Virus record (IMG/VR): IMGVR_UViG_3300032265_002872 | Location: 1 to 46,375 of that record | DNA length: 46,375 nucleotides | DNA from: a virus | Direction: 5' to 3' (one strand) | Shown: positions 1-46,375 of the stretch, piece by piece | How positions within the stretch are numbered: the first letter of the stretch is position 1 | How the letters are laid out: every line of letters begins with the position of its first letter | Notes under the pieces: generated by a model | The model's input: the letters and a program-made list of their open reading frames with translations, nothing else | Database searches by the model: none | Told to the model about the DNA's origin: nothing | Program-made: the position numbers and the translations under genes

Positions 1-4
1 ACTA

Positions 5-12
5 TATAAATA
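5..12 (+). promoter_or_regulatory. T4-like late promoter motif
   Basis: A perfect TATAAATA octamer, the T4 late-promoter consensus. It lies 48 bases before the start of the first small gene, leaving room for a normal leader with a GGAG ribosome site. Confidence 0.6.
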
Positions 13-38
13 CTCAGTAGAAACCATGAGTACTACTA

Positions 39-56
39 ACATTACACACAGGAGAA
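39..56 (+). promoter_or_regulatory. Shared leader with ribosome binding site
   Basis: ACATTACACACA followed by GGAGAA, just before the start at 61. The same 12 bases followed by AGGAGAA recur before the gene at 1063, so this is a re-used translation leader and not only a Shine-Dalgarno site. A shorter relative (GCACACAGGAG) precedes the gene at 24237. Confidence 0.55.
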
Positions 57-60
57 AAAT

Positions 61-234
61 ATGTTACACCAATTATCTGAATACTTCCACAAGATGATTC
101 AGAGTTTTAATAAGCCACAAACTTACCATTCGGCACTAGAAGAATATATCGTTAGCCATGCTCCACAAGACGGCTGCGATGTAGACCGTTTAACTCGTCA
201 ATTTGATTTAATGCAATCACGTAGGGGATGGTAA
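61..234 (+). CDS. Small phage protein, 57 aa, possibly DUF3563-like
   Basis: A 57-residue reading frame with ATG at 61 placed 6 bases after a clear GGAG site and ending in TAA. It has no signal peptide or membrane segment. The C-terminal half, with a Tyr-Ile pair, an acidic stretch and a Val-Asp-Arg-Leu helix ending in Arg-Arg-Gly-Trp, resembles the short helical DUF3563 proteins common in Burkholderiales, but the match is loose and by eye. It is followed after 2 bases by another tiny gene whose protein also ends in a Gly-Trp motif; the two probably form one transcript from the late promoter at 5. Function unknown. Confidence 0.6.
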   Translation: MLHQLSEYFHKMIQSFNKPQTYHSALEEYIVSHAPQDGCDVDRLTRQFDLMQSRRGW

Positions 235-236
235 AG

Positions 237-374
237 ATGAAAACTATCCTAAAATCAATCTATAATTTTTTAGAGCAAGCAGGCAGAGTACGTGCTGCTA
301 CACACCTAGCACGTAATGGTGATCATGCCGGGGCCAAGCGTCTCATGATGGAAGATTTTAAAGGTTGGATCTAA
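237..374 (+). CDS. Small phage protein, 45 aa
   Basis: A 45-residue frame starting 2 bases after the preceding stop, so probably translationally coupled to it. The protein is basic and mostly helical in appearance (Ala-Gly-Arg-Val-Arg-Ala-Ala, then an Ala-Lys-Arg-Leu-Met segment) and ends Lys-Gly-Trp-Ile. No catalytic motif is visible. Its similar end to the 57-aa neighbour (Gly-Trp) and shared operon suggest a pair of small host-takeover or structural accessory proteins, but this is a guess. Confidence 0.5.
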   Translation: MKTILKSIYNFLEQAGRVRAATHLARNGDHAGAKRLMMEDFKGWI

Positions 375-382
375 AACTCACT

Positions 383-390
383 TATAAATA
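383..390 (+). promoter_or_regulatory. T4-like late promoter motif, 5 bases before ATG
   Basis: Perfect TATAAATA followed by CTGGC and then the ATG at 396. With T4 geometry (octamer about -13 to -6) the first transcribed base would be the A of the start codon, giving a leaderless mRNA. No Shine-Dalgarno site can fit downstream of the promoter. Confidence 0.65.
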
Positions 391-395
391 CTGGC

Positions 396-974
396 ATGAA
401 GCTCGTATACATACACGGCGCCAATGCTACTAGTGAAAGTTTTAATTACATCAGAAGCAAGATCAACGGGTCTGATGTGATCTGTAACTATGATAGTCGA
501 AATGGATTTGAAAACAATCTAAAAGATCTTATTAAACAACTAGAAGCGGTTGACGACATTTTCTTTATAGCACATAGCTTAGGTGGTATATACGCATTAA
601 ACATCGCCAATGCCATACCCAATCAAGTGCTAGGAGCTGTCACACTAAGCACACCCTATGGTGGCGCAGAAGTTGCTGACTATGCCAAATACTTTTTGCC
701 CTTCAGCAGACTGATGCGAGACATCGGACCTAGTAGCTGGGTCATGCGACAAGCAGATCAAATTAAGATACAACATCCATGGACCAATGTAGTCACAGTA
801 ACAGGACAAAGCCCGTTTATGGTAGAACGCAATGACGGAGTCGTAACTATTGCCAGTCAAAAAAGACATGCTGATATGGAACTAGTAGAAGTAGACTACA
901 ACCATTATGAAGTTGTGCTAAGTGACACGATAGTAGACATCATAAAAGAACGAATAAAAAAGATCACAAAATAG
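396..974 (+). CDS. Alpha/beta hydrolase (lipase/esterase-like)
   Basis: 192-residue single-domain alpha/beta hydrolase. Visible features are the early His-Gly at residues 7-8 (oxyanion strand-loop), the nucleophile elbow AHSLGG with Ser61, a likely catalytic Asp147 (Asn-Asp-Gly) and a C-terminal His170 (Asn-His-Tyr-Glu). The segment after the elbow (LSTPYGG) is typical of lipase/PGAP1-type hydrolases acting on esters or acyl chains. There is no signal peptide, so it should act in the cytoplasm unless released at lysis. It is preceded by a perfect late-promoter octamer only 5 bases from the ATG. Substrate unknown; an esterase acting on host lipid or cell-wall ester groups is one option. Confidence 0.8.
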   Translation: MKLVYIHGANATSESFNYIRSKINGSDVICNYDSRNGFENNLKDLIKQLEAVDDIFFIAHSLGGIYALNIANAIPNQVLGAVTLSTPYGGAEVADYAKYFLPFSRLMRDIGPSSWVMRQADQIKIQHPWTNVVTVTGQSPFMVERNDGVVTIASQKRHADMELVEVDYNHYEVVLSDTIVDIIKERIKKITK

Positions 975-1003
975 TTGCTTTTAGATCGCAGAGCATATAT
1001 AAT
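975..1003 (+). promoter_or_regulatory. Sigma70-type promoter (TTGCTT - 17 bp - TATAAT)
   Basis: A near-consensus -35 (TTGCTT, 975-980), a 17-base spacer and a perfect -10 (TATAAT, 998-1003), upstream of the gene at 1063. This differs from the late-type octamers elsewhere and suggests expression by unmodified host RNA polymerase. Confidence 0.7.
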
Positions 1004-1062
1004 AGTACATAGGGAAAAAGAAGTACCTATTAACACAGACATTACACACAAGGAGAATTACA

Positions 1063-1356
1063 ATGTCAGATTTTACACCAAAGCTACCAGAAGTTAAGTT
1101 TAACAAGAACGGATATGAAATCCGTACAGATATTTTAGGAATGGCCAAGAGTCTAGTACAAGACGATTTCCACGCTAAGTTCCAAGGATGGGAAATGACT
1201 GCTACTCGTGATGAGAAGACTGGTCAAATCGTTAGCACAGTTCAAATGCCAGAGTTTCCAGGACTTGAAAAAGTTTTAGAAACAGCGGAAAAAATGTATG
1301 GCTTTGTTAATCAAGGTGTTGCTAATGTTACTAAAGCAACCGCAACTAAGAAATAA
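1063..1356 (+). CDS. Conserved-looking phage protein, 97 aa
   Basis: A 97-residue soluble protein with a proline/lysine-rich start (FTPKLPEVKFNKNGYEIR), a mid segment containing Gly-Trp-Glu, and a helical C-terminus rich in Thr, Ala and Lys. I recall similar small proteins in T4-like aquatic phages but no function for them. It stands alone as a transcription unit, with a sigma70-type promoter at 975-1003, the ACATTACACACA-AGGAGAA leader and a strong terminator right after the stop. That isolation suggests early, high-level expression. No enzymatic motif is visible. Host-takeover or nucleoid-associated roles are possible but unsupported. Confidence 0.75.
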   Translation: MSDFTPKLPEVKFNKNGYEIRTDILGMAKSLVQDDFHAKFQGWEMTATRDEKTGQIVSTVQMPEFPGLEKVLETAEKMYGFVNQGVANVTKATATKK

Positions 1357-1385
1357 TATAATAATATAATAGGGACGTAGTCCAG

Positions 1386-1414
1386 AAGCCCCGGCATTAG
1401 ATCGGGGCTTTTTT
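1386..1414 (+). terminator. Rho-independent terminator
   Basis: Perfect 8-bp stem AAGCCCCG / CGGGGCTT with a 9-base loop followed by TTTT, 29 bases after the stop of the 97-aa gene. The A-rich bases preceding the stem on this strand make it potentially bidirectional, so it may also end the minus-strand desaturase operon. Confidence 0.85.
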
Positions 1415-1503
1415 ACGACTATTTGCCGCTTACTTTATACGGCGCTCACTACGCGGAGCAGTTCAATTGCGCGGACGCCTATAACCGTGACGACTAACGT
1501 GCC
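1415..1503. other. GC-rich intergenic segment between convergent genes
   Basis: 89 bases between the terminator and the convergent desaturase gene. The middle (about 1440-1495) is clearly richer in G and C than the rest of the window and contains short GGCG/CGCC and GCTC/GAGC inverted pairs. One plus frame is open for about 27 codons without a start, which is not statistically unusual. No confident feature. Confidence 0.3.
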
Positions 1504-2214
1504 CTAAGGTGGGTTCCTGAGTTTCAATAGTCCTAGACTACTGAAAATTTTTATATACATCCAGCCTATATCAAATTCAAACCAGCGGCGACTAAGACGA
1601 GGATTCGCGGGTTCAAGATGATGATTATTGTGCAGGCATTCACCGCCAATAAGAATGCCCCAAGGCATAATGTTCCTACTTTGATCTTTAGTTTCGCCAT
1701 TTCGATATCCCCACCAATGTGCTAGGCCATTGATCACTCCAGCAGCCCAGAATGGAATCCATATCATTTGTATAGCCCATACTATCAGTCCCCATGGGCC
1801 AAAAAGAACAAGATCTATGACCAGCATTAGAGCTATGCCCAGGCGACTGTGTGGAGTATATAATCTGCGTTCAATCCAATCATCTGGAGTTCCCATACCG
1901 TATTGTGCTATCATAGCAGTATTCTTGCTAGCTTCGTGATATAGACCGGCGCCTTTAAACAATACACGCCATATTCCGTATACGTGTGGGCTATGAGGAT
2001 CACCTGGATGATCGCTGCTGACATGATGTTTTCGATGTATTGCTACCCATTGCTTGGTAACCATGCCTGTGGTTAGCCATAACCAAAAACGCATAAAATG
2101 CGATAGGATAGGATGAAATATCAATCCTCTATGTGCCTGTCCTCTATGTAAAAATACTGTTACACAAATTATAGTGATATGTGTTACTATTAGGGTATAA
2201 AGGACAGGATTCAA
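1504..2214 (-). CDS. Membrane fatty-acid desaturase (acyl-CoA desaturase-like)
   Basis: 236 residues with the three histidine boxes of integral-membrane di-iron desaturases: HRGQAH at 23-28, HRKHH at 60-64 and HNNHH at 195-199, plus an extra His166 in the fourth region. Hydrophobic stretches near residues 5-22, 40-52 and 127-165 would form the four-helix membrane core. Such enzymes use O2 and reduced ferredoxin or cytochrome b5 to insert a cis double bond into acyl chains. It is short for the family (usually over 300 residues) but all boxes are intact. The start overlaps the upstream gene's stop by 4 bases (ATGA), so it is last in a minus-strand operon. A second, different desaturase lies at 36511-37293. 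Likely role: changing host membrane fluidity. Confidence 0.88.
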   Translation of the reverse strand: MNPVLYTLIVTHITIICVTVFLHRGQAHRGLIFHPILSHFMRFWLWLTTGMVTKQWVAIHRKHHVSSDHPGDPHSPHVYGIWRVLFKGAGLYHEASKNTAMIAQYGMGTPDDWIERRLYTPHSRLGIALMLVIDLVLFGPWGLIVWAIQMIWIPFWAAGVINGLAHWWGYRNGETKDQSRNIMPWGILIGGECLHNNHHLEPANPRLSRRWFEFDIGWMYIKIFSSLGLLKLRNPP

Positions 2215-3095
2215 TCTTTGTGTCCTCGGCGCATGTTAGCTTGCCAATGGGCTAGTTGTTTTTTACGGGGACTTGCTGTTTTGCTATGTACGATTTTATC
2301 TAGACTAGACAAGCTAGATTTCTTGTGGATGCCATGTCTGGCGCTGTCGCCCTTGTCTTGGGGATTCTTCCCGTCGGCAAAGTTTTCCTCCATGCTCTTT
2401 TGTATCCTGCTCAATTCATATCTAACTATAGAGCCGTTGTCAGCACGGAAGGCTCTATATCCTAACGCTTTGGAATAACGTTGTACAAGTCTATCGTACA
2501 ACTTAGCACGACTTTCTGGATTGGGTAGTGTGTCATCTGGACCATAATACAGTGTTGGATCAATTTCCTTGCTTGCTGAGAAACTTAGTCTCTGTGGTTT
2601 GTATTTTTTGATGTATTTTTGTATAGCGTCTAGTACTGTAGCAAAAATCCTTTGAGCATCCCCTTCACCTGTAACTTCTTGGCTGTTGTTTCTATAAAAC
2701 TCAACTTGTACGACTTCTTCGCCTTCGTCACCATACTCCTGATTAAACATGATACTTAGGTTTGTGCCATCCGGAAGTTTAGCCAATATATCAATATCGC
2801 CATGCTCACTTTTTTCCGATTTGGTTTTATAAGGTTTATCAAACGCTTCTTTCATTATCCAGGTGTCTGGAATCTGTCCATATTTCTTAACCCACTTGTC
2901 ATGTAGTTTTTGTCCGCTTAGGCTGTGACTTTTAGCGATACGGGTCATTATGGTATCAATTTTGTCGTAGACCTTGTCGTCGCTAGCCGACTGTAGTTCT
3001 TTTTTGTGTGCTTCTAGGGCAGCTTTAAGTTCCGCTACCGCTTGATCATCTTTGCTATGATCCATATTTTCCTGGAACAAATCGGCTATTTTCAT
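2211..3095 (-). CDS. Unrecognised phage protein, 294 aa
   Basis: 294 residues, highly charged, no signal peptide or membrane helix. The N-terminal third is helical and Lys/Glu-rich (about residues 15-70). The middle (about 95-175) looks like an alpha/beta domain. The C-terminal 50 residues are strongly basic and end in a Ser-Pro-Arg-Lys-Lys-Gln-Leu-Ala-His-Trp motif that I associate with similarly placed proteins of T4-like aquatic phages, possibly a nucleic-acid or virion-packaging tail. It sits between the metalloprotease-like gene and the desaturase, with an ATGA overlap to the latter. No function can be assigned. Confidence 0.65.
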   Translation of the reverse strand: MKIADLFQENMDHSKDDQAVAELKAALEAHKKELQSASDDKVYDKIDTIMTRIAKSHSLSGQKLHDKWVKKYGQIPDTWIMKEAFDKPYKTKSEKSEHGDIDILAKLPDGTNLSIMFNQEYGDEGEEVVQVEFYRNNSQEVTGEGDAQRIFATVLDAIQKYIKKYKPQRLSFSASKEIDPTLYYGPDDTLPNPESRAKLYDRLVQRYSKALGYRAFRADNGSIVRYELSRIQKSMEENFADGKNPQDKGDSARHGIHKKSSLSSLDKIVHSKTASPRKKQLAHWQANMRRGHKD

Positions 3096-3101
3096 GATTT
3101 A

Positions 3102-3512
3102 TTAGAGCGTAATAGCGGGAAAACTGAAGTAATGCGGATGTTTTTTGTTGAAATCACGCATGATTATCCCTGCTACTTCGTGTGCTTCGTTTTCGATAGG
3201 ACTACCTGTTTCACCGCTAGTTACGTCTAGTTTATGTTCACGCCCTTGGCGGAAGTGTACCAGTTCATGTGCTAGTGTACGTAGCACATCTAATGGATGT
3301 CTTTCATCTAATGCTATGTATATGCGATTTTCGTCATTGACAAATTTACCAAATGTAGGCTGTAAGGCGTCATCGACTCGGGCAACTAACACGATGTTAG
3401 GCAATGAATCTACGCCCAACTCTTTCATAGCTAACGGTAAGAAATCTCCCATCAGTTTTGAAAACTCTTGAGTTGAAATCTTGCCTTCTGTCAAGACCTG
3501 ATGCATACGCAT
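3102..3512 (-). CDS. Predicted zinc metalloprotease-like protein (HELVH)
   Basis: 136 residues with the zinc-binding helix HELVH at 82-86 followed by Phe-Arg-Gln-Gly, and a downstream acidic helix (Glu-Asn-Glu-Ala-His-Glu, 107-112) that could supply the third metal ligand, as in small M48/SprT-like or gluzincin-type proteins. The strand before the helix (RIYIALDERHPLDVLRTLAHE) is typical of such folds. Its start forms a TAATG overlap with the stop of the cold-shock gene, so the two are coupled. It may process virion or host proteins, or be a non-catalytic metal-binding structural factor. Catalysis is inferred from the motif only. Confidence 0.7.
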   Translation of the reverse strand: MRMHQVLTEGKISTQEFSKLMGDFLPLAMKELGVDSLPNIVLVARVDDALQPTFGKFVNDENRIYIALDERHPLDVLRTLAHELVHFRQGREHKLDVTSGETGSPIENEAHEVAGIIMRDFNKKHPHYFSFPAITL

Positions 3513-3718
3513 TATACGATCCTTATGTTGACCGCTGTGTCGCCGTGATCAGAACTAACAACATCATATTCAATGCTGACTTCTGGCCTGATGTTGGCTC
3601 TTTCTTCTTCCGGAACTTCCATCATGCTAAAAAATACATCACCTTCAAGAAGAGTAGGAGTAATGAAGCCAAATCCTTTGGCTGTGTTTAGCCATCTAAC
3701 GTTTCCTGTATGTTTCAT
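3512..3718 (-). CDS. Cold-shock domain protein
   Basis: 68-residue single cold-shock (OB-fold) domain. It starts with the usual Gly-x-Val-x-Trp-Leu-Asn strand, has the RNP1 motif KGFGFIT at 14-20 and an RNP2-like VFFSM at 28-32. The RNP2 motif lacks the usual His of VFVHxS. Family members bind single-stranded RNA or DNA and melt RNA structure. Start is supported by AAGGAG seven bases upstream. The first 23 bases of this gene overlap the end of the 326-aa gene in another frame. A phage copy could aid translation or transcription antitermination during infection. Confidence 0.85.
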   Translation of the reverse strand: MKHTGNVRWLNTAKGFGFITPTLLEGDVFFSMMEVPEEERANIRPEVSIEYDVVSSDHGDTAVNIRIV

Positions 3719-4676
3719 TAACTGCTCCTTGTTGAGGTTGTTCGGGTTCTTTACCAGATGCTACTGAAGCTGGAAATCTGTCCATGATGTCTTTTATGGC
3801 CTTGGCTACATCATAACCACCCTTGACGATACCTTGGCTACCTTGATTTATTTCTTGTGCGTGTTGGTTCAGTCCATCGATGATCTTTTGCATCAATCCA
3901 GGAAAGCGTTGAGCAAACTCTCTGTCACCCCGGCCCTGTTGATTACCGTTATTCAGTTGATTAGTTGGAGCATGCATTTGCCACTTACCATTGACATCAT
4001 CTGCGTTGGCTTTGTCAAAGATACTGACGATAGGGCCGTCATCTGCGTAACGATTGAACCACTGTAGTCCACTGCTAGATCCTGTACAGAAGCTGGCATT
4101 AAATCCGTGTGAGTTATTGAATGTATAGCATGAGCCGTAGTTGAATGGAACCACTGCTAAGAATCGGTCATCATTGACAATGGCTACTTCTTGTTTTTCT
4201 CTTTTGTGTTTTTCGATAACTTCTGCGTCTTGTATCCTGCGCAGTTCATCTCGATAGGCTTTATTTTGTATGATATTCTGTATCTGACGTAGGCTTGCGA
4301 ATTTATTGAAGTCTTGATGTGCTGGTGCTAGCTTACCGCGTATGCTCAATGCTTTCCATGCGCCCAGAGCATCACCACCTTCGCCGTCGATGTCTTCGTA
4401 GTCTGATTGTCCGTTAACATATAGTCTGGTCAACCATTCATCGAACTTACCATCTTGGCTGATATTTCCATATTTTGTATTACTCAGTGCCTTGTCTAAT
4501 ATGGTGCTCCAGAGATTCAATACATCTTGTTCGTTGGGTTTTGGTCCAAGTCTAGCGATTGCGGATTTAGGTAGTGAACCGTCATGTCGCATGGCGATAG
4601 AGATCTGCTTGATCATCTTGGGATCTTTGATTTTGGCCGCTACGTTAGCTTCTACTAATACTTCTTCTAGTTTCAT
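3696..4676 (-). CDS. Unrecognised phage protein, 326 aa
   Basis: 326 residues. A helical N-terminal part (about 1-150) is followed by a segment around 175-230 with a Cys-Tyr-Thr-Phe turn, an Ala-Ser-Phe-Cys-Thr-Gly turn and an Asp-Gly-Pro-Ile-Val-Ser-Ile-Phe strand. This recalls a module I know from several unrelated large-phage proteins (a WCT-like turn followed by GPLYVI), whose function is unknown. The C-terminus is Gln/Pro-rich. The start overlaps the previous gene by ATGA, and the end runs 23 bases into the cold-shock gene. No signal peptide or membrane helix. Confidence 0.6.
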   Translation of the reverse strand: MKLEEVLVEANVAAKIKDPKMIKQISIAMRHDGSLPKSAIARLGPKPNEQDVLNLWSTILDKALSNTKYGNISQDGKFDEWLTRLYVNGQSDYEDIDGEGGDALGAWKALSIRGKLAPAHQDFNKFASLRQIQNIIQNKAYRDELRRIQDAEVIEKHKREKQEVAIVNDDRFLAVVPFNYGSCYTFNNSHGFNASFCTGSSSGLQWFNRYADDGPIVSIFDKANADDVNGKWQMHAPTNQLNNGNQQGRGDREFAQRFPGLMQKIIDGLNQHAQEINQGSQGIVKGGYDVAKAIKDIMDRFPASVASGKEPEQPQQGAVNETYRKR

Positions 4677-5554
4677 CCTGATATCAAGCTCCTCTTAAAG
4701 AACGATAAGATGGTTCCAAGTTTCTTAGTATCACCTGCGGAAATATCCGCTAGTAATTGTCTTGGACCTTCTTGATTTTCGGAACTGTATCCGCTAGAGC
4801 CATAACGCTGTTTGGTTATTTCTCCGGTTTTTTCTGGATAATAGTGAGACGCTGCCATCATGATAGCCACACTCACCGCAGTGGTAATGTTTGATGGAAT
4901 GTCATCATCACCGTTTTCGATACTGTATCGCGCTTGCTCTAGTTTTTTTAAACTAACGATCTTTTTTTCTGCTTTTTCAAAAGCATCATTCTTGACCATA
5001 GTACCTACCATTCCCTTGATGTCGGCGATAGATGCTGTTATGGCTCTGGCCCAAAGAGGACGGAACTTTTTAATTAGTGTATCTTGTGTGACCGCTCCAC
5101 CTGCTGCTGCTGTACTTTGCTGGGCATCTCTTCTCGATTTCTGCTTCTTACCGACTTCTCCAGTATCTTCACCAACATAAAATTCTTTCAAAGACCCAAT
5201 GTTGGCTTTCAAGAAATCTAATACTGTGCCTCCACGGCCGGAGCTAGATACTTGTACTTCGCCACCTGCGCTGGCTACTGCTTCGTAATTATCGTTTTTA
5301 ACCCTAATAGCACCTGTTCCTTTAGACCCTTTGATTAGGACCCATTTCCGTTCATATCTGCCTTTAAGATCAGACCAGGAAATTTTAGGTACCGGTTTAT
5401 ATGATTGGTCGTGTGCTAGACCATATTTGGTATGTAAAAACTGTGTTACTTGTTGTCCCCCCGGAAGGCTAGCGACCATTCCCATAGAACTGCTAGCCTC
5501 GGGCAGGAAAGTTTCACATAGTTGTGCAAAGAGTTGATGTGTTTTGAGTTCCAT
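4673..5554 (-). CDS. Unrecognised phage protein, 293 aa
   Basis: 293 residues, no signal sequence. A Gly/Ser-rich turn region with VSSSGRGGT lies around residue 100, a low-complexity Ala/Gln linker near 145-155, and a mainly helical C-terminal half. It heads the minus-strand operon of the 326-aa, cold-shock, metalloprotease-like, 294-aa and desaturase genes. The start is fixed by the late-promoter octamer ending 5 bases before ATG (AATAAATA-CTGGT-ATG), so the transcript is predicted to be leaderless. A virion or internal head protein is possible given the late promoter, but this is inference. Confidence 0.6.
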   Translation of the reverse strand: MELKTHQLFAQLCETFLPEASSSMGMVASLPGGQQVTQFLHTKYGLAHDQSYKPVPKISWSDLKGRYERKWVLIKGSKGTGAIRVKNDNYEAVASAGGEVQVSSSGRGGTVLDFLKANIGSLKEFYVGEDTGEVGKKQKSRRDAQQSTAAAGGAVTQDTLIKKFRPLWARAITASIADIKGMVGTMVKNDAFEKAEKKIVSLKKLEQARYSIENGDDDIPSNITTAVSVAIMMAASHYYPEKTGEITKQRYGSSGYSSENQEGPRQLLADISAGDTKKLGTILSFFKRSLISG

Positions 5555-5559
5555 ACCAG

Positions 5560-5567
5560 TATTTATT
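5560..5567 (-). promoter_or_regulatory. T4-like late promoter motif, 5 bases before ATG
   Basis: AATAAATA on the minus strand followed by CTGGT and the ATG at 5554. The context (octamer plus CTGG) is nearly the same as at 383-395 on the other strand. Confidence 0.6.
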
Positions 5568-6387
5568 AATCAACGCTGGCATTGGCTCCACAAAGTTTAC
5601 GCTTGGCATTGGTTAACGCACCAAAATCAACTGGCCATTCTTTGCCTGGTTGTAGTTCTTGTGCGCCTTTTGGCAGTTGGAACTGTACACCGGCCGGTGT
5701 TTCGATCTGTGATACTGGTAAACGGAACTTGGTTAAATCGTTGCCTAGATTAGGGTAAGGTGCTACATGCGGGAACATCCAACCAGCATATTGTCCTGTG
5801 TTCTCATCGATAACGATCTTGTAGAAAGCGTGTGGAACAACTACTCCGGCGCCAATCTTCTTATCTTGTGCGTTATATATACCACCGCTAACAATGTTAT
5901 AGTTATGGCCGCCTTGTGCTGCCCATCCGCGTACTGATGTTTCCAACAGTTTCCAGATGCCACGGTTTAGTGAACCTGCCTGTGGACTCATATTGGTCAT
6001 CAAGAATGATTCAAACTCGACTTGTTGATCCCATGATTGATCACCGTCTGGGGCCATATGTCCCTTGTCATAGCCTGTAGCGGCATAATCTTGAGGTGTT
6101 GCTCCGCCTTGTATGCTTTGATCAGCTACGAACGCATTCGAACGTGCTACACATCCTAGTGCGTGTTGTGGAGTTAGAGTCCACATGACAAAACGTGGTA
6201 ATTTTGCTGGTGCGTCATACGCTACCAAATATGCCTGTCGGCAAATTGGTTGTATCTGTCCCTGTACATTTGGCAATCCGTAAGGTGCGTGTACTTGACA
6301 CTGTGCTACTGGTGCTGGAGGACGCTGTGTCCAAGCATGGGCTAGACTTGTGGCTGCTAGCAAGAGCGCAAATAAAAATTTCTTCAT
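5566..6387 (-). CDS. Secreted DNA/RNA non-specific endonuclease (Serratia-nuclease family)
   Basis: 273 residues from the chosen start. The first 18 residues form a classic signal peptide (Lys-Lys, hydrophobic core, Ala-His-Ala cleavage). The catalytic motif DKGHMAP is at 107-113 with His110 as general base, followed by NMSPQ at 132-136 and the Mg-binding Asn in LNRGIW (140-145), all diagnostic of beta-beta-alpha-metal endonucleases that cut DNA and RNA. A longer frame begins at 6459, but the ATG at 6387 has AAGG upstream, a late octamer at 6421-6414 and places the signal peptide at the N-terminus. Export implies action in the periplasm or outside: salvage of nucleotides, attack on competing phage DNA, or clearing extracellular DNA. 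Confidence 0.9.
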   Translation of the reverse strand: MKKFLFALLLAATSLAHAWTQRPPAPVAQCQVHAPYGLPNVQGQIQPICRQAYLVAYDAPAKLPRFVMWTLTPQHALGCVARSNAFVADQSIQGGATPQDYAATGYDKGHMAPDGDQSWDQQVEFESFLMTNMSPQAGSLNRGIWKLLETSVRGWAAQGGHNYNIVSGGIYNAQDKKIGAGVVVPHAFYKIVIDENTGQYAGWMFPHVAPYPNLGNDLTKFRLPVSQIETPAGVQFQLPKGAQELQPGKEWPVDFGALTNAKRKLCGANASVD

Positions 6388-6413
6388 TTTATACCTTATA
6401 AAAGTTGGTATAT

Positions 6414-6421
6414 TATTTATC
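6414..6421 (-). promoter_or_regulatory. T4-like late promoter motif for the nuclease
   Basis: GATAAATA on the minus strand, 26 bases upstream of the nuclease ATG. Unlike many others here this leaves a leader long enough for the AAGG ribosome site. Confidence 0.5.
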
Positions 6422-6425
6422 ATAT

Positions 6426-7283
6426 TTAATAGGTGCTGCCTAATGCTACACGACGCCATGTGTTGGTTGATATACAGGTGTAAAAGTAATTAGAATCAAA
6501 ACTGGTCTGTCCCGCTACACCGTATGCATTTGATGCTTTAGTACCGTTAGGGGTCAATGGGTTATCCAGTTGAATCCAAGCTGATCCATTGTACACCATA
6601 AAATGTTTAATGCTATAATCATAAATCATAACTCCTTGAGTAACTAACGGATAATTTCTTGAAACCCTGCCGCCAATCGTAAATGTTAGATCATTTGTGG
6701 GAGAGCTACCGCCTAATAGATCGCCGTTTATAGTGACAGTATCACCTACGGCATACCCTGTTCCATACTGAATATTGCCGCCATTATAGTCGAGGATCAC
6801 ATTCATATATGAATAAATGCCTCCGGACACATACACAGTGACTTGAAAAAGTGCTCCAGTTCCTCGACCACTGGTAGACGATTGTGTGAGCCCTTGATAG
6901 GTATGATTTGGTAAAGCGGATGTTCCGGTAATGGAACCAAATGTACTGAATAATAAACTTCCCGAATAATAATTATAATAATTGAGCTTTAGAGTATCCA
7001 GTGTGAATGTAAGATTTAAATTATCTACATTCAAGGTACCTGCATTGATAGTGTCTGCGTTAAGTGCGACACCGTTTGCTAATATTAGGTTACCACTTGT
7101 GCTTAGACTAACTGTCCAAGTTCCGTTGACTAAACTTGAGTTGAGAGCGAGTCCTCCCGGAGTTGAACCATCACCTAATCTTAGTTGTCCTGTAGTTTCG
7201 TCATAGAATAGTTTACCTTTACCCGCAACAAAAGTTGTAGCATCATATATCTTACGGCTAGTGAATAGTTGCTGTAGCGACAT
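6426..7283 (-). CDS. Tail fibre / receptor-binding protein with Mtd-like N-terminal module
   Basis: 285 residues. The N-terminal 50 residues (attachment module with LFYDETTGQLRLGDGSTPGG at about 25-44) match the short beta-hairpin found at the start of many tail fibres and Mtd-type tropism proteins, and resemble the start of the 1594-aa fibre in this window. The body is Gly/Ser/Thr/Asn-rich beta structure, including an SGRGTGA-type turn and repeated Asn-Gly turns. The last part (YNGSAWIQL and so on) resembles a common fibre-tip domain that ends in a Trp-Arg-Arg strand. It lies at the 3' end of the minus-strand adhesion locus. Probably a short fibre or alternative tip protein. Confidence 0.75.
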   Translation of the reverse strand: MSLQQLFTSRKIYDATTFVAGKGKLFYDETTGQLRLGDGSTPGGLALNSSLVNGTWTVSLSTSGNLILANGVALNADTINAGTLNVDNLNLTFTLDTLKLNYYNYYSGSLLFSTFGSITGTSALPNHTYQGLTQSSTSGRGTGALFQVTVYVSGGIYSYMNVILDYNGGNIQYGTGYAVGDTVTINGDLLGGSSPTNDLTFTIGGRVSRNYPLVTQGVMIYDYSIKHFMVYNGSAWIQLDNPLTPNGTKASNAYGVAGQTSFDSNYFYTCISTNTWRRVALGSTY

Positions 7284-7292
7284 TGACTACTT

Positions 7293-7640
7293 TTAACCTA
7301 CGATATCGTTGTCTTCACTGGCAATATGCATGCCAGCCATTTGTCTCATGCGGATTAATGGATCTTGCTCATTGTCGGCACCTTGACCAGTTAATGATTC
7401 GTCTGGACCGCCTTGATCATATACTGAATCAACGCCTACTGATTTCTTAAGTAGTTCTAGTTTGGCCTGTAGTGGAGGAACGAATGTACCACTGTCGCTG
7501 TGATCAGTGTTATCGGCGCTGACCTGTACCATAGTAACAGCTGATTGTTGTTGGGGTTGCTGAAGCTGTTGAGCTTGGCGACTACCTTCGATGCCTGCTA
7601 GCAAGTCTGCTAGTCCGTGTAATATATCGCTTGCTCTCAT
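7293..7640 (-). CDS. Small phage protein, 115 aa, Gln-rich
   Basis: 115 residues: an N-terminal amphipathic helix (about 1-20), a Gln-rich low-complexity stretch at about 22-33, then a VPPLQAKLELLKKSVGV helix near 54-70 and an acidic C-terminus. No membrane helix or catalytic motif. It sits between two fibre genes with its own late-type octamer and an AAGG ribosome site, so it is expressed with the adhesion genes. A fibre assembly or baseplate accessory protein is plausible, but not shown. Confidence 0.6.
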   Translation of the reverse strand: MRASDILHGLADLLAGIEGSRQAQQLQQPQQQSAVTMVQVSADNTDHSDSGTFVPPLQAKLELLKKSVGVDSVYDQGGPDESLTGQGADNEQDPLIRMRQMAGMHIASEDNDIVG

Positions 7641-7660
7641 TTTTATTTCCTTATTTCCAG

Positions 7661-7668
7661 TATTTATG
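7661..7668 (-). promoter_or_regulatory. T4-like late promoter motif
   Basis: CATAAATA followed by CTGG on the minus strand, 20 bases upstream of the 115-aa gene's ATG at 7640, with AAGG in between. Confidence 0.5.
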
Positions 7669-7674
7669 TGTTAG

Positions 7675-8568
7675 TTAGGTCCAGGGCCTATGTGATACTA
7701 AAGTACTAGTAGTACCTACTGTAGACGTATTACTAGTATATTTGTCTGCTAACAAATTTATGTTATAAGTGTTGAATGACCTATAATAAACAGAACCGGT
7801 ACTGGCTGTAGTAGCTGTAACTGGGCTAGTAGAAGAACTGGTTGCTGTTCCGTTGTTGGTTACCGTAAAAGAATTAACTGAACTATCCACTAAAAAGTTA
7901 GACCCATAAACAGTGTTTAACAATAAACTTGTGTTGGTCACCGTTGATAATCTACCACTAGGAGGAGTAAATGCTGCTGTGTAAAGTGCTGTACCGTTAA
8001 CTATGCGAACATTGCTGATGTTTGCGCTGATATACGCTCCGGCTGATCCGCTAGCTTGATAGGCAATGTACAATGCTCCGGGGGCAAAATTTCCAATACT
8101 AGTCACTACCGCCGCTGTGGCAACGCTCACACCATTTTGATATAAGGTATATCTTCCTGAATTTAATACAAAAGCAATATGTGTCCAAGCACTAGTTGGA
8201 AGTAAGGTGCCGGATGTTATTGCTTGCTGTGTGGTGCCGTCTGAACTGACTGTTCCGCGAATATATCCCGATAATACATGCACTTCGTAGGATGGATTAT
8301 TATTGCCTTGGACACCATCTTTTTCAATAATTTCGCCACTGCCAGATCCTGTGTAATATATCCAAAATTCTATAGTCCAAGCTGTTGCGGAAACAAGTCT
8401 TAAAGGAACAGCATCAGCAACGGTTAGGTATTGACTGGTACCATCAAAGGTTATACTACCATTAGTACCGCTAACTTGATAACCTTTCCGTTTACGCTGT
8501 GCGTAATCTAGCTTGGCTACTTGTTTAAGTACTTTTGTAGATAGTGTTGATATTCCGTTTGCTGACAT
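7675..8568 (-). CDS. LamG-like lectin-domain tail protein
   Basis: 297 residues. After a 40-residue N-terminus, residues about 40-210 form a laminin-G/concanavalin-like jelly roll, recognisable from ITFDGTSQYLTVAD, TIEFWIYYTG, WTHIAFVLNSGRYTLYQNG and NISNVRIVNGTALY. These are the standard strands of the fold in phage and bacterial surface proteins, which usually bind glycans. The C-terminal 80 residues are Ser/Thr-rich. One of three neighbouring LamG proteins with different flanks, consistent with a set of interchangeable host-surface binders. No signal peptide. Likely virion adhesin. Confidence 0.8.
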   Translation of the reverse strand: MSANGISTLSTKVLKQVAKLDYAQRKRKGYQVSGTNGSITFDGTSQYLTVADAVPLRLVSATAWTIEFWIYYTGSGSGEIIEKDGVQGNNNPSYEVHVLSGYIRGTVSSDGTTQQAITSGTLLPTSAWTHIAFVLNSGRYTLYQNGVSVATAAVVTSIGNFAPGALYIAYQASGSAGAYISANISNVRIVNGTALYTAAFTPPSGRLSTVTNTSLLLNTVYGSNFLVDSSVNSFTVTNNGTATSSSTSPVTATTASTGSVYYRSFNTYNINLLADKYTSNTSTVGTTSTLVSHRPWT

Positions 8569-8593
8569 AATATATTATTTAACCAGAAGTGTT

Positions 8594-9328
8594 TTAGTAG
8601 GGAGAGAGCGAGCTGTAAGTAACCGTACCATTTTGTGCTGTCAAGGTACAATTTTTACTGTAATCCGTGAAAGGGCTGTATTCCGGCATGGTTAGCAACA
8701 GTTTAGTCTGTGCCGTTGACTTCGGATTTGCTAGATCATCTCTTGTTGGCACCGGTACAGGTATGGTGCTGGCGGAAGGATCAAATAAATTAGTGCCAAC
8801 TGTGACTCTAATGCCTGCTAAATTGCCATTCATAAATTTATTAGCTGGAGGAAAACTCCAATAGCCCAAACTGGTAAATGGTTGATCGTAGTTGCGTGTG
8901 TCAGTAGTAACACCTGTAGTACTTCTCACACCATTGTAAAACGCCGTGTAATTATTGGTAGCAGCAAAACTACGGACCAGTACGACATATTGCCAAGCAC
9001 CATTAGTCCAACTAGTGGGATTGGCCATCTGTGTAGTGCCTCTGCTGCCCGCTTGCCATATGCTACTTGATCCAATTTCCATGAACACGGTATTTCTAGT
9101 ACCGCTGCCAGTATAGGCTCCTGTTTCGCTAGCTAAGAATACAGTGGGCAGTGTCACGCTGGTACCATGTTTGACCCAATACTCGATAGTGAATGCGCCG
9201 CTGCCCAGTATAGGACCATTGGCGATAGCTCTGCTGCTACTGCTAAATGCTAAACTACCCACGCTGAAATACTCGGAAAAGATAGCCATCCCTGGTTGTA
9301 TGTCTACACCTGAGTTTATTTTTATCAT
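8594..9328 (-). CDS. LamG-like lectin-domain tail protein
   Basis: 244 residues. The jelly-roll core is visible at about 20-185: SLAFSSSSRAIA, FTIEYWVKHG, WQYVVLVRSF, YTAFYNGVRS and NGNLAGIRVTVGTNLFDP, followed by a LLLTMPEYSPFTDYS strand typical of phage LamG proteins (the spot where others have LLLNT and DSS). Its ATG lies 2 bases after the stop of a remnant lectin 3' end (9331-9417), so it was once directly downstream of a different lectin gene. Function as for the neighbour: glycan recognition on the virion tail. Confidence 0.8.
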   Translation of the reverse strand: MIKINSGVDIQPGMAIFSEYFSVGSLAFSSSSRAIANGPILGSGAFTIEYWVKHGTSVTLPTVFLASETGAYTGSGTRNTVFMEIGSSSIWQAGSRGTTQMANPTSWTNGAWQYVVLVRSFAATNNYTAFYNGVRSTTGVTTDTRNYDQPFTSLGYWSFPPANKFMNGNLAGIRVTVGTNLFDPSASTIPVPVPTRDDLANPKSTAQTKLLLTMPEYSPFTDYSKNCTLTAQNGTVTYSSLSPY

Positions 9329-9330
9329 GC

Positions 9331-9417
9331 TTAATAACCAAACCTTGTTTTATACGTAGCGTGTTCTGCCTGTATTTGTGCCAGGGTTAATGCGCTCTCT
9401 TTAGTATATTTACCGTT
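9331..9417 (-). pseudogene. Orphan 3' end of a fourth lectin gene
   Basis: Directly downstream of the stop of the 231-aa lectin gene, and in the same frame, a 28-codon open stretch ends in ALTLAQIQAEHATYKTRFGY and a stop. The intact gene ends in VLTLANVQSLYATYKTRFGY plus Pro. The two ends are clearly homologous but diverged in DNA, so the stretch is the leftover tail of another paralogue. It has no start codon or ribosome site of its own; readthrough of one stop codon would append it. It marks a recombination or deletion junction in the adhesion locus. Confidence 0.75.
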
Positions 9418-10113
9418 TTATGGGTATCCAAATCTTGTCTTGTATGTGGCATACAGCGACTGAACGTTGGCCAGAGTTAACACACCATTATAGACTTTGA
9501 TAAATCCTATATCAGCTGTTTGTACTTCACTGCCTGATGAACGACTGAACAATCGCAACTGATTGAAACCTCCGCCACCAGCATTGGTTGCAGAAAATGA
9601 CACGCCTGCCGGCGAGGAACTGGTTGCAGAATATAGTTGTCCTAGACCTGTTGAAGTGTTCCAAGTAGCAAAATCAAGATGCCAGAAGAGATCAGCACCC
9701 GATGACGGCAGGTTAACTGCAAAGTTAGGATAGAATGTTTGGTCGTTGCCGTTGTACAGGCCCATAAGCCAGTCTTTGCTGGCTTCGCTTTGTGTGTTCA
9801 ATAATCTACCATCAGCAGTTGCTATGCGTTTGTAGGCCATGAACACTGTGTAACTTTGTCCGGTAACATAGTTAGGACCACCATAGATAACATCAGTGCC
9901 AGAGCTGGTGCTTTTTCTAAATACCCCACCGTTGGAAGATTGCCAAGAAATACTGCTGCCAACATTGGCCACTGTGATAGTATGTGCGCCAGCGCCAGCC
10001 ACTGTGCTTCCTGTAGTAGGCACAGCAGAATAGTTGGCCGCATCTAAATCGTATACCAAAGTTGGCAGTGAGCTTCCGCCATAACTGGTCATTAATGCTG
10101 TTACGCCTGACAT
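9418..10113 (-). CDS. LamG/concanavalin-like lectin tail protein
   Basis: 231 residues. N-terminal LPTLVYDLDAANYSAVP is the usual opening of this phage lectin type, followed by jelly-roll strands (TVFMAYKRIA, GRLLNTQSE, ISWQSSNGG) and the C-terminal ADIGFIKVYNGVLTLANVQ strand and helix. Starts one base after the stop of the 1594-aa fibre (TAATATG), so co-translated with it. The same C-terminal helix recurs in the orphan fragment immediately downstream. Probably a tail-tip or fibre-associated glycan-binding protein; the close coupling to the long fibre suggests they assemble together. Confidence 0.8.
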   Translation of the reverse strand: MSGVTALMTSYGGSSLPTLVYDLDAANYSAVPTTGSTVAGAGAHTITVANVGSSISWQSSNGGVFRKSTSSGTDVIYGGPNYVTGQSYTVFMAYKRIATADGRLLNTQSEASKDWLMGLYNGNDQTFYPNFAVNLPSSGADLFWHLDFATWNTSTGLGQLYSATSSSPAGVSFSATNAGGGGFNQLRLFSRSSGSEVQTADIGFIKVYNGVLTLANVQSLYATYKTRFGYP

Positions 10114-10114
10114 A

Positions 10115-13100
10115 TTAGGTTAGCCCTGAACCGTTGATGAACCATGTTGTTGCTGCGACTTTGACCGCTGTGGCCATACCATATGCGGCCAGTGTACGTG
10201 TTCCAGTTGTGCCACTTCCACCTAGATACATAGTATCTGTGGTAATAGCGATACTAACTGTAGTAGCACTAGGACCAGCAATAAATGCGATACTAGATCC
10301 TATTGGAAATGCTACGGCTGTGTTAGCCGGGATAGTTATTGTTTGTCCTGTTGCTGTTATGTAAATGTGTTTACCTTGATCACCGGCAACTAAAGTATAA
10401 CTAGTAGCTGTTGATAACTGCGGCATGCCTAAGTAACCTAGAGCAGATGCCGTAGTTGAAGTTGTTCCAGGATTAGCAGTTCCTACAAACGTAGTAGCTG
10501 TGACGATTCCGCCAACGTATAAATTACCGCCAACTCCAACCCCACCTACGACTTGTAGGGCACCTGTGTTAGTTGATATAGCTGCGGTTGTATTGGTAAC
10601 TGTGGTGATACCAGCGATGCTATGATTACCACCTATGAATACCTGTCCGCCTATGCCAACCCCACCTACGACTTGTAGGGCACCCGTATTAGTTGATATA
10701 GAACTGGACGTATTAGTGATTGTAAATATTCCGGCATATGGACTGGCTAATACATTGCTAGCCGTACTTACTGCCCATAGACCTTGATAGATTACGCCGG
10801 TAGCAGTAAATGATCCACCTACAAACGCATTACCCCCTATGCCAACTCCGCCGTATATCTGTAGCGCACCTGTGTTAGTCGATGTAGCACTAACGGTATT
10901 GGTAACAACAATAGTACCTGTACCAGTAGTGCTAATAGTTAAATTGCCGTTGGTGTTAGTGGCACTGATTGTATTACCAGTGATACGAATATTGTTAACA
11001 TCCACCTGTGTTAGACCAGCTATAGCAGTATTACTACCACCTAGGCTGATTGCGGTTGAACCAACGGTGATACTACTATTGGCCAAGTTAGCATTAGTGA
11101 TACCAGCCGAGCCACTTAGATTACTGTTAGTTAAACTTGATATAGTGTTTACACCAGCATTAATTGTCTTGTTAGATAGTGTCTGTGCGCTACTAGTGGT
11201 CGCTACTATAGTATAATCTATATTCATAGTAACGCTAGCTGATCCGTTATATGATGTTCCACTTAGCCCTGAACCAATACTTAATGTGCCCAAAGATCCA
11301 TAAGTCACTTCATATGTTATGGTGTTATAATATAATATGCCACTTGTAGTTGTAGCATTACGAATCGGTGTTATATAGGTGCTATTTGTTTGAGATGGTA
11401 CGCCATCTACTGTGCTGCCACTGGCATTGAGAATAATCGTATTAGCTGCCTGTGCTGTTCCAATTATATCATTTTTGCCTGAGCCATAACCAATTGCTAT
11501 CGAGTAGTTTCCTTGATTTTTATTTCCAGCATCGGTACCAATAGCAATAGCATTATTACCTTGACCAGTTTGTGCTAAACTGTATGATCCTAAACTAATA
11601 CTGCCGCTGCCGCTGGCATTGGAATTATATCCAATTGATATTCCCGCATCCCCGTTACCGGTAGCGTTGCCGCCGGCATTGGTACCAACAGCAATCCAGT
11701 TATTGAATGTTGATCCAAAATACCCGGCTCCTTGACCGATTGATATTTTATTTGTCCAGGCCAGTGAAGTGGCAGTTACCGCTAGTGCAACTAATGTTGC
11801 TGTGTTGAAACTCTGAGCAAATGTAGCAGTGGTCGCATAACTTGATGTTGTGGCACTAACTGCCTGAGCAACTAATGTTGCTGTGTTGAAACTCTGAGCA
11901 AATGTACTAGTGACTGCCAATGCTACCAATGTGTTTGTGTTAAATGACAGTGTCACTACACCTGTAGAAGTATTGATCGAACCAGTAACCGAAGTTCCGG
12001 TGAAACTGTTAACAGCAACAGAGCCTCCAACAGACAATGATCCCGAAGGACCGACTGATACAGACGTCCCACCGATGAAGATTGTATTTGTACCAACATA
12101 CAGACTGCGCCACTGACTTGAAGTACTACCTAAATCTTGTGATAGGTTACTATTTGGCAGTAGATGCCCGCTTGAATCAATATTAATAGAATTTGATCCG
12201 TTGATTAATTTAGTGGCATTGATCGCTGCGTTAACCAATGTTGCTGTATTAAAACTTTGAGCAAATGTACTAGTAACTGCCAATGCTACTAGTGTACTGG
12301 TATTAAATGTGCTAGCGGTACTAACCCATATTGTCACAGCACCTGTTGATGTACTGATGTATGTACCAGTACCTGCTGTTAATGTAGCAACTCCGATACC
12401 GCCAACTACACTCTGTGCGATAGTAGCTGTATTGGCACTGACTGCCTGAGCAACCAATGTTGCTGTGTTGAATACTACTGTTCCAGTAAAAGCTGTTAGC
12501 TGCTTTGAACCATCTGGGAATGCCAGCGATCCAGCTGTGCCAAATGTCCATGTTGCCGTGTTGGTTCCACTACTTGCCGAAATAGTCACACTACCTATGT
12601 TTAATAAGTTTTGTAATGTTCCGGGAATGGTCAACACACCACTGGTTGATAATGCTACGGTATATGTTCCAGCATTTAATGTTGATGTTGTTGCGGAACC
12701 AGATACTGCTGTGGCCTGTACAGTGACTACGTTGCCTACTATGCTAGCAGTTGTACCTGTGGCAAAATTAATCGTTGTCGGAACACCTAGCGTAGTACCA
12801 TTGAGTTGTATAGTGATAGCACTGGCCGTAGATGTTGATACAGCATAACCATTTGAATATACAGCATTGGCATATATGCTGCCAGCGACTCCGACTCCGC
12901 CAGACACCTGTAGGGCACCCGATGTATTAGAAATCGCTGTACTGGTGTTGCTGATGGTTATGATATTTGATCCCAATCCAGAAGCAATAACAGCATTAGA
13001 CACCAATGTTGCTGTATTGAAACTTTGGGCAAATGTACTGGTAACTGCTATGGCTACCAATGTTGCCGTATTAAATGATCGTGCGTAACTAGCAGTGTTG

Positions 13101-14899
13101 GCATATGAACTAGTAGTAGCATTGACCGCTGTATTGACCAATGTCGCTGTGTTAAAACTCTGAGCGTATGTAGCAGTGTTAGCATATAAACTATTTGTAG
13201 CATTGACCGCTGTATTAACTAATGTACCTGTATTGAACGATTGTGCAAATGTACTGGTAACTGCTAGGGACACTAATGTTGCTGTATTGAAACTTTGGGC
13301 ATAAGTGCTGGTAACCGCCATGGCTACTAATGTACTGGTATTGAAAGTAGTTGTAGTTACCGCCCACCCGTTTGAATATATATAGGCAGCACGTAGATTT
13401 TTACCAATACCTACACCGCCACTGATGACCAAATCACCGGTGCCAGTATCTATAGACTGTGTTCCGCCTGCCAGTATGATGGCATTGGTCTTGAACGTAC
13501 CATAAGTACCTACCTGTGTGCCGGTACTATAATTTGAACCAAACCATTCTAGATTTTTGCTTCCATTAGATAATACTAACGCTCCGGTCGTTCCTGTAGT
13601 GCCTGTATAGTAAGGATATAGTATTCCTATATCCTTACCGTCATTGATAGTCCATGTGGCAGTTGCTCCATCGGGTGGAGTGTGTAACATAAACAAGTTT
13701 GCGGTATAGCTGGTATTTGAACTAGCAGCAAATGTCACAGGTCCCTGGAATACCGCTGTACTACCAAATGTAGCGGTACCATTGACATTCAGCGCACCTG
13801 CTATGCCAACACCGCCACTGACAGTTAGTGCTCCTGTTTGGTAGCCGGCACTGGTTGTTGTATTGGTTATCGATATACGGTTGTTTGTAGTTGCGCCGCG
13901 ACCTGTAATGCTTTGTAACGTTGAAATACTGTTGATAGTAAATGTTCCAGCGGAGCCTACTACAGCAGTATCTGTTCCTGCTGATATGGTGTTTACGCCG
14001 ATACCTTGGTTATTTAGGGTAATACCTGCTTCGGAACTGACTCTTAGCGCATTGCCGCCGATGTAAACTGTAGCAGTATTAACGTATAGAGCATTCCATT
14101 GCTGAGTAGGGCTACCTAGATTTCCCAGATTGTTAGCAGTTGGTAGCAGGTCACCGGTAGCACTTAGACTGACGGTATAGGTTCCGCTCACTAGATTCGA
14201 AACTGTGGTTACTGGAGTAGTCCAGGCAAGTGTTCCGAATCCGTTATCAACTAATACCTGTCCTGATAGACCGTGGGCCGGGGGGAATGTATAGTTGGGA
14301 AACTGTGTACTACCATCTTGGCCAAAGACCCATTGGTTATTTGTACTAGTAGTGTAATTGGTACCTATGAATAGACCAACATTGTCTGCTTGTAAATAAT
14401 TTTTGCCATCCGGACTAGCGACTCCGCCACCATTTACGGATGATACGAACCAAGTGTCGCCGGTGCCAGATGACCCGCCAGGTCCTGGATAACCATTTCG
14501 TATTAGACTGCCAGTGGGGAATATTAAATTACCATCTGTTCCAAATACATAACCATCACTGAACAAACTGGGCTGTAATGTAATAGCGGTACTAGAAGTG
14601 TGGTACATGGTTCCATGTACGAATGCTATGTCTCCGGTACCTCCGGGATTTACAGCAGAAATAATACCGTATTGGTCAACACGTATGGTCGTTCCATCTG
14701 GTTGAACACTACCAACAGTAGATGTAGTAGCTATTGCCTGTGCGCTATCTATAGTAAGAGCAACACCACCAGGGGTATGACCATCACTGAGTCTTAGGTT
14801 ACCCAGTGTTTGGTCGTAGAATAGGATCCCCACTTCGCCGACAAAATTTTGCCAACTTGTATTAACACCACCGGATTTAATTTTTCTTACATGTGTCAT
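10115..14899 (-). CDS. Very long repeat-rich tail fibre protein
   Basis: 1594 residues. N-terminal attachment module (VGEVGILFYDQTLGNLRLSD, about 20-39) as in the 285-aa fibre. The shaft is built of repeats: an FNTATLVALAVTSTFAQS-type unit of about 18 residues (with longer NTAVNATTSSYANTASYARS variants), and STNTGALQVVGGVGIGG-type units near residues 1340-1500. Around 1050-1150 lies a YadA-head-like series (AIAIG, SISLG, YSIAIG) typical of trimeric beta-roll adhesins. The C-terminal about 110 residues resemble a common fibre-tip domain (GDQGKHIYITATGQTITIPA). Likely a homotrimeric long tail fibre that contacts the host surface. It lies between the 568-aa structural protein and the lectin gene that follows after 1 base. 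Confidence 0.88.
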   Translation of the reverse strand: MTHVRKIKSGGVNTSWQNFVGEVGILFYDQTLGNLRLSDGHTPGGVALTIDSAQAIATTSTVGSVQPDGTTIRVDQYGIISAVNPGGTGDIAFVHGTMYHTSSTAITLQPSLFSDGYVFGTDGNLIFPTGSLIRNGYPGPGGSSGTGDTWFVSSVNGGGVASPDGKNYLQADNVGLFIGTNYTTSTNNQWVFGQDGSTQFPNYTFPPAHGLSGQVLVDNGFGTLAWTTPVTTVSNLVSGTYTVSLSATGDLLPTANNLGNLGSPTQQWNALYVNTATVYIGGNALRVSSEAGITLNNQGIGVNTISAGTDTAVVGSAGTFTINSISTLQSITGRGATTNNRISITNTTTSAGYQTGALTVSGGVGIAGALNVNGTATFGSTAVFQGPVTFAASSNTSYTANLFMLHTPPDGATATWTINDGKDIGILYPYYTGTTGTTGALVLSNGSKNLEWFGSNYSTGTQVGTYGTFKTNAIILAGGTQSIDTGTGDLVISGGVGIGKNLRAAYIYSNGWAVTTTTFNTSTLVAMAVTSTYAQSFNTATLVSLAVTSTFAQSFNTGTLVNTAVNATNSLYANTATYAQSFNTATLVNTAVNATTSSYANTASYARSFNTATLVAIAVTSTFAQSFNTATLVSNAVIASGLGSNIITISNTSTAISNTSGALQVSGGVGVAGSIYANAVYSNGYAVSTSTASAITIQLNGTTLGVPTTINFATGTTASIVGNVVTVQATAVSGSATTSTLNAGTYTVALSTSGVLTIPGTLQNLLNIGSVTISASSGTNTATWTFGTAGSLAFPDGSKQLTAFTGTVVFNTATLVAQAVSANTATIAQSVVGGIGVATLTAGTGTYISTSTGAVTIWVSTASTFNTSTLVALAVTSTFAQSFNTATLVNAAINATKLINGSNSINIDSSGHLLPNSNLSQDLGSTSSQWRSLYVGTNTIFIGGTSVSVGPSGSLSVGGSVAVNSFTGTSVTGSINTSTGVVTLSFNTNTLVALAVTSTFAQSFNTATLVAQAVSATTSSYATTATFAQSFNTATLVALAVTATSLAWTNKISIGQGAGYFGSTFNNWIAVGTNAGGNATGNGDAGISIGYNSNASGSGSISLGSYSLAQTGQGNNAIAIGTDAGNKNQGNYSIAIGYGSGKNDIIGTAQAANTIILNASGSTVDGVPSQTNSTYITPIRNATTTSGILYYNTITYEVTYGSLGTLSIGSGLSGTSYNGSASVTMNIDYTIVATTSSAQTLSNKTINAGVNTISSLTNSNLSGSAGITNANLANSSITVGSTAISLGGSNTAIAGLTQVDVNNIRITGNTISATNTNGNLTISTTGTGTIVVTNTVSATSTNTGALQIYGGVGIGGNAFVGGSFTATGVIYQGLWAVSTASNVLASPYAGIFTITNTSSSISTNTGALQVVGGVGIGGQVFIGGNHSIAGITTVTNTTAAISTNTGALQVVGGVGVGGNLYVGGIVTATTFVGTANPGTTSTTASALGYLGMPQLSTATSYTLVAGDQGKHIYITATGQTITIPANTAVAFPIGSSIAFIAGPSATTVSIAITTDTMYLGGSGTTGTRTLAAYGMATAVKVAATTWFINGSGLT
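10535..10690. repeat. Direct DNA repeats inside the fibre gene (GALQVVGGVG units)
   Basis: The plus-strand string CCAACCCCACCTACGACTTG (continuing into TAGGGCACC) occurs at about 10537-10565 and again at about 10659-10687, encoding identical GALQVVGGVG segments. Near-exact DNA repeats offer sites for unit gain or loss in the fibre shaft. Confidence 0.75.
11795..13350. repeat. Tandem-type coding repeats (FNTATLV unit) in the fibre gene
   Basis: At least twelve copies of a unit encoding FNTATLVxxAVxxT...AQS, interspersed with unique segments. Copies near 13000-13345 are nearly contiguous; others lie near 11795-11945, 12225-12305 and 12445-12475. They are protein-coding repeats, not CRISPR: no constant spacer length and the reading frame is kept. 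Confidence 0.75.
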
Positions 14900-14908
14900 T
14901 TTTTAATC

Positions 14909-16615
14909 TCAACTTGTGTATCCGTGGCTGGTAGTCCAGGCACCGTCTGTATATATTGCGTAGACCGGGATGAATCCTCCAGTGGTAGCAGAAAATGGAT
15001 ACCAAGCTGTACCTACTATCTCTGTGGCTGTCCCGGACGACATAGATCTCCATCGTTGGAACCATATTCTTATGCTAGTGCCTGCTCCTGTAGTAGGAAC
15101 GAAATAAACTATCTGTCCTTCTGTGCCCGGAGGTAGGTAATAATCAATACTGGTTAATTTATGTACCTGCTTGGTCACTACCAATGTTGTGGCACTGGTA
15201 ATATACGTTGCGCTGGTCGCCGAACGGCCAACACCTGCAGCATTCACACTAAACAGTATTCTCTGTTGTGCGCTGACATCAACTGTGGCGCTAACACTAC
15301 CTTGTACAGTCAGTGTGCTGACCACTACCACTGTACCAGTACCGCCTGGTCTCATAGAAATGCTATTGTTTCCAGTGGTATACATATCTAGCGTACCAGC
15401 ATTGGCTCCAGCAGTTAATTTTGCTATGGTAAGATTGGGCCAAAAGTTAACACCTGCTGCTGCTGAGAAAGCAAACAAGCCAGCAGTAGAAGTGGAATTG
15501 GTATTTCCTATTACAACATATCCCGGACCTGTTCCATCTATGTTTGGTGATATAGTAATTGGATTTGTGCTGCCCGCCTTGGTAGTTATTCGAACTTCAT
15601 TGGGACTAGTTATCACCAATGGGGTAATCGTGTCAGTTAGGGCAGGAATGTTTATAGAACTAGCACTGGCATTTGTATAAGCATTTGAAATATTAATGCT
15701 ATTGGTATTGGTGCTAGGATAAAGAGTTGTATTTGTTGCGGTGATATTGGCCAGGCTCGCTCCGCCGCCGCCCGATGAACTAAATGTTATGCTTTTTGGA
15801 TTAGTACCGGTATTAGTGGCAATGGTCATGCCCGTGCCGGCTATGAACGTAACATGATCTAATCCTTCTGCTACTAATGTGCTTTGTCCTGCCACTTCCC
15901 AATATTTGAAAGTGCTGTTCATAGCTACCTGTACTGCGCCACTACCCAGGTCAGTTAGGCTAAATCCGGAATCTGTATCAAATCTCAGTGCTGTGACATT
16001 ATTAATGATATTTGACACAACGGTTGCTGAAGTGATATAGCTGATGGTCAATCTAGGATTAGATGAATTCTGTATAGATCCGTCTCCGAATCTTATTCCG
16101 CCTTGTGCTATGACTGTGCCTTTGGCTGTAACATTTCCCAGATAATCTATCAATACCTTGCTGGCCCATGCGTTGGCTACACCATTGTAGAGTCCCATGT
16201 CAACCAGCGTACCTAGGGAAACCGCATCGCCTACGATCCTTAAACTGCTATTAGAACCATCTAATCCAAGGCCAACTTTCGCTCCACCGCCCTTTGTATA
16301 TAGTATCTGGCTTTCTTGACCAATATTGCCGGTGCCACCGTTGTCAAACTGTATAGGAGTATTTGGAAAACGCACCTTAGCAGACCCATTGGGGTCTAGT
16401 ATGATATCTTCATTAGTACCCGTAGTGCTTATGATGTTGTTGACAAAACTAAAATGCCCTATGCTAACATTAGTTCCACTTCCACCCCCACCTCCGGTGT
16501 TGGTTAATGTGCTAAGATAAGCAAAGTTTGCGTTGATTTTTTGGAAGGCACCGCGTAGGCTATCTCCGTTTCCGGCATTTGCGGAGGTACCTGTGTTGAT
16601 GATTAATATGGTCAT
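14909..16615 (-). CDS. Virion structural / baseplate-fibre connector protein
   Basis: 568 residues. The N-terminus (INTGTSANAGNGDSLRGAFQ, then KINANFAYL, about 5-33) is a signature I know from structural proteins of T4-like aquatic phages. The body is beta-rich with Gly/Ser/Thr/Asn runs, including FDTDSGFSLTDLGSGAVQV and a C-terminal domain with several aromatic residues (WFQRWRSM) followed by a Trp-Tyr-Pro-Phe segment. It lies 9 bases upstream of the long fibre gene, so the two are likely co-expressed, and has a late octamer 4 bases before its ATG. It may link fibres to the baseplate. No enzymatic motif. Confidence 0.75.
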   Translation of the reverse strand: MTILIINTGTSANAGNGDSLRGAFQKINANFAYLSTLTNTGGGGGSGTNVSIGHFSFVNNIISTTGTNEDIILDPNGSAKVRFPNTPIQFDNGGTGNIGQESQILYTKGGGAKVGLGLDGSNSSLRIVGDAVSLGTLVDMGLYNGVANAWASKVLIDYLGNVTAKGTVIAQGGIRFGDGSIQNSSNPRLTISYITSATVVSNIINNVTALRFDTDSGFSLTDLGSGAVQVAMNSTFKYWEVAGQSTLVAEGLDHVTFIAGTGMTIATNTGTNPKSITFSSSGGGGASLANITATNTTLYPSTNTNSINISNAYTNASASSINIPALTDTITPLVITSPNEVRITTKAGSTNPITISPNIDGTGPGYVVIGNTNSTSTAGLFAFSAAAGVNFWPNLTIAKLTAGANAGTLDMYTTGNNSISMRPGGTGTVVVVSTLTVQGSVSATVDVSAQQRILFSVNAAGVGRSATSATYITSATTLVVTKQVHKLTSIDYYLPPGTEGQIVYFVPTTGAGTSIRIWFQRWRSMSSGTATEIVGTAWYPFSATTGGFIPVYAIYTDGAWTTSHGYTS

Positions 16616-16619
16616 ATGG

Positions 16620-16627
16620 TATTTATT
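16620..16627 (-). promoter_or_regulatory. T4-like late promoter motif, 4 bases before ATG
   Basis: AATAAATA then CCAT and the ATG at 16615 on the minus strand. It would drive the 568-aa structural gene and the fibre/lectin genes downstream. It overlaps the last codons and stop of the epimerase gene. Confidence 0.6.
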
Positions 16628-17432
16628 TCTTTAGCTGACTCTTTAACCATACGACTAATTCTGTTTTGGCACTCCAAGGAATATGTTTTTGTGTTTCTAC
16701 TATATCGGCTCTAGTTGACGCTGCGTAGCCCTCTAATTCAGGTTCTACTATGACAGGAACGGTGAAATGTTGGGTTAAATCTATCAATCTATGACTATTC
16801 CCTGTGCCTATGTCCAGTGTTTTCCCGTAGGGTTTTGCTAGAATAGTATCTAATATAGCCTGTGCCGTATCTGATACATGTACAAAGTCTCTACTTTGCT
16901 CTCCGGTGCCGCGTAACACGATAGGTTGCCTACTACGTTCGTTATCTATCCATCGACCTATTACCAATCCGCTAGGATCGTCTTGTCCGTAGTTGGTAAA
17001 CAATCTTAGGATAGTGTAGTTTAATCCTCGAGATCTGCCATACATCTCTATACTTTGTTCTCCTGCTAGTTTGGTCCAACTATAGGGGTTTAATGGTCCG
17101 CTGCCATTGCCGTAGACCGAACTGGAACTGGCAAAGATTAGGTATTTGTTTTTGGCAGCACATAAATTAGCCAGCATGTCTGTAACACCGACATTATTAT
17201 TTCTATAGTGGTCTGCCATGATCCAGCTGGCGGGGATTCGAGGAGTGGCTGCGAGATGAACTAGAATATCAAACTCATCTATTTTAGATAAAATCAGACT
17301 CATATCCTTTCCGATATCCTTGCCGTCTTTTTTATCTACTCCAATCCATGCTATGCCATTTTGATCAAGCAATTTTACCAAATTACTGCCAATCCATCCT
17401 TGATGCCCTGTGATCAAAATCTTCTTGCTCAT
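16623..17432 (-). CDS. NAD-dependent nucleotide-sugar epimerase/dehydratase
   Basis: 269 residues from the ATG at 17432, an extended short-chain dehydrogenase. GHQGWIG at 9-15 is the Rossmann dinucleotide site, SSSSVYG (102-108) and the YxxxK pair Tyr117/Lys121 form the active site, and ILRLFTNYGQDDPSGL is the usual substrate-side segment. Family members interconvert nucleotide sugars. A longer frame from 17537 is rejected because AAGGA lies 8 bases before 17432 and the extension has no domain match. It is slightly short (usual 300-340). With the glycosyltransferases at 24.6-28.4 kb it could feed phage-directed glycan synthesis. Confidence 0.88.
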   Translation of the reverse strand: MSKKILITGHQGWIGSNLVKLLDQNGIAWIGVDKKDGKDIGKDMSLILSKIDEFDILVHLAATPRIPASWIMADHYRNNNVGVTDMLANLCAAKNKYLIFASSSSVYGNGSGPLNPYSWTKLAGEQSIEMYGRSRGLNYTILRLFTNYGQDDPSGLVIGRWIDNERSRQPIVLRGTGEQSRDFVHVSDTAQAILDTILAKPYGKTLDIGTGNSHRLIDLTQHFTVPVIVEPELEGYAASTRADIVETQKHIPWSAKTELVVWLKSQLKK

Positions 17433-17472
17433 TTGCGTTCCTTGTGTTATAATTATCCATATACATTTACAC

Positions 17473-17480
17473 GATAAATA
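17473..17480 (+). promoter_or_regulatory. T4-like late promoter motif, 5 bases before ATG
   Basis: GATAAATA followed by TTCGT and the ATG at 17486 of the HNH endonuclease gene. Confidence 0.55.
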
Positions 17481-17485
17481 TTCGT

Positions 17486-18004
17486 ATGACAACACTAGTA
17501 TTAAACACAGACGGAAACCCAGTTTCAATGCTGCCATTGAGTGTTATCTCTTGGCAAGAAGCTATCAAGTATATGGTCCTGGACAAGGCCCATGTATTAG
17601 AGTGGCACGAAGATTGGATCGTGAGATCAGCACGTTGGGAAACACCAGTTCCTGCCGTCATCATGGTCAAAGAATTCATGAAGAAGAAATCATCCATTCG
17701 CTTCAGCAAGCAGAATGTATTTCTACGTGACGGCTATAAGTGTGCCTATTGTGAAATCGATGTTAACCGTAAAACGGCCACATTGGATCACATCTTGCCT
17801 ACCAGCCTAGGTGGTAAGACTACTTTTGAAAACTCTGTTTGTGCTTGTGCTGATTGTAACGCCCGCAAAGGTAACAACCATAAGATCAAGCCAAAGAAGA
17901 TGCCTGTGCGCCCCAACTACTACCAGTTAGTAGAACAGCGTAAAAGGATTCCGTTTGAATTAGGACATCCTAGTTGGGCGGCATACTTAGGTATTGAGCA
18001 ATAA
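17486..18004 (+). CDS. HNH endonuclease with zinc ribbon
   Basis: 172 residues. The C-terminal half is a complete HNH nuclease: Cys86/Cys89 (CAYC) and Cys121/Cys124 (CADC) hold a structural zinc, Asp101-His102 in LDHILPTSLGG supplies the catalytic His, Asn116 (ENSV) is the middle residue, and CNARKGN is the usual final helix. The N-terminal part (VLNTDGNPVSMLPLSVISW) is typical of free-standing bacterial and phage HNH proteins. It is a lone plus-strand gene in a minus-strand region, bounded by a late octamer and a strong terminator, which fits a mobile (homing-type) gene. A role in DNA processing is equally possible. Confidence 0.88.
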   Translation: MTTLVLNTDGNPVSMLPLSVISWQEAIKYMVLDKAHVLEWHEDWIVRSARWETPVPAVIMVKEFMKKKSSIRFSKQNVFLRDGYKCAYCEIDVNRKTATLDHILPTSLGGKTTFENSVCACADCNARKGNNHKIKPKKMPVRPNYYQLVEQRKRIPFELGHPSWAAYLGIEQ

Positions 18005-18006
18005 AG

Positions 18007-18033
18007 AATAGCACCGGAAGGTGCTATTTTTTT
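18007..18033 (+). terminator. Rho-independent terminator
   Basis: Perfect stem ATAGCACC / GGTGCTAT with a GGAA tetraloop followed by a run of T, directly after the HNH gene stop and 3 bases from the end of the convergent IF-1 gene. The GGAA tetraloop and long T tract make it strong. Confidence 0.88.
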
Positions 18034-18035
18034 GT

Positions 18036-18254
18036 CTATCGTTCTCTATAGGTGATTCGGCACTTGGTAAGATCATAAGGCGACATTTCAATCCTTACTT
18101 TATCCCCTGCTAGGATCTGTATTCGATTTTGACGCATTCTACCCGATATGTGTCCCAGCAACGTGGGCCCCTGGGCGATTTTTACCCGGAACATTGCGTT
18201 GGGTAACACTTCTTCTACAACACCTTCCGATGTTATTAAATCTTCTTTTGACAC
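18036..18254 (-). CDS. infA: Translation initiation factor IF-1
   Basis: 72 residues, the exact usual length of bacterial IF-1, a single S1-type OB fold. Diagnostic segments: [26 protein letters not shown] and [22 protein letters not shown]-1 binds the 30S A site and helps IF-2/IF-3 start translation. The start is GTG at 18254: the codon directly upstream is an in-frame stop, so no earlier start is possible, and GGAG lies 11 bases upstream. It follows the ligase gene after 15 bases, so they form one transcript. Compared with typical IF-1, a Cys in TKCR and Gln/Arg in MRQNR look divergent. A viral IF-1 is unusual; it might tune host ribosomes for phage mRNAs. Confidence 0.92.
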
Positions 18255-18269
18255 TTACAAAGTTTCTCC

Positions 18270-19580
18270 TTATAAAATTTTTTCACCTGCGGCAAATCCA
18301 CGGAATCTCAAAAATCGAGGAAACCGCAAACTGTATGTGCCGTCTTGATTTTGTGTAACAGCATCGGCTCTTACTTCTACCACTTGTCCATCCACTCGAC
18401 ATGACCAAAAGTCATCGCGATCTTGATCACTAAATCCAGAACCAACATTGACTTTGATCAATTTACCATCTTCTGTGCCTTCGCACACCAAAGCACCCAT
18501 CTTGCCTTCATTGCGTCCTGTGCCTTCTTCTGTTTCGAGCACAGTGAGGCTGACTTCAATAAATGGCTTTTGCTTGAGCCAACTTACTGATCGCTTGCAT
18601 TCATATTTGGCATCGATGTCTTTGATCATGATACCTTCGTAGCCATTTTCGATAGCTTCTTTGTTAAATTGGATGAATTGTAGTTCTCCAACGTAACCGT
18701 CTAAGTCTACTTCTGTTTGCGGAACTACGCCAATGTTACCAACTTGATCAAAAACAGGTTTGAAAGTCTTCAGCAGGTTGCTACGGCGGCGCTGGCCTAG
18801 CGTACTTTTACCTTTCTGGAATTCACTCAAGGGGATGATATCAAACAGCATGAGCACAGCATCGCTGGCTTTGACATCATCTTTACGATGTACCTGTTTC
18901 ATCAACGCTTGGAAGCTGGTGCTGATGATCTCTCCGTCAAGCACCATGTTACGATCAAAGCTGTCAATGAACTGTTTCAGTCCATCTGTGATATGTGTAA
19001 AGTTTTCCAGTTCTTTGCCATTGCGACTATACTGTGTGACAGTACGATTATCGCGATTGATGATGGTCAATACACGGACACCGTCTAGTTTAGGTTCCAG
19101 CAGTTTCTTGCCTGCGATTTTCTTTTCATGGTTGGCTCCGTCATGCGCCAACATACATTCAAATACAGGTACGGGAGTGATAGTGGGGAATTCTTTGAGT
19201 ACTTTGTTTACTGTTTTTTCGCTAACACCACAGCGAAGATCTTTGATCAGTATACGTCGATACCAATCGTTCCATTGGCTCTGTGTGCTGGCACTGAGGG
19301 CCAGTTCAATAGCATCACGAGCATCGTGTCCAGTAAGTTGTCTGGTATACAGCAAATGAGCCAATTCTTTAAACGCTTCCCAGGGCAGTCCTTGTCCATC
19401 AGGGCCTCCGTGTGTTGGTACTTTCTTAACACCAAATGTGTATAGCCCATCGAGAGCCATTCGAAACCCTTCGAACAATTCTGTATTAGCCATTTGGGCT
19501 TCAGATTTGATTATGTCTTCTTTGTTTAGACGACTAGGATGATCTTCCAAAATGCGTATGATTGCGGCACAGTTACTCAT
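18270..19580 (-). CDS. ATP-dependent DNA ligase (T4 gp30-like)
   Basis: 436 residues. The adenylation motif EPKLDGVR has the nucleotidyl-accepting Lys164. Further motifs are YSRNGKELENF (motif Ia/III region), MVLDGEII, EGIMIKD (motif IV) and the motif V region WLKQKPF, followed by a C-terminal OB domain with VNVGSGFSDQDRDDFW. The helical N-terminal about 130 residues match phage-type ligases such as T4 gp30 (487 aa). It seals nicks in replication and recombination. Expression is from a near-perfect sigma70-type promoter at 19609-19637 with GGAGAG before the ATG, so it is likely an early gene, co-transcribed with IF-1. Confidence 0.93.
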   Translation of the reverse strand: MSNCAAIIRILEDHPSRLNKEDIIKSEAQMANTELFEGFRMALDGLYTFGVKKVPTHGGPDGQGLPWEAFKELAHLLYTRQLTGHDARDAIELALSASTQSQWNDWYRRILIKDLRCGVSEKTVNKVLKEFPTITPVPVFECMLAHDGANHEKKIAGKKLLEPKLDGVRVLTIINRDNRTVTQYSRNGKELENFTHITDGLKQFIDSFDRNMVLDGEIISTSFQALMKQVHRKDDVKASDAVLMLFDIIPLSEFQKGKSTLGQRRRSNLLKTFKPVFDQVGNIGVVPQTEVDLDGYVGELQFIQFNKEAIENGYEGIMIKDIDAKYECKRSVSWLKQKPFIEVSLTVLETEEGTGRNEGKMGALVCEGTEDGKLIKVNVGSGFSDQDRDDFWSCRVDGQVVEVRADAVTQNQDGTYSLRFPRFLRFRGFAAGEKIL

Positions 19581-19608
19581 GTTCTCTCCAAGTGTTTACT
19601 ATGCCATT

Positions 19609-19637
19609 AGTATAACAGATTTTACCACTGTTGTCAA
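19609..19637 (-). promoter_or_regulatory. Strong sigma70-type promoter (TTGACA - 17 bp - TGTTATACT)
   Basis: Minus-strand TTGACA (19637-19632), a 17-base spacer and TATACT (19614-19609) with an extended -10 TG. It lies just after the ErpA stop and drives the ligase-IF-1 pair, presumably by unmodified host polymerase. Confidence 0.8.
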
Positions 19638-19964
19638 TCAGATTGAAAAGCTACTGCCACACCCGCAAGTAGTTTGTGCATTTGGATTTTGGATAACAAA
19701 TTGGGATCCGTGGAGATCATCTACGTAATCAATTTTGGAATCTGTTAGGTATTGACTACTCATGGAATCTATTAGGAAACGCACACCGCCACGTTCGATT
19801 TCAAAATCATCTTCGTTGACAACTTCGTCAAAAGTAAATCCATAACTCATTCCGGAACAGCCGCCGCCCTGCACAAATACTCGCAGTCTTAAATCCGGAT
19901 TGTTTTCTTCTGCGATGAGATCTTGTACTTTTGCTGTACAGTTTTCGGTAATTTCAATGTTCAT
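19638..19964 (-). CDS. erpA: A-type iron-sulfur carrier, ErpA-like
   Basis: 108 residues. The three cluster ligands are Cys36 (GGGCSG), Cys100 and Cys102 ([11 protein letters not shown]). The sequence [28 protein letters not shown] and [13 protein letters not shown] closely follows bacterial ErpA, more than IscA or SufA. A-type carriers take [2Fe-2S] or [4Fe-4S] clusters from the scaffold to target enzymes; ErpA serves essential [4Fe-4S] enzymes. The start overlaps the end of iscU by 11 bases in another frame, so the two are translationally coupled. No motif is missing, so it should be functional. Probably acquired from a proteobacterial host. Confidence 0.93.
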
Positions 19965-20337
19965 TTTTTGTCTTATAGTCTGCTACTGCGGCTTTGATGG
20001 CGTCTTCGGCCAGTATCGAGCAATGTATTTTAACGGGCGGAAGTGCCAGTTCCTCAGCGATTTCACTGTTTTTAAGAACTGCTGCTTGGTCGATGTGCAT
20101 GCCCTTGACCCATTCTGTGACCAGCGAGGAGGAAGCGATTGCAGATCCGCATCCATATGTTTTGAAACGAGCATCTCTAATAATACCATCTTTGTCTACC
20201 TTTATCTGTAGTTTCATTACATCGCCACAGGCCGGTGCTCCCACCATACCTGTGCCGATACCTTCTTCGTCTTTTGGGAACGACCCAACATTGCGTGGAT
20301 TTTCGTAGTGATCGATTACTTTATCTGAATATGCCAT
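19954..20337 (-). CDS. iscU: Iron-sulfur cluster scaffold IscU
   Basis: 127 residues, full family length. All key residues are present: Cys37 and Asp39 (APACGDV), Cys63 (TYGCGSA), Cys106 with His105, and the LPPVK motif (99-103) that recruits the HscA chaperone. The start [20 protein letters not shown] is almost the same as proteobacterial IscU. It assembles clusters from IscS sulfur and iron. The phage carries no IscS, HscA/HscB or ferredoxin here, so it must work with host proteins; the kept LPPVK supports that. The start has a TATAAATA octamer 7 bases upstream. Confidence 0.95.
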
Positions 20338-20344
20338 TGTCTTC

Positions 20345-20352
20345 TATTTATA
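20345..20352 (-). promoter_or_regulatory. T4-like late promoter motif for iscU-erpA
   Basis: Perfect TATAAATA on the minus strand, 7 bases before the iscU ATG at 20337. It is nearly back-to-back with the plus-strand motif at 20354-20361. Confidence 0.6.
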
Positions 20353-20353
20353 G

Positions 20354-20361
20354 CTTAAATA
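20354..20361 (+). promoter_or_regulatory. T4-like late promoter motif for iscA
   Basis: CTTAAATA then CTAAC and the ATG at 20367. Weaker octamer (TAAATA core kept) but the 5-base spacing matches others. Confidence 0.45.
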
Positions 20362-20366
20362 CTAAC

Positions 20367-20693
20367 ATGATCACGATAACAGAGCAAGCAGCCCGTAAAA
20401 TTTTACAAAGCATTGAAAAAAGAGGTCGTGGTGTAGGAATTAGGATTGGTGTAAAAACCACGGGATGCAGCGGATTGGCCTACATATTAGAATATGTTGA
20501 CGAATATCGAGACGAACCCGGAATGATCAATTATGCCCAGGATAAATTTGCTGTCATGATCGATATGAAACACGAGGTATATCTTAAAAATATGACAGTG
20601 GATTATAAAAGAAATGGACTTAATGAGGGGTTTGAATTTATTAATCCCAATGAGAGAGATCGTTGTGGCTGCGGTGAGAGTTTTAGAATCTAA
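20367..20693 (+). CDS. iscA: A-type iron-sulfur carrier, IscA-like
   Basis: 108 residues from the ATG at 20367. Ligands Cys34 (TTGCSG), Cys100 and Cys102 (DRCGCGESFRI). The pattern RIGVKTTGCSGLAYILEYVD and LNEGFEFINPN follows IscA, not ErpA, so the phage holds one of each carrier type. A longer frame opens at 20235, but that part is antisense to iscU and lacks a domain; the chosen start begins exactly at the family N-terminus and sits 5 bases from a late-type motif. It is divergent from iscU-erpA. Likely supports maturation of the radical-SAM enzymes encoded downstream (inference). Confidence 0.93.
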   Translation: MITITEQAARKILQSIEKRGRGVGIRIGVKTTGCSGLAYILEYVDEYRDEPGMINYAQDKFAVMIDMKHEVYLKNMTVDYKRNGLNEGFEFINPNERDRCGCGESFRI

Positions 20694-20699
20694 TAAATA
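20692..20699 (+). promoter_or_regulatory. T4-like late promoter motif
   Basis: AATAAATA overlapping the iscA stop, 20 bases upstream of the glycine-rich fibre gene, leaving space for the GGAG site before ATG 20720. Confidence 0.55.
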
Positions 20700-20719
20700 T
20701 CAGGATAATGGAGTATTAA

Positions 20720-22660
20720 ATGGCAGGTGTCGGCACAACAGTATACGGATCGGATTACAATGCGGTCCAAATCAAAGTTAGACAGGTCTTAGGTGACGGA
20801 TATCCTTATGGTCCGATGATGTATGGCATTGCCGCTACTAACTCGAGATATGGTTGGGGTCAAACGATGTCGTCAACATTGGTAAATCCCAGCAATATAG
20901 TAACACAGGCACAATTTAATGCCTTAATCACTGATGTTAACACAGCATACACTCATCAAAATAACACAGGCATCAGCGTCTCACTACATACTCCTATCAG
21001 CTATTCTGATCTCAGCACTTTAGATACATATTCTAATACCATATTGGCTAGCAAGAATTCAGTAAATGCCGCTCAACTAACACAAGATCCTATACCCGGT
21101 ACCGGACAAGTTACTGTAGGAGCAGTATGGGGAGCAGGCAATTCATACGTAACTAGTTATGCCCATGTATATTTTAAATCTGACGCAGAAATGCAGTATT
21201 TTTTCAATCAAGGAAGTACTGTTAACATACAGGGAATAGGACCCGGAACTGCGACTACACAAGATGCTACATGGAACACACTGTTGGCCAGCATGACTGT
21301 GAATATCGATTTGACTACTTTTTCTAGCATGAGTACTACTGCTATGAGTCAAATTGCCCTGTACACTTCAACTAATCCCACATACGGAGCAAATACTGCT
21401 CAAGTATCAGGAATGCGTTTTCAGAATTTTTTAGTTTTTAGGATAAGATTTACAGACGGTCATGTAGCATCGGGCGGAAGCCCCGCTGATTACGTAGCAA
21501 GTGGGGCCGGTTACAGTGTTAGATATACTAGATCAAGTGGCGCATTTACCGGTATACAACCTGATGTATATGCCGGTCAATTTACATTGAGTAGCCAGAC
21601 TAGCCAGGGTGGGTTTACAGGAGCTAGTCCCGGACCAATACCACAGTATGATACCAATGGAAATAGTTTCACACACTCTGTTACAAAAAATATACAACAA
21701 TATAGCCTATATTATCTAGCAGTTGCTCATGGTTGGTCACCGAGCACAGTAAATGCCACTATTACCATTAACGGTAATGTTTATCTCTGGACAAGCACAA
21801 ATCAAGGAGGAACAGGCGGTGCGGCACTCGACCTTACTAGTATTACAGGCGGATCTATTAGTGTAGTTAACAACGGTTATATTATGGGCAAAGGGGGCAA
21901 CGGAGGAGCAGCCCTCCCAGACGAACTTGGAACAACCAGTGTAGGCGGCGCAGGTGGTAGGGCCATTCTTCTTAGCGCTTCTATCGGTGCTAGTATCAAT
22001 AACACCAACGGATATATTTTAGCCGGCGGTGGCGGTGGGGGAGCGGCAGGATACGGAACAGTAAATTCTAGTGATTATCACTATGGTGGAGGGGGAGGTG
22101 GATCAGGCGGTGGCAGAGGCGGTGCTGGCTACAGCAGTGCAGCTTATCTTGCTAACGCTATAGCAATATCTCCGGCAGGTACTTCTACTAATGCGTCTTT
22201 CACTCTTGTATTACCAGCACAGTCAGGTCAAAACGGCGGAGTAGGGGCAGCTGCCCCAGCTGGCGGTGGCGCGGGCAGGACAGCACTAGCAGCAGGCAAT
22301 TTAGCTGGTCCTAGTGGAACAACGCTAACTTCAGGATATGGCGGCAGTGGTAGCGGAACTGGAGGTATATGGGGTGGTCCTCTCGATAATCTTTCTGCCA
22401 CTGGGGGAACAGGGGGAGTTATAGTAGCAGGACAAAATACTCCAACAGCTGGCGGTAATGGTAGTTCTACGGCAGGTAGTCCGGGATCAATAGCTACTGG
22501 TGGTGGTGGATCGTGGGGAGGAGCAGGTGGAGCCGGCTCCTATAATGGAACAGGTGGATCTGCAGGAGGTGCGGGAGGCTATGCAGTCGCGACGCAAGGA
22601 CAATCAGTTACGTGGGTAGGAGGATTTATTGCTACCCGAACATTTGGAGCCATAGGATGA
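20720..22660 (+). CDS. Glycine-rich tail fibre adhesin
   Basis: 646 residues. The N-terminal about 290 residues (with DYNAVQIKVRQVLGDGYPYG near the start and DGHVASGGSPADYVASGAGY at about 250-270) form a virion module shared with the 368-aa protein at 23077. The C-terminal part, from about residue 390, carries many poly-Gly and Gly-Gly-x blocks (GGGGGGAAGYG, GGGGGGSGGGRGGAG) separated by variable turns. This layout recalls the polyglycine-sandwich receptor-binding tips of T-even-type gp38 adhesins, where loops between glycine helices choose the receptor. Its stop overlaps the next start (ATGA). Probably the main or an alternative host-range determinant. Confidence 0.78.
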   Translation: MAGVGTTVYGSDYNAVQIKVRQVLGDGYPYGPMMYGIAATNSRYGWGQTMSSTLVNPSNIVTQAQFNALITDVNTAYTHQNNTGISVSLHTPISYSDLSTLDTYSNTILASKNSVNAAQLTQDPIPGTGQVTVGAVWGAGNSYVTSYAHVYFKSDAEMQYFFNQGSTVNIQGIGPGTATTQDATWNTLLASMTVNIDLTTFSSMSTTAMSQIALYTSTNPTYGANTAQVSGMRFQNFLVFRIRFTDGHVASGGSPADYVASGAGYSVRYTRSSGAFTGIQPDVYAGQFTLSSQTSQGGFTGASPGPIPQYDTNGNSFTHSVTKNIQQYSLYYLAVAHGWSPSTVNATITINGNVYLWTSTNQGGTGGAALDLTSITGGSISVVNNGYIMGKGGNGGAALPDELGTTSVGGAGGRAILLSASIGASINNTNGYILAGGGGGGAAGYGTVNSSDYHYGGGGGGSGGGRGGAGYSSAAYLANAIAISPAGTSTNASFTLVLPAQSGQNGGVGAAAPAGGGAGRTALAAGNLAGPSGTTLTSGYGGSGSGTGGIWGGPLDNLSATGGTGGVIVAGQNTPTAGGNGSSTAGSPGSIATGGGGSWGGAGGAGSYNGTGGSAGGAGGYAVATQGQSVTWVGGFIATRTFGAIG

Positions 22661-23067
22661 TTTTAACCAGAGAATTTTTATTAGCGATTAACGCTCCGCT
22701 GGATATGTATCGCTATATATTTGAACATAATATTATTAATGTAGAATACAACGAAGCCGTTGATTTTTTAGAAAACAATGGAAAATCTCTTTGGGCATGG
22801 TGGCTCAATAAACAAAAGGAATCAGAGATATATGTTAGAGCAAACGGGAGTATAATTACAATGACAGAAAAATATCAGGTATTCAATCCATTAACAGGGT
22901 CACACACAGCCTGCGACACAGAAGATGATATGAAAAAATTAGTGTTGGACATCAGTCAACAAATCGTCGACGCATATAAAGTATCAGTCAATCAAGAAAT
23001 CACTAATGAACATGGCGATGCTGCTTGGACGCTATTAAGTTTAGATACTCCTAAAGTTTCTTTCTAA
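22657..23067 (+). CDS. Unrecognised phage protein, 136 aa, possible fibre accessory
   Basis: 136 residues from the ATG at 22657, which overlaps the adhesin stop by 4 bases; a start at 22612 is possible but lies inside the adhesin and adds no recognisable segment. The protein is soluble with aromatic-rich helices (NGKSLWAWWLNKQ at about 42-54) and an acidic C-terminal half. Placed between two fibre paralogues and coupled to the first, it may be a fibre chaperone or a tip-bound accessory protein. No known motif. Confidence 0.65.
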   Translation: MILTREFLLAINAPLDMYRYIFEHNIINVEYNEAVDFLENNGKSLWAWWLNKQKESEIYVRANGSIITMTEKYQVFNPLTGSHTACDTEDDMKKLVLDISQQIVDAYKVSVNQEITNEHGDAAWTLLSLDTPKVSF

Positions 23068-23076
23068 GGATATAGT

Positions 23077-24183
23077 ATGGCATCAGTTGGAACAAGGATT
23101 TATTCATCAGACTATAATGCTGTCCAGGTCAAAGTAAGGACTGTATTAGGAGACGGGTATCCCTATGGTGTAGGAACTAGCTATCCAGACTACGGATATG
23201 GCGCTACTCTTTTGTCGAGTCCTGTTGTTAACACAAGAGAATATTCTACTTCTAGCGTTATTACGGATATTTCAACAGGCTCATATAGTCTTAGTTTAGC
23301 CAGCATAACCGGAGCTAGGTTAGGAAAATTAGTCGATGCGGTCGGTGTTGTGAGTAATTCTACAGTGACCGCAATCAATACAGTAACCGGCGCTATATCT
23401 ATTAGTAATTCTACCACAAGCCTTGTTTTGTCTGGAACACAGGTAGCTCTATATTACGGAACTAACATCCTTATAACACAAAAGCAGTGGCAAAATCTCG
23501 AAGATGATGTTAATGCTATCAATAAACACCAAACCAATGCTAATTTTGTCGGCTATGGTACTGTGAGTGGAAAAGTCACTGTAAGTAATCTTTCATTATT
23601 GAACACCGTAATTGACAATCTAACACTAACTAGGAGTGCGGTGAATGCTGCTCAGTTAACTTTAGATCCATTCATAGGAGAAAGGACGGTTCCTTATTCT
23701 TGGGGAGGTCTGGGAAATAGAGGTATACAGAATATCACATACATAACATTTCGTTCTGCTGGTGAGATGCAGTATTTCTTTAACTCCGGTGGGGAAATAT
23801 CTTTCGGAGGAGAAGGCCCAAATTTAGTCACCGCTCAAGACACAGCATGGTATAATCTTTTAAATACCGTTTTCGTCAATACTTCTGTTAGATTTACCAG
23901 AACAGAGTTTTCTAGGATAGGACCCATACCGTTACAATGGTACCAGGTCCAGGACGGGGTTGCTCCATATAACCTCAATACTATTACTATCTCAGCGCAA
24001 AAATTTACCAACTACATAGCATTTGTGGTTACATTCCAAGATGGACATGCTCCGCTTGGTGGCAGTCCGGCAGATGTTGTTTCTAGTGGAGCTGGATATA
24101 AAGTATATCAAAAGAGAGCTACCGGTGCCTTCACAGGTGTACAACCAACGGCCGCGAGTTTAACTAGCTTTATCGTAGTCTAA
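23077..24183 (+). CDS. Tail fibre protein, paralogue of the glycine-rich adhesin N-terminal module
   Basis: 368 residues. The start (DYNAVQVKVRTVLGDGYPYG) and the segment TFQDGHAPLGGSPADVVSSG near residues 310-340 match the adhesin at 20720, as do the AEMQYFFNSGG and SAVNAAQLT strings. It ends where the adhesin enters its poly-Gly part and so lacks a receptor tip. An extra Ser/Thr/Val-rich insertion is present at about 48-130. AAGGA precedes the ATG. Probably a virion protein that shares the docking site with the adhesin, or a tipless alternative. Confidence 0.78.
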   Translation: MASVGTRIYSSDYNAVQVKVRTVLGDGYPYGVGTSYPDYGYGATLLSSPVVNTREYSTSSVITDISTGSYSLSLASITGARLGKLVDAVGVVSNSTVTAINTVTGAISISNSTTSLVLSGTQVALYYGTNILITQKQWQNLEDDVNAINKHQTNANFVGYGTVSGKVTVSNLSLLNTVIDNLTLTRSAVNAAQLTLDPFIGERTVPYSWGGLGNRGIQNITYITFRSAGEMQYFFNSGGEISFGGEGPNLVTAQDTAWYNLLNTVFVNTSVRFTRTEFSRIGPIPLQWYQVQDGVAPYNLNTITISAQKFTNYIAFVVTFQDGHAPLGGSPADVVSSGAGYKVYQKRATGAFTGVQPTAASLTSFIVV

Positions 24184-24207
24184 ATTTTTCCCACTACTGT
24201 GCATTAA

Positions 24208-24213
24208 TATAAT
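24208..24213 (+). promoter_or_regulatory. Possible sigma70-type -10 element
   Basis: TATAAT, 23 bases before the gene at 24237, followed by GCACACAGGAG. No good -35 is visible (only a T-rich run at about 24185-24190), so it could be a middle-type promoter. It is the only promoter candidate before the glycosyltransferase operon. Confidence 0.35.
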
Positions 24214-24236
24214 TACTGCAGCACACAGGAGTTATA

Positions 24237-24587
24237 ATGGATGAAAGATTAGAGAAAGCTTTAGAGTTTTCAAATTTTAAATATACGGCTTACCTTGAAA
24301 AAAGGCGGCTCCAAGAAAAACTTAAATCAGACCTTTTACTTTATCACAACGGCGGTAAATTCTTTCTAGATAGAAATTTTCTTCTTTTCTTAAACCTAAT
24401 AGTACCAGAGGAAGGAACCGGGGCTGTTACCATACTCGATGATAAATTGACTCCTGTGATCATAGAAGACATCGCTAAATTCCAAAAAGAATCTATTGAT
24501 AGATATTTTTCTATAACCAAACAATATTATATTGATTTTGAGTCTCTAAAGAAAAAAAGGTCTGTAAAAAATCTAATTGATCTATGA
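24237..24587 (+). CDS. Unrecognised phage protein, 116 aa
   Basis: 116 residues, mainly helical, with a basic N-terminal helix (YLEKRRLQEKLKSDLLLY, about 20-37) and a central NGGKFFLDRNFLLFLNLIV strand region. No metal or nucleotide motif. It opens the plus-strand operon leading to the glycosyltransferase-like genes and overlaps the next start by ATGA. GGAG lies 8 bases before its ATG. I associate similar small proteins with T4-like aquatic phages but cannot name a function. Confidence 0.65.
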   Translation: MDERLEKALEFSNFKYTAYLEKRRLQEKLKSDLLLYHNGGKFFLDRNFLLFLNLIVPEEGTGAVTILDDKLTPVIIEDIAKFQKESIDRYFSITKQYYIDFESLKKKRSVKNLIDL

Positions 24588-25441
24588 AGAAAGGATGCCT
24601 CTTATTTGCCCATAACGGAAATATAGATTATGGATCTCAAGCAGTACTTGCCGCCGCTCTAGTAAGAAAATATCTCGATGTACCTGTTAGCCTAGTTTCC
24701 GACAAAGAAACCATAAACGATATTAATTCAAAATTTAAAACTCTACCATTTGATAATATAATAGAAATTGAAAAACCCAATAATATTAATCAAAGACGTC
24801 TATATGATCGTGAGAGTAAAGACTATAAGGTATTCAACTTTATAAATGGCAATAGGCATTCCGCATATGAGTTAACACCGTATGATAGGACTTTGGTCAT
24901 CGACACAGATTTTTTAGTATTCAGTGATAGTCTTTCAAAGTATTGGAACAGTGATGACTTTTTTATCACCCCAGGGATGCTATTGTTACAAGACGATGCG
25001 ACTAATCCTAAAGAGCACAAAGTAGGACCATACAGTATAGATATGGTATGGGCCACGAATATCATTTTTAGCAAAAATGAGGAAACAAAGATATTTTTTG
25101 ATCTTATCGAGTTTATCAAACAAGAATATTATTATTATTCAAATCTATACGAATTCCATCCCGGCCAATATAGGAATGATTTCGTATTCAGCATCGCTTG
25201 CCATATAATGAGCGGGCATGGACTAGATCCGTGGCATAAAGAGTTACCAGTTCCTATATTTTTCGATGACAGATGTGAAATATTAAAAATCAAAGACAGC
25301 GGAGATATACTTTTTTTAATAGAACTTCGAGACAAACATATATTAGCTAAATCCTTTCAGCAGGACGTACACATAATGAATAAATTGAGTCTACTAGATA
25401 ATCTTGATCAACTTTTAAAGCTGGCCAATTATGAAAGATAA
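24584..25441 (+). CDS. GT-A fold glycosyltransferase-like protein
   Basis: 285 residues. A Rossmann-like N-terminus (CLLFAHNGNIDYGSQAVLAA) leads to a YELTPYDRTLVIDTDFLVFS segment with the DxD motif Asp107-Thr-Asp109, the metal and sugar-nucleotide site of GT-A transferases such as GT8-like families. The next gene is a clear paralogue with DSD. Start overlaps the previous stop (ATGA) and its end overlaps the next gene by 11 bases. It would transfer a sugar from a nucleotide donor. Acceptor unknown: phage DNA, virion protein or a surface glycan. No membrane anchor. Confidence 0.78.
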   Translation: MKKGCLLFAHNGNIDYGSQAVLAAALVRKYLDVPVSLVSDKETINDINSKFKTLPFDNIIEIEKPNNINQRRLYDRESKDYKVFNFINGNRHSAYELTPYDRTLVIDTDFLVFSDSLSKYWNSDDFFITPGMLLLQDDATNPKEHKVGPYSIDMVWATNIIFSKNEETKIFFDLIEFIKQEYYYYSNLYEFHPGQYRNDFVFSIACHIMSGHGLDPWHKELPVPIFFDDRCEILKIKDSGDILFLIELRDKHILAKSFQQDVHIMNKLSLLDNLDQLLKLANYER

Positions 25442-26261
25442 AGGATATCTATTATTTGCCATAGACAGCAGTGAAGTAGACTATTCAACATTAGCCTATG
25501 CTTGTGCTCTTACAATTAAACTAACACAGCCAGATGGATATAACAACGTCACTGTTATTACAAATACTAAGAATAAATTTGATAATAAGATTAAAATTTT
25601 TGACGATATCATAGAATATACAGGTCCTATGGGGATGGATTGTAGGTCAAGGGCTTACGAGCTAAGTCCTTATCTAAGGACTGTTTTGCTTGATTCTGAT
25701 ATGCTATTTTTAAAACCGATGGATCATTATTGGAATCAAGTCCAACACCTCGACCTATTCATAACTTCTAGTCCTCAAAATTATCAAGGAAAATCCTTTA
25801 GTTACGGACACTATAGAAAAGTGTTCGTTGATTACGAGCTACCCGATGTTTACAATGCGTGGACATATTTTCGAAAGTCGCCGCAGACCGAAGAATTTTT
25901 TGAATTGGTTAAATTAATGACCGATAACCCGGAACCATTTATAAAAAAATTCCTACCTAGTCTCGGGCTTGATAATATACCGACAGATGAAGCATTTGCT
26001 CTATCTCTTCGTATACTAGGATTAGAAGATCAAGCAGTGTATCCCGAATGGGATTTTCCCAGGATCACCCATATGAAACCTCTAGTGCAGGGTTGGAAAG
26101 AATATCTTGTAGATTGGACTGAAAAAATAAGGGTGTCTGTAAATCCAAAAGGACAAATAAAACTAGGAGTATGGCAACAGACAGAATTGTTGCACTATGT
26201 TGATAAAAATTTTATTACACCCGATATTCTAAAAACACTAGAGGTTGCTTATGAGTCATGA
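25431..26261 (+). CDS. GT-A fold glycosyltransferase-like protein (paralogue)
   Basis: 276 residues. Shares with the preceding protein the opening GYLLFAIDSSEVDYSTLAYA, the YELSPYLRTVLLDSDMLFL stretch with DxD at Asp88-Ser-Asp90, and a later Asp-Glu-Ala-Phe (acid/base region) with Asp/Glu-rich surroundings. The DxD, together with Tyr-Glu-Leu-Ser-Pro just before it, marks a phage subfamily. Overlaps both neighbours by 11 bases. Tandem duplication followed by divergence is likely, so the two may add successive sugars. Confidence 0.78.
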   Translation: MKDKGYLLFAIDSSEVDYSTLAYACALTIKLTQPDGYNNVTVITNTKNKFDNKIKIFDDIIEYTGPMGMDCRSRAYELSPYLRTVLLDSDMLFLKPMDHYWNQVQHLDLFITSSPQNYQGKSFSYGHYRKVFVDYELPDVYNAWTYFRKSPQTEEFFELVKLMTDNPEPFIKKFLPSLGLDNIPTDEAFALSLRILGLEDQAVYPEWDFPRITHMKPLVQGWKEYLVDWTEKIRVSVNPKGQIKLGVWQQTELLHYVDKNFITPDILKTLEVAYES

Positions 26262-26808
26262 TTTTTATGTTTTATATGATCTAGAAACTAGTTTCGCTAC
26301 GGCAATCGGCGGTAGTCCGTTTGATGTCATTCCTGAAGGAATGGGCAACTGCTTGGCTAGAGAAAAAGACGGGTATGATTTCCTAACACATAAGAAAATA
26401 CTAAGAGATTATATCGTAATAGTAATTAACGGATACGCTGAATTTAAGTTCAGGAGTTCCAATTTAGAATTTCCCCGTAACATTACATCTAATCAGAGCT
26501 TGAGAGATCTTCATCATAGAGTAGTATTTTTTGATTACTTAGATATAAGATATACAGTCGATAATGACAGCATAATATTTAAATTTGACTGGGAAAATCT
26601 CGACGACAAATATAAATTTAAATTTGACTCTATGATCAATGAAAAAAATAAGTTGTTCAACTTGTATATAACGTGTTATAATGAACCAGATAAATTAATT
26701 TCAAAACACGAGATTGACCTATTGAAATTAAGTATAGATAAAATATATAAATTAGAGTATGCTGTTAACAAAAAAATCAGCATATGGGGAAATAGGAAAT
26801 ATGATTGA
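26251..26808 (+). CDS. Unrecognised phage protein, 185 aa
   Basis: 185 residues from the ATG at 26251; a TTG two codons upstream is also in frame but less likely. Beta-rich and aromatic-rich with several Asp/Lys-Phe strands (DYLDIRYTV, SIIFKFDWEN) and a helical C-terminal 50 residues. No DxD or nucleotide motif. It overlaps the glycosyltransferase-like genes on both sides, so it belongs to the same operon and may be an acceptor-binding partner. Function unknown. Confidence 0.6.
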   Translation: MSHDFYVLYDLETSFATAIGGSPFDVIPEGMGNCLAREKDGYDFLTHKKILRDYIVIVINGYAEFKFRSSNLEFPRNITSNQSLRDLHHRVVFFDYLDIRYTVDNDSIIFKFDWENLDDKYKFKFDSMINEKNKLFNLYITCYNEPDKLISKHEIDLLKLSIDKIYKLEYAVNKKISIWGNRKYD

Positions 26809-27706
26809 AAAATTAACCATATCAGAACTAGATTGCATCTTTATTAGTTATGATGAACCTAATGCGGAAAAACATTGGGTTGATCTATTAGACAAATGTA
26901 TGTGGGCCAAACGTGTCCACAGAGTTAAAGGGTCAAACGAATGTCATCAAGCGGCTGCGGAGTTAAGTGAAACTGATTGGTTTATCACTGTGGATGCCGA
27001 TAATATTGTTGATACTAGATTCTTTGACCAAGTTATAGATATACCCATAGGATCAAAAGCATTTAGTTGGCCAGGGGTAAATGCAATCAACGGACTTCGA
27101 TATGGCAACGGCAGTCTAAAAGTATGGAAGAAAGATTTTGTATTGGGAATGAAAACACACGAAGAGTCGGCTGATCCTAAGGGTCAGGTAGATTTTTGTT
27201 GGGAGGACGGTTATAGGCCTATGGTACATAGTTACTCAGTTACGTATCCCAATGCCAGTCCGTATCAAGCATGGCGAGCAGGTTTTCGAGAAGGTGTGAA
27301 GATGAGTCTAGTTGACGGAGTACTACCAAAGGATCCAATGCCTTCAAAATTATTTTGGCATAATCTGCATAGATTAAAAGCATGGTGTAGTATTGGTAGT
27401 CACATAGAAAATGGTCAGTGGGCTATATTAGGTGCCAGGCATGGATGCTGGAAAACCAACTGTACCGAATGGGATTACATAGATGTGAGAGATTTTGCCT
27501 ATCTCGATAACATCTGGAAAGAGGTTAAGAATCTCAATGTACAAGAAGCCATTATAGATTATGGGCGAAGATTAGAAAAAGATTTTGAATTCTCGGTTCC
27601 GGTGCTAGACGAACAAGTTAGTAGATACGTGGTAGAACTATTCCAAGATCAATATAATCAAGCTACACAGCAGATAGAATGGACCATGAGGCGCAACAGT
27701 GTTTGA
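26801..27706 (+). CDS. Glycosyltransferase family 2-like protein
   Basis: 301 residues from the ATG at 26801 (8-base overlap with the previous gene); a start at 26759 is in frame but would overlap far more. LDCIFISYDEPNAEKHW is the GT2-like first strand and nucleotide loop, followed by a DxD-type Asp65-Ala-Asp67 (ITVDADNIVD). The stretch WKKDFVLGM and a later WEDGYRPMVHSYSVT segment are in the acceptor half. A shorter paralogue follows. Sugar transfer to an unknown acceptor; the paired layout mirrors the GT pair just upstream. Confidence 0.75.
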   Translation: MIEKLTISELDCIFISYDEPNAEKHWVDLLDKCMWAKRVHRVKGSNECHQAAAELSETDWFITVDADNIVDTRFFDQVIDIPIGSKAFSWPGVNAINGLRYGNGSLKVWKKDFVLGMKTHEESADPKGQVDFCWEDGYRPMVHSYSVTYPNASPYQAWRAGFREGVKMSLVDGVLPKDPMPSKLFWHNLHRLKAWCSIGSHIENGQWAILGARHGCWKTNCTEWDYIDVRDFAYLDNIWKEVKNLNVQEAIIDYGRRLEKDFEFSVPVLDEQVSRYVVELFQDQYNQATQQIEWTMRRNSV

Positions 27707-28376
27707 TATAATATTCATATCTTATAATGAACCAAATGCCAATGATAATTGGAAGGCATTAGTATCTCGATTTCCCTATGCTAGACGTATACACGGAGTC
27801 AAAGGAATTCATACAGCACATAAAACAGCAGCTAAATTATTTGGGCTAACTGAAAAATTCTGGGTAGTAGATGGGGATACCCAGATAGAAGAGTCATTCA
27901 CATTTACTCCTCCTTACGAGCTATGGGATGATGCCGTTTATGTCTATCGTGCTCGCAATCCTGTTAACGACCTAGTGTACGGATATGGTGGTTTGAAATT
28001 ATTACCCAGGATTCAAACATCGATAATGAATGTGAATGCCACTGATATGAGTACCAGTATAAGTGAAACTTTCTTTGTCGTGAATGAAATTGCTAGTGTT
28101 ACCTGCTTTAATACCGATCCATTCAATACATGGAAATCAGCCTTTAGAGAGTGTGTAAAGTTAAGTTCTAAAATTATCGATAATCAAGTAGATTCCGAAA
28201 CTGAAGAAAGACTCGACGCTTGGTGTACTTTAGGAAAGGAACAACCATACGGGGATTGGTGTATTGATGGTGCTCAAAGAGGAAAAGAATACGGATTAAT
28301 AAATTCCAATAATCTAGATAAACTTAATAAGATAAATGATTTTGATTGGATCAAAAATCAATTTGAGAATAGGTAA
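27699..28376 (+). CDS. Glycosyltransferase family 2-like protein (paralogue), GTG start
   Basis: 225 residues starting at GTG 27699, an 8-base overlap (GTGTTTGA) with the previous stop. FDIIFISYNEPNANDNW and RRIHGVKGIHTAHKTAA repeat the pattern of the preceding protein (VHRVKGSNECHQAAA), and Asp58-Gly-Asp60 (VVDGDTQ) is the DxD motif. It also keeps Asp-Ala-Trp-Cys-x-x-Gly and Gly-x-Trp-x-x-x-Gly-Ala strings near the end, as does the longer copy. Last gene of the plus-strand GT operon, which meets a convergent gene directly. Confidence 0.75.
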   Translation: MFDIIFISYNEPNANDNWKALVSRFPYARRIHGVKGIHTAHKTAAKLFGLTEKFWVVDGDTQIEESFTFTPPYELWDDAVYVYRARNPVNDLVYGYGGLKLLPRIQTSIMNVNATDMSTSISETFFVVNEIASVTCFNTDPFNTWKSAFRECVKLSSKIIDNQVDSETEERLDAWCTLGKEQPYGDWCIDGAQRGKEYGLINSNNLDKLNKINDFDWIKNQFENR

Positions 28377-28613
28377 TTAAAGGCCTATCTGTCTGTCTTC
28401 ATCGTCGAGCGGAATTAGTTTTCTGTGTATAATAGCGCCCTTGTATTCGATTTCAAAAGAGGTGTAAAACCAGTTTGCATTATCGTCTGATTGAAAATTT
28501 TCAATTATTTTTTCTATCGCACCTGGCATGAGGAAATTACAAGGAACACGAGCTACTTTAGCGTTTCCAGAATAAACATGCATAATAAAATTTAATTCGT
28601 GTGGGTTGTCCAT
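28377..28613 (-). CDS. Unrecognised phage protein, 78 aa
   Basis: 78 residues, soluble, no motif; a single Cys (RVPCNFL) and an acidic C-terminus. It lies convergent to the GT operon with adjacent stops and no terminator, and its first codons overlap the end of the 241-aa gene by 22 bases, so the two form a small minus-strand operon. Its size and position next to radical-SAM genes raise the idea of a peptide substrate, but it lacks the Cys-rich or repeat core usual for RiPP precursors. Confidence 0.55.
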   Translation of the reverse strand: MDNPHELNFIMHVYSGNAKVARVPCNFLMPGAIEKIIENFQSDDNANWFYTSFEIEYKGAIIHRKLIPLDDEDRQIGL

Positions 28614-29317
28614 ATTTTTTTAATGTATTCTAGCATTGAGGAATCAAATCTACTACTATCACCCTTTTTAAGCAATCCATCAAAATCATTGTCGTTGTCT
28701 ACTGCAGAAGAAGAGTTAGGAACAAAGAAGAAGAATCCGGCCTCGTCTCTCAGTATATTATTTCCCTCAGTGCTCATAAAGTCAGAATTAAATCCCAATT
28801 CTTTAATTTTTTTTACTATCCAACCCCATTGATTAAAGCCTTCCATAGATATAGACAATATCTCTGGAGAAAATGGATGCTTTCCTATTAATCTATCAAG
28901 GGAGAAGGGATTTCCATAGCATCCGGTTGGGGTAACAAATTTATTATAGTATAAAGTTTGCCCTTTTTTTATTCCAAAAGGATTTGTATCGCTTTCTAGA
29001 ACTAATTCTTCAAATTCCAAAGGCTTAGATATCCTCGTAACTTTTTCTATCTCATTTGCCTCGTATAAACCTAATATCAAATCATGGAAAATTTTATTTC
29101 TCTCTGTATCGAGTGTGTGGAAGACTCCGTTTTTTTCAAAAAAATACCCAAAGGTTTTATTTATATACCAAAATCCTTCTTCTTCAATTCCCCATATATT
29201 TTGATGCAAAGGCGAATCTTCAATCGCTACCGGAAGAGCACTTGTTATTGACAAGTTAAACTCGACCAATATTTCTTTGCTCAGGGTATTCATCTTTTCA
29301 AGTAAAAATTGTTTCAT
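28592..29317 (-). CDS. Unrecognised phage protein, 241 aa
   Basis: 241 residues with an N-terminal helix, a beta-rich middle (about residues 45-140, for example EEGFWYINKTFGYFF and KKGQTLYYNKFVTPTGCYG) and a helical C-terminus. No signal peptide, membrane helix or recognised catalytic motif. It lies divergent to the first radical-SAM gene, with a CTAAATAA variant and AGG just before its ATG. Function unknown; co-occurrence with modification enzymes is the only clue. Confidence 0.6.
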   Translation of the reverse strand: MKQFLLEKMNTLSKEILVEFNLSITSALPVAIEDSPLHQNIWGIEEEGFWYINKTFGYFFEKNGVFHTLDTERNKIFHDLILGLYEANEIEKVTRISKPLEFEELVLESDTNPFGIKKGQTLYYNKFVTPTGCYGNPFSLDRLIGKHPFSPEILSISMEGFNQWGWIVKKIKELGFNSDFMSTEGNNILRDEAGFFFFVPNSSSAVDNDNDFDGLLKKGDSSRFDSSMLEYIKKIWTTHTN

Positions 29318-29362
29318 GATCCTTTATTTAGTCTAGTTTATTTTTAAGTTTTTATATGGTCA

Positions 29363-29370
29363 GTTAAATA
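29363..29370 (+). promoter_or_regulatory. T4-like late promoter motif, 6 bases before ATG
   Basis: GTTAAATA then CAAGCT and the ATG at 29377. Heads the plus-strand radical-SAM operon (29377-35715). Opposite it, CTAAATAA at 29331-29324 precedes the divergent 241-aa gene. Confidence 0.45.
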
Positions 29371-29376
29371 CAAGCT

Positions 29377-30342
29377 ATGAACATACCATGGCAAAAAATA
29401 ACGCAATTTGGTCAAAAAAATATGCTAACTCGTCCGCTATTTTCAACAAGTTGGATTTTGGGGAGATTTTGTAATTATAAATGTAGTTATTGTTGGCCAT
29501 ACGCCCGAAGCGATATTCAAGATTATCAACCGCTTGAAGTGTACAAGAACACCATAGACGAGATCAAGCGCCAAGCACGAACCAATAGATTTGACCAGTT
29601 CCATTGGTCTTTCAGCGGCGGGGAGCCGACTGCTTACAAACATCTTTTAGAGCTAATTAAACATTTAGATGAAAAAGAAAGCTCGTACCAAACTATCCAC
29701 ATGACTACTAATTTAAGTCCCGGAAGCAAATGGTGGAACACATGGTGTAACAATACTTCTTTACTACAACGCCGCAGTATTACCGCCAGCTTCCATGATG
29801 AGTTTGCCAAGGAGCAGGAGTTTAGTGAAAAATGTTTACAGTTGATGTATGAGCTAGTACACGTAACAATCAATCAAGTGATGGTTCCTGAAAAGTTCTA
29901 TGAATTGTATGAACGTTGTGAGCGTTTCCACAAACGTGGCATTAACGTAACTCTTAAACCGCAGAGCAATGATACTGCCAGTGCGATAGTAGAAGGTTAC
30001 AGCGATGATATGATACGAAAAATGCAAGAAGGGTTTCCACAGCAGGCCAACGGTGAAAATTTCTATCAAATATCTTTATTTGATTTAGATGGTAACGAAT
30101 ATCATTTTGATCAAGCTGAACGATTTAATGTGTTTGGATTTAATAAATTTAAAGGATGGAGTTGTAATAGTGGCTACCAAAGTGTTATAATAAGAGGTAA
30201 CGAAGTAAAACGTAGCTATAGCTGTCATGACGAACCGTTAGGCACTATAACTCAGGGTTTTGAACTATTCAGTAATACACAGAAATGTATTACTCCCATT
30301 TGTATCAGTTCGGCCGACAGCAAGATACCTAAGGAAAAATAA
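29377..30342 (+). CDS. Radical-SAM enzyme
   Basis: 321 residues. CxxxCxxC cluster motif at Cys32, Cys36 and Cys39 (CNYKCSYC), SAM-binding GGEPT at 81-85, then a partial TIM barrel. The C-terminal part holds further cysteines (WSCNSGY, YSCHDEP and CITPIC), suggesting an auxiliary-cluster (SPASM/twitch-like) extension as in peptide- or protein-modifying members. The opening SWILGRFCNYKCSYCWPY recurs in the enzymes at 33915 and 45622. The enzyme would make a 5'-deoxyadenosyl radical. First gene of an operon in which the next gene starts 2 bases after its stop. Confidence 0.9.
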   Translation: MNIPWQKITQFGQKNMLTRPLFSTSWILGRFCNYKCSYCWPYARSDIQDYQPLEVYKNTIDEIKRQARTNRFDQFHWSFSGGEPTAYKHLLELIKHLDEKESSYQTIHMTTNLSPGSKWWNTWCNNTSLLQRRSITASFHDEFAKEQEFSEKCLQLMYELVHVTINQVMVPEKFYELYERCERFHKRGINVTLKPQSNDTASAIVEGYSDDMIRKMQEGFPQQANGENFYQISLFDLDGNEYHFDQAERFNVFGFNKFKGWSCNSGYQSVIIRGNEVKRSYSCHDEPLGTITQGFELFSNTQKCITPICISSADSKIPKEK

Positions 30343-30344
30343 AG

Positions 30345-31706
30345 ATGATCAACGAGATTAATCATAATAAGTCATCTACGCTTTGTGTTCTACCATGGAT
30401 ACATGTAGCAACACGGCCGAATGGTGATGCTCGATTGTGCTGCGGGTCTAATGCCAGTCAAGCAACAAAGGGCATACTTGATGCCGGGCTTGTTAAAAAA
30501 GAAAACGGCGATCCTGCTAATTTTGGTAAAGAAACGTTAATGAGTGCGTTTAATAATGACTATATGAAAGACGTTCGCAAAACAATGATTAATGGACAGA
30601 TACCGTTGAGCTGTGCCAAATGCTTTGAGGAAGAAAACAACGGCATCACTAGTAAACGTGTTTGGGAAACCATGTATTGGGAACAACAAGGTATAGATTT
30701 AACAGACTTAATTGAACGGACCGAATCAGATGGAACTATTCCTCCTATTATCCGATATTTAGATTTGCGTTTAGGTCATACTTGTAATCTTAAATGCGTT
30801 ATGTGTAGCCCGCATGACAGCAGTAAATGGACCCAGGATCACAACAAACTAGTTTCTAAAACTAAAAGTCCTATAGTGCTTCAACAAATCAGCTGGAACT
30901 CAAAAGATTTTAATAACACATGGTACGAAAGACCTGAACTATGGGAAGAGATATTTGATCAAATACCCAACATCAAACAACTATACTTTGCGGGAGGTGA
31001 GCCTTTAATGATTAAAGAACACAGACGCTTCTTAGAAGAAATTGTACGTAGAGGTTATAACGATCAAATTACCGTTAGATATAATAGCAACGGCGTATTG
31101 ATCGATGATGAGATGATAGAACTGTGGAGTAAATTTAAAGAAATACGTTTTGCTTTTAGTATCGATGCTGTCACTGATCGAAATCATTATATACGATATC
31201 CCGTCAACTGGAAAGAAATTGAATCAGCATTAGACAAACTAGATAATACTCCAGACAACATCAAAGTAGGTATAGCGTGTGCTGTGCAAATCTTTAACGT
31301 CAAACACATTATCGATTTTGCGAAATGGAAGATAGGTAAGAACTATAAAAAAATCAATAGATTTAAATTTGCCGGTCACGAAGTCGGCGGTGGGATCATA
31401 AACATGCACATGTTGTATATACCTACATTCTTAAGTGCTAGGATATTACCAAAAGAAGAGAAAGAAAAGTTAGCCAAGGATTTAGTAGAGTTTAAACAAT
31501 GGTTATGGGACAATTATACGCAAGATGATAGCTTCTGGAAGATCAATCCCAATGGATGGAATCGTTGGGCTAGTATCTTAAAGTTTGTTCAAGCAGAGGA
31601 CCACAGTCATTTACTTCCAGACTTTCAAGAGTATGTTGCTAACTTAGATAACATCAGAAATACAAATGCTAAAACTATATTTCCAGAATTAAAAAATTTA
31701 CTATGA
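30345..31706 (+). CDS. Radical-SAM enzyme with N-terminal twitch-like domain
   Basis: 453 residues. An N-terminal cysteine set (Cys14, Cys32, Cys33, Cys90, Cys93; CVLPWIHVATRPNG and LCCG) forms a twitch-like auxiliary-cluster domain placed before the radical-SAM core, an order opposite to usual SPASM enzymes. The core has Cys147/151/154 (CNLKCVMC), FAGGEPL and a SIDA strand. A second protein of the same design lies at 41230-42546. Such enzymes often act on peptides or carry electrons through the second cluster. It overlaps the next gene by ATGA, tying it to a putative 2-oxoglutarate oxygenase. Confidence 0.9.
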   Translation: MINEINHNKSSTLCVLPWIHVATRPNGDARLCCGSNASQATKGILDAGLVKKENGDPANFGKETLMSAFNNDYMKDVRKTMINGQIPLSCAKCFEEENNGITSKRVWETMYWEQQGIDLTDLIERTESDGTIPPIIRYLDLRLGHTCNLKCVMCSPHDSSKWTQDHNKLVSKTKSPIVLQQISWNSKDFNNTWYERPELWEEIFDQIPNIKQLYFAGGEPLMIKEHRRFLEEIVRRGYNDQITVRYNSNGVLIDDEMIELWSKFKEIRFAFSIDAVTDRNHYIRYPVNWKEIESALDKLDNTPDNIKVGIACAVQIFNVKHIIDFAKWKIGKNYKKINRFKFAGHEVGGGIINMHMLYIPTFLSARILPKEEKEKLAKDLVEFKQWLWDNYTQDDSFWKINPNGWNRWASILKFVQAEDHSHLLPDFQEYVANLDNIRNTNAKTIFPELKNLL

Positions 31707-32236
31707 ATACCACTTTTTATAATCTTTCATTTAATAGGAAGGTGGTATTATTAAATAATTACTTTCCTGATCATATCTATTCTAGGCTCTTAAGTTTAAT
31801 TAAAACAGTCAAATGGCAAGATAGTATACAACCTCATAGGCAAGTATACGGATCAAATGATAAAATAATTAATTCTTACATAGAACAAAATACCTTAGAG
31901 CATGCCGAGAAATGGGCGGGAGCTCCTCAACGTTTAATATTCTGTACACTATGGAAGGACACTGAAGGATTAACTTACAAACAACACACTGATAAAGGTA
32001 TCTTTTCTAAATGGCGTAATCATATACAGATATACCTCAATGACGGAGAAACGATTGAGGGAATGGGTACGCGATTTCATCAGAGTGTACTACATCGTAA
32101 ACCTACAATAGAATTATGTTACACCGGAAACTCAGGTTATTTTATACATCACGGACAAACTATATATCATAGTGTCTCTCCCGTACCAAAAGATAAAATA
32201 CGTTACAGTTTATATGCGAGCTTTGAACCATTATGA
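31703..32236 (+). CDS. Fe(II)/2-oxoglutarate oxygenase-like protein
   Basis: 177 residues with the double-stranded beta-helix signature: His95-x-Asp97 (KQHTDKG), a distal His156 (TIYHSVSPV) and Arg167 (KIRYSLYASFE) to bind 2-oxoglutarate. This layout matches prolyl-4-hydroxylase-like oxygenases; the enzyme would hydroxylate a C-H bond using O2. It is coupled by ATGA overlaps to the radical-SAM gene before it and to the methyltransferase-like gene after it, implying a shared pathway. One of five such oxygenases in the window. Confidence 0.75.
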   Translation: MNTTFYNLSFNRKVVLLNNYFPDHIYSRLLSLIKTVKWQDSIQPHRQVYGSNDKIINSYIEQNTLEHAEKWAGAPQRLIFCTLWKDTEGLTYKQHTDKGIFSKWRNHIQIYLNDGETIEGMGTRFHQSVLHRKPTIELCYTGNSGYFIHHGQTIYHSVSPVPKDKIRYSLYASFEPL

Positions 32237-32829
32237 ACATAGATCTGAATCATTTCCATTATTGGATGCAGGCTGTGAGAGAAAGTCCGGATCCGATGCG
32301 TACACTTGATTGCTTCTGGCGAGGGCAGATGTCTAGTAAAGAGTGGTTATGTAATGAACTGCGTAAACATGTTGTAAAGTTTGTCACGATTGACATTCAC
32401 GGTGGATGGAACGGGGTGCTAGCAAGTATGCTATTTCAAAGCGAGATTCCGGTATCAAGTATTAGGAGTGTTGATATTGATCCCAAATGCCGGTCTATTG
32501 CTACAACGATGAACAAACCAGAAGAAATGGTAGGAAGGTTTACTGCTGTTACAGCAGACATGTGTAGTATTACTACTAACGCTGATGTTGTTATTAATAC
32601 CAGTTGTGAGCATATCACGCAAGACCAGTATAATATATGGTTAAGAAGTATATCACACGATACATTATTAGTTTTACAAAGCAATAACTATAAAATATCC
32701 GAGCATATACGTATAGCCACAGACCTAGAAGAGTTTAAACAACAATCCAGTGTTGGTAAAGTATTGTGGGCAGGGGAACTAGAGTTGCCTCTCTATAAAA
32801 GGTTTATGATTATAGGAAAAAATGTTTAA
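32233..32829 (+). CDS. Rossmann-fold methyltransferase-like protein
   Basis: 198 residues. Pattern of a class I SAM-dependent methyltransferase: FVTIDIHGGWNGVLASML (motif I, less glycine-rich than usual), RSVDIDPKCRSIA with the acidic end of strand 2, and ADVVINTSCEHI as the strand 4 motif. The target is not evident; the Ser-Cys-Glu-His string lacks an NPPY motif, so a DNA N6-adenine target is unlikely. ATGA overlap with the upstream oxygenase and an 8-base overlap with the next radical-SAM gene. Assignment is by fold pattern only. Confidence 0.65.
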   Translation: MNIDLNHFHYWMQAVRESPDPMRTLDCFWRGQMSSKEWLCNELRKHVVKFVTIDIHGGWNGVLASMLFQSEIPVSSIRSVDIDPKCRSIATTMNKPEEMVGRFTAVTADMCSITTNADVVINTSCEHITQDQYNIWLRSISHDTLLVLQSNNYKISEHIRIATDLEEFKQQSSVGKVLWAGELELPLYKRFMIIGKNV

Positions 32830-33922
32830 ATTTAATGAATTGAGAAATGTGCATATTGAAATAAGCACTAGGTGTCAGGCATCGTGTCCTATGTGTCCCC
32901 GTAAATTTCACGGAGGAGTTGAAAATACAAATTTAAAGATTGCCGATTGGACCTTTGAAGAATTTGTAGAAATATTCAATGTTGAATTGTTAAAGCAATT
33001 AGATTCAATAATCATATGTGGAAACTTTGGAGATCCTATTATGAATGACAATTTAATTAAAATGTGTCAATATGTAAAGGATGGCAATCCGGAAATTAGT
33101 ATTCGATTACACACAAATGGCGGAGCGAGAAGTACCAAATGGTGGAAAGAACTATATCATGCCCTTCCAAAGAATCATATGGTATACTTTGGAATCGATG
33201 GATTAGAAGATACTAACCACATATATCGTATAGGAGTAAACTATAACATTGTTATAAAGAACGCTCAAGCATTTATAGAAGAAGGCGGTTTGGCAGAATG
33301 GGTTTTTATCAAATTCAAGCATAACCAACATCAAGAGCAAGAAGTAGAAGAGTTAAGTAAGTCATTAGGATTCAATAGATTTACTGTAAAAAATACTACA
33401 AGATTTATCGGTGAAAACAAATATAGTGTGTTAAATGAAAAAGGAGAAGTCGATTATTATCTTGAGCCTCCTACAGATAACAAGGTTGTTTTCATGGATT
33501 ATAAAATGATCAAAGAGTATCGATCAATAATGGAAGAATCTGATATCAGCTGTGTCGCTCTTAAAAACAAAGAAATTTATATAGATGCCCATAAGAATGT
33601 ATTTCCGTGTTGTTTTCTAGCAAGCACTCCCTATCATTATACACCTAATACTCCTCCAGAAACCGAAACAAAAGAAATTATAAGAGGCATACTAGGAGAT
33701 ATACAAATACAATATCAACAACTTATTGTATCTTTAGGAGGGATAGATAATCTTAATGCTATCAATAATTCCATCGAACACATAATGTCTAGACATGGAT
33801 GGCAAACAGTTTGGGACAAATATTGGACTTCAAAGAAGTTGATTACCTGTTTTAGAGTGTGCGGTAAGACCAACACTTCTAAACCAAATGATCAATTTGT
33901 AAAACGTATTATAAATGACTAA
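32822..33922 (+). CDS. Radical-SAM enzyme with SPASM-like C-terminus
   Basis: 366 residues. Cluster motif at Cys18/22/25 (CQASCPMC). The SAM glycine motif is GNFGDP rather than GGEP, a variant common in a branch of SPASM enzymes. LHTNGG and YFGIDGLEDTNHIYR follow as expected. C-terminal cysteines (SCVALKN, FPCCFL, and TCFRVCG) are consistent with an auxiliary cluster. Overlaps both flanking genes by 8 bases. Related proteins modify peptides or tailor small molecules; substrate unknown. Confidence 0.88.
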   Translation: MFKFNELRNVHIEISTRCQASCPMCPRKFHGGVENTNLKIADWTFEEFVEIFNVELLKQLDSIIICGNFGDPIMNDNLIKMCQYVKDGNPEISIRLHTNGGARSTKWWKELYHALPKNHMVYFGIDGLEDTNHIYRIGVNYNIVIKNAQAFIEEGGLAEWVFIKFKHNQHQEQEVEELSKSLGFNRFTVKNTTRFIGENKYSVLNEKGEVDYYLEPPTDNKVVFMDYKMIKEYRSIMEESDISCVALKNKEIYIDAHKNVFPCCFLASTPYHYTPNTPPETETKEIIRGILGDIQIQYQQLIVSLGGIDNLNAINNSIEHIMSRHGWQTVWDKYWTSKKLITCFRVCGKTNTSKPNDQFVKRIIND

Positions 33923-34994
33923 ATTCCATACTATTGACATTTCAAATGAAATGCCTTTCCTAGTTTCCTGGGACTTAGGTCGCCGATGTAATTACGATTG
34001 TAGTTACTGCCCCCCACATAGGCATGACAACACAAGTGAACACGCATCATTAGAAGAATTAAAAGCAGGAGCTGAATTTGTGTTTGAATATATTTCTTTA
34101 ATAATCAAACATAAGAAACATAAAACGGTTTCAATTAGTTTTACGGGGGGCGAGCCCACTGTAAATCCAGAGTTTATTAATTTTTCAAGATACGTTAAGG
34201 ATCTTTATCAGCAGAAGTATTCTAATCAATTTAAATTAATTTTAGATCTAACCACTAACGGAGCAATGAGTAAAAAAATAGCCAATGGCGTTTTAGAAAT
34301 ATTCAATCATGTTACTGTGAGTTACCATACTGAAGAAAAACTTAAGACCAAAGAACAATCATTAGAAAGAATATATCAACTGTTTGACGGCGGCATGGAC
34401 CTGAAGGTAAATGTTATGTTACATGCTATAAATTTTGATGAATGTAAAGCAGTAATGGAACAACTCAAATCTAGAAATATAAGCTATATTCCTAGAGCAA
34501 TAGGAGAAGAACCAAATTCAAAATTTGCTCACAGGTACACACAAGAACAAATAGATTGGTTTCAAAACTATTGGGGACAAGATGCGAATAAAACTTTAAC
34601 CGGAAGGCCGTGCTGTGGAGGGAGATCTTTCAAAACTTGCGGAGAATCCGGAGTTAGTGAAGTTAAATTTATAAATTATCGAAACTTTCAAAATTGGCAT
34701 TGTTCAGTTAATTGGTATTTCCTACATATTGAACAACAAACAGACAGTGTATATCATCATCAAACTTGTCAAGCAAGATTTGACGGAACTCGAGGTCCGA
34801 TTGGAAAAATTAGTAAAGGTACTGATATTATAGAAAATTTAAAGCATCAACTGCTCAATAATTCAATGCCAACTATAGTATGCCCTAATAACATATGTGG
34901 GTGTGGATTATGTACTCCAAAAAGCAAGAACAAAGATGATTATTTTAAAATAATAGGCAATACTGTAGATACTTCTATTTTGTATAAAGATTAA
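33915..34994 (+). CDS. Radical-SAM enzyme
   Basis: 359 residues. CNYDCSYC gives Cys25/29/32 and FTGGEPT lies at about 77-82, followed by LTTNGAMS and VSYHTEE. The opening SWDLGRRCNYDCSYC and cysteine-rich end (PCCGGRS, WHCSVNW, CQARFDG, CPNNICGCGLC) match the proteins at 29377 and 45622, so this is a phage paralogue family. The final CGCGLC-type cluster is denser than in the 29377 copy. 8-base overlap with the gene before it; the next starts one base after its stop. Confidence 0.88.
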   Translation: MTKFHTIDISNEMPFLVSWDLGRRCNYDCSYCPPHRHDNTSEHASLEELKAGAEFVFEYISLIIKHKKHKTVSISFTGGEPTVNPEFINFSRYVKDLYQQKYSNQFKLILDLTTNGAMSKKIANGVLEIFNHVTVSYHTEEKLKTKEQSLERIYQLFDGGMDLKVNVMLHAINFDECKAVMEQLKSRNISYIPRAIGEEPNSKFAHRYTQEQIDWFQNYWGQDANKTLTGRPCCGGRSFKTCGESGVSEVKFINYRNFQNWHCSVNWYFLHIEQQTDSVYHHQTCQARFDGTRGPIGKISKGTDIIENLKHQLLNNSMPTIVCPNNICGCGLCTPKSKNKDDYFKIIGNTVDTSILYKD

Positions 34995-34995
34995 T

Positions 34996-35715
34996 ATGAA
35001 AGTAGATGCTGAGAAAATTATTAATGAAACTATAGAGGTATTCAAAAACTCAGGAGCGAATAAGCTATTCAAAGAGTTTGTAACAGAATATGATTATAGA
35101 CTGTTACACCCCTATCCATTAACTGCTACAACTATAAGTATAGATCCTATACAGTTTAAAAAAGAAATAAAAAAATGGGATTCAGTTTTTGAGCGGTGGG
35201 GCAAAGATCATACACATCTTTCAAGATACGGTGCTTCATTAGTTAACCAAGATGGTTCATTTTTAAAAGACGACCCAATTAATGGATCACTAATGGCATG
35301 GAATAAAGACAATCCAGATATGCCATTAATAGAAACTGATTGTCGTAAACCTACAGATCTAATGTCATTGCCTTCGTTGTCGTCATTAGACATCTTTAAA
35401 GGTTATTGGTGTAGAAGCAACATCCTTAAATGGAATCGTGAAGCAAAATTTCTACCACATATTGATACCATTGTTCCTAGTCCTTGGATTAGACTATGGG
35501 CCAGTATGGACGATAATATTATTATTAGATTTTACAACAAAGTAACAGGAGAATTAGAATCAGCCAGTTTTGAGCCGGGAAGAATATATTTAATTGATAC
35601 CAGCTTAGTACATGATGCGTATGCTACTGGAGATAACAGTTTCCAATTATTTCTTAGTCTAATACCTAGTGCGGTTTCTTTAGTTTCTGTTGTAATAGAT
35701 TCCAAGCATTTTTAA
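34996..35715 (+). CDS. Probable Fe(II)/2-oxoglutarate oxygenase-like protein
   Basis: 239 residues. His155-x-Asp157 (LPHIDTI) and a distal His206 (LVHDAYAT) fit a 2-His-1-Asp iron site on a beta-helix fold; Trp-Ile-Arg-Leu-Trp after the HxD recalls AspH-type oxygenases. The usual Arg about 10 residues after the last His is replaced by Gln (SFQLFLSL), which weakens the 2-oxoglutarate prediction. Its last 50 bases overlap, antisense, the end of the convergent PP-loop gene. Last gene of the 29377-35715 operon. Confidence 0.6.
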   Translation: MKVDAEKIINETIEVFKNSGANKLFKEFVTEYDYRLLHPYPLTATTISIDPIQFKKEIKKWDSVFERWGKDHTHLSRYGASLVNQDGSFLKDDPINGSLMAWNKDNPDMPLIETDCRKPTDLMSLPSLSSLDIFKGYWCRSNILKWNREAKFLPHIDTIVPSPWIRLWASMDDNIIIRFYNKVTGELESASFEPGRIYLIDTSLVHDAYATGDNSFQLFLSLIPSAVSLVSVVIDSKHF

Positions 35716-36514
35716 CAGTATCATTAGCATACCTAGTATTGTCTTCTACTCCTAATTTGGCAAAGGCGTCAAATCTTTGTTGACAATTAAAACAAATACC
35801 ACAATGTGTATGATCATTTCTAATAGTATCTGTTACACAAGAATGTGTTTGTTGTGCTAAATCAAGACAACCTAGCTGTCTATAAAGATCAACAACTTCA
35901 CTTTTATTTAAAGTATCAAACGGACGTTTAAGTTTCTCCTGGCCAATCGGGGATCGCAGCATCTTATATACCATTCCGGGTATGTCTAAATCTTTTACAT
36001 ATTCTAAAAATGTTCCTGTGGGTAGATGGAATTCTTCTATGATGCTTTTATATTTCAATGTATCTTTATAACAGGCATCAGTTATAGATTCGTATGTTGC
36101 TAACGTATCTTCTTTAAACTCAGCAACATCAAAAAATAACTTAGTGAATCCCCATAGCATAAATTCTACATTATATTCTTGTGCTATGTTATTGCTAATC
36201 TCTCTAACAGACTCTTCCATATTAGAAAAATGTAGATCTGTATCTACTTCAAAATAGTATACTGGTTTATCAAGTAGATCTGCGGCATTCTCAACATTGA
36301 TTTTAACATTTATATTACCATCTTCTTTACTCTGCGTAAACATGTTATCCGAATAAAGTAATACAACATTATCAGATCCATAATAGTCAATAGCCATACG
36401 AGCAATCAATGTAGATTCTAGTCCTCCGCTTACTGCTACTCCTACTTTTCCCCAAGTTAATGCAGGGAAATGATCTTCTATATTGTATATCGTGTTTGAC
36501 GGTTTTAATATCAT
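35666..36514 (-). CDS. PP-loop ATPase, QueC/ExsB-like
   Basis: 282 residues. The ATP-pyrophosphatase PP-loop is SGGLES (29-34). The C-terminus has four cysteines spaced C-x11-C-x2-C-x2-C (Cys226, 238, 241, 244; HCGICFNCQQRFDAF), the zinc site of QueC-type 7-cyano-7-deazaguanine synthases. It adenylates a carboxylate, which in QueC becomes a nitrile. No other deazaguanine genes (QueD, FolE, DpdA) are visible, so another substrate is possible. It is the downstream partner of a desaturase: its ATG comes after, and the desaturase overlaps it by ATGA. Confidence 0.75.
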   Translation of the reverse strand: MILKPSNTIYNIEDHFPALTWGKVGVAVSGGLESTLIARMAIDYYGSDNVVLLYSDNMFTQSKEDGNINVKINVENAADLLDKPVYYFEVDTDLHFSNMEESVREISNNIAQEYNVEFMLWGFTKLFFDVAEFKEDTLATYESITDACYKDTLKYKSIIEEFHLPTGTFLEYVKDLDIPGMVYKMLRSPIGQEKLKRPFDTLNKSEVVDLYRQLGCLDLAQQTHSCVTDTIRNDHTHCGICFNCQQRFDAFAKLGVEDNTRYANDTVKNAWNLLQQKLKKPH

Positions 36515-37293
36515 TTATAGTATTTCAGTGAGTCTGGCTTACCTAACAGTTGTATGGCCCATTTACCTAAATCAAGTTGCCACCAATACCAACCAAAATT
36601 ATATGCCCAGGGGTTGGAATGGTGGTTGTTATGCCATCCTTCACCCCACATATAAATCCCCATAACCCAAGTGCTTTTTGCAGAATCATTTTTAAGATCT
36701 GTATCAGTATGACCAATTAAATGTGCCCCAACTGTAATCCAAGAAATCGTGTGTAGACTAATCATAGTTGTGACCATAAATCCATACATAAACAAATTGA
36801 TATCAATCATTAATAGTAAAACCATGTAAGCAATTATAATTTTAAAATAATGTCTGTGAAAGAATTTATGATAGGGATCCTTTGTTAGATCCTTAACTAC
36901 TCTAGGGCTTACCTGATGCGGAGGCCAATAATTAAACCACGTTTTAATAATAGTCCAAAGACTTTGTCCGCTTACACGATGTGGATCCTTTTCTGTATCT
37001 GAGTATCTGTGATGAAGCCTATGTGTACCTGTCCACGTTATACTAGATCCTACTATATTAATAACTCCAAGGAAATGTAAAATTATAAGAATAAATTTAT
37101 TTCTAGGTTCCCAAGAACGATGACTGAACGCCCTATGCATTCCAAGGCTAACACCGACATGCATAATAACCCAAGAAGCTAAAATTGATAGTAACAAATA
37201 TTCAAAATTCCAATTGAACATAAGAACTAAGGGGCCTCCAAAGAAACAAAATCCCTGTAATAGTTTGATTCGTGTATTCCATGATAAATTCAT
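36511..37293 (-). CDS. Membrane fatty-acid desaturase (acyl-CoA desaturase-like)
   Basis: 260 residues with the His boxes HRAFSH (53-58), HRLHH (91-95) and HNNHH (221-225) and a further His191 in GAHLIGH, all needed for the di-iron centre. Hydrophobic helices at about 12-50, 65-82 and 150-190 form the membrane core. It differs from the desaturase at 1504 and is closer to a classical delta-9 enzyme (GWHNNHH, TDTEKDPH). GGAG precedes the ATG. In an operon of a 208-aa protein, this desaturase and the PP-loop gene. Membrane lipid change or acylation of a surface product are the likely roles. Confidence 0.9.
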   Translation of the reverse strand: MNLSWNTRIKLLQGFCFFGGPLVLMFNWNFEYLLLSILASWVIMHVGVSLGMHRAFSHRSWEPRNKFILIILHFLGVINIVGSSITWTGTHRLHHRYSDTEKDPHRVSGQSLWTIIKTWFNYWPPHQVSPRVVKDLTKDPYHKFFHRHYFKIIIAYMVLLLMIDINLFMYGFMVTTMISLHTISWITVGAHLIGHTDTDLKNDSAKSTWVMGIYMWGEGWHNNHHSNPWAYNFGWYWWQLDLGKWAIQLLGKPDSLKYYK

Positions 37294-37294
37294 A

Positions 37295-37921
37295 TTAATC
37301 TCCTGGGATTAGGTTATCCCAATGTTCTTGGTCTATTATTTTCTTATTCCAATTTTCCCACAGCTCAGAACTAGATTCATAATAGATATAATTCTGCCAG
37401 CACTTTTGTACATCAGCATTACATGTTTGTATATATCCATTTCCTAATTTCCAGCCAGGCATTCCGTTACATGCCGCTGTACTAAAAACTTTCCAGTAGC
37501 CTTTAGTTTTTTTCTTATATCTATTTTGGACTGCAACGAATTGAAGGTCAAAATTCTTAATTGTATTTAAAGGAATAACCACATGTATATAATATAATTT
37601 GAAAGCACCGGTAAGTCCTGATAAACTACTTTGTCTAAATTTTGGAAAAAGATACTCTCTATGTAATTGACGAGCAACATTCGCAGGATATCGGCCATCA
37701 TTGAACAAACCTGCCATGCCCACTGGCTCATGATCTTTTTTTGTAAAGATCACAGAATAACCAATATGATTTTCTAAAATAAGATTTTTAGGGGTGTATA
37801 TTTCCTTTAACCAACCATCCTCGCTTAGGCATAGGTTACGAACTTCCTCAAACTCGGAACATGACTCATGATAAATTTTATGATAAAAATCATCAGGATT
37901 TTCTAGAGAAATAGTATTCAT
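37295..37921 (-). CDS. Unrecognised phage protein, 208 aa, possibly acetyltransferase-like
   Basis: 208 residues. A strand-rich middle (YSVIFTKKDHEPVGMAGLFNDGR, split over about 55-77) resembles the central strands of GNAT acyltransferases, but no clear acetyl-CoA loop (Q/RxxGxG/A) is seen, so the link is weak. C-terminal half is Trp/Tyr/Asn-rich. It starts a minus-strand operon with the desaturase 1 base after its stop and has a late octamer 5 bases before its ATG. Confidence 0.6.
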   Translation of the reverse strand: MNTISLENPDDFYHKIYHESCSEFEEVRNLCLSEDGWLKEIYTPKNLILENHIGYSVIFTKKDHEPVGMAGLFNDGRYPANVARQLHREYLFPKFRQSSLSGLTGAFKLYYIHVVIPLNTIKNFDLQFVAVQNRYKKKTKGYWKVFSTAACNGMPGWKLGNGYIQTCNADVQKCWQNYIYYESSSELWENWNKKIIDQEHWDNLIPGD

Positions 37922-37926
37922 AACAA

Positions 37927-37934
37927 TATTTATT
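37927..37934 (-). promoter_or_regulatory. T4-like late promoter motif, 5 bases before ATG
   Basis: AATAAATA on the minus strand then TTGTT and the ATG at 37921. Faces away from the plus-strand motif at 37953-37960. Confidence 0.55.
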
Positions 37935-37952
37935 TTTGTTATCTACGCAGTA

Positions 37953-37960
37953 AATAAATA
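37953..37960 (+). promoter_or_regulatory. T4-like late promoter motif, 7 bases before ATG
   Basis: AATAAATA then TTATATC and the ATG at 37968, in the same 46-base divergent gap as the minus-strand motif at 37927-37934. Confidence 0.5.
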
Positions 37961-37967
37961 TTATATC

Positions 37968-38495
37968 ATGACACTAACAGAACAAAAAAAATTCCTAAAG
38001 AATTTAGTCGAGAATAAAGATACCATCTACTCAGAATATCAAGATGTTAAACGTCGAGCTCAGCCCTTGCCCGATTGGGACACCGGGTCAGTAGTTCCAA
38101 ATTGGAAAGGAATAGCTCTTTGGTGGGATTATAAACCTTGGCCTTTTACACAGCGTAAAATGCCCGTTACTACAGAATTAATTCGTTACGGACCAACTCA
38201 TCGTGCTAGTGGATTTCTTGTATTAGATCCGCATAGCAAGACACCCGAACATAATCATATTGATTGGGGACCAAAAATAATCCTACATTTACCTATCATC
38301 GTTCCAGAAGGTGATACTGGATTTTGGGTGGACGAGAAAATACATCATTGGAAAGAAGGAGAACTTTTTGCGTTTGATGTAACAAAAAACCATTATGGAT
38401 ATAACAACACAGATCAAGAACGTTGTTTGTTTGTGTTAGATTTTGATGCCAATGAATGGGGGGAAGCATTGTCCCCATTCATGACGTCAGGTTAA
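37968..38495 (+). CDS. Aspartyl/asparaginyl beta-hydroxylase-like oxygenase
   Basis: 175 residues matching the AspH domain: HNHIDWG with His95/His97 and Asp99, then LHLPIIVPEGDTGFW, the WKEGELFAFDVTKNHYGYNN segment with distal His142, and Arg152 (ERCLFVLDF). In AspH enzymes a His, a distal His and an Arg hold iron and 2-oxoglutarate while an Asp/Asn side chain of a protein is hydroxylated; bacterial relatives act on lipids or peptides. A single-gene plus unit whose end overlaps the convergent hydroxylase gene by 9 bases. Confidence 0.82.
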   Translation: MTLTEQKKFLKNLVENKDTIYSEYQDVKRRAQPLPDWDTGSVVPNWKGIALWWDYKPWPFTQRKMPVTTELIRYGPTHRASGFLVLDPHSKTPEHNHIDWGPKIILHLPIIVPEGDTGFWVDEKIHHWKEGELFAFDVTKNHYGYNNTDQERCLFVLDFDANEWGEALSPFMTSG

Positions 38496-39059
38496 CACTT
38501 CGCTAATAACTAGATGTATCCTAGGTTCCCAGCCACCGTTATAAACAAAATGGGGTTTAACAGTATTAATGTAATAGAAATGTCCATCGGCAGGAATATG
38601 ATAACAGCTAGCAGCCATAGCTCCTCCCCCTGTATATTCTCCTAACAAAGCAAACGGATTAGTTTCAAGTGCGAGATGATATCTCCTTTCCGTATCACTA
38701 TGGATGGTTAATCCGGTCTTGGGCATCAATCGCATATATCTAATACGACCAAATCTTGTATCTTGCTGTTTTGATAATTGATTTAAAATTGTCCGTGTGT
38801 AGGATGGTAGAAATGGGTTTATTTCAGTAAAGTCGGATTCTTTTCCTAAAATTTCACCTGTCTGTTTATCAATTAAACTGCCGTCGGCATCGAGCCACGG
38901 GTTTGCCGCATCGGGGCGAAAACTAACACCTATTTGATTTCCCGATGATTTTCTAACAAAGTCTTCAGGAGGCCAAGGATGGTATTCTAAAAGTTCATTT
39001 AAATCTTTTTGCGCTTGCTCCAAATCTACTGAGATGTTTATTTTTTCTATAAAATTCAT
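38487..39059 (-). CDS. Aspartyl/asparaginyl beta-hydroxylase-like oxygenase
   Basis: 190 residues from the ATG at 39059 (ATGA overlap with the PP-loop gene); an in-frame ATG at 39080 is less likely. AspH-type residues: His120-x-Asp122 (LTIHSDTERRYHLAL), distal His170 (TVKPHFVYNGG) and Arg180 (PRIHLVIS). The motif RYMRLMPKTGL before the iron site is typical of the family. Last gene of a minus-strand operon: twitch radical-SAM, B12-type radical-SAM, PP-loop ATPase and this hydroxylase, so the four may build one product. Confidence 0.82.
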   Translation of the reverse strand: MNFIEKINISVDLEQAQKDLNELLEYHPWPPEDFVRKSSGNQIGVSFRPDAANPWLDADGSLIDKQTGEILGKESDFTEINPFLPSYTRTILNQLSKQQDTRFGRIRYMRLMPKTGLTIHSDTERRYHLALETNPFALLGEYTGGGAMAASCYHIPADGHFYYINTVKPHFVYNGGWEPRIHLVISEVLT

Positions 39060-39748
39060 TCTAATCTTCCAAATGCCCATTGTCTTTCATCGCACCACCA
39101 ACACTTACGGCAATGCCCTCTAACTGTTTTGGGATCTTCGCAGCTTCTTGTTAGAGGAAATAATGATTCCAAAATGTTTTTTCCTTTATAAAGTTCTGCT
39201 ATATCTTTTTTATTAATTTCAAAGAAAGGCTTATACTCTATAAATTCTCTATCGTCTTTTGTAAAGTAGCGATAAGTTTCTTTTTTAACATGTTCACTAC
39301 GTTTTAATTCTACATCTTCTAATACCTTGTAATTAAAGTTTTCCTGTTCTTCCCTAGGCGGATTAGTTGTGATTCCAGAATATAGAATTTGAAATTTGCT
39401 ATGCTTAAAATTTTCATAATTTCTAATATGAAATTGGTCTTCTAGTTCGTTAGGAGTCCACGTATAACCATCGGGTGGATGATAAAAAATATGTTCTTTA
39501 AAAATATCGTTAACATCCAACAATTTCTTTATCTTACCTATAACTTCTAACGCAATAAAAGCAAATGGTCTTTTGTAATCAACTGTAATAGGTTGTATTG
39601 TTACCGGTATATTTTCATTTTTAATTTTTTCTGCTAGTAAATAACAAAGTACTGCGCTATCAGCCCCGCCGCTTATCCATATACCAATACTTGAAACATC
39701 CACTCCTAGCGGAGTTTTATTAGGAATAACTATATTAATTTTTTTCAT
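39056..39748 (-). CDS. PP-loop ATPase, QueC-like
   Basis: 230 residues, close to the normal QueC length. SGGADS at 26-31 is the PP-loop, and Cys203, 213, 216 and 219 (SCEDPKTVRGHCRKCWWCDE) form the QueC-type zinc site, spaced C-x9-C-x2-C-x2-C, followed by a Gln-Trp-Ala-Phe string. Only this pattern ties it to QueC; the middle is divergent. Overlaps the B12-type radical-SAM gene upstream by 14 bases and the hydroxylase by 4. It may activate a carboxylate as part of the same route, such as amide or nitrile formation. Confidence 0.75.
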   Translation of the reverse strand: MKKINIVIPNKTPLGVDVSSIGIWISGGADSAVLCYLLAEKIKNENIPVTIQPITVDYKRPFAFIALEVIGKIKKLLDVNDIFKEHIFYHPPDGYTWTPNELEDQFHIRNYENFKHSKFQILYSGITTNPPREEQENFNYKVLEDVELKRSEHVKKETYRYFTKDDREFIEYKPFFEINKKDIAELYKGKNILESLFPLTRSCEDPKTVRGHCRKCWWCDERQWAFGRLE

Positions 39749-41240
39749 TAATATTTTTTTCTAGCATCGCAATCAAATTTGGAAAGTATTCTTTCACAGG
39801 ATCTGTTATACTGTTACCTTTTCCGTATACAATCTGTTCTATTACAGGTTTTGGTTTTTTATCCATCTCGTCATTCATTTCTATAATGATTTCGTATGCA
39901 CGTTGAAAACTTAGTATATCAGTTCCGTCATTTTTAAACCAATATTCGTGTTTTTCCAAATCAGGAATACTATATCCATGTTTTTCGTAAGTTCGATCTA
40001 ATTCACTAGTTGGGTGGTTAGGGTATGTTCCTACAGGGTGAATCATTAATGGAAAATACCATACTCTATGAACAGGCGATTCGGGTCTCAAAAACCAATC
40101 AGCGGATGCTCTAACATCTGCATATGATTCTCCGGGCAAACCAACTATATATCCTGCGTTGACACTGATCTTATCTCCCCAAATTTTTTCAGCATCGTAT
40201 AGAGCCTGTTTGCGTTTCTCTTGACTCATTCCTTTTCCAATTAATCTAGCAGCACCTGGATGAAATGTCTCAATTCCAAAGAAACAACTAACCATTCCCA
40301 TATCTAAAAGCAACTGAGCCTGTTCTGGATTCATGGCCAGAACATCTAATCGGAGATAACAGCGGAACTTGGGCTTAAACGGTAATTGTTTAATTACTTC
40401 AACCATGTACTGTAATTTTTCGGTAGAATCGTTTACAGTATCGTCTGCTATATAATAATCTGTAATGCCCCAACGTTCATAATTTTCAAGTAATTCTTTA
40501 TATAAAGCATCTTTTCCTTTAATGTAACTTGCTATATCTTTTTTACCTATTAAAGGAAAAGCACAATATAAACATTTAAATCGGCAACCACGAGCTGCTT
40601 CTAATGTTAATATCTCATCGCTACGTATTTGATCGTACTCTGTATATCTTGTAAAACTATCAACCCAGCCCCAGTCTCTACTTTCAGCATGAGAATCGTG
40701 ATTAATTAACTTATTCCAAATTCTTCTAGGTTGTTCTAAGAAATCTAAAATTTCAGTTTCCGCATAGCCCGACATAAAATAGTCTGCGGGAAAATCAGGG
40801 TACCAGTCAATTTTTGCTCCACCCAATAAAATCTTAGTTTTTGGATTGTATTTTTTAACTACATCTACCCAAATTTGTCCTTGCCCTAGCGCAACAAATT
40901 CTGTAAATACCTTGGGTATTGTTTTTTCTTTAGGACGATACTGATCTGATACCATATCTCTTAGACTAGCAGATAAATTTACCGATTGTTCATTTTGTTT
41001 ATATTTTCTATAGGGCCACCAAGTTGTGCTAAATCCAACAAATTTTGTGTCTGGTCCGATAGATAATGATAGAATTTTATCCCAAGTATCTATGGTTAGG
41101 GCTGCAGAAAAGTCTATCACTAAAACAGTATATCCGCGTTCTCTTAAATGTGTAGCTATACGATGTGCTCCGTAGCCCCTAGTCCAATGAGGATATGTAG
41201 GTGTTTCAGTTAATATAATAGCATCAAAATTATTGGTCAT
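39735..41240 (-). CDS. Radical-SAM enzyme with B12-binding-like N-terminal domain
   Basis: 501 residues. The N-terminal about 170 residues form a Rossmann-like cobalamin-binding-type domain (GAHRIATHLRERGYTVLVID, ILLGGAKIDWYP); the classical DxHxxG is absent, as in many members of this class. The radical-SAM core starts at Cys219/223/226 (CRFKCLYC), with ADDTVND, FGIETFHPGA and AGYIVGLPGESYAD as later barrel strands. B12-type enzymes often methylate unreactive carbons or rearrange rings. It is flanked in overlap by the twitch-type radical-SAM gene and a PP-loop gene. Confidence 0.87.
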   Translation of the reverse strand: MTNNFDAIILTETPTYPHWTRGYGAHRIATHLRERGYTVLVIDFSAALTIDTWDKILSLSIGPDTKFVGFSTTWWPYRKYKQNEQSVNLSASLRDMVSDQYRPKEKTIPKVFTEFVALGQGQIWVDVVKKYNPKTKILLGGAKIDWYPDFPADYFMSGYAETEILDFLEQPRRIWNKLINHDSHAESRDWGWVDSFTRYTEYDQIRSDEILTLEAARGCRFKCLYCAFPLIGKKDIASYIKGKDALYKELLENYERWGITDYYIADDTVNDSTEKLQYMVEVIKQLPFKPKFRCYLRLDVLAMNPEQAQLLLDMGMVSCFFGIETFHPGAARLIGKGMSQEKRKQALYDAEKIWGDKISVNAGYIVGLPGESYADVRASADWFLRPESPVHRVWYFPLMIHPVGTYPNHPTSELDRTYEKHGYSIPDLEKHEYWFKNDGTDILSFQRAYEIIIEMNDEMDKKPKPVIEQIVYGKGNSITDPVKEYFPNLIAMLEKNINEKN

Positions 41241-42546
41241 TTTTTCCTTCTTTTAGGTGTATAAGCTCTGGGATAATTTCATAAGTATTTTCGTTTCTGA
41301 TTTCATCTATTTGATCAGTTATTTGAAAAAATCTATTCAAGGCATTAAGATTCCTAGGTTTCTTAAGCTCATATATCATCTGTGTAAATTTTGATGATAT
41401 ATCAGTATTGTTTTCTAAATTAAACTTAGTTATCCATGTTTCTAATTTAATTATCGTTTCTGCTCTAAATTTATCATCTAAAATATGTACATGATAATGG
41501 CTAGGTTGTTCTAATAGGTTAAGATAGAAATTATTATAGTGGTGTTTTTGTTTTAGAACTCCTATGTCTTTTAGGTATTCTATTATCTCAGGTAACCTAA
41601 ATATATTCATAGCCCCTACTGTAATTCCTGGTCTAAGAATAATATTATCTAGTTTAGATAGTTCTATCAGATTATTTTCAACTTTTGACCAAACTGTTCC
41701 GGATCTAATTAGCTCTGCTCTAGGTCCTATCTCATCGATGCTCGGCCAAACTTCTAGTCTTCCAAAATTCCATTGCTTCCAATAATCAATTACATTCTTT
41801 CCGCCGTATGCTAATGTAGATACATTAGTGTTATAGCTTAATCTTACATCAAATCTTTTATGCTTAACTAATAGTTCTAGGATCTGCCAGTGCTCGGGCA
41901 TGAGTAACGGTTCACCTCCAGCAAAGTAAATTTTTTCAACAACACCAATTTGATCTTCTAAAAAATTATAGTTGGTTCCTTCTTCTATACCATCGATGCT
42001 AGTAACTTTTTCATCTTCTATTTTCCACCCTAGTTTCTTTGCATCCGGAACCCATGCTGAACTATATCTAGGGCCACAGCTACGACATTTAAAGTTACAA
42101 AGATTACTGAAACGAAAATCCCAATAACGTAAATTCATCTCTTTAACAGATCCATCATCCGAAGTTATGATAGGAATAGATTTAATAACATGAGGAAATT
42201 CTCTATTGTGATGTACCCTTCCACTTTCGCCTGTTACTTTTTCTTTATCAAAACACTTGTGGCATATTTCCGGTTCTCTTCCGCTCATCATTTCCTTGCG
42301 GAGGATCTTCATATTTGTACTATTCCAAATTTCTTCAATAGGTTGTGTATTAAGATCTCCGGCAAAGTAATTGTATGTAGATGTTAAACAGCAGGGCACA
42401 ACTTTACCGTTTGGCTCAAAGTTTAGATGCATCCACGGGACGGCGCATACTGTTGGACTCACTTGAGGTTTAATAGGATCGTAGCCTATTCGATATCTTG
42501 TATAGATTTTTTTAATTTTATGTATCCATTTTTTAAATTTAGGCAT
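41230..42546 (-). CDS. Radical-SAM enzyme with N-terminal twitch-like domain (paralogue)
   Basis: 438 residues. Cys34, 52, 53, 95 and 98 (VCAVPWMHLNFEPNG, PCCL, CHKC) build the same N-terminal auxiliary-cluster domain as in the enzyme at 30345. The core has Cys150/154/157 (CNFKCRSC), FAGGEPLLMPEHW, LSYNTNV and WPSIDEIG. These two proteins are clear paralogues, sharing MKILRKEMMSGREPEICHKC-like and FAGGEPL segments. First gene of a minus-strand operon with a late motif 5 bases before the ATG. 11-base overlap with the next gene. Confidence 0.9.
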   Translation of the reverse strand: MPKFKKWIHKIKKIYTRYRIGYDPIKPQVSPTVCAVPWMHLNFEPNGKVVPCCLTSTYNYFAGDLNTQPIEEIWNSTNMKILRKEMMSGREPEICHKCFDKEKVTGESGRVHHNREFPHVIKSIPIITSDDGSVKEMNLRYWDFRFSNLCNFKCRSCGPRYSSAWVPDAKKLGWKIEDEKVTSIDGIEEGTNYNFLEDQIGVVEKIYFAGGEPLLMPEHWQILELLVKHKRFDVRLSYNTNVSTLAYGGKNVIDYWKQWNFGRLEVWPSIDEIGPRAELIRSGTVWSKVENNLIELSKLDNIILRPGITVGAMNIFRLPEIIEYLKDIGVLKQKHHYNNFYLNLLEQPSHYHVHILDDKFRAETIIKLETWITKFNLENNTDISSKFTQMIYELKKPRNLNALNRFFQITDQIDEIRNENTYEIIPELIHLKEGKNDQ

Positions 42547-42551
42547 GCTGG

Positions 42552-42559
42552 TATTTACA
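42552..42559 (-). promoter_or_regulatory. T4-like late promoter motif, 5 bases before ATG
   Basis: TGTAAATA then CCAGC and the ATG at 42546 on the minus strand, in a 73-base divergent gap. Confidence 0.45.
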
Positions 42560-42606
42560 TCTATAAAGTTTCAAATCAATATATCTTGATCTATACACTA
42601 TTATAC

Positions 42607-42614
42607 ATTAAATA
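42607..42614 (+). promoter_or_regulatory. T4-like late promoter motif, 5 bases before ATG
   Basis: ATTAAATA then CCATC and the ATG at 42620 on the plus strand, opposite the motif at 42552-42559. Confidence 0.45.
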
Positions 42615-42619
42615 CCATC

Positions 42620-43600
42620 ATGAATCAACAATATGCTATATTTCATTTTAAGTTGGCAAATGGTGAGCTTTTGAAATTACGTTACAAATTAGCTCCTACC
42701 AGTTTACGAGATAGGTGGATCAATATCGTGAATCGTAGACGCAATACGAAAGATAAGCTAGAATTAAAAATTAGTAATAAGACGACAAAAGATCTAGGAT
42801 ACCTAATGAGGACTATCAATGAAATAATTGAAAAAATAAACGAATACTATGATAAAAAATTGCCAATTTTTAAAAACGTTTCAGAGATGGGCGGTGAAAC
42901 ATTAAACCATCTCCATGAAGAATTTGAATTGTATGGAGAAAGACATCAGCAAGCATTTCCAGTAAAAGTCGGCGAAGTTCGAAATAATTCAATATGGCCG
43001 GGTTTATATTTTAGAGAAGATTTTCATAACGCTTGGTTGAAATTAAATGAGTATATTCATATCATAGAAACAGCCGCCATGCCTAGTCATTTTCCAAATT
43101 TCAGTTGTTTGGTACAATATGAACCTTTTGAAAGGGGTGATCTGTTAAATCCAGAAGATAAATTATTTTTAGATACAGACTTTAGTTGGGGACAATTATA
43201 TCTCGGGTATAACACTTTAGGTAAAGACTGGAAAGACGCAGCAGCTGATAACGATCTGCGCTTAATCGCTAATAATCAAGTTAAAGTTCAAGAATCCTTC
43301 TGTTCAGAATCCTGGTTAAATTTTAGCGACCATGTTTCTTTTCATAGACGGGAAGAGATGAAATTTTGGGCTTGGTACAAAAATTTATCAGGTGATTTAA
43401 AATCCAAAATACCTATAGATGATATGTCTCAATTAGCATTAGGTCGGTACTATCTAGGAATGATAATGTTTGATCAAGCTTTTTTAAAATTCCATCCTAG
43501 ATTAGAAGACTGGCTCGTTCCCTACAGCGAACTAAGAAGGCGATGGAATTTAGAAGTATTTTCTCAAATTGTTGAAGCGGTTGATATAGAAATAATATGA
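42620..43600 (+). CDS. Unrecognised phage protein, 326 aa
   Basis: 326 residues. N-terminal beta hairpins (YAIFHFKLANGELLKLRYK), a helical region with LNHLHEEFELYGERHQQ at about 94-110, and a C-terminal part with AWYKNLSGDLKSKIP and many aromatic residues. The His/Glu-rich helix could bind metal, but no known pattern is complete. ATGA overlap with the hydroxylase gene following it and a late motif just ahead. Similar proteins seem to accompany radical-SAM and hydroxylase genes in related phages, in my recollection; function unknown. Confidence 0.6.
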   Translation: MNQQYAIFHFKLANGELLKLRYKLAPTSLRDRWINIVNRRRNTKDKLELKISNKTTKDLGYLMRTINEIIEKINEYYDKKLPIFKNVSEMGGETLNHLHEEFELYGERHQQAFPVKVGEVRNNSIWPGLYFREDFHNAWLKLNEYIHIIETAAMPSHFPNFSCLVQYEPFERGDLLNPEDKLFLDTDFSWGQLYLGYNTLGKDWKDAAADNDLRLIANNQVKVQESFCSESWLNFSDHVSFHRREEMKFWAWYKNLSGDLKSKIPIDDMSQLALGRYYLGMIMFDQAFLKFHPRLEDWLVPYSELRRRWNLEVFSQIVEAVDIEII

Positions 43601-44277
43601 AAGAAATTCTAGAATCTTTTATAAGAGAGAGTTTACAAAATCAATGGTCTGCTACTCCACCTATACCAAATAATTTATATCAGTCCAATTGGCCCTGGTT
43701 TCCTTTAGAATTTTCAGCAAACTTTAAAAAAATGCATCGAGAATGTATTGACAATGATCATTTGTTTGTGGGACATAGACAAAAAGATCGGCAGTTTAGT
43801 TACAATCACGAAGGGTGGGCTGCTATAACATTACATGGAATTAATTCGGAGGCCACAGAAAATTACGAACAATATGGTTACAAAACTTTAGAAGAAGCCA
43901 ATTACCATTGGACAGACGCCTGCGAAATCTTTCCTACATGTACAGAATTTATTAAATCTCTCAATTATGAAAGATATGAACGTGTTCGTATTATGAAACT
44001 AGCAGCAGGCGGCTATATAATGCCGCATGTTGACGGCGACGGAAGGATATTTGGTCCTTTAAATATTGCGGTCAATAATCCAGATAACTGTAATTTCTAT
44101 TTTCGCAAGTGGGGATGTGTGCCTTTTGAACAAGGGAAAGGTTTCATCCTGGATATTGGCAACGAACACGTTGTGTGGAATCAATCTAATGAGCATCGAT
44201 ATCATTTCATCGTACATGGATCTGGTAATCAAAAATTAAAACAATATGCCGAGAAGAGATTTTTAAAAAATGACTAA
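43597..44277 (+). CDS. Aspartyl/asparaginyl beta-hydroxylase-like oxygenase
   Basis: 226 residues. AspH signature: YIMPHVDGDGRIFGPLNIAV with His144 and Asp146, VVWNQSNEHRYHFIVHG with the distal His191 just before it and Arg201. It starts in an ATGA overlap with the preceding unknown gene and ends in an 8-base overlap with the next, so it is embedded in an operon that leads into another radical-SAM gene. Third AspH-like protein in the window; differs from the others in its 120-residue N-terminal part. Confidence 0.8.
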   Translation: MKEILESFIRESLQNQWSATPPIPNNLYQSNWPWFPLEFSANFKKMHRECIDNDHLFVGHRQKDRQFSYNHEGWAAITLHGINSEATENYEQYGYKTLEEANYHWTDACEIFPTCTEFIKSLNYERYERVRIMKLAAGGYIMPHVDGDGRIFGPLNIAVNNPDNCNFYFRKWGCVPFEQGKGFILDIGNEHVVWNQSNEHRYHFIVHGSGNQKLKQYAEKRFLKND

Positions 44278-45625
44278 AATTGCTTTTGGAATTTACAATC
44301 AACGAGATCGTATCAAAAATACTAAAATGTATCTCAAGGCTAAGGGAGCCAGTCTTTTCTATTTGGAAAGACTCAGCAACTGCCAGAAGGCTCCCTTAAG
44401 AATCATATGCCAAGATCAAATACATGAAATATTAAATCAAGCGTCTATTGAAGACTATGAGTACTGTGTTGTCCTTGCTGCTGGTTGTCAGCTACGCAAT
44501 TTTAATTTTATCAATGAGATTGAGCAATTTATTTCCGGAAATAAATTTGGGTTTGCCGGTCATCCACTTTGCAAACCAGGGCAATGGCTAGAACTACATC
44601 ATCAATTTTTTATTATCAATGTAAAAGCCTGGGTCGAAGTAGGTATGCCCGAATATGGAAATTGGGAAAGATCTCCTAAGATGTTACCTGTGATAGAGCG
44701 CAGTACAGAAAACTTCCACCATGACTATACTCCCCTATGGATTAGGCCTACTGGAGCGGTAATTGAACAATTGGGAGCCGGACAGGGATGGAAGTTAGCA
44801 TCTGCCTTTATGAACGGAGGCTGGCCTATTATTACTTTAACAGAAAATATTCGTCTCAGTAAATTCTATATCTATCCCGAAGATAATACATCTCGATTTT
44901 TAGACAGTATAGAAACCTTAACTCCATTCCCAGAACAAAACTGGAATCAAGATAAATGGATTAATGATGGGTTATGCGTTCGCAGTCAAATTTGGTTATT
45001 CAATTCCGAAACTATGAAAATTTATAATAACGGAGTGTACGATCTAGTTATAAACACCGCTAGTGGTTTTAAATTGTTTGATTTATTTAAATTCCCCCAA
45101 AGATTATCCTCTGACGCAAAAATATTGATATACGATTTTAATCCAATAGCTCTTAGATGGTATAAACATCTACATGAATGGAGAGACACTGATTTGTTGT
45201 TATGTATACGAAATTTTCCAGAAAGAGATCATTTTACATGGATCGGGCATCATGAATCAGCATATTCCGAAGATAAAGGATTCCAAAATGGTCTAGAGGA
45301 GATATGGAAGCATTTTGTAAATAAAGATACATTTATTAGTTACTGGCAGGAATTTAAACAGAGAGCCGTACAATTTTTAGAAGTAGACTTATATAGGGAT
45401 GCTACCCCTTTATTAGATGTTATACAAGAACATAAAAAAGTTTGGATGAATTTAACAAATATATTCAGTACAGATGCCGGACAGATGATATTTGGCCATG
45501 ACCAATGTCATGCTCATCAACAAAAAATATTATCTCAACTGTATATTATAAATCCAGATATCGAAGTAACATTATATGATGTATGGAATAGGACACGATG
45601 TGGTCCTATTAAAACTATATTATGA
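44270..45625 (+). CDS. Unrecognised large protein, 451 aa, possibly two-domain transferase
   Basis: 451 residues. The N-terminal about 200 look like a nucleotide-sugar-transferase-like or Rossmann domain (EYCVVLAAGCQLRNFNF, FGFAGHPLCKPGQW) without a clear DxD motif. The C-terminal half contains KILIYDFNPIALRWYKHLHEW at about 285-305, which recalls the strand-helix of SAM- or nucleotide-binding folds, and ends with a Cys-rich NRTRCGPIKT tail. No family can be named with confidence. Overlaps the hydroxylase before it (8 bases) and the radical-SAM gene after it (ATGA). Confidence 0.55.
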   Translation: MTKIAFGIYNQRDRIKNTKMYLKAKGASLFYLERLSNCQKAPLRIICQDQIHEILNQASIEDYEYCVVLAAGCQLRNFNFINEIEQFISGNKFGFAGHPLCKPGQWLELHHQFFIINVKAWVEVGMPEYGNWERSPKMLPVIERSTENFHHDYTPLWIRPTGAVIEQLGAGQGWKLASAFMNGGWPIITLTENIRLSKFYIYPEDNTSRFLDSIETLTPFPEQNWNQDKWINDGLCVRSQIWLFNSETMKIYNNGVYDLVINTASGFKLFDLFKFPQRLSSDAKILIYDFNPIALRWYKHLHEWRDTDLLLCIRNFPERDHFTWIGHHESAYSEDKGFQNGLEEIWKHFVNKDTFISYWQEFKQRAVQFLEVDLYRDATPLLDVIQEHKKVWMNLTNIFSTDAGQMIFGHDQCHAHQQKILSQLYIINPDIEVTLYDVWNRTRCGPIKTIL

Positions 45626-46375
45626 CAAAAAAATTAATTGCTATCACACAAGACCCTAAAGTTATGCAACTAACTTGGGTCATTAATAATATATGTACAA
45701 ATGCCTGTAGTTACTGTCCTAAAGGGCTACATGACGGGAAAAATCATCATTATGAATGGAGTAATGCCAAAAAATTTGTTAATGAGCTGATGGAAAGGCA
45801 TAAAAAAATAAACATTAGTATCGCCGGAGGAGAACCTACACTTAGTCCACACCTACCTGAATTAGTTAAACTGTTTCATGATAAAGGGCATACAGTCACA
45901 GTAACCACTAACGGTGCTAGAAGTCCTCGTTACTATGAAGAGATCAGTCCGTACATAAATGGAATTAGTTTTAGTTTTCATCCTAGTTTTGAAGATACCA
46001 ATTTTAAAGAAAAAGTCAGAGCAGCAAACAAATATTCAAATACTTCAGTTCGTGTCATGATGGACACTCGTTACTGGGACAGGTGTGTGGAAATTTATCA
46101 ATACTATGTTAAACAAGCCGATGTTAGTGTCGAGGCTGTAAGATTACAAGATTGGGGGGTAGGACAAACATTAGGAAGAGAATATACCACTGAGCAAGAT
46201 CAATGGATATTAGACAATCCCCACATTTCTAAAAATATAGATATTAATACCGTAATTAAATTTATAAAACGTATAAAATTTAAGTTACCTGTCTTAATGG
46301 GATGCAAATATCACTGGGATGATGGAACGACTAGTCAACAAAACGCTATAGATATTATTAATTCGGGATTAAACG
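45622..46375 (+). CDS. Radical-SAM enzyme, truncated by the window end
   Basis: 251 codons visible, with no stop before the window edge. CTNACSYC gives Cys25/29/32, GGEPT lies at 69-73, followed by VTTNGARS and FSFHPSFEDTN strands of the barrel. The opening TWVINNICTNACSYC is of the same type as the enzymes at 29377 and 33915, so this is the third member of that subfamily. The start overlaps the previous stop by ATGA. The C-terminal cysteine-rich part is not in view. Confidence 0.88.
   Translation, partial: MTKKLIAITQDPKVMQLTWVINNICTNACSYCPKGLHDGKNHHYEWSNAKKFVNELMERHKKINISIAGGEPTLSPHLPELVKLFHDKGHTVTVTTNGARSPRYYEEISPYINGISFSFHPSFEDTNFKEKVRAANKYSNTSVRVMMDTRYWDRCVEIYQYYVKQADVSVEAVRLQDWGVGQTLGREYTTEQDQWILDNPHISKNIDINTVIKFIKRIKFKLPVLMGCKYHWDDGTTSQQNAIDIINSGLN

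Follow-up and report, generated by a model that had tools for sequence, protein, structure and literature searches.

A radical-SAM-rich gene island behind the tail-fibre genes of a freshwater phage, with a core shared by Bdellovibrionota chromosomes

We analyzed a 46,375-nucleotide stretch of DNA (here called the window) from a freshwater virus of bacteria, in which an island of ~22 kb (positions 24237 to 46375) lies directly downstream of tail-tip (fibre) genes. Hundreds of related virus fragments, as well as bacterial chromosomes, carry the core genes of the island, and we therefore conclude that a real biosynthetic pathway, so far unnamed, stands behind it. This pathway probably yields a chemical decoration, either for the tip of the tail or for the surface of the cell. 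Our preferred explanation, held with somewhat less than even confidence, is an unusual decoration of sugar or amino acid type that is attached by glycosyltransferases, most likely to the neighboring tail fibre; modification of the host envelope is its main rival. Coordinates below are those of the window, and genes lie on the plus strand unless marked as minus.

Gene content of the island

In a scan of the window, the radical-SAM family PF04055 matched above its cut-off in seven open reading frames, starting at 29377, 30345, 32822, 33915, 39735 (minus), 41230 (minus), and 45622. The CX3CX2C motif is intact in all seven proteins, which bears out the count of seven radical-SAM enzymes in an earlier note made from the DNA letters. 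The island also encodes a desaturase, a protein with a methyltransferase fold, a pair of QueC-like PP-loop proteins, four glycosyltransferase-like proteins with DxD motifs, and five 2-oxoglutarate (2OG) oxygenases, of which three are firm and two probable. Adjacent genes overlap by 4 to 17 bases, rather than by at most 14 as first noted, and some neighbors abut with 1 to 2 bases. The island is low in G+C, the content changing from ~43% to ~35% at 24 kb, and no Rfam match was found. The label "T4-like" is provisional: the window itself carries no hallmark gene, and Portal_T4 was matched (E ~1e-110) in 3 of 19 related contigs, which are among the longest (the three largest tested, bar one).

Two A-type proteins of the Fe-S_biosyn family (starting at 19638, minus, and at 20235; PF01521, 72.9 and 57.6 bits) and an IscU-like protein (19954, minus) are encoded between 19638 and 20693, and they likely supply Fe-S clusters to the radical enzymes. 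The phage IscU is up to 82% identical to IscU proteins in the class of genome G048 (Gammaproteobacteria). Bdellovibrionota were rejected as its source, as only 1 of 144 genomes gave a match, with 64% identity.

Tail-fibre genes and the adjoining glycosyltransferase-like genes

Two tail-fibre-like proteins of one family, encoded at 20720 to 22660 (with a DYN...YGxG...HQ domain) and at 23077 to 24183, are the candidate acceptors. The first is homologous to fibres in the viral contigs L217, L218, L219, and L221 and to a 308-residue protein in L109. The relative in L219 matches gp360 of phage PA5oct, which is annotated as detected by ESI-MS/MS and as close to a long tail fibre gene; judged by sequence similarity, a member of the PA5oct virion proteome is thus related to this fibre family.

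The fibre genes are followed by a gene for a 116-residue protein (24237 to 24587), a position that it keeps in all copies of the block, and then by GT24584 (24584 to 25441; GT-A-like, DTD), its paralog GT25431 (25431 to 26261; GT-A-like, DSD), a 187-residue protein (26245 to 26808), GT26759 (26759 to 27706; GT2/GT-A-like, DAD), and GT27 (27699 to 28376; GT2/GT-A-like, DGD). Syntenic homologs of GT24584 occur in L217, L218, L219, L221, and L109 and partly in L151. The 187-residue protein, which has a counterpart with 32% identity in L217, marks a variable position "x" that is occupied elsewhere by open reading frames of 163 to 461 residues without a scored match. GT26759 is linked to rSAM1 (see below) in phages and bacteria, an HMM of its family matching in 37 loci; GT27 adjoins rSAM1 in several phage loci and has bacterial homologs. 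None of the four glycosyltransferase-like proteins matched a Pfam family. The best Foldseek matches of the GT26759 AlphaFold model (pLDDT 88.6) were mostly GT-A enzymes with low TM-scores of ~0.3. The DxD motifs and this weak fold match are consistent with the four GT-A/GT2-like proteins of the earlier note being glycosyltransferases, an assignment that we treat as putative.

The order fibre-24237-GT24584-GT25431-x-GT26759 is shared by the window and four further viral contigs, with identities of ~30 to 68% across contigs, and the block continues into the radical-SAM genes. For L067, a fibre gene was predicted upstream from the block order, sought there, and found to be present. A second fibre type with an RRGT/VGDG N terminus lies inside the cluster in several contigs, and two of three such proteins scanned gave weak PHROG tail-fibre matches. 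The same fibre-24237-GT-GT-x-GT order was also seen next to rSAM1 in a Bdellovibrionales MAG.

A portable core of four genes

The core genes are rSAM1 (29377 to 30342; PF04055, 48 to 50 bits), TWI (30345 to 31706), MT (32233 to 32829), and rSAM3 (32822 to 33922). rSAM1 has more than 550 viral relatives, and a PDB profile search with it returned generic radical-SAM matches only. TWI, which served as the query of one search for related viral loci, combines an N-terminal twitch/SPASM part with a radical-SAM domain and scored 387 bits against NF033640 (cut-off 170). MT carries an invariant N-T-S-C-E-H set in alignment A1, and its AlphaFold model (pLDDT 91) has a class I methyltransferase fold, in agreement with the methyltransferase-like protein noted before. 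MtNAS, a nicotianamine synthase-like enzyme, was its top Foldseek match, yet many class I methyltransferases score alike, and a PDB profile search with the MT alignment gave no significant match. rSAM3, the best hit in 72 loci, falls just below the PF04055 cut-off when scanned alone (28.2 versus 29.5), although it was above it in the window scan.

Among 33 long viral loci chosen by rSAM1 alone, MT was present in 31, rSAM3 in 31, and TWI in 25; the number of radical-SAM matches per related contig ranged from 2 to 19. We define the portable core as rSAM1, TWI, MT, and rSAM3, together with the GT26/27 family. The earlier note had named a lack of joint conservation in related phages and inactive core motifs as findings that would refute its proposal; neither applies, since the genes occur jointly across numerous viral contigs and the core motifs are intact.

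The core in Bdellovibrionota chromosomes

Orthologs of rSAM1 with ~50% identity to the phage protein occur in chromosomes of Bdellovibrionota, the phylum of predatory bacteria. Within one class, MT was found in 13 of 15 genomes with rSAM1 and in 16 of 129 genomes without it (p = 5e-9), even where the two genes lie on different contigs. This co-occurrence, being independent of physical linkage, supports a joint pathway. A hot spot that gathers unrelated auxiliary genes, with no joint pathway at all, would fit the low G+C of the island and an accessory content and gene order that differ between phages, but the conservation of the core in the rSAM1-selected loci and the co-occurrence of rSAM1 with MT in bacteria have already weakened this reading, which we regard as very improbable. 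The proposal of a complete pathway is partly supported: linkage and co-occurrence favor a joint pathway, but completeness is not supported, as the contig ends within the island and the accessory content differs from phage to phage.

One chromosome (G042) has an island of ~50 kb, flanked by tuf and nusG-rplK, in which most of these gene families are represented. The Bdellovibrionota islands (L204/L207/L208, L211, L201, and L106) share the rSAM1, TWI, rSAM3, MT, and GT26/27 families with the phages, and some also encode B12-radical-SAM, AspH, desaturase, and PLP-type proteins. The bacterial TWI proteins tested are, like 30345 and 41230, far above the NF033640 cut-off, which provides a subfamily name only. 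Unlike these shared features, the bacterial rSAM1 proteins form a clade separate from those of the phages. UDPG_MGDP_dh, PMT_2, Asn_synthase, and Acyl_transf_3 genes are neighbors of the bacterial core and suit sugar chemistry.

An origin of the bacterial islands as prophage or tailocin was rejected, as Phage_sheath_1 was absent from all 12 bacterial genomes checked and the G042 island has the chromosomal position given above. As most Bdellovibrionota core loci also showed no fibre gene, the pathway in these bacteria operates independently of a virion, which counts against our preferred explanation. Two MAGs, L111 (Acidimicrobiaceae) and L114 (Gammaproteobacteria), were excluded as bacterial evidence: L114 encodes a ThyX with 67% identity to the phage family, and either MAG sequence may be a phage contig that was binned wrongly.

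The occurrence of the core in bacterial loci with no fibre gene nearby also argues against a RiPP-like scheme of direct radical chemistry on the fibre or on a peptide, in which SPASM/twitch enzymes would cross-link or methylate, AspH proteins would hydroxylate Asp/Asn, and glycosyltransferases would add sugars. Peptide-maturase radical-SAM families are among the many weak matches, AspH-family proteins are present, and the island adjoins fibre genes, all in favor of such a reading, but the surroundings of rSAM1, TWI, and MT yielded no conserved precursor-like small open reading frame. Those small frames that are shared were, by eye, antisense, tRNA-like, or an H1-like protein, in a search that very short or distant precursors could escape. 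We consider this explanation improbable.

Accessory enzymes

Between TWI and MT, a 2OG-Fe(II) oxygenase-like protein with an HTD motif is encoded (31703 to 32236; PF03171, 19.5 bits, below the cut-off of 23), and a probable 2OG-Fe(II) oxygenase recognized by an HID motif only, with no family match, follows at 34996 to 35715. Three AspH-family proteins passed the PF05118 (Asp_Arg_Hydrox) cut-off of 22.6 with HID, HSD, and HVD motifs: 37968 to 38495 (AspH/LpxO family, 79.3 bits), 38487 to 39080 (minus; 26.8 bits, best hit in 24 loci), and 43597 to 44277 (38.6 bits). The three AspH-like enzymes proposed earlier are thereby confirmed, and of the five 2OG oxygenases these three are firm while 31703 and 34996 are probable.

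rSAM4 (33915 to 34994; PF04055, 41 bits), with an extra C-terminal Cys cluster, is the best hit in 62 loci and has 14 matches above 50% identity. A search of viral contigs with its sequence alone returned nothing. The protein at 39735 to 41240 (minus; PF04055, 59.9 bits) has five close relatives. Its B12-type domain, claimed before, scored 17.6 versus a Pfam cut-off of 32.1, whereas the NCBIfam models that it fits best belong to B12-radical-SAM families, with every score below cut-off; we retain it as a B12-type radical-SAM protein on this basis. TWI2 (41230 to 42546, minus) is a second twitch radical-SAM protein (NF033640, 364 bits), and rSAM7 (45622 to 46375; PF04055, 52.9 bits) is cut by the contig end, its C terminus lying outside. 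Prokaryotic viperin (NF038283) was not reached by any protein (at most 52.6 bits versus 180), and no island enzyme attained a curated NCBIfam function cut-off except that of the unassigned subfamily NF033640.

Three proteins are less well placed. U37 (37295 to 37921, minus) looks GNAT-like by eye, is the best hit in 12 loci, and is also found beside a desaturase in a bacterial island; U42 (42620 to 43600) has weak relatives in 4 loci; and U44 (44270 to 45625), with an N terminus that looks GT-A-like by eye and no Pfam match, has weak relatives in 9 loci.

Both QueC-like PP-loop ATPases of the earlier note hold at the family level (PF06508, cut-off 22): one (35666 to 36514, minus; SGGLES and a QueC-like C-terminal Cys motif) scored 34.8 bits, the other (39056 to 39748, minus; SGGADS and C-terminal Cys; alignment A3; best hit in 45 loci) 33.0 bits. 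Neither the PP-loop alignment nor the PLP alignment had a significant match in PDB profile searches. These scores, with weak QueE-like matches of several radical-SAM proteins, would fit a small diffusible molecule or a QueC/QueE-like DNA or tRNA modification. Both proteins, however, failed the QueC equivalog TIGR00364 (25.8 and 20.3 bits versus 150.3), no FolE or QueD match was found in the scanned island proteins, and the glycosyltransferases are bound to fibre genes, so that we give this reading the least weight of all.

More weight, though still on the unlikely side, belongs to a modification of the host envelope, in which an unusual sugar or lipid group would be placed on O-antigen or lipid A and block superinfection. 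The 37968 protein is nearest to LpxO and OlsC, the desaturase (36511 to 37293, minus; PF00487, 45.9 bits) passed the FA_desaturase cut-off as expected from the earlier note and is a membrane protein of the fatty acid desaturase family, and the B12-radical-SAM matches include lipid-pathway families. An NDP-sugar dehydrogenase on a related contig and the polysaccharide-type neighborhoods of the sheath-free bacterial counterparts point the same way, and the glycosyltransferases of pelagimyophages have been read in this sense (PMC7029224). On the other hand, 37968 scored 52.1 bits against the LpxO model NF033391 (cut-off 500), other equivalog cut-offs were missed as well, and the gene order that ties the glycosyltransferase block to the fibre gene is strictly kept across large divergence.

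A possible route to a decorated tail fibre

Decoration of the fibre, the reading that we prefer, would place the island in the host-recognition (tail-fibre) region of a freshwater phage related to T4, as the enzyme part of that region. rSAM1, TWI, rSAM3, MT, the PP-loop ligases, and the AspH-type oxygenases may build an unusual sugar- or amino-acid-like unit, to which a PLP-type enzyme, also encoded by relatives, and the NDP-sugar dehydrogenase could contribute. The DxD glycosyltransferases directly behind the fibre genes would attach this unit, most likely to 20720 and 23077, and the decorated fibre would alter host binding by the phage tip; the phage IscU and A-type proteins would provide the Fe-S clusters. 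Among the substrates considered before (virion adhesin, host envelope, or a small molecule), the conserved fibre-glycosyltransferase order and the polysaccharide-type bacterial neighborhoods point towards the first two, with a glycan-type decoration as the probable form.

Bdellovibrionota and these phages both attack Gram-negative cells. It is conceivable, if rather unlikely, that a large lineage of aquatic T4-like phages and Bdellovibrionota make a new class of modified glycan or amino acid sugar with 5 to more than 10 radical-SAM enzymes and thereby equip the adhesin or surface that makes first contact with the outer membrane of the victim. Should the product prove to be a new surface decoration, it would bear on phage host recognition and possibly on bacterial predation, and would offer new radical chemistry.

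Relation to known phage gene clusters

The island DNA had no match among 50,697 phage records, and the rSAM1, TWI, MT, 23077, GT25431, GT26759, and 24237-homolog proteins had none there or matches of 21 to 25% identity only. Radical-SAM genes in T4-like phages (2017) and their host-recognition clusters (2020) have been reported; no earlier description was found of the core cassette, the fibre-glycosyltransferase synteny, or the Bdellovibrionota counterpart. The T4-like environmental genome TARA_ERS488813_N000010 holds 12 radical-SAM genes and an A-type Fe-S carrier (PMC5332604, 2017), which the consulted part of that source gives as a count and reads as Fe-S metabolism, making no mention of a cassette, of synteny, or of a counterpart in bacteria. 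Radical-SAM-rich islands of aquatic T4-like phages had been counted but not explained; with a portable core now defined, placed behind virion fibre genes, and found MT-linked in bacterial chromosomes, the question becomes testable.

The closest likeness is to the host recognition cluster of pelagimyophages (Zaragoza-Solas et al., 2020; PMC7029224), a variable island located between VrlC and gp14 in T4-like aquatic phages, where tail fibres are combined with glycosyltransferases, radical-SAM cassettes, and a UDP-glucose 6-dehydrogenase. There, radical-SAM genes are added cassettes, which the freshwater group of that study is said to lack, whereas here they dominate and the core is common to Bdellovibrionota; by description, the two are set apart. 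T4-like tail-fibre regions are known to be variable (PMC7029224), and neighborhood alone can mislead. Features of the cluster type in the window are the fibre genes directly upstream, as in four other contigs, and the four DxD glycosyltransferase-like genes with their weakly confirmed fold.

Enzyme content of the island

In a PF04055 scan of the window DNA, seven radical-SAM proteins of the 22-kb island (24237-46375) exceeded the Pfam threshold; all carry CX3CX2C and one is of the B12 type. The final radical-SAM gene is truncated by the end of the record, a 46-kb virus fragment. Two PP-loop proteins of the island score above the Pfam QueC cut-off. Also encoded are one FA_desaturase and MT (gene at 32233), a protein with a confidently predicted class I methyltransferase fold. 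The radical-SAM, B12-type, PP-loop, desaturase and methyltransferase entries of the earlier note, which had described a dense set of iron-dependent modifying enzymes, are thus borne out. Its five oxygenases stand in part: three PF05118 hydroxylases exceed the cut-off, whereas the other two are weaker candidates. Neighbouring genes overlap mostly by 4-17 bases. G+C, about 43% up to 24 kb of the window, drops there to 35%. Far from the island lies another FA_desaturase gene (1504-2214, 53.8 bits), and a gene at 5566-6459, amid tail-region genes, matches a PHROG nuclease family (129 bits) and encodes an N-terminal signal-like stretch.

Conservation in viral contigs

An alignment search with the radical-SAM protein rSAM1 (29377) found relatives encoded in at least 554 stretches among 600 listed. 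The 33 kept rSAM1 loci of at least 14 kb, selected regardless of other genes, contained MT in 31, the radical-SAM gene rSAM3 (32822) in 31 and TWI (30345) in 25, so that these genes are conserved together in related phage contigs, as the earlier note's joint pathway implied. TWI itself had 142 viral relatives; in the best 80 of these plus five loci with close relatives of 39735, best-hit matches were found for rSAM1 in 65 loci, MT in 78, rSAM3 in 72 and rSAM4 (33915) in 62, the rSAM3 and rSAM4 labels including other radical-SAM paralogues and only 14 rSAM4 matches exceeding 50% identity. Whole contigs carried 2-15 PF04055 matches (26 contigs) or 7-19 (six further contigs), and a T4-type portal was found in three of the longest.

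A second PP-loop set recurs in related loci, as does a 285-aa protein that resembles fold-type I PLP enzymes in its S-x-S-K-G motif. Other recurring families are kinase-like or additional oxygenase-like, these last names being given by eye because Pfam gave no match. Also by eye, six phage loci encode an amidinotransferase-like protein (family c43; L035:9515-10684 and relatives; no Pfam match), and a flavin-dependent tryptophan-halogenase-like protein (family c47) occupies the left flank of the radical-SAM cluster in L016, L019, L026, L027 and L060. At L037:589-1938, eleven consecutive tRNA genes lie upstream of the radical-SAM cluster. A stretch of ~110 bases is conserved immediately upstream of rSAM1 in L016, L021, L039, L043, L056, L059, L061 and L074; on the minus strand it terminates in GTAGGTTCGAATCCTACCGACCACACC, resembling a class II tRNA with a long variable arm; ARAGORN found no tRNA in the loci scanned, nor did Rfam in five. 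A possible covarying stem, GGCnnn-GTCTTAGAC-nnnGCC, was seen by eye.

Fibre-like genes and probable glycosyltransferases

The tail-fibre-like proteins 20720 and 23077 share a DYN...YGxG...HQ domain with fibres of other contigs. The upstream parts of four of five fetched related contigs had the same order: large fibre-like proteins, one or two 20720/23077-family proteins, the 116-aa protein 24237, GT24584, GT25431, a variable gene and GT26759, followed by radical-SAM genes or GT27 (27699). The block runs on into GT27, rSAM1 and MT in L218 and L219; the fifth stretch (L220) is too short for this region and carries other oxygenase and radical-SAM genes. Because the order predicted a fibre gene in one of the four (L067/G189), we searched for it there and found it. 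Pseudomonas phage PA5oct has a relative of the domain whose annotation records its detection by ESI-MS/MS and which lies close to a long tail fibre gene; matches to this phage group show 30-43% identity over 20-59% of the query. In other contigs a different fibre type, with weak PHROG tail matches in two of three scanned, lies inside the enzyme cluster.

The four GT proteins contain DxD motifs typical of GT-A glycosyltransferases, and the AlphaFold model of 26759 (pLDDT 88.6) matched mainly glycosyltransferases in the PDB. As none of the four matched a Pfam family and the TM-scores of this model were near 0.3, we regard them as probable glycosyltransferases.

Bacterial counterparts

Scanning bacterial genomes with the rSAM1 alignment yielded 22 loci, mostly in Bdellovibrionota MAGs (45-55% identity). 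Of these loci, 19 also have TWI-family genes, 17 have rSAM3 and 10 have GT26/27-family genes. Among 144 genomes of one class, rSAM1 occurred in 15 and MT in 29, and 13 of the 15 rSAM1 carriers had both (Fisher p = 5e-9, for related and hence non-independent genomes, many of them incomplete MAGs). Since the two genes often lie on separate contigs, their co-occurrence points to common function over common transfer. One island of about 50 kb (G042), flanked by tuf and nusG-rplK, combines GT26, GT27, rSAM1, TWI, MT, rSAM3/4 and B12-radical-SAM genes. Genes of the AspH, PLP and desaturase types are also present there, along with those for an NDP-sugar dehydrogenase and a PMT_2 protein. Phage sheath was found in none of 12 core-carrying Bdellovibrionota genomes. 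In a Bdellovibrionales MAG (L109), the fibre-24237-GT-GT-x-GT order adjoins rSAM1; judged by eye, the contig also bears rnhB-, trmD-, rimM- and pheST-like genes. Because the rSAM1 tree separates phage from bacterial genes with full support, exchange between them, in either direction, is judged to be old.

The Bdellovibrionota islands repeatedly encode small proteins whose N-termini are Tat-like, with RRxxLK (L207:12238-12636, L211:8835-9308, L204:431-1018, L201:8941-9576, L212:1758-2405). These are possibly partners or substrates that are exported; by eye, the last two resemble methyltransferase folds.

Proposed function and host

The kind of region is already known: Nishimura et al. (2017; PMC5332604) noted an A-type carrier alongside 12 radical-SAM genes in one T4-like marine genome, and the pelagimyophage host recognition cluster (Zaragoza-Solas et al. 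2020; PMC7029224) unites fibres, glycosyltransferases and radical-SAM cassettes. Open-licence PMC texts yielded nothing on this combination beyond these two, and novelty appears to lie in the conserved core, the fibre-glycosyltransferase synteny and the counterpart in Bdellovibrionota.

The island is best read as a decoration pathway. Its radical-SAM enzymes, together with MT, the PP-loop ligases and the oxygenases, would build an unusual group of sugar or amino-acid type, which the glycosyltransferases would couple to an acceptor, most likely the fibre. Glycan chemistry is favoured because the bacterial neighbours are NDP-sugar dehydrogenase, asparagine synthase, acyltransferase and PMT_2. 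In the phages, gene order speaks for the fibre as the acceptor; modification of the host envelope, the published view for pelagimyophage glycosyltransferases (PMC7029224), is nearly as likely. The phage-encoded IscU and A-type proteins (genes at 19638..20693) fit a need for Fe-S clusters. The IscU is near the Gammaproteobacteria type, and together these proteins suggest a gamma- or betaproteobacterial host, not Bdellovibrionota.
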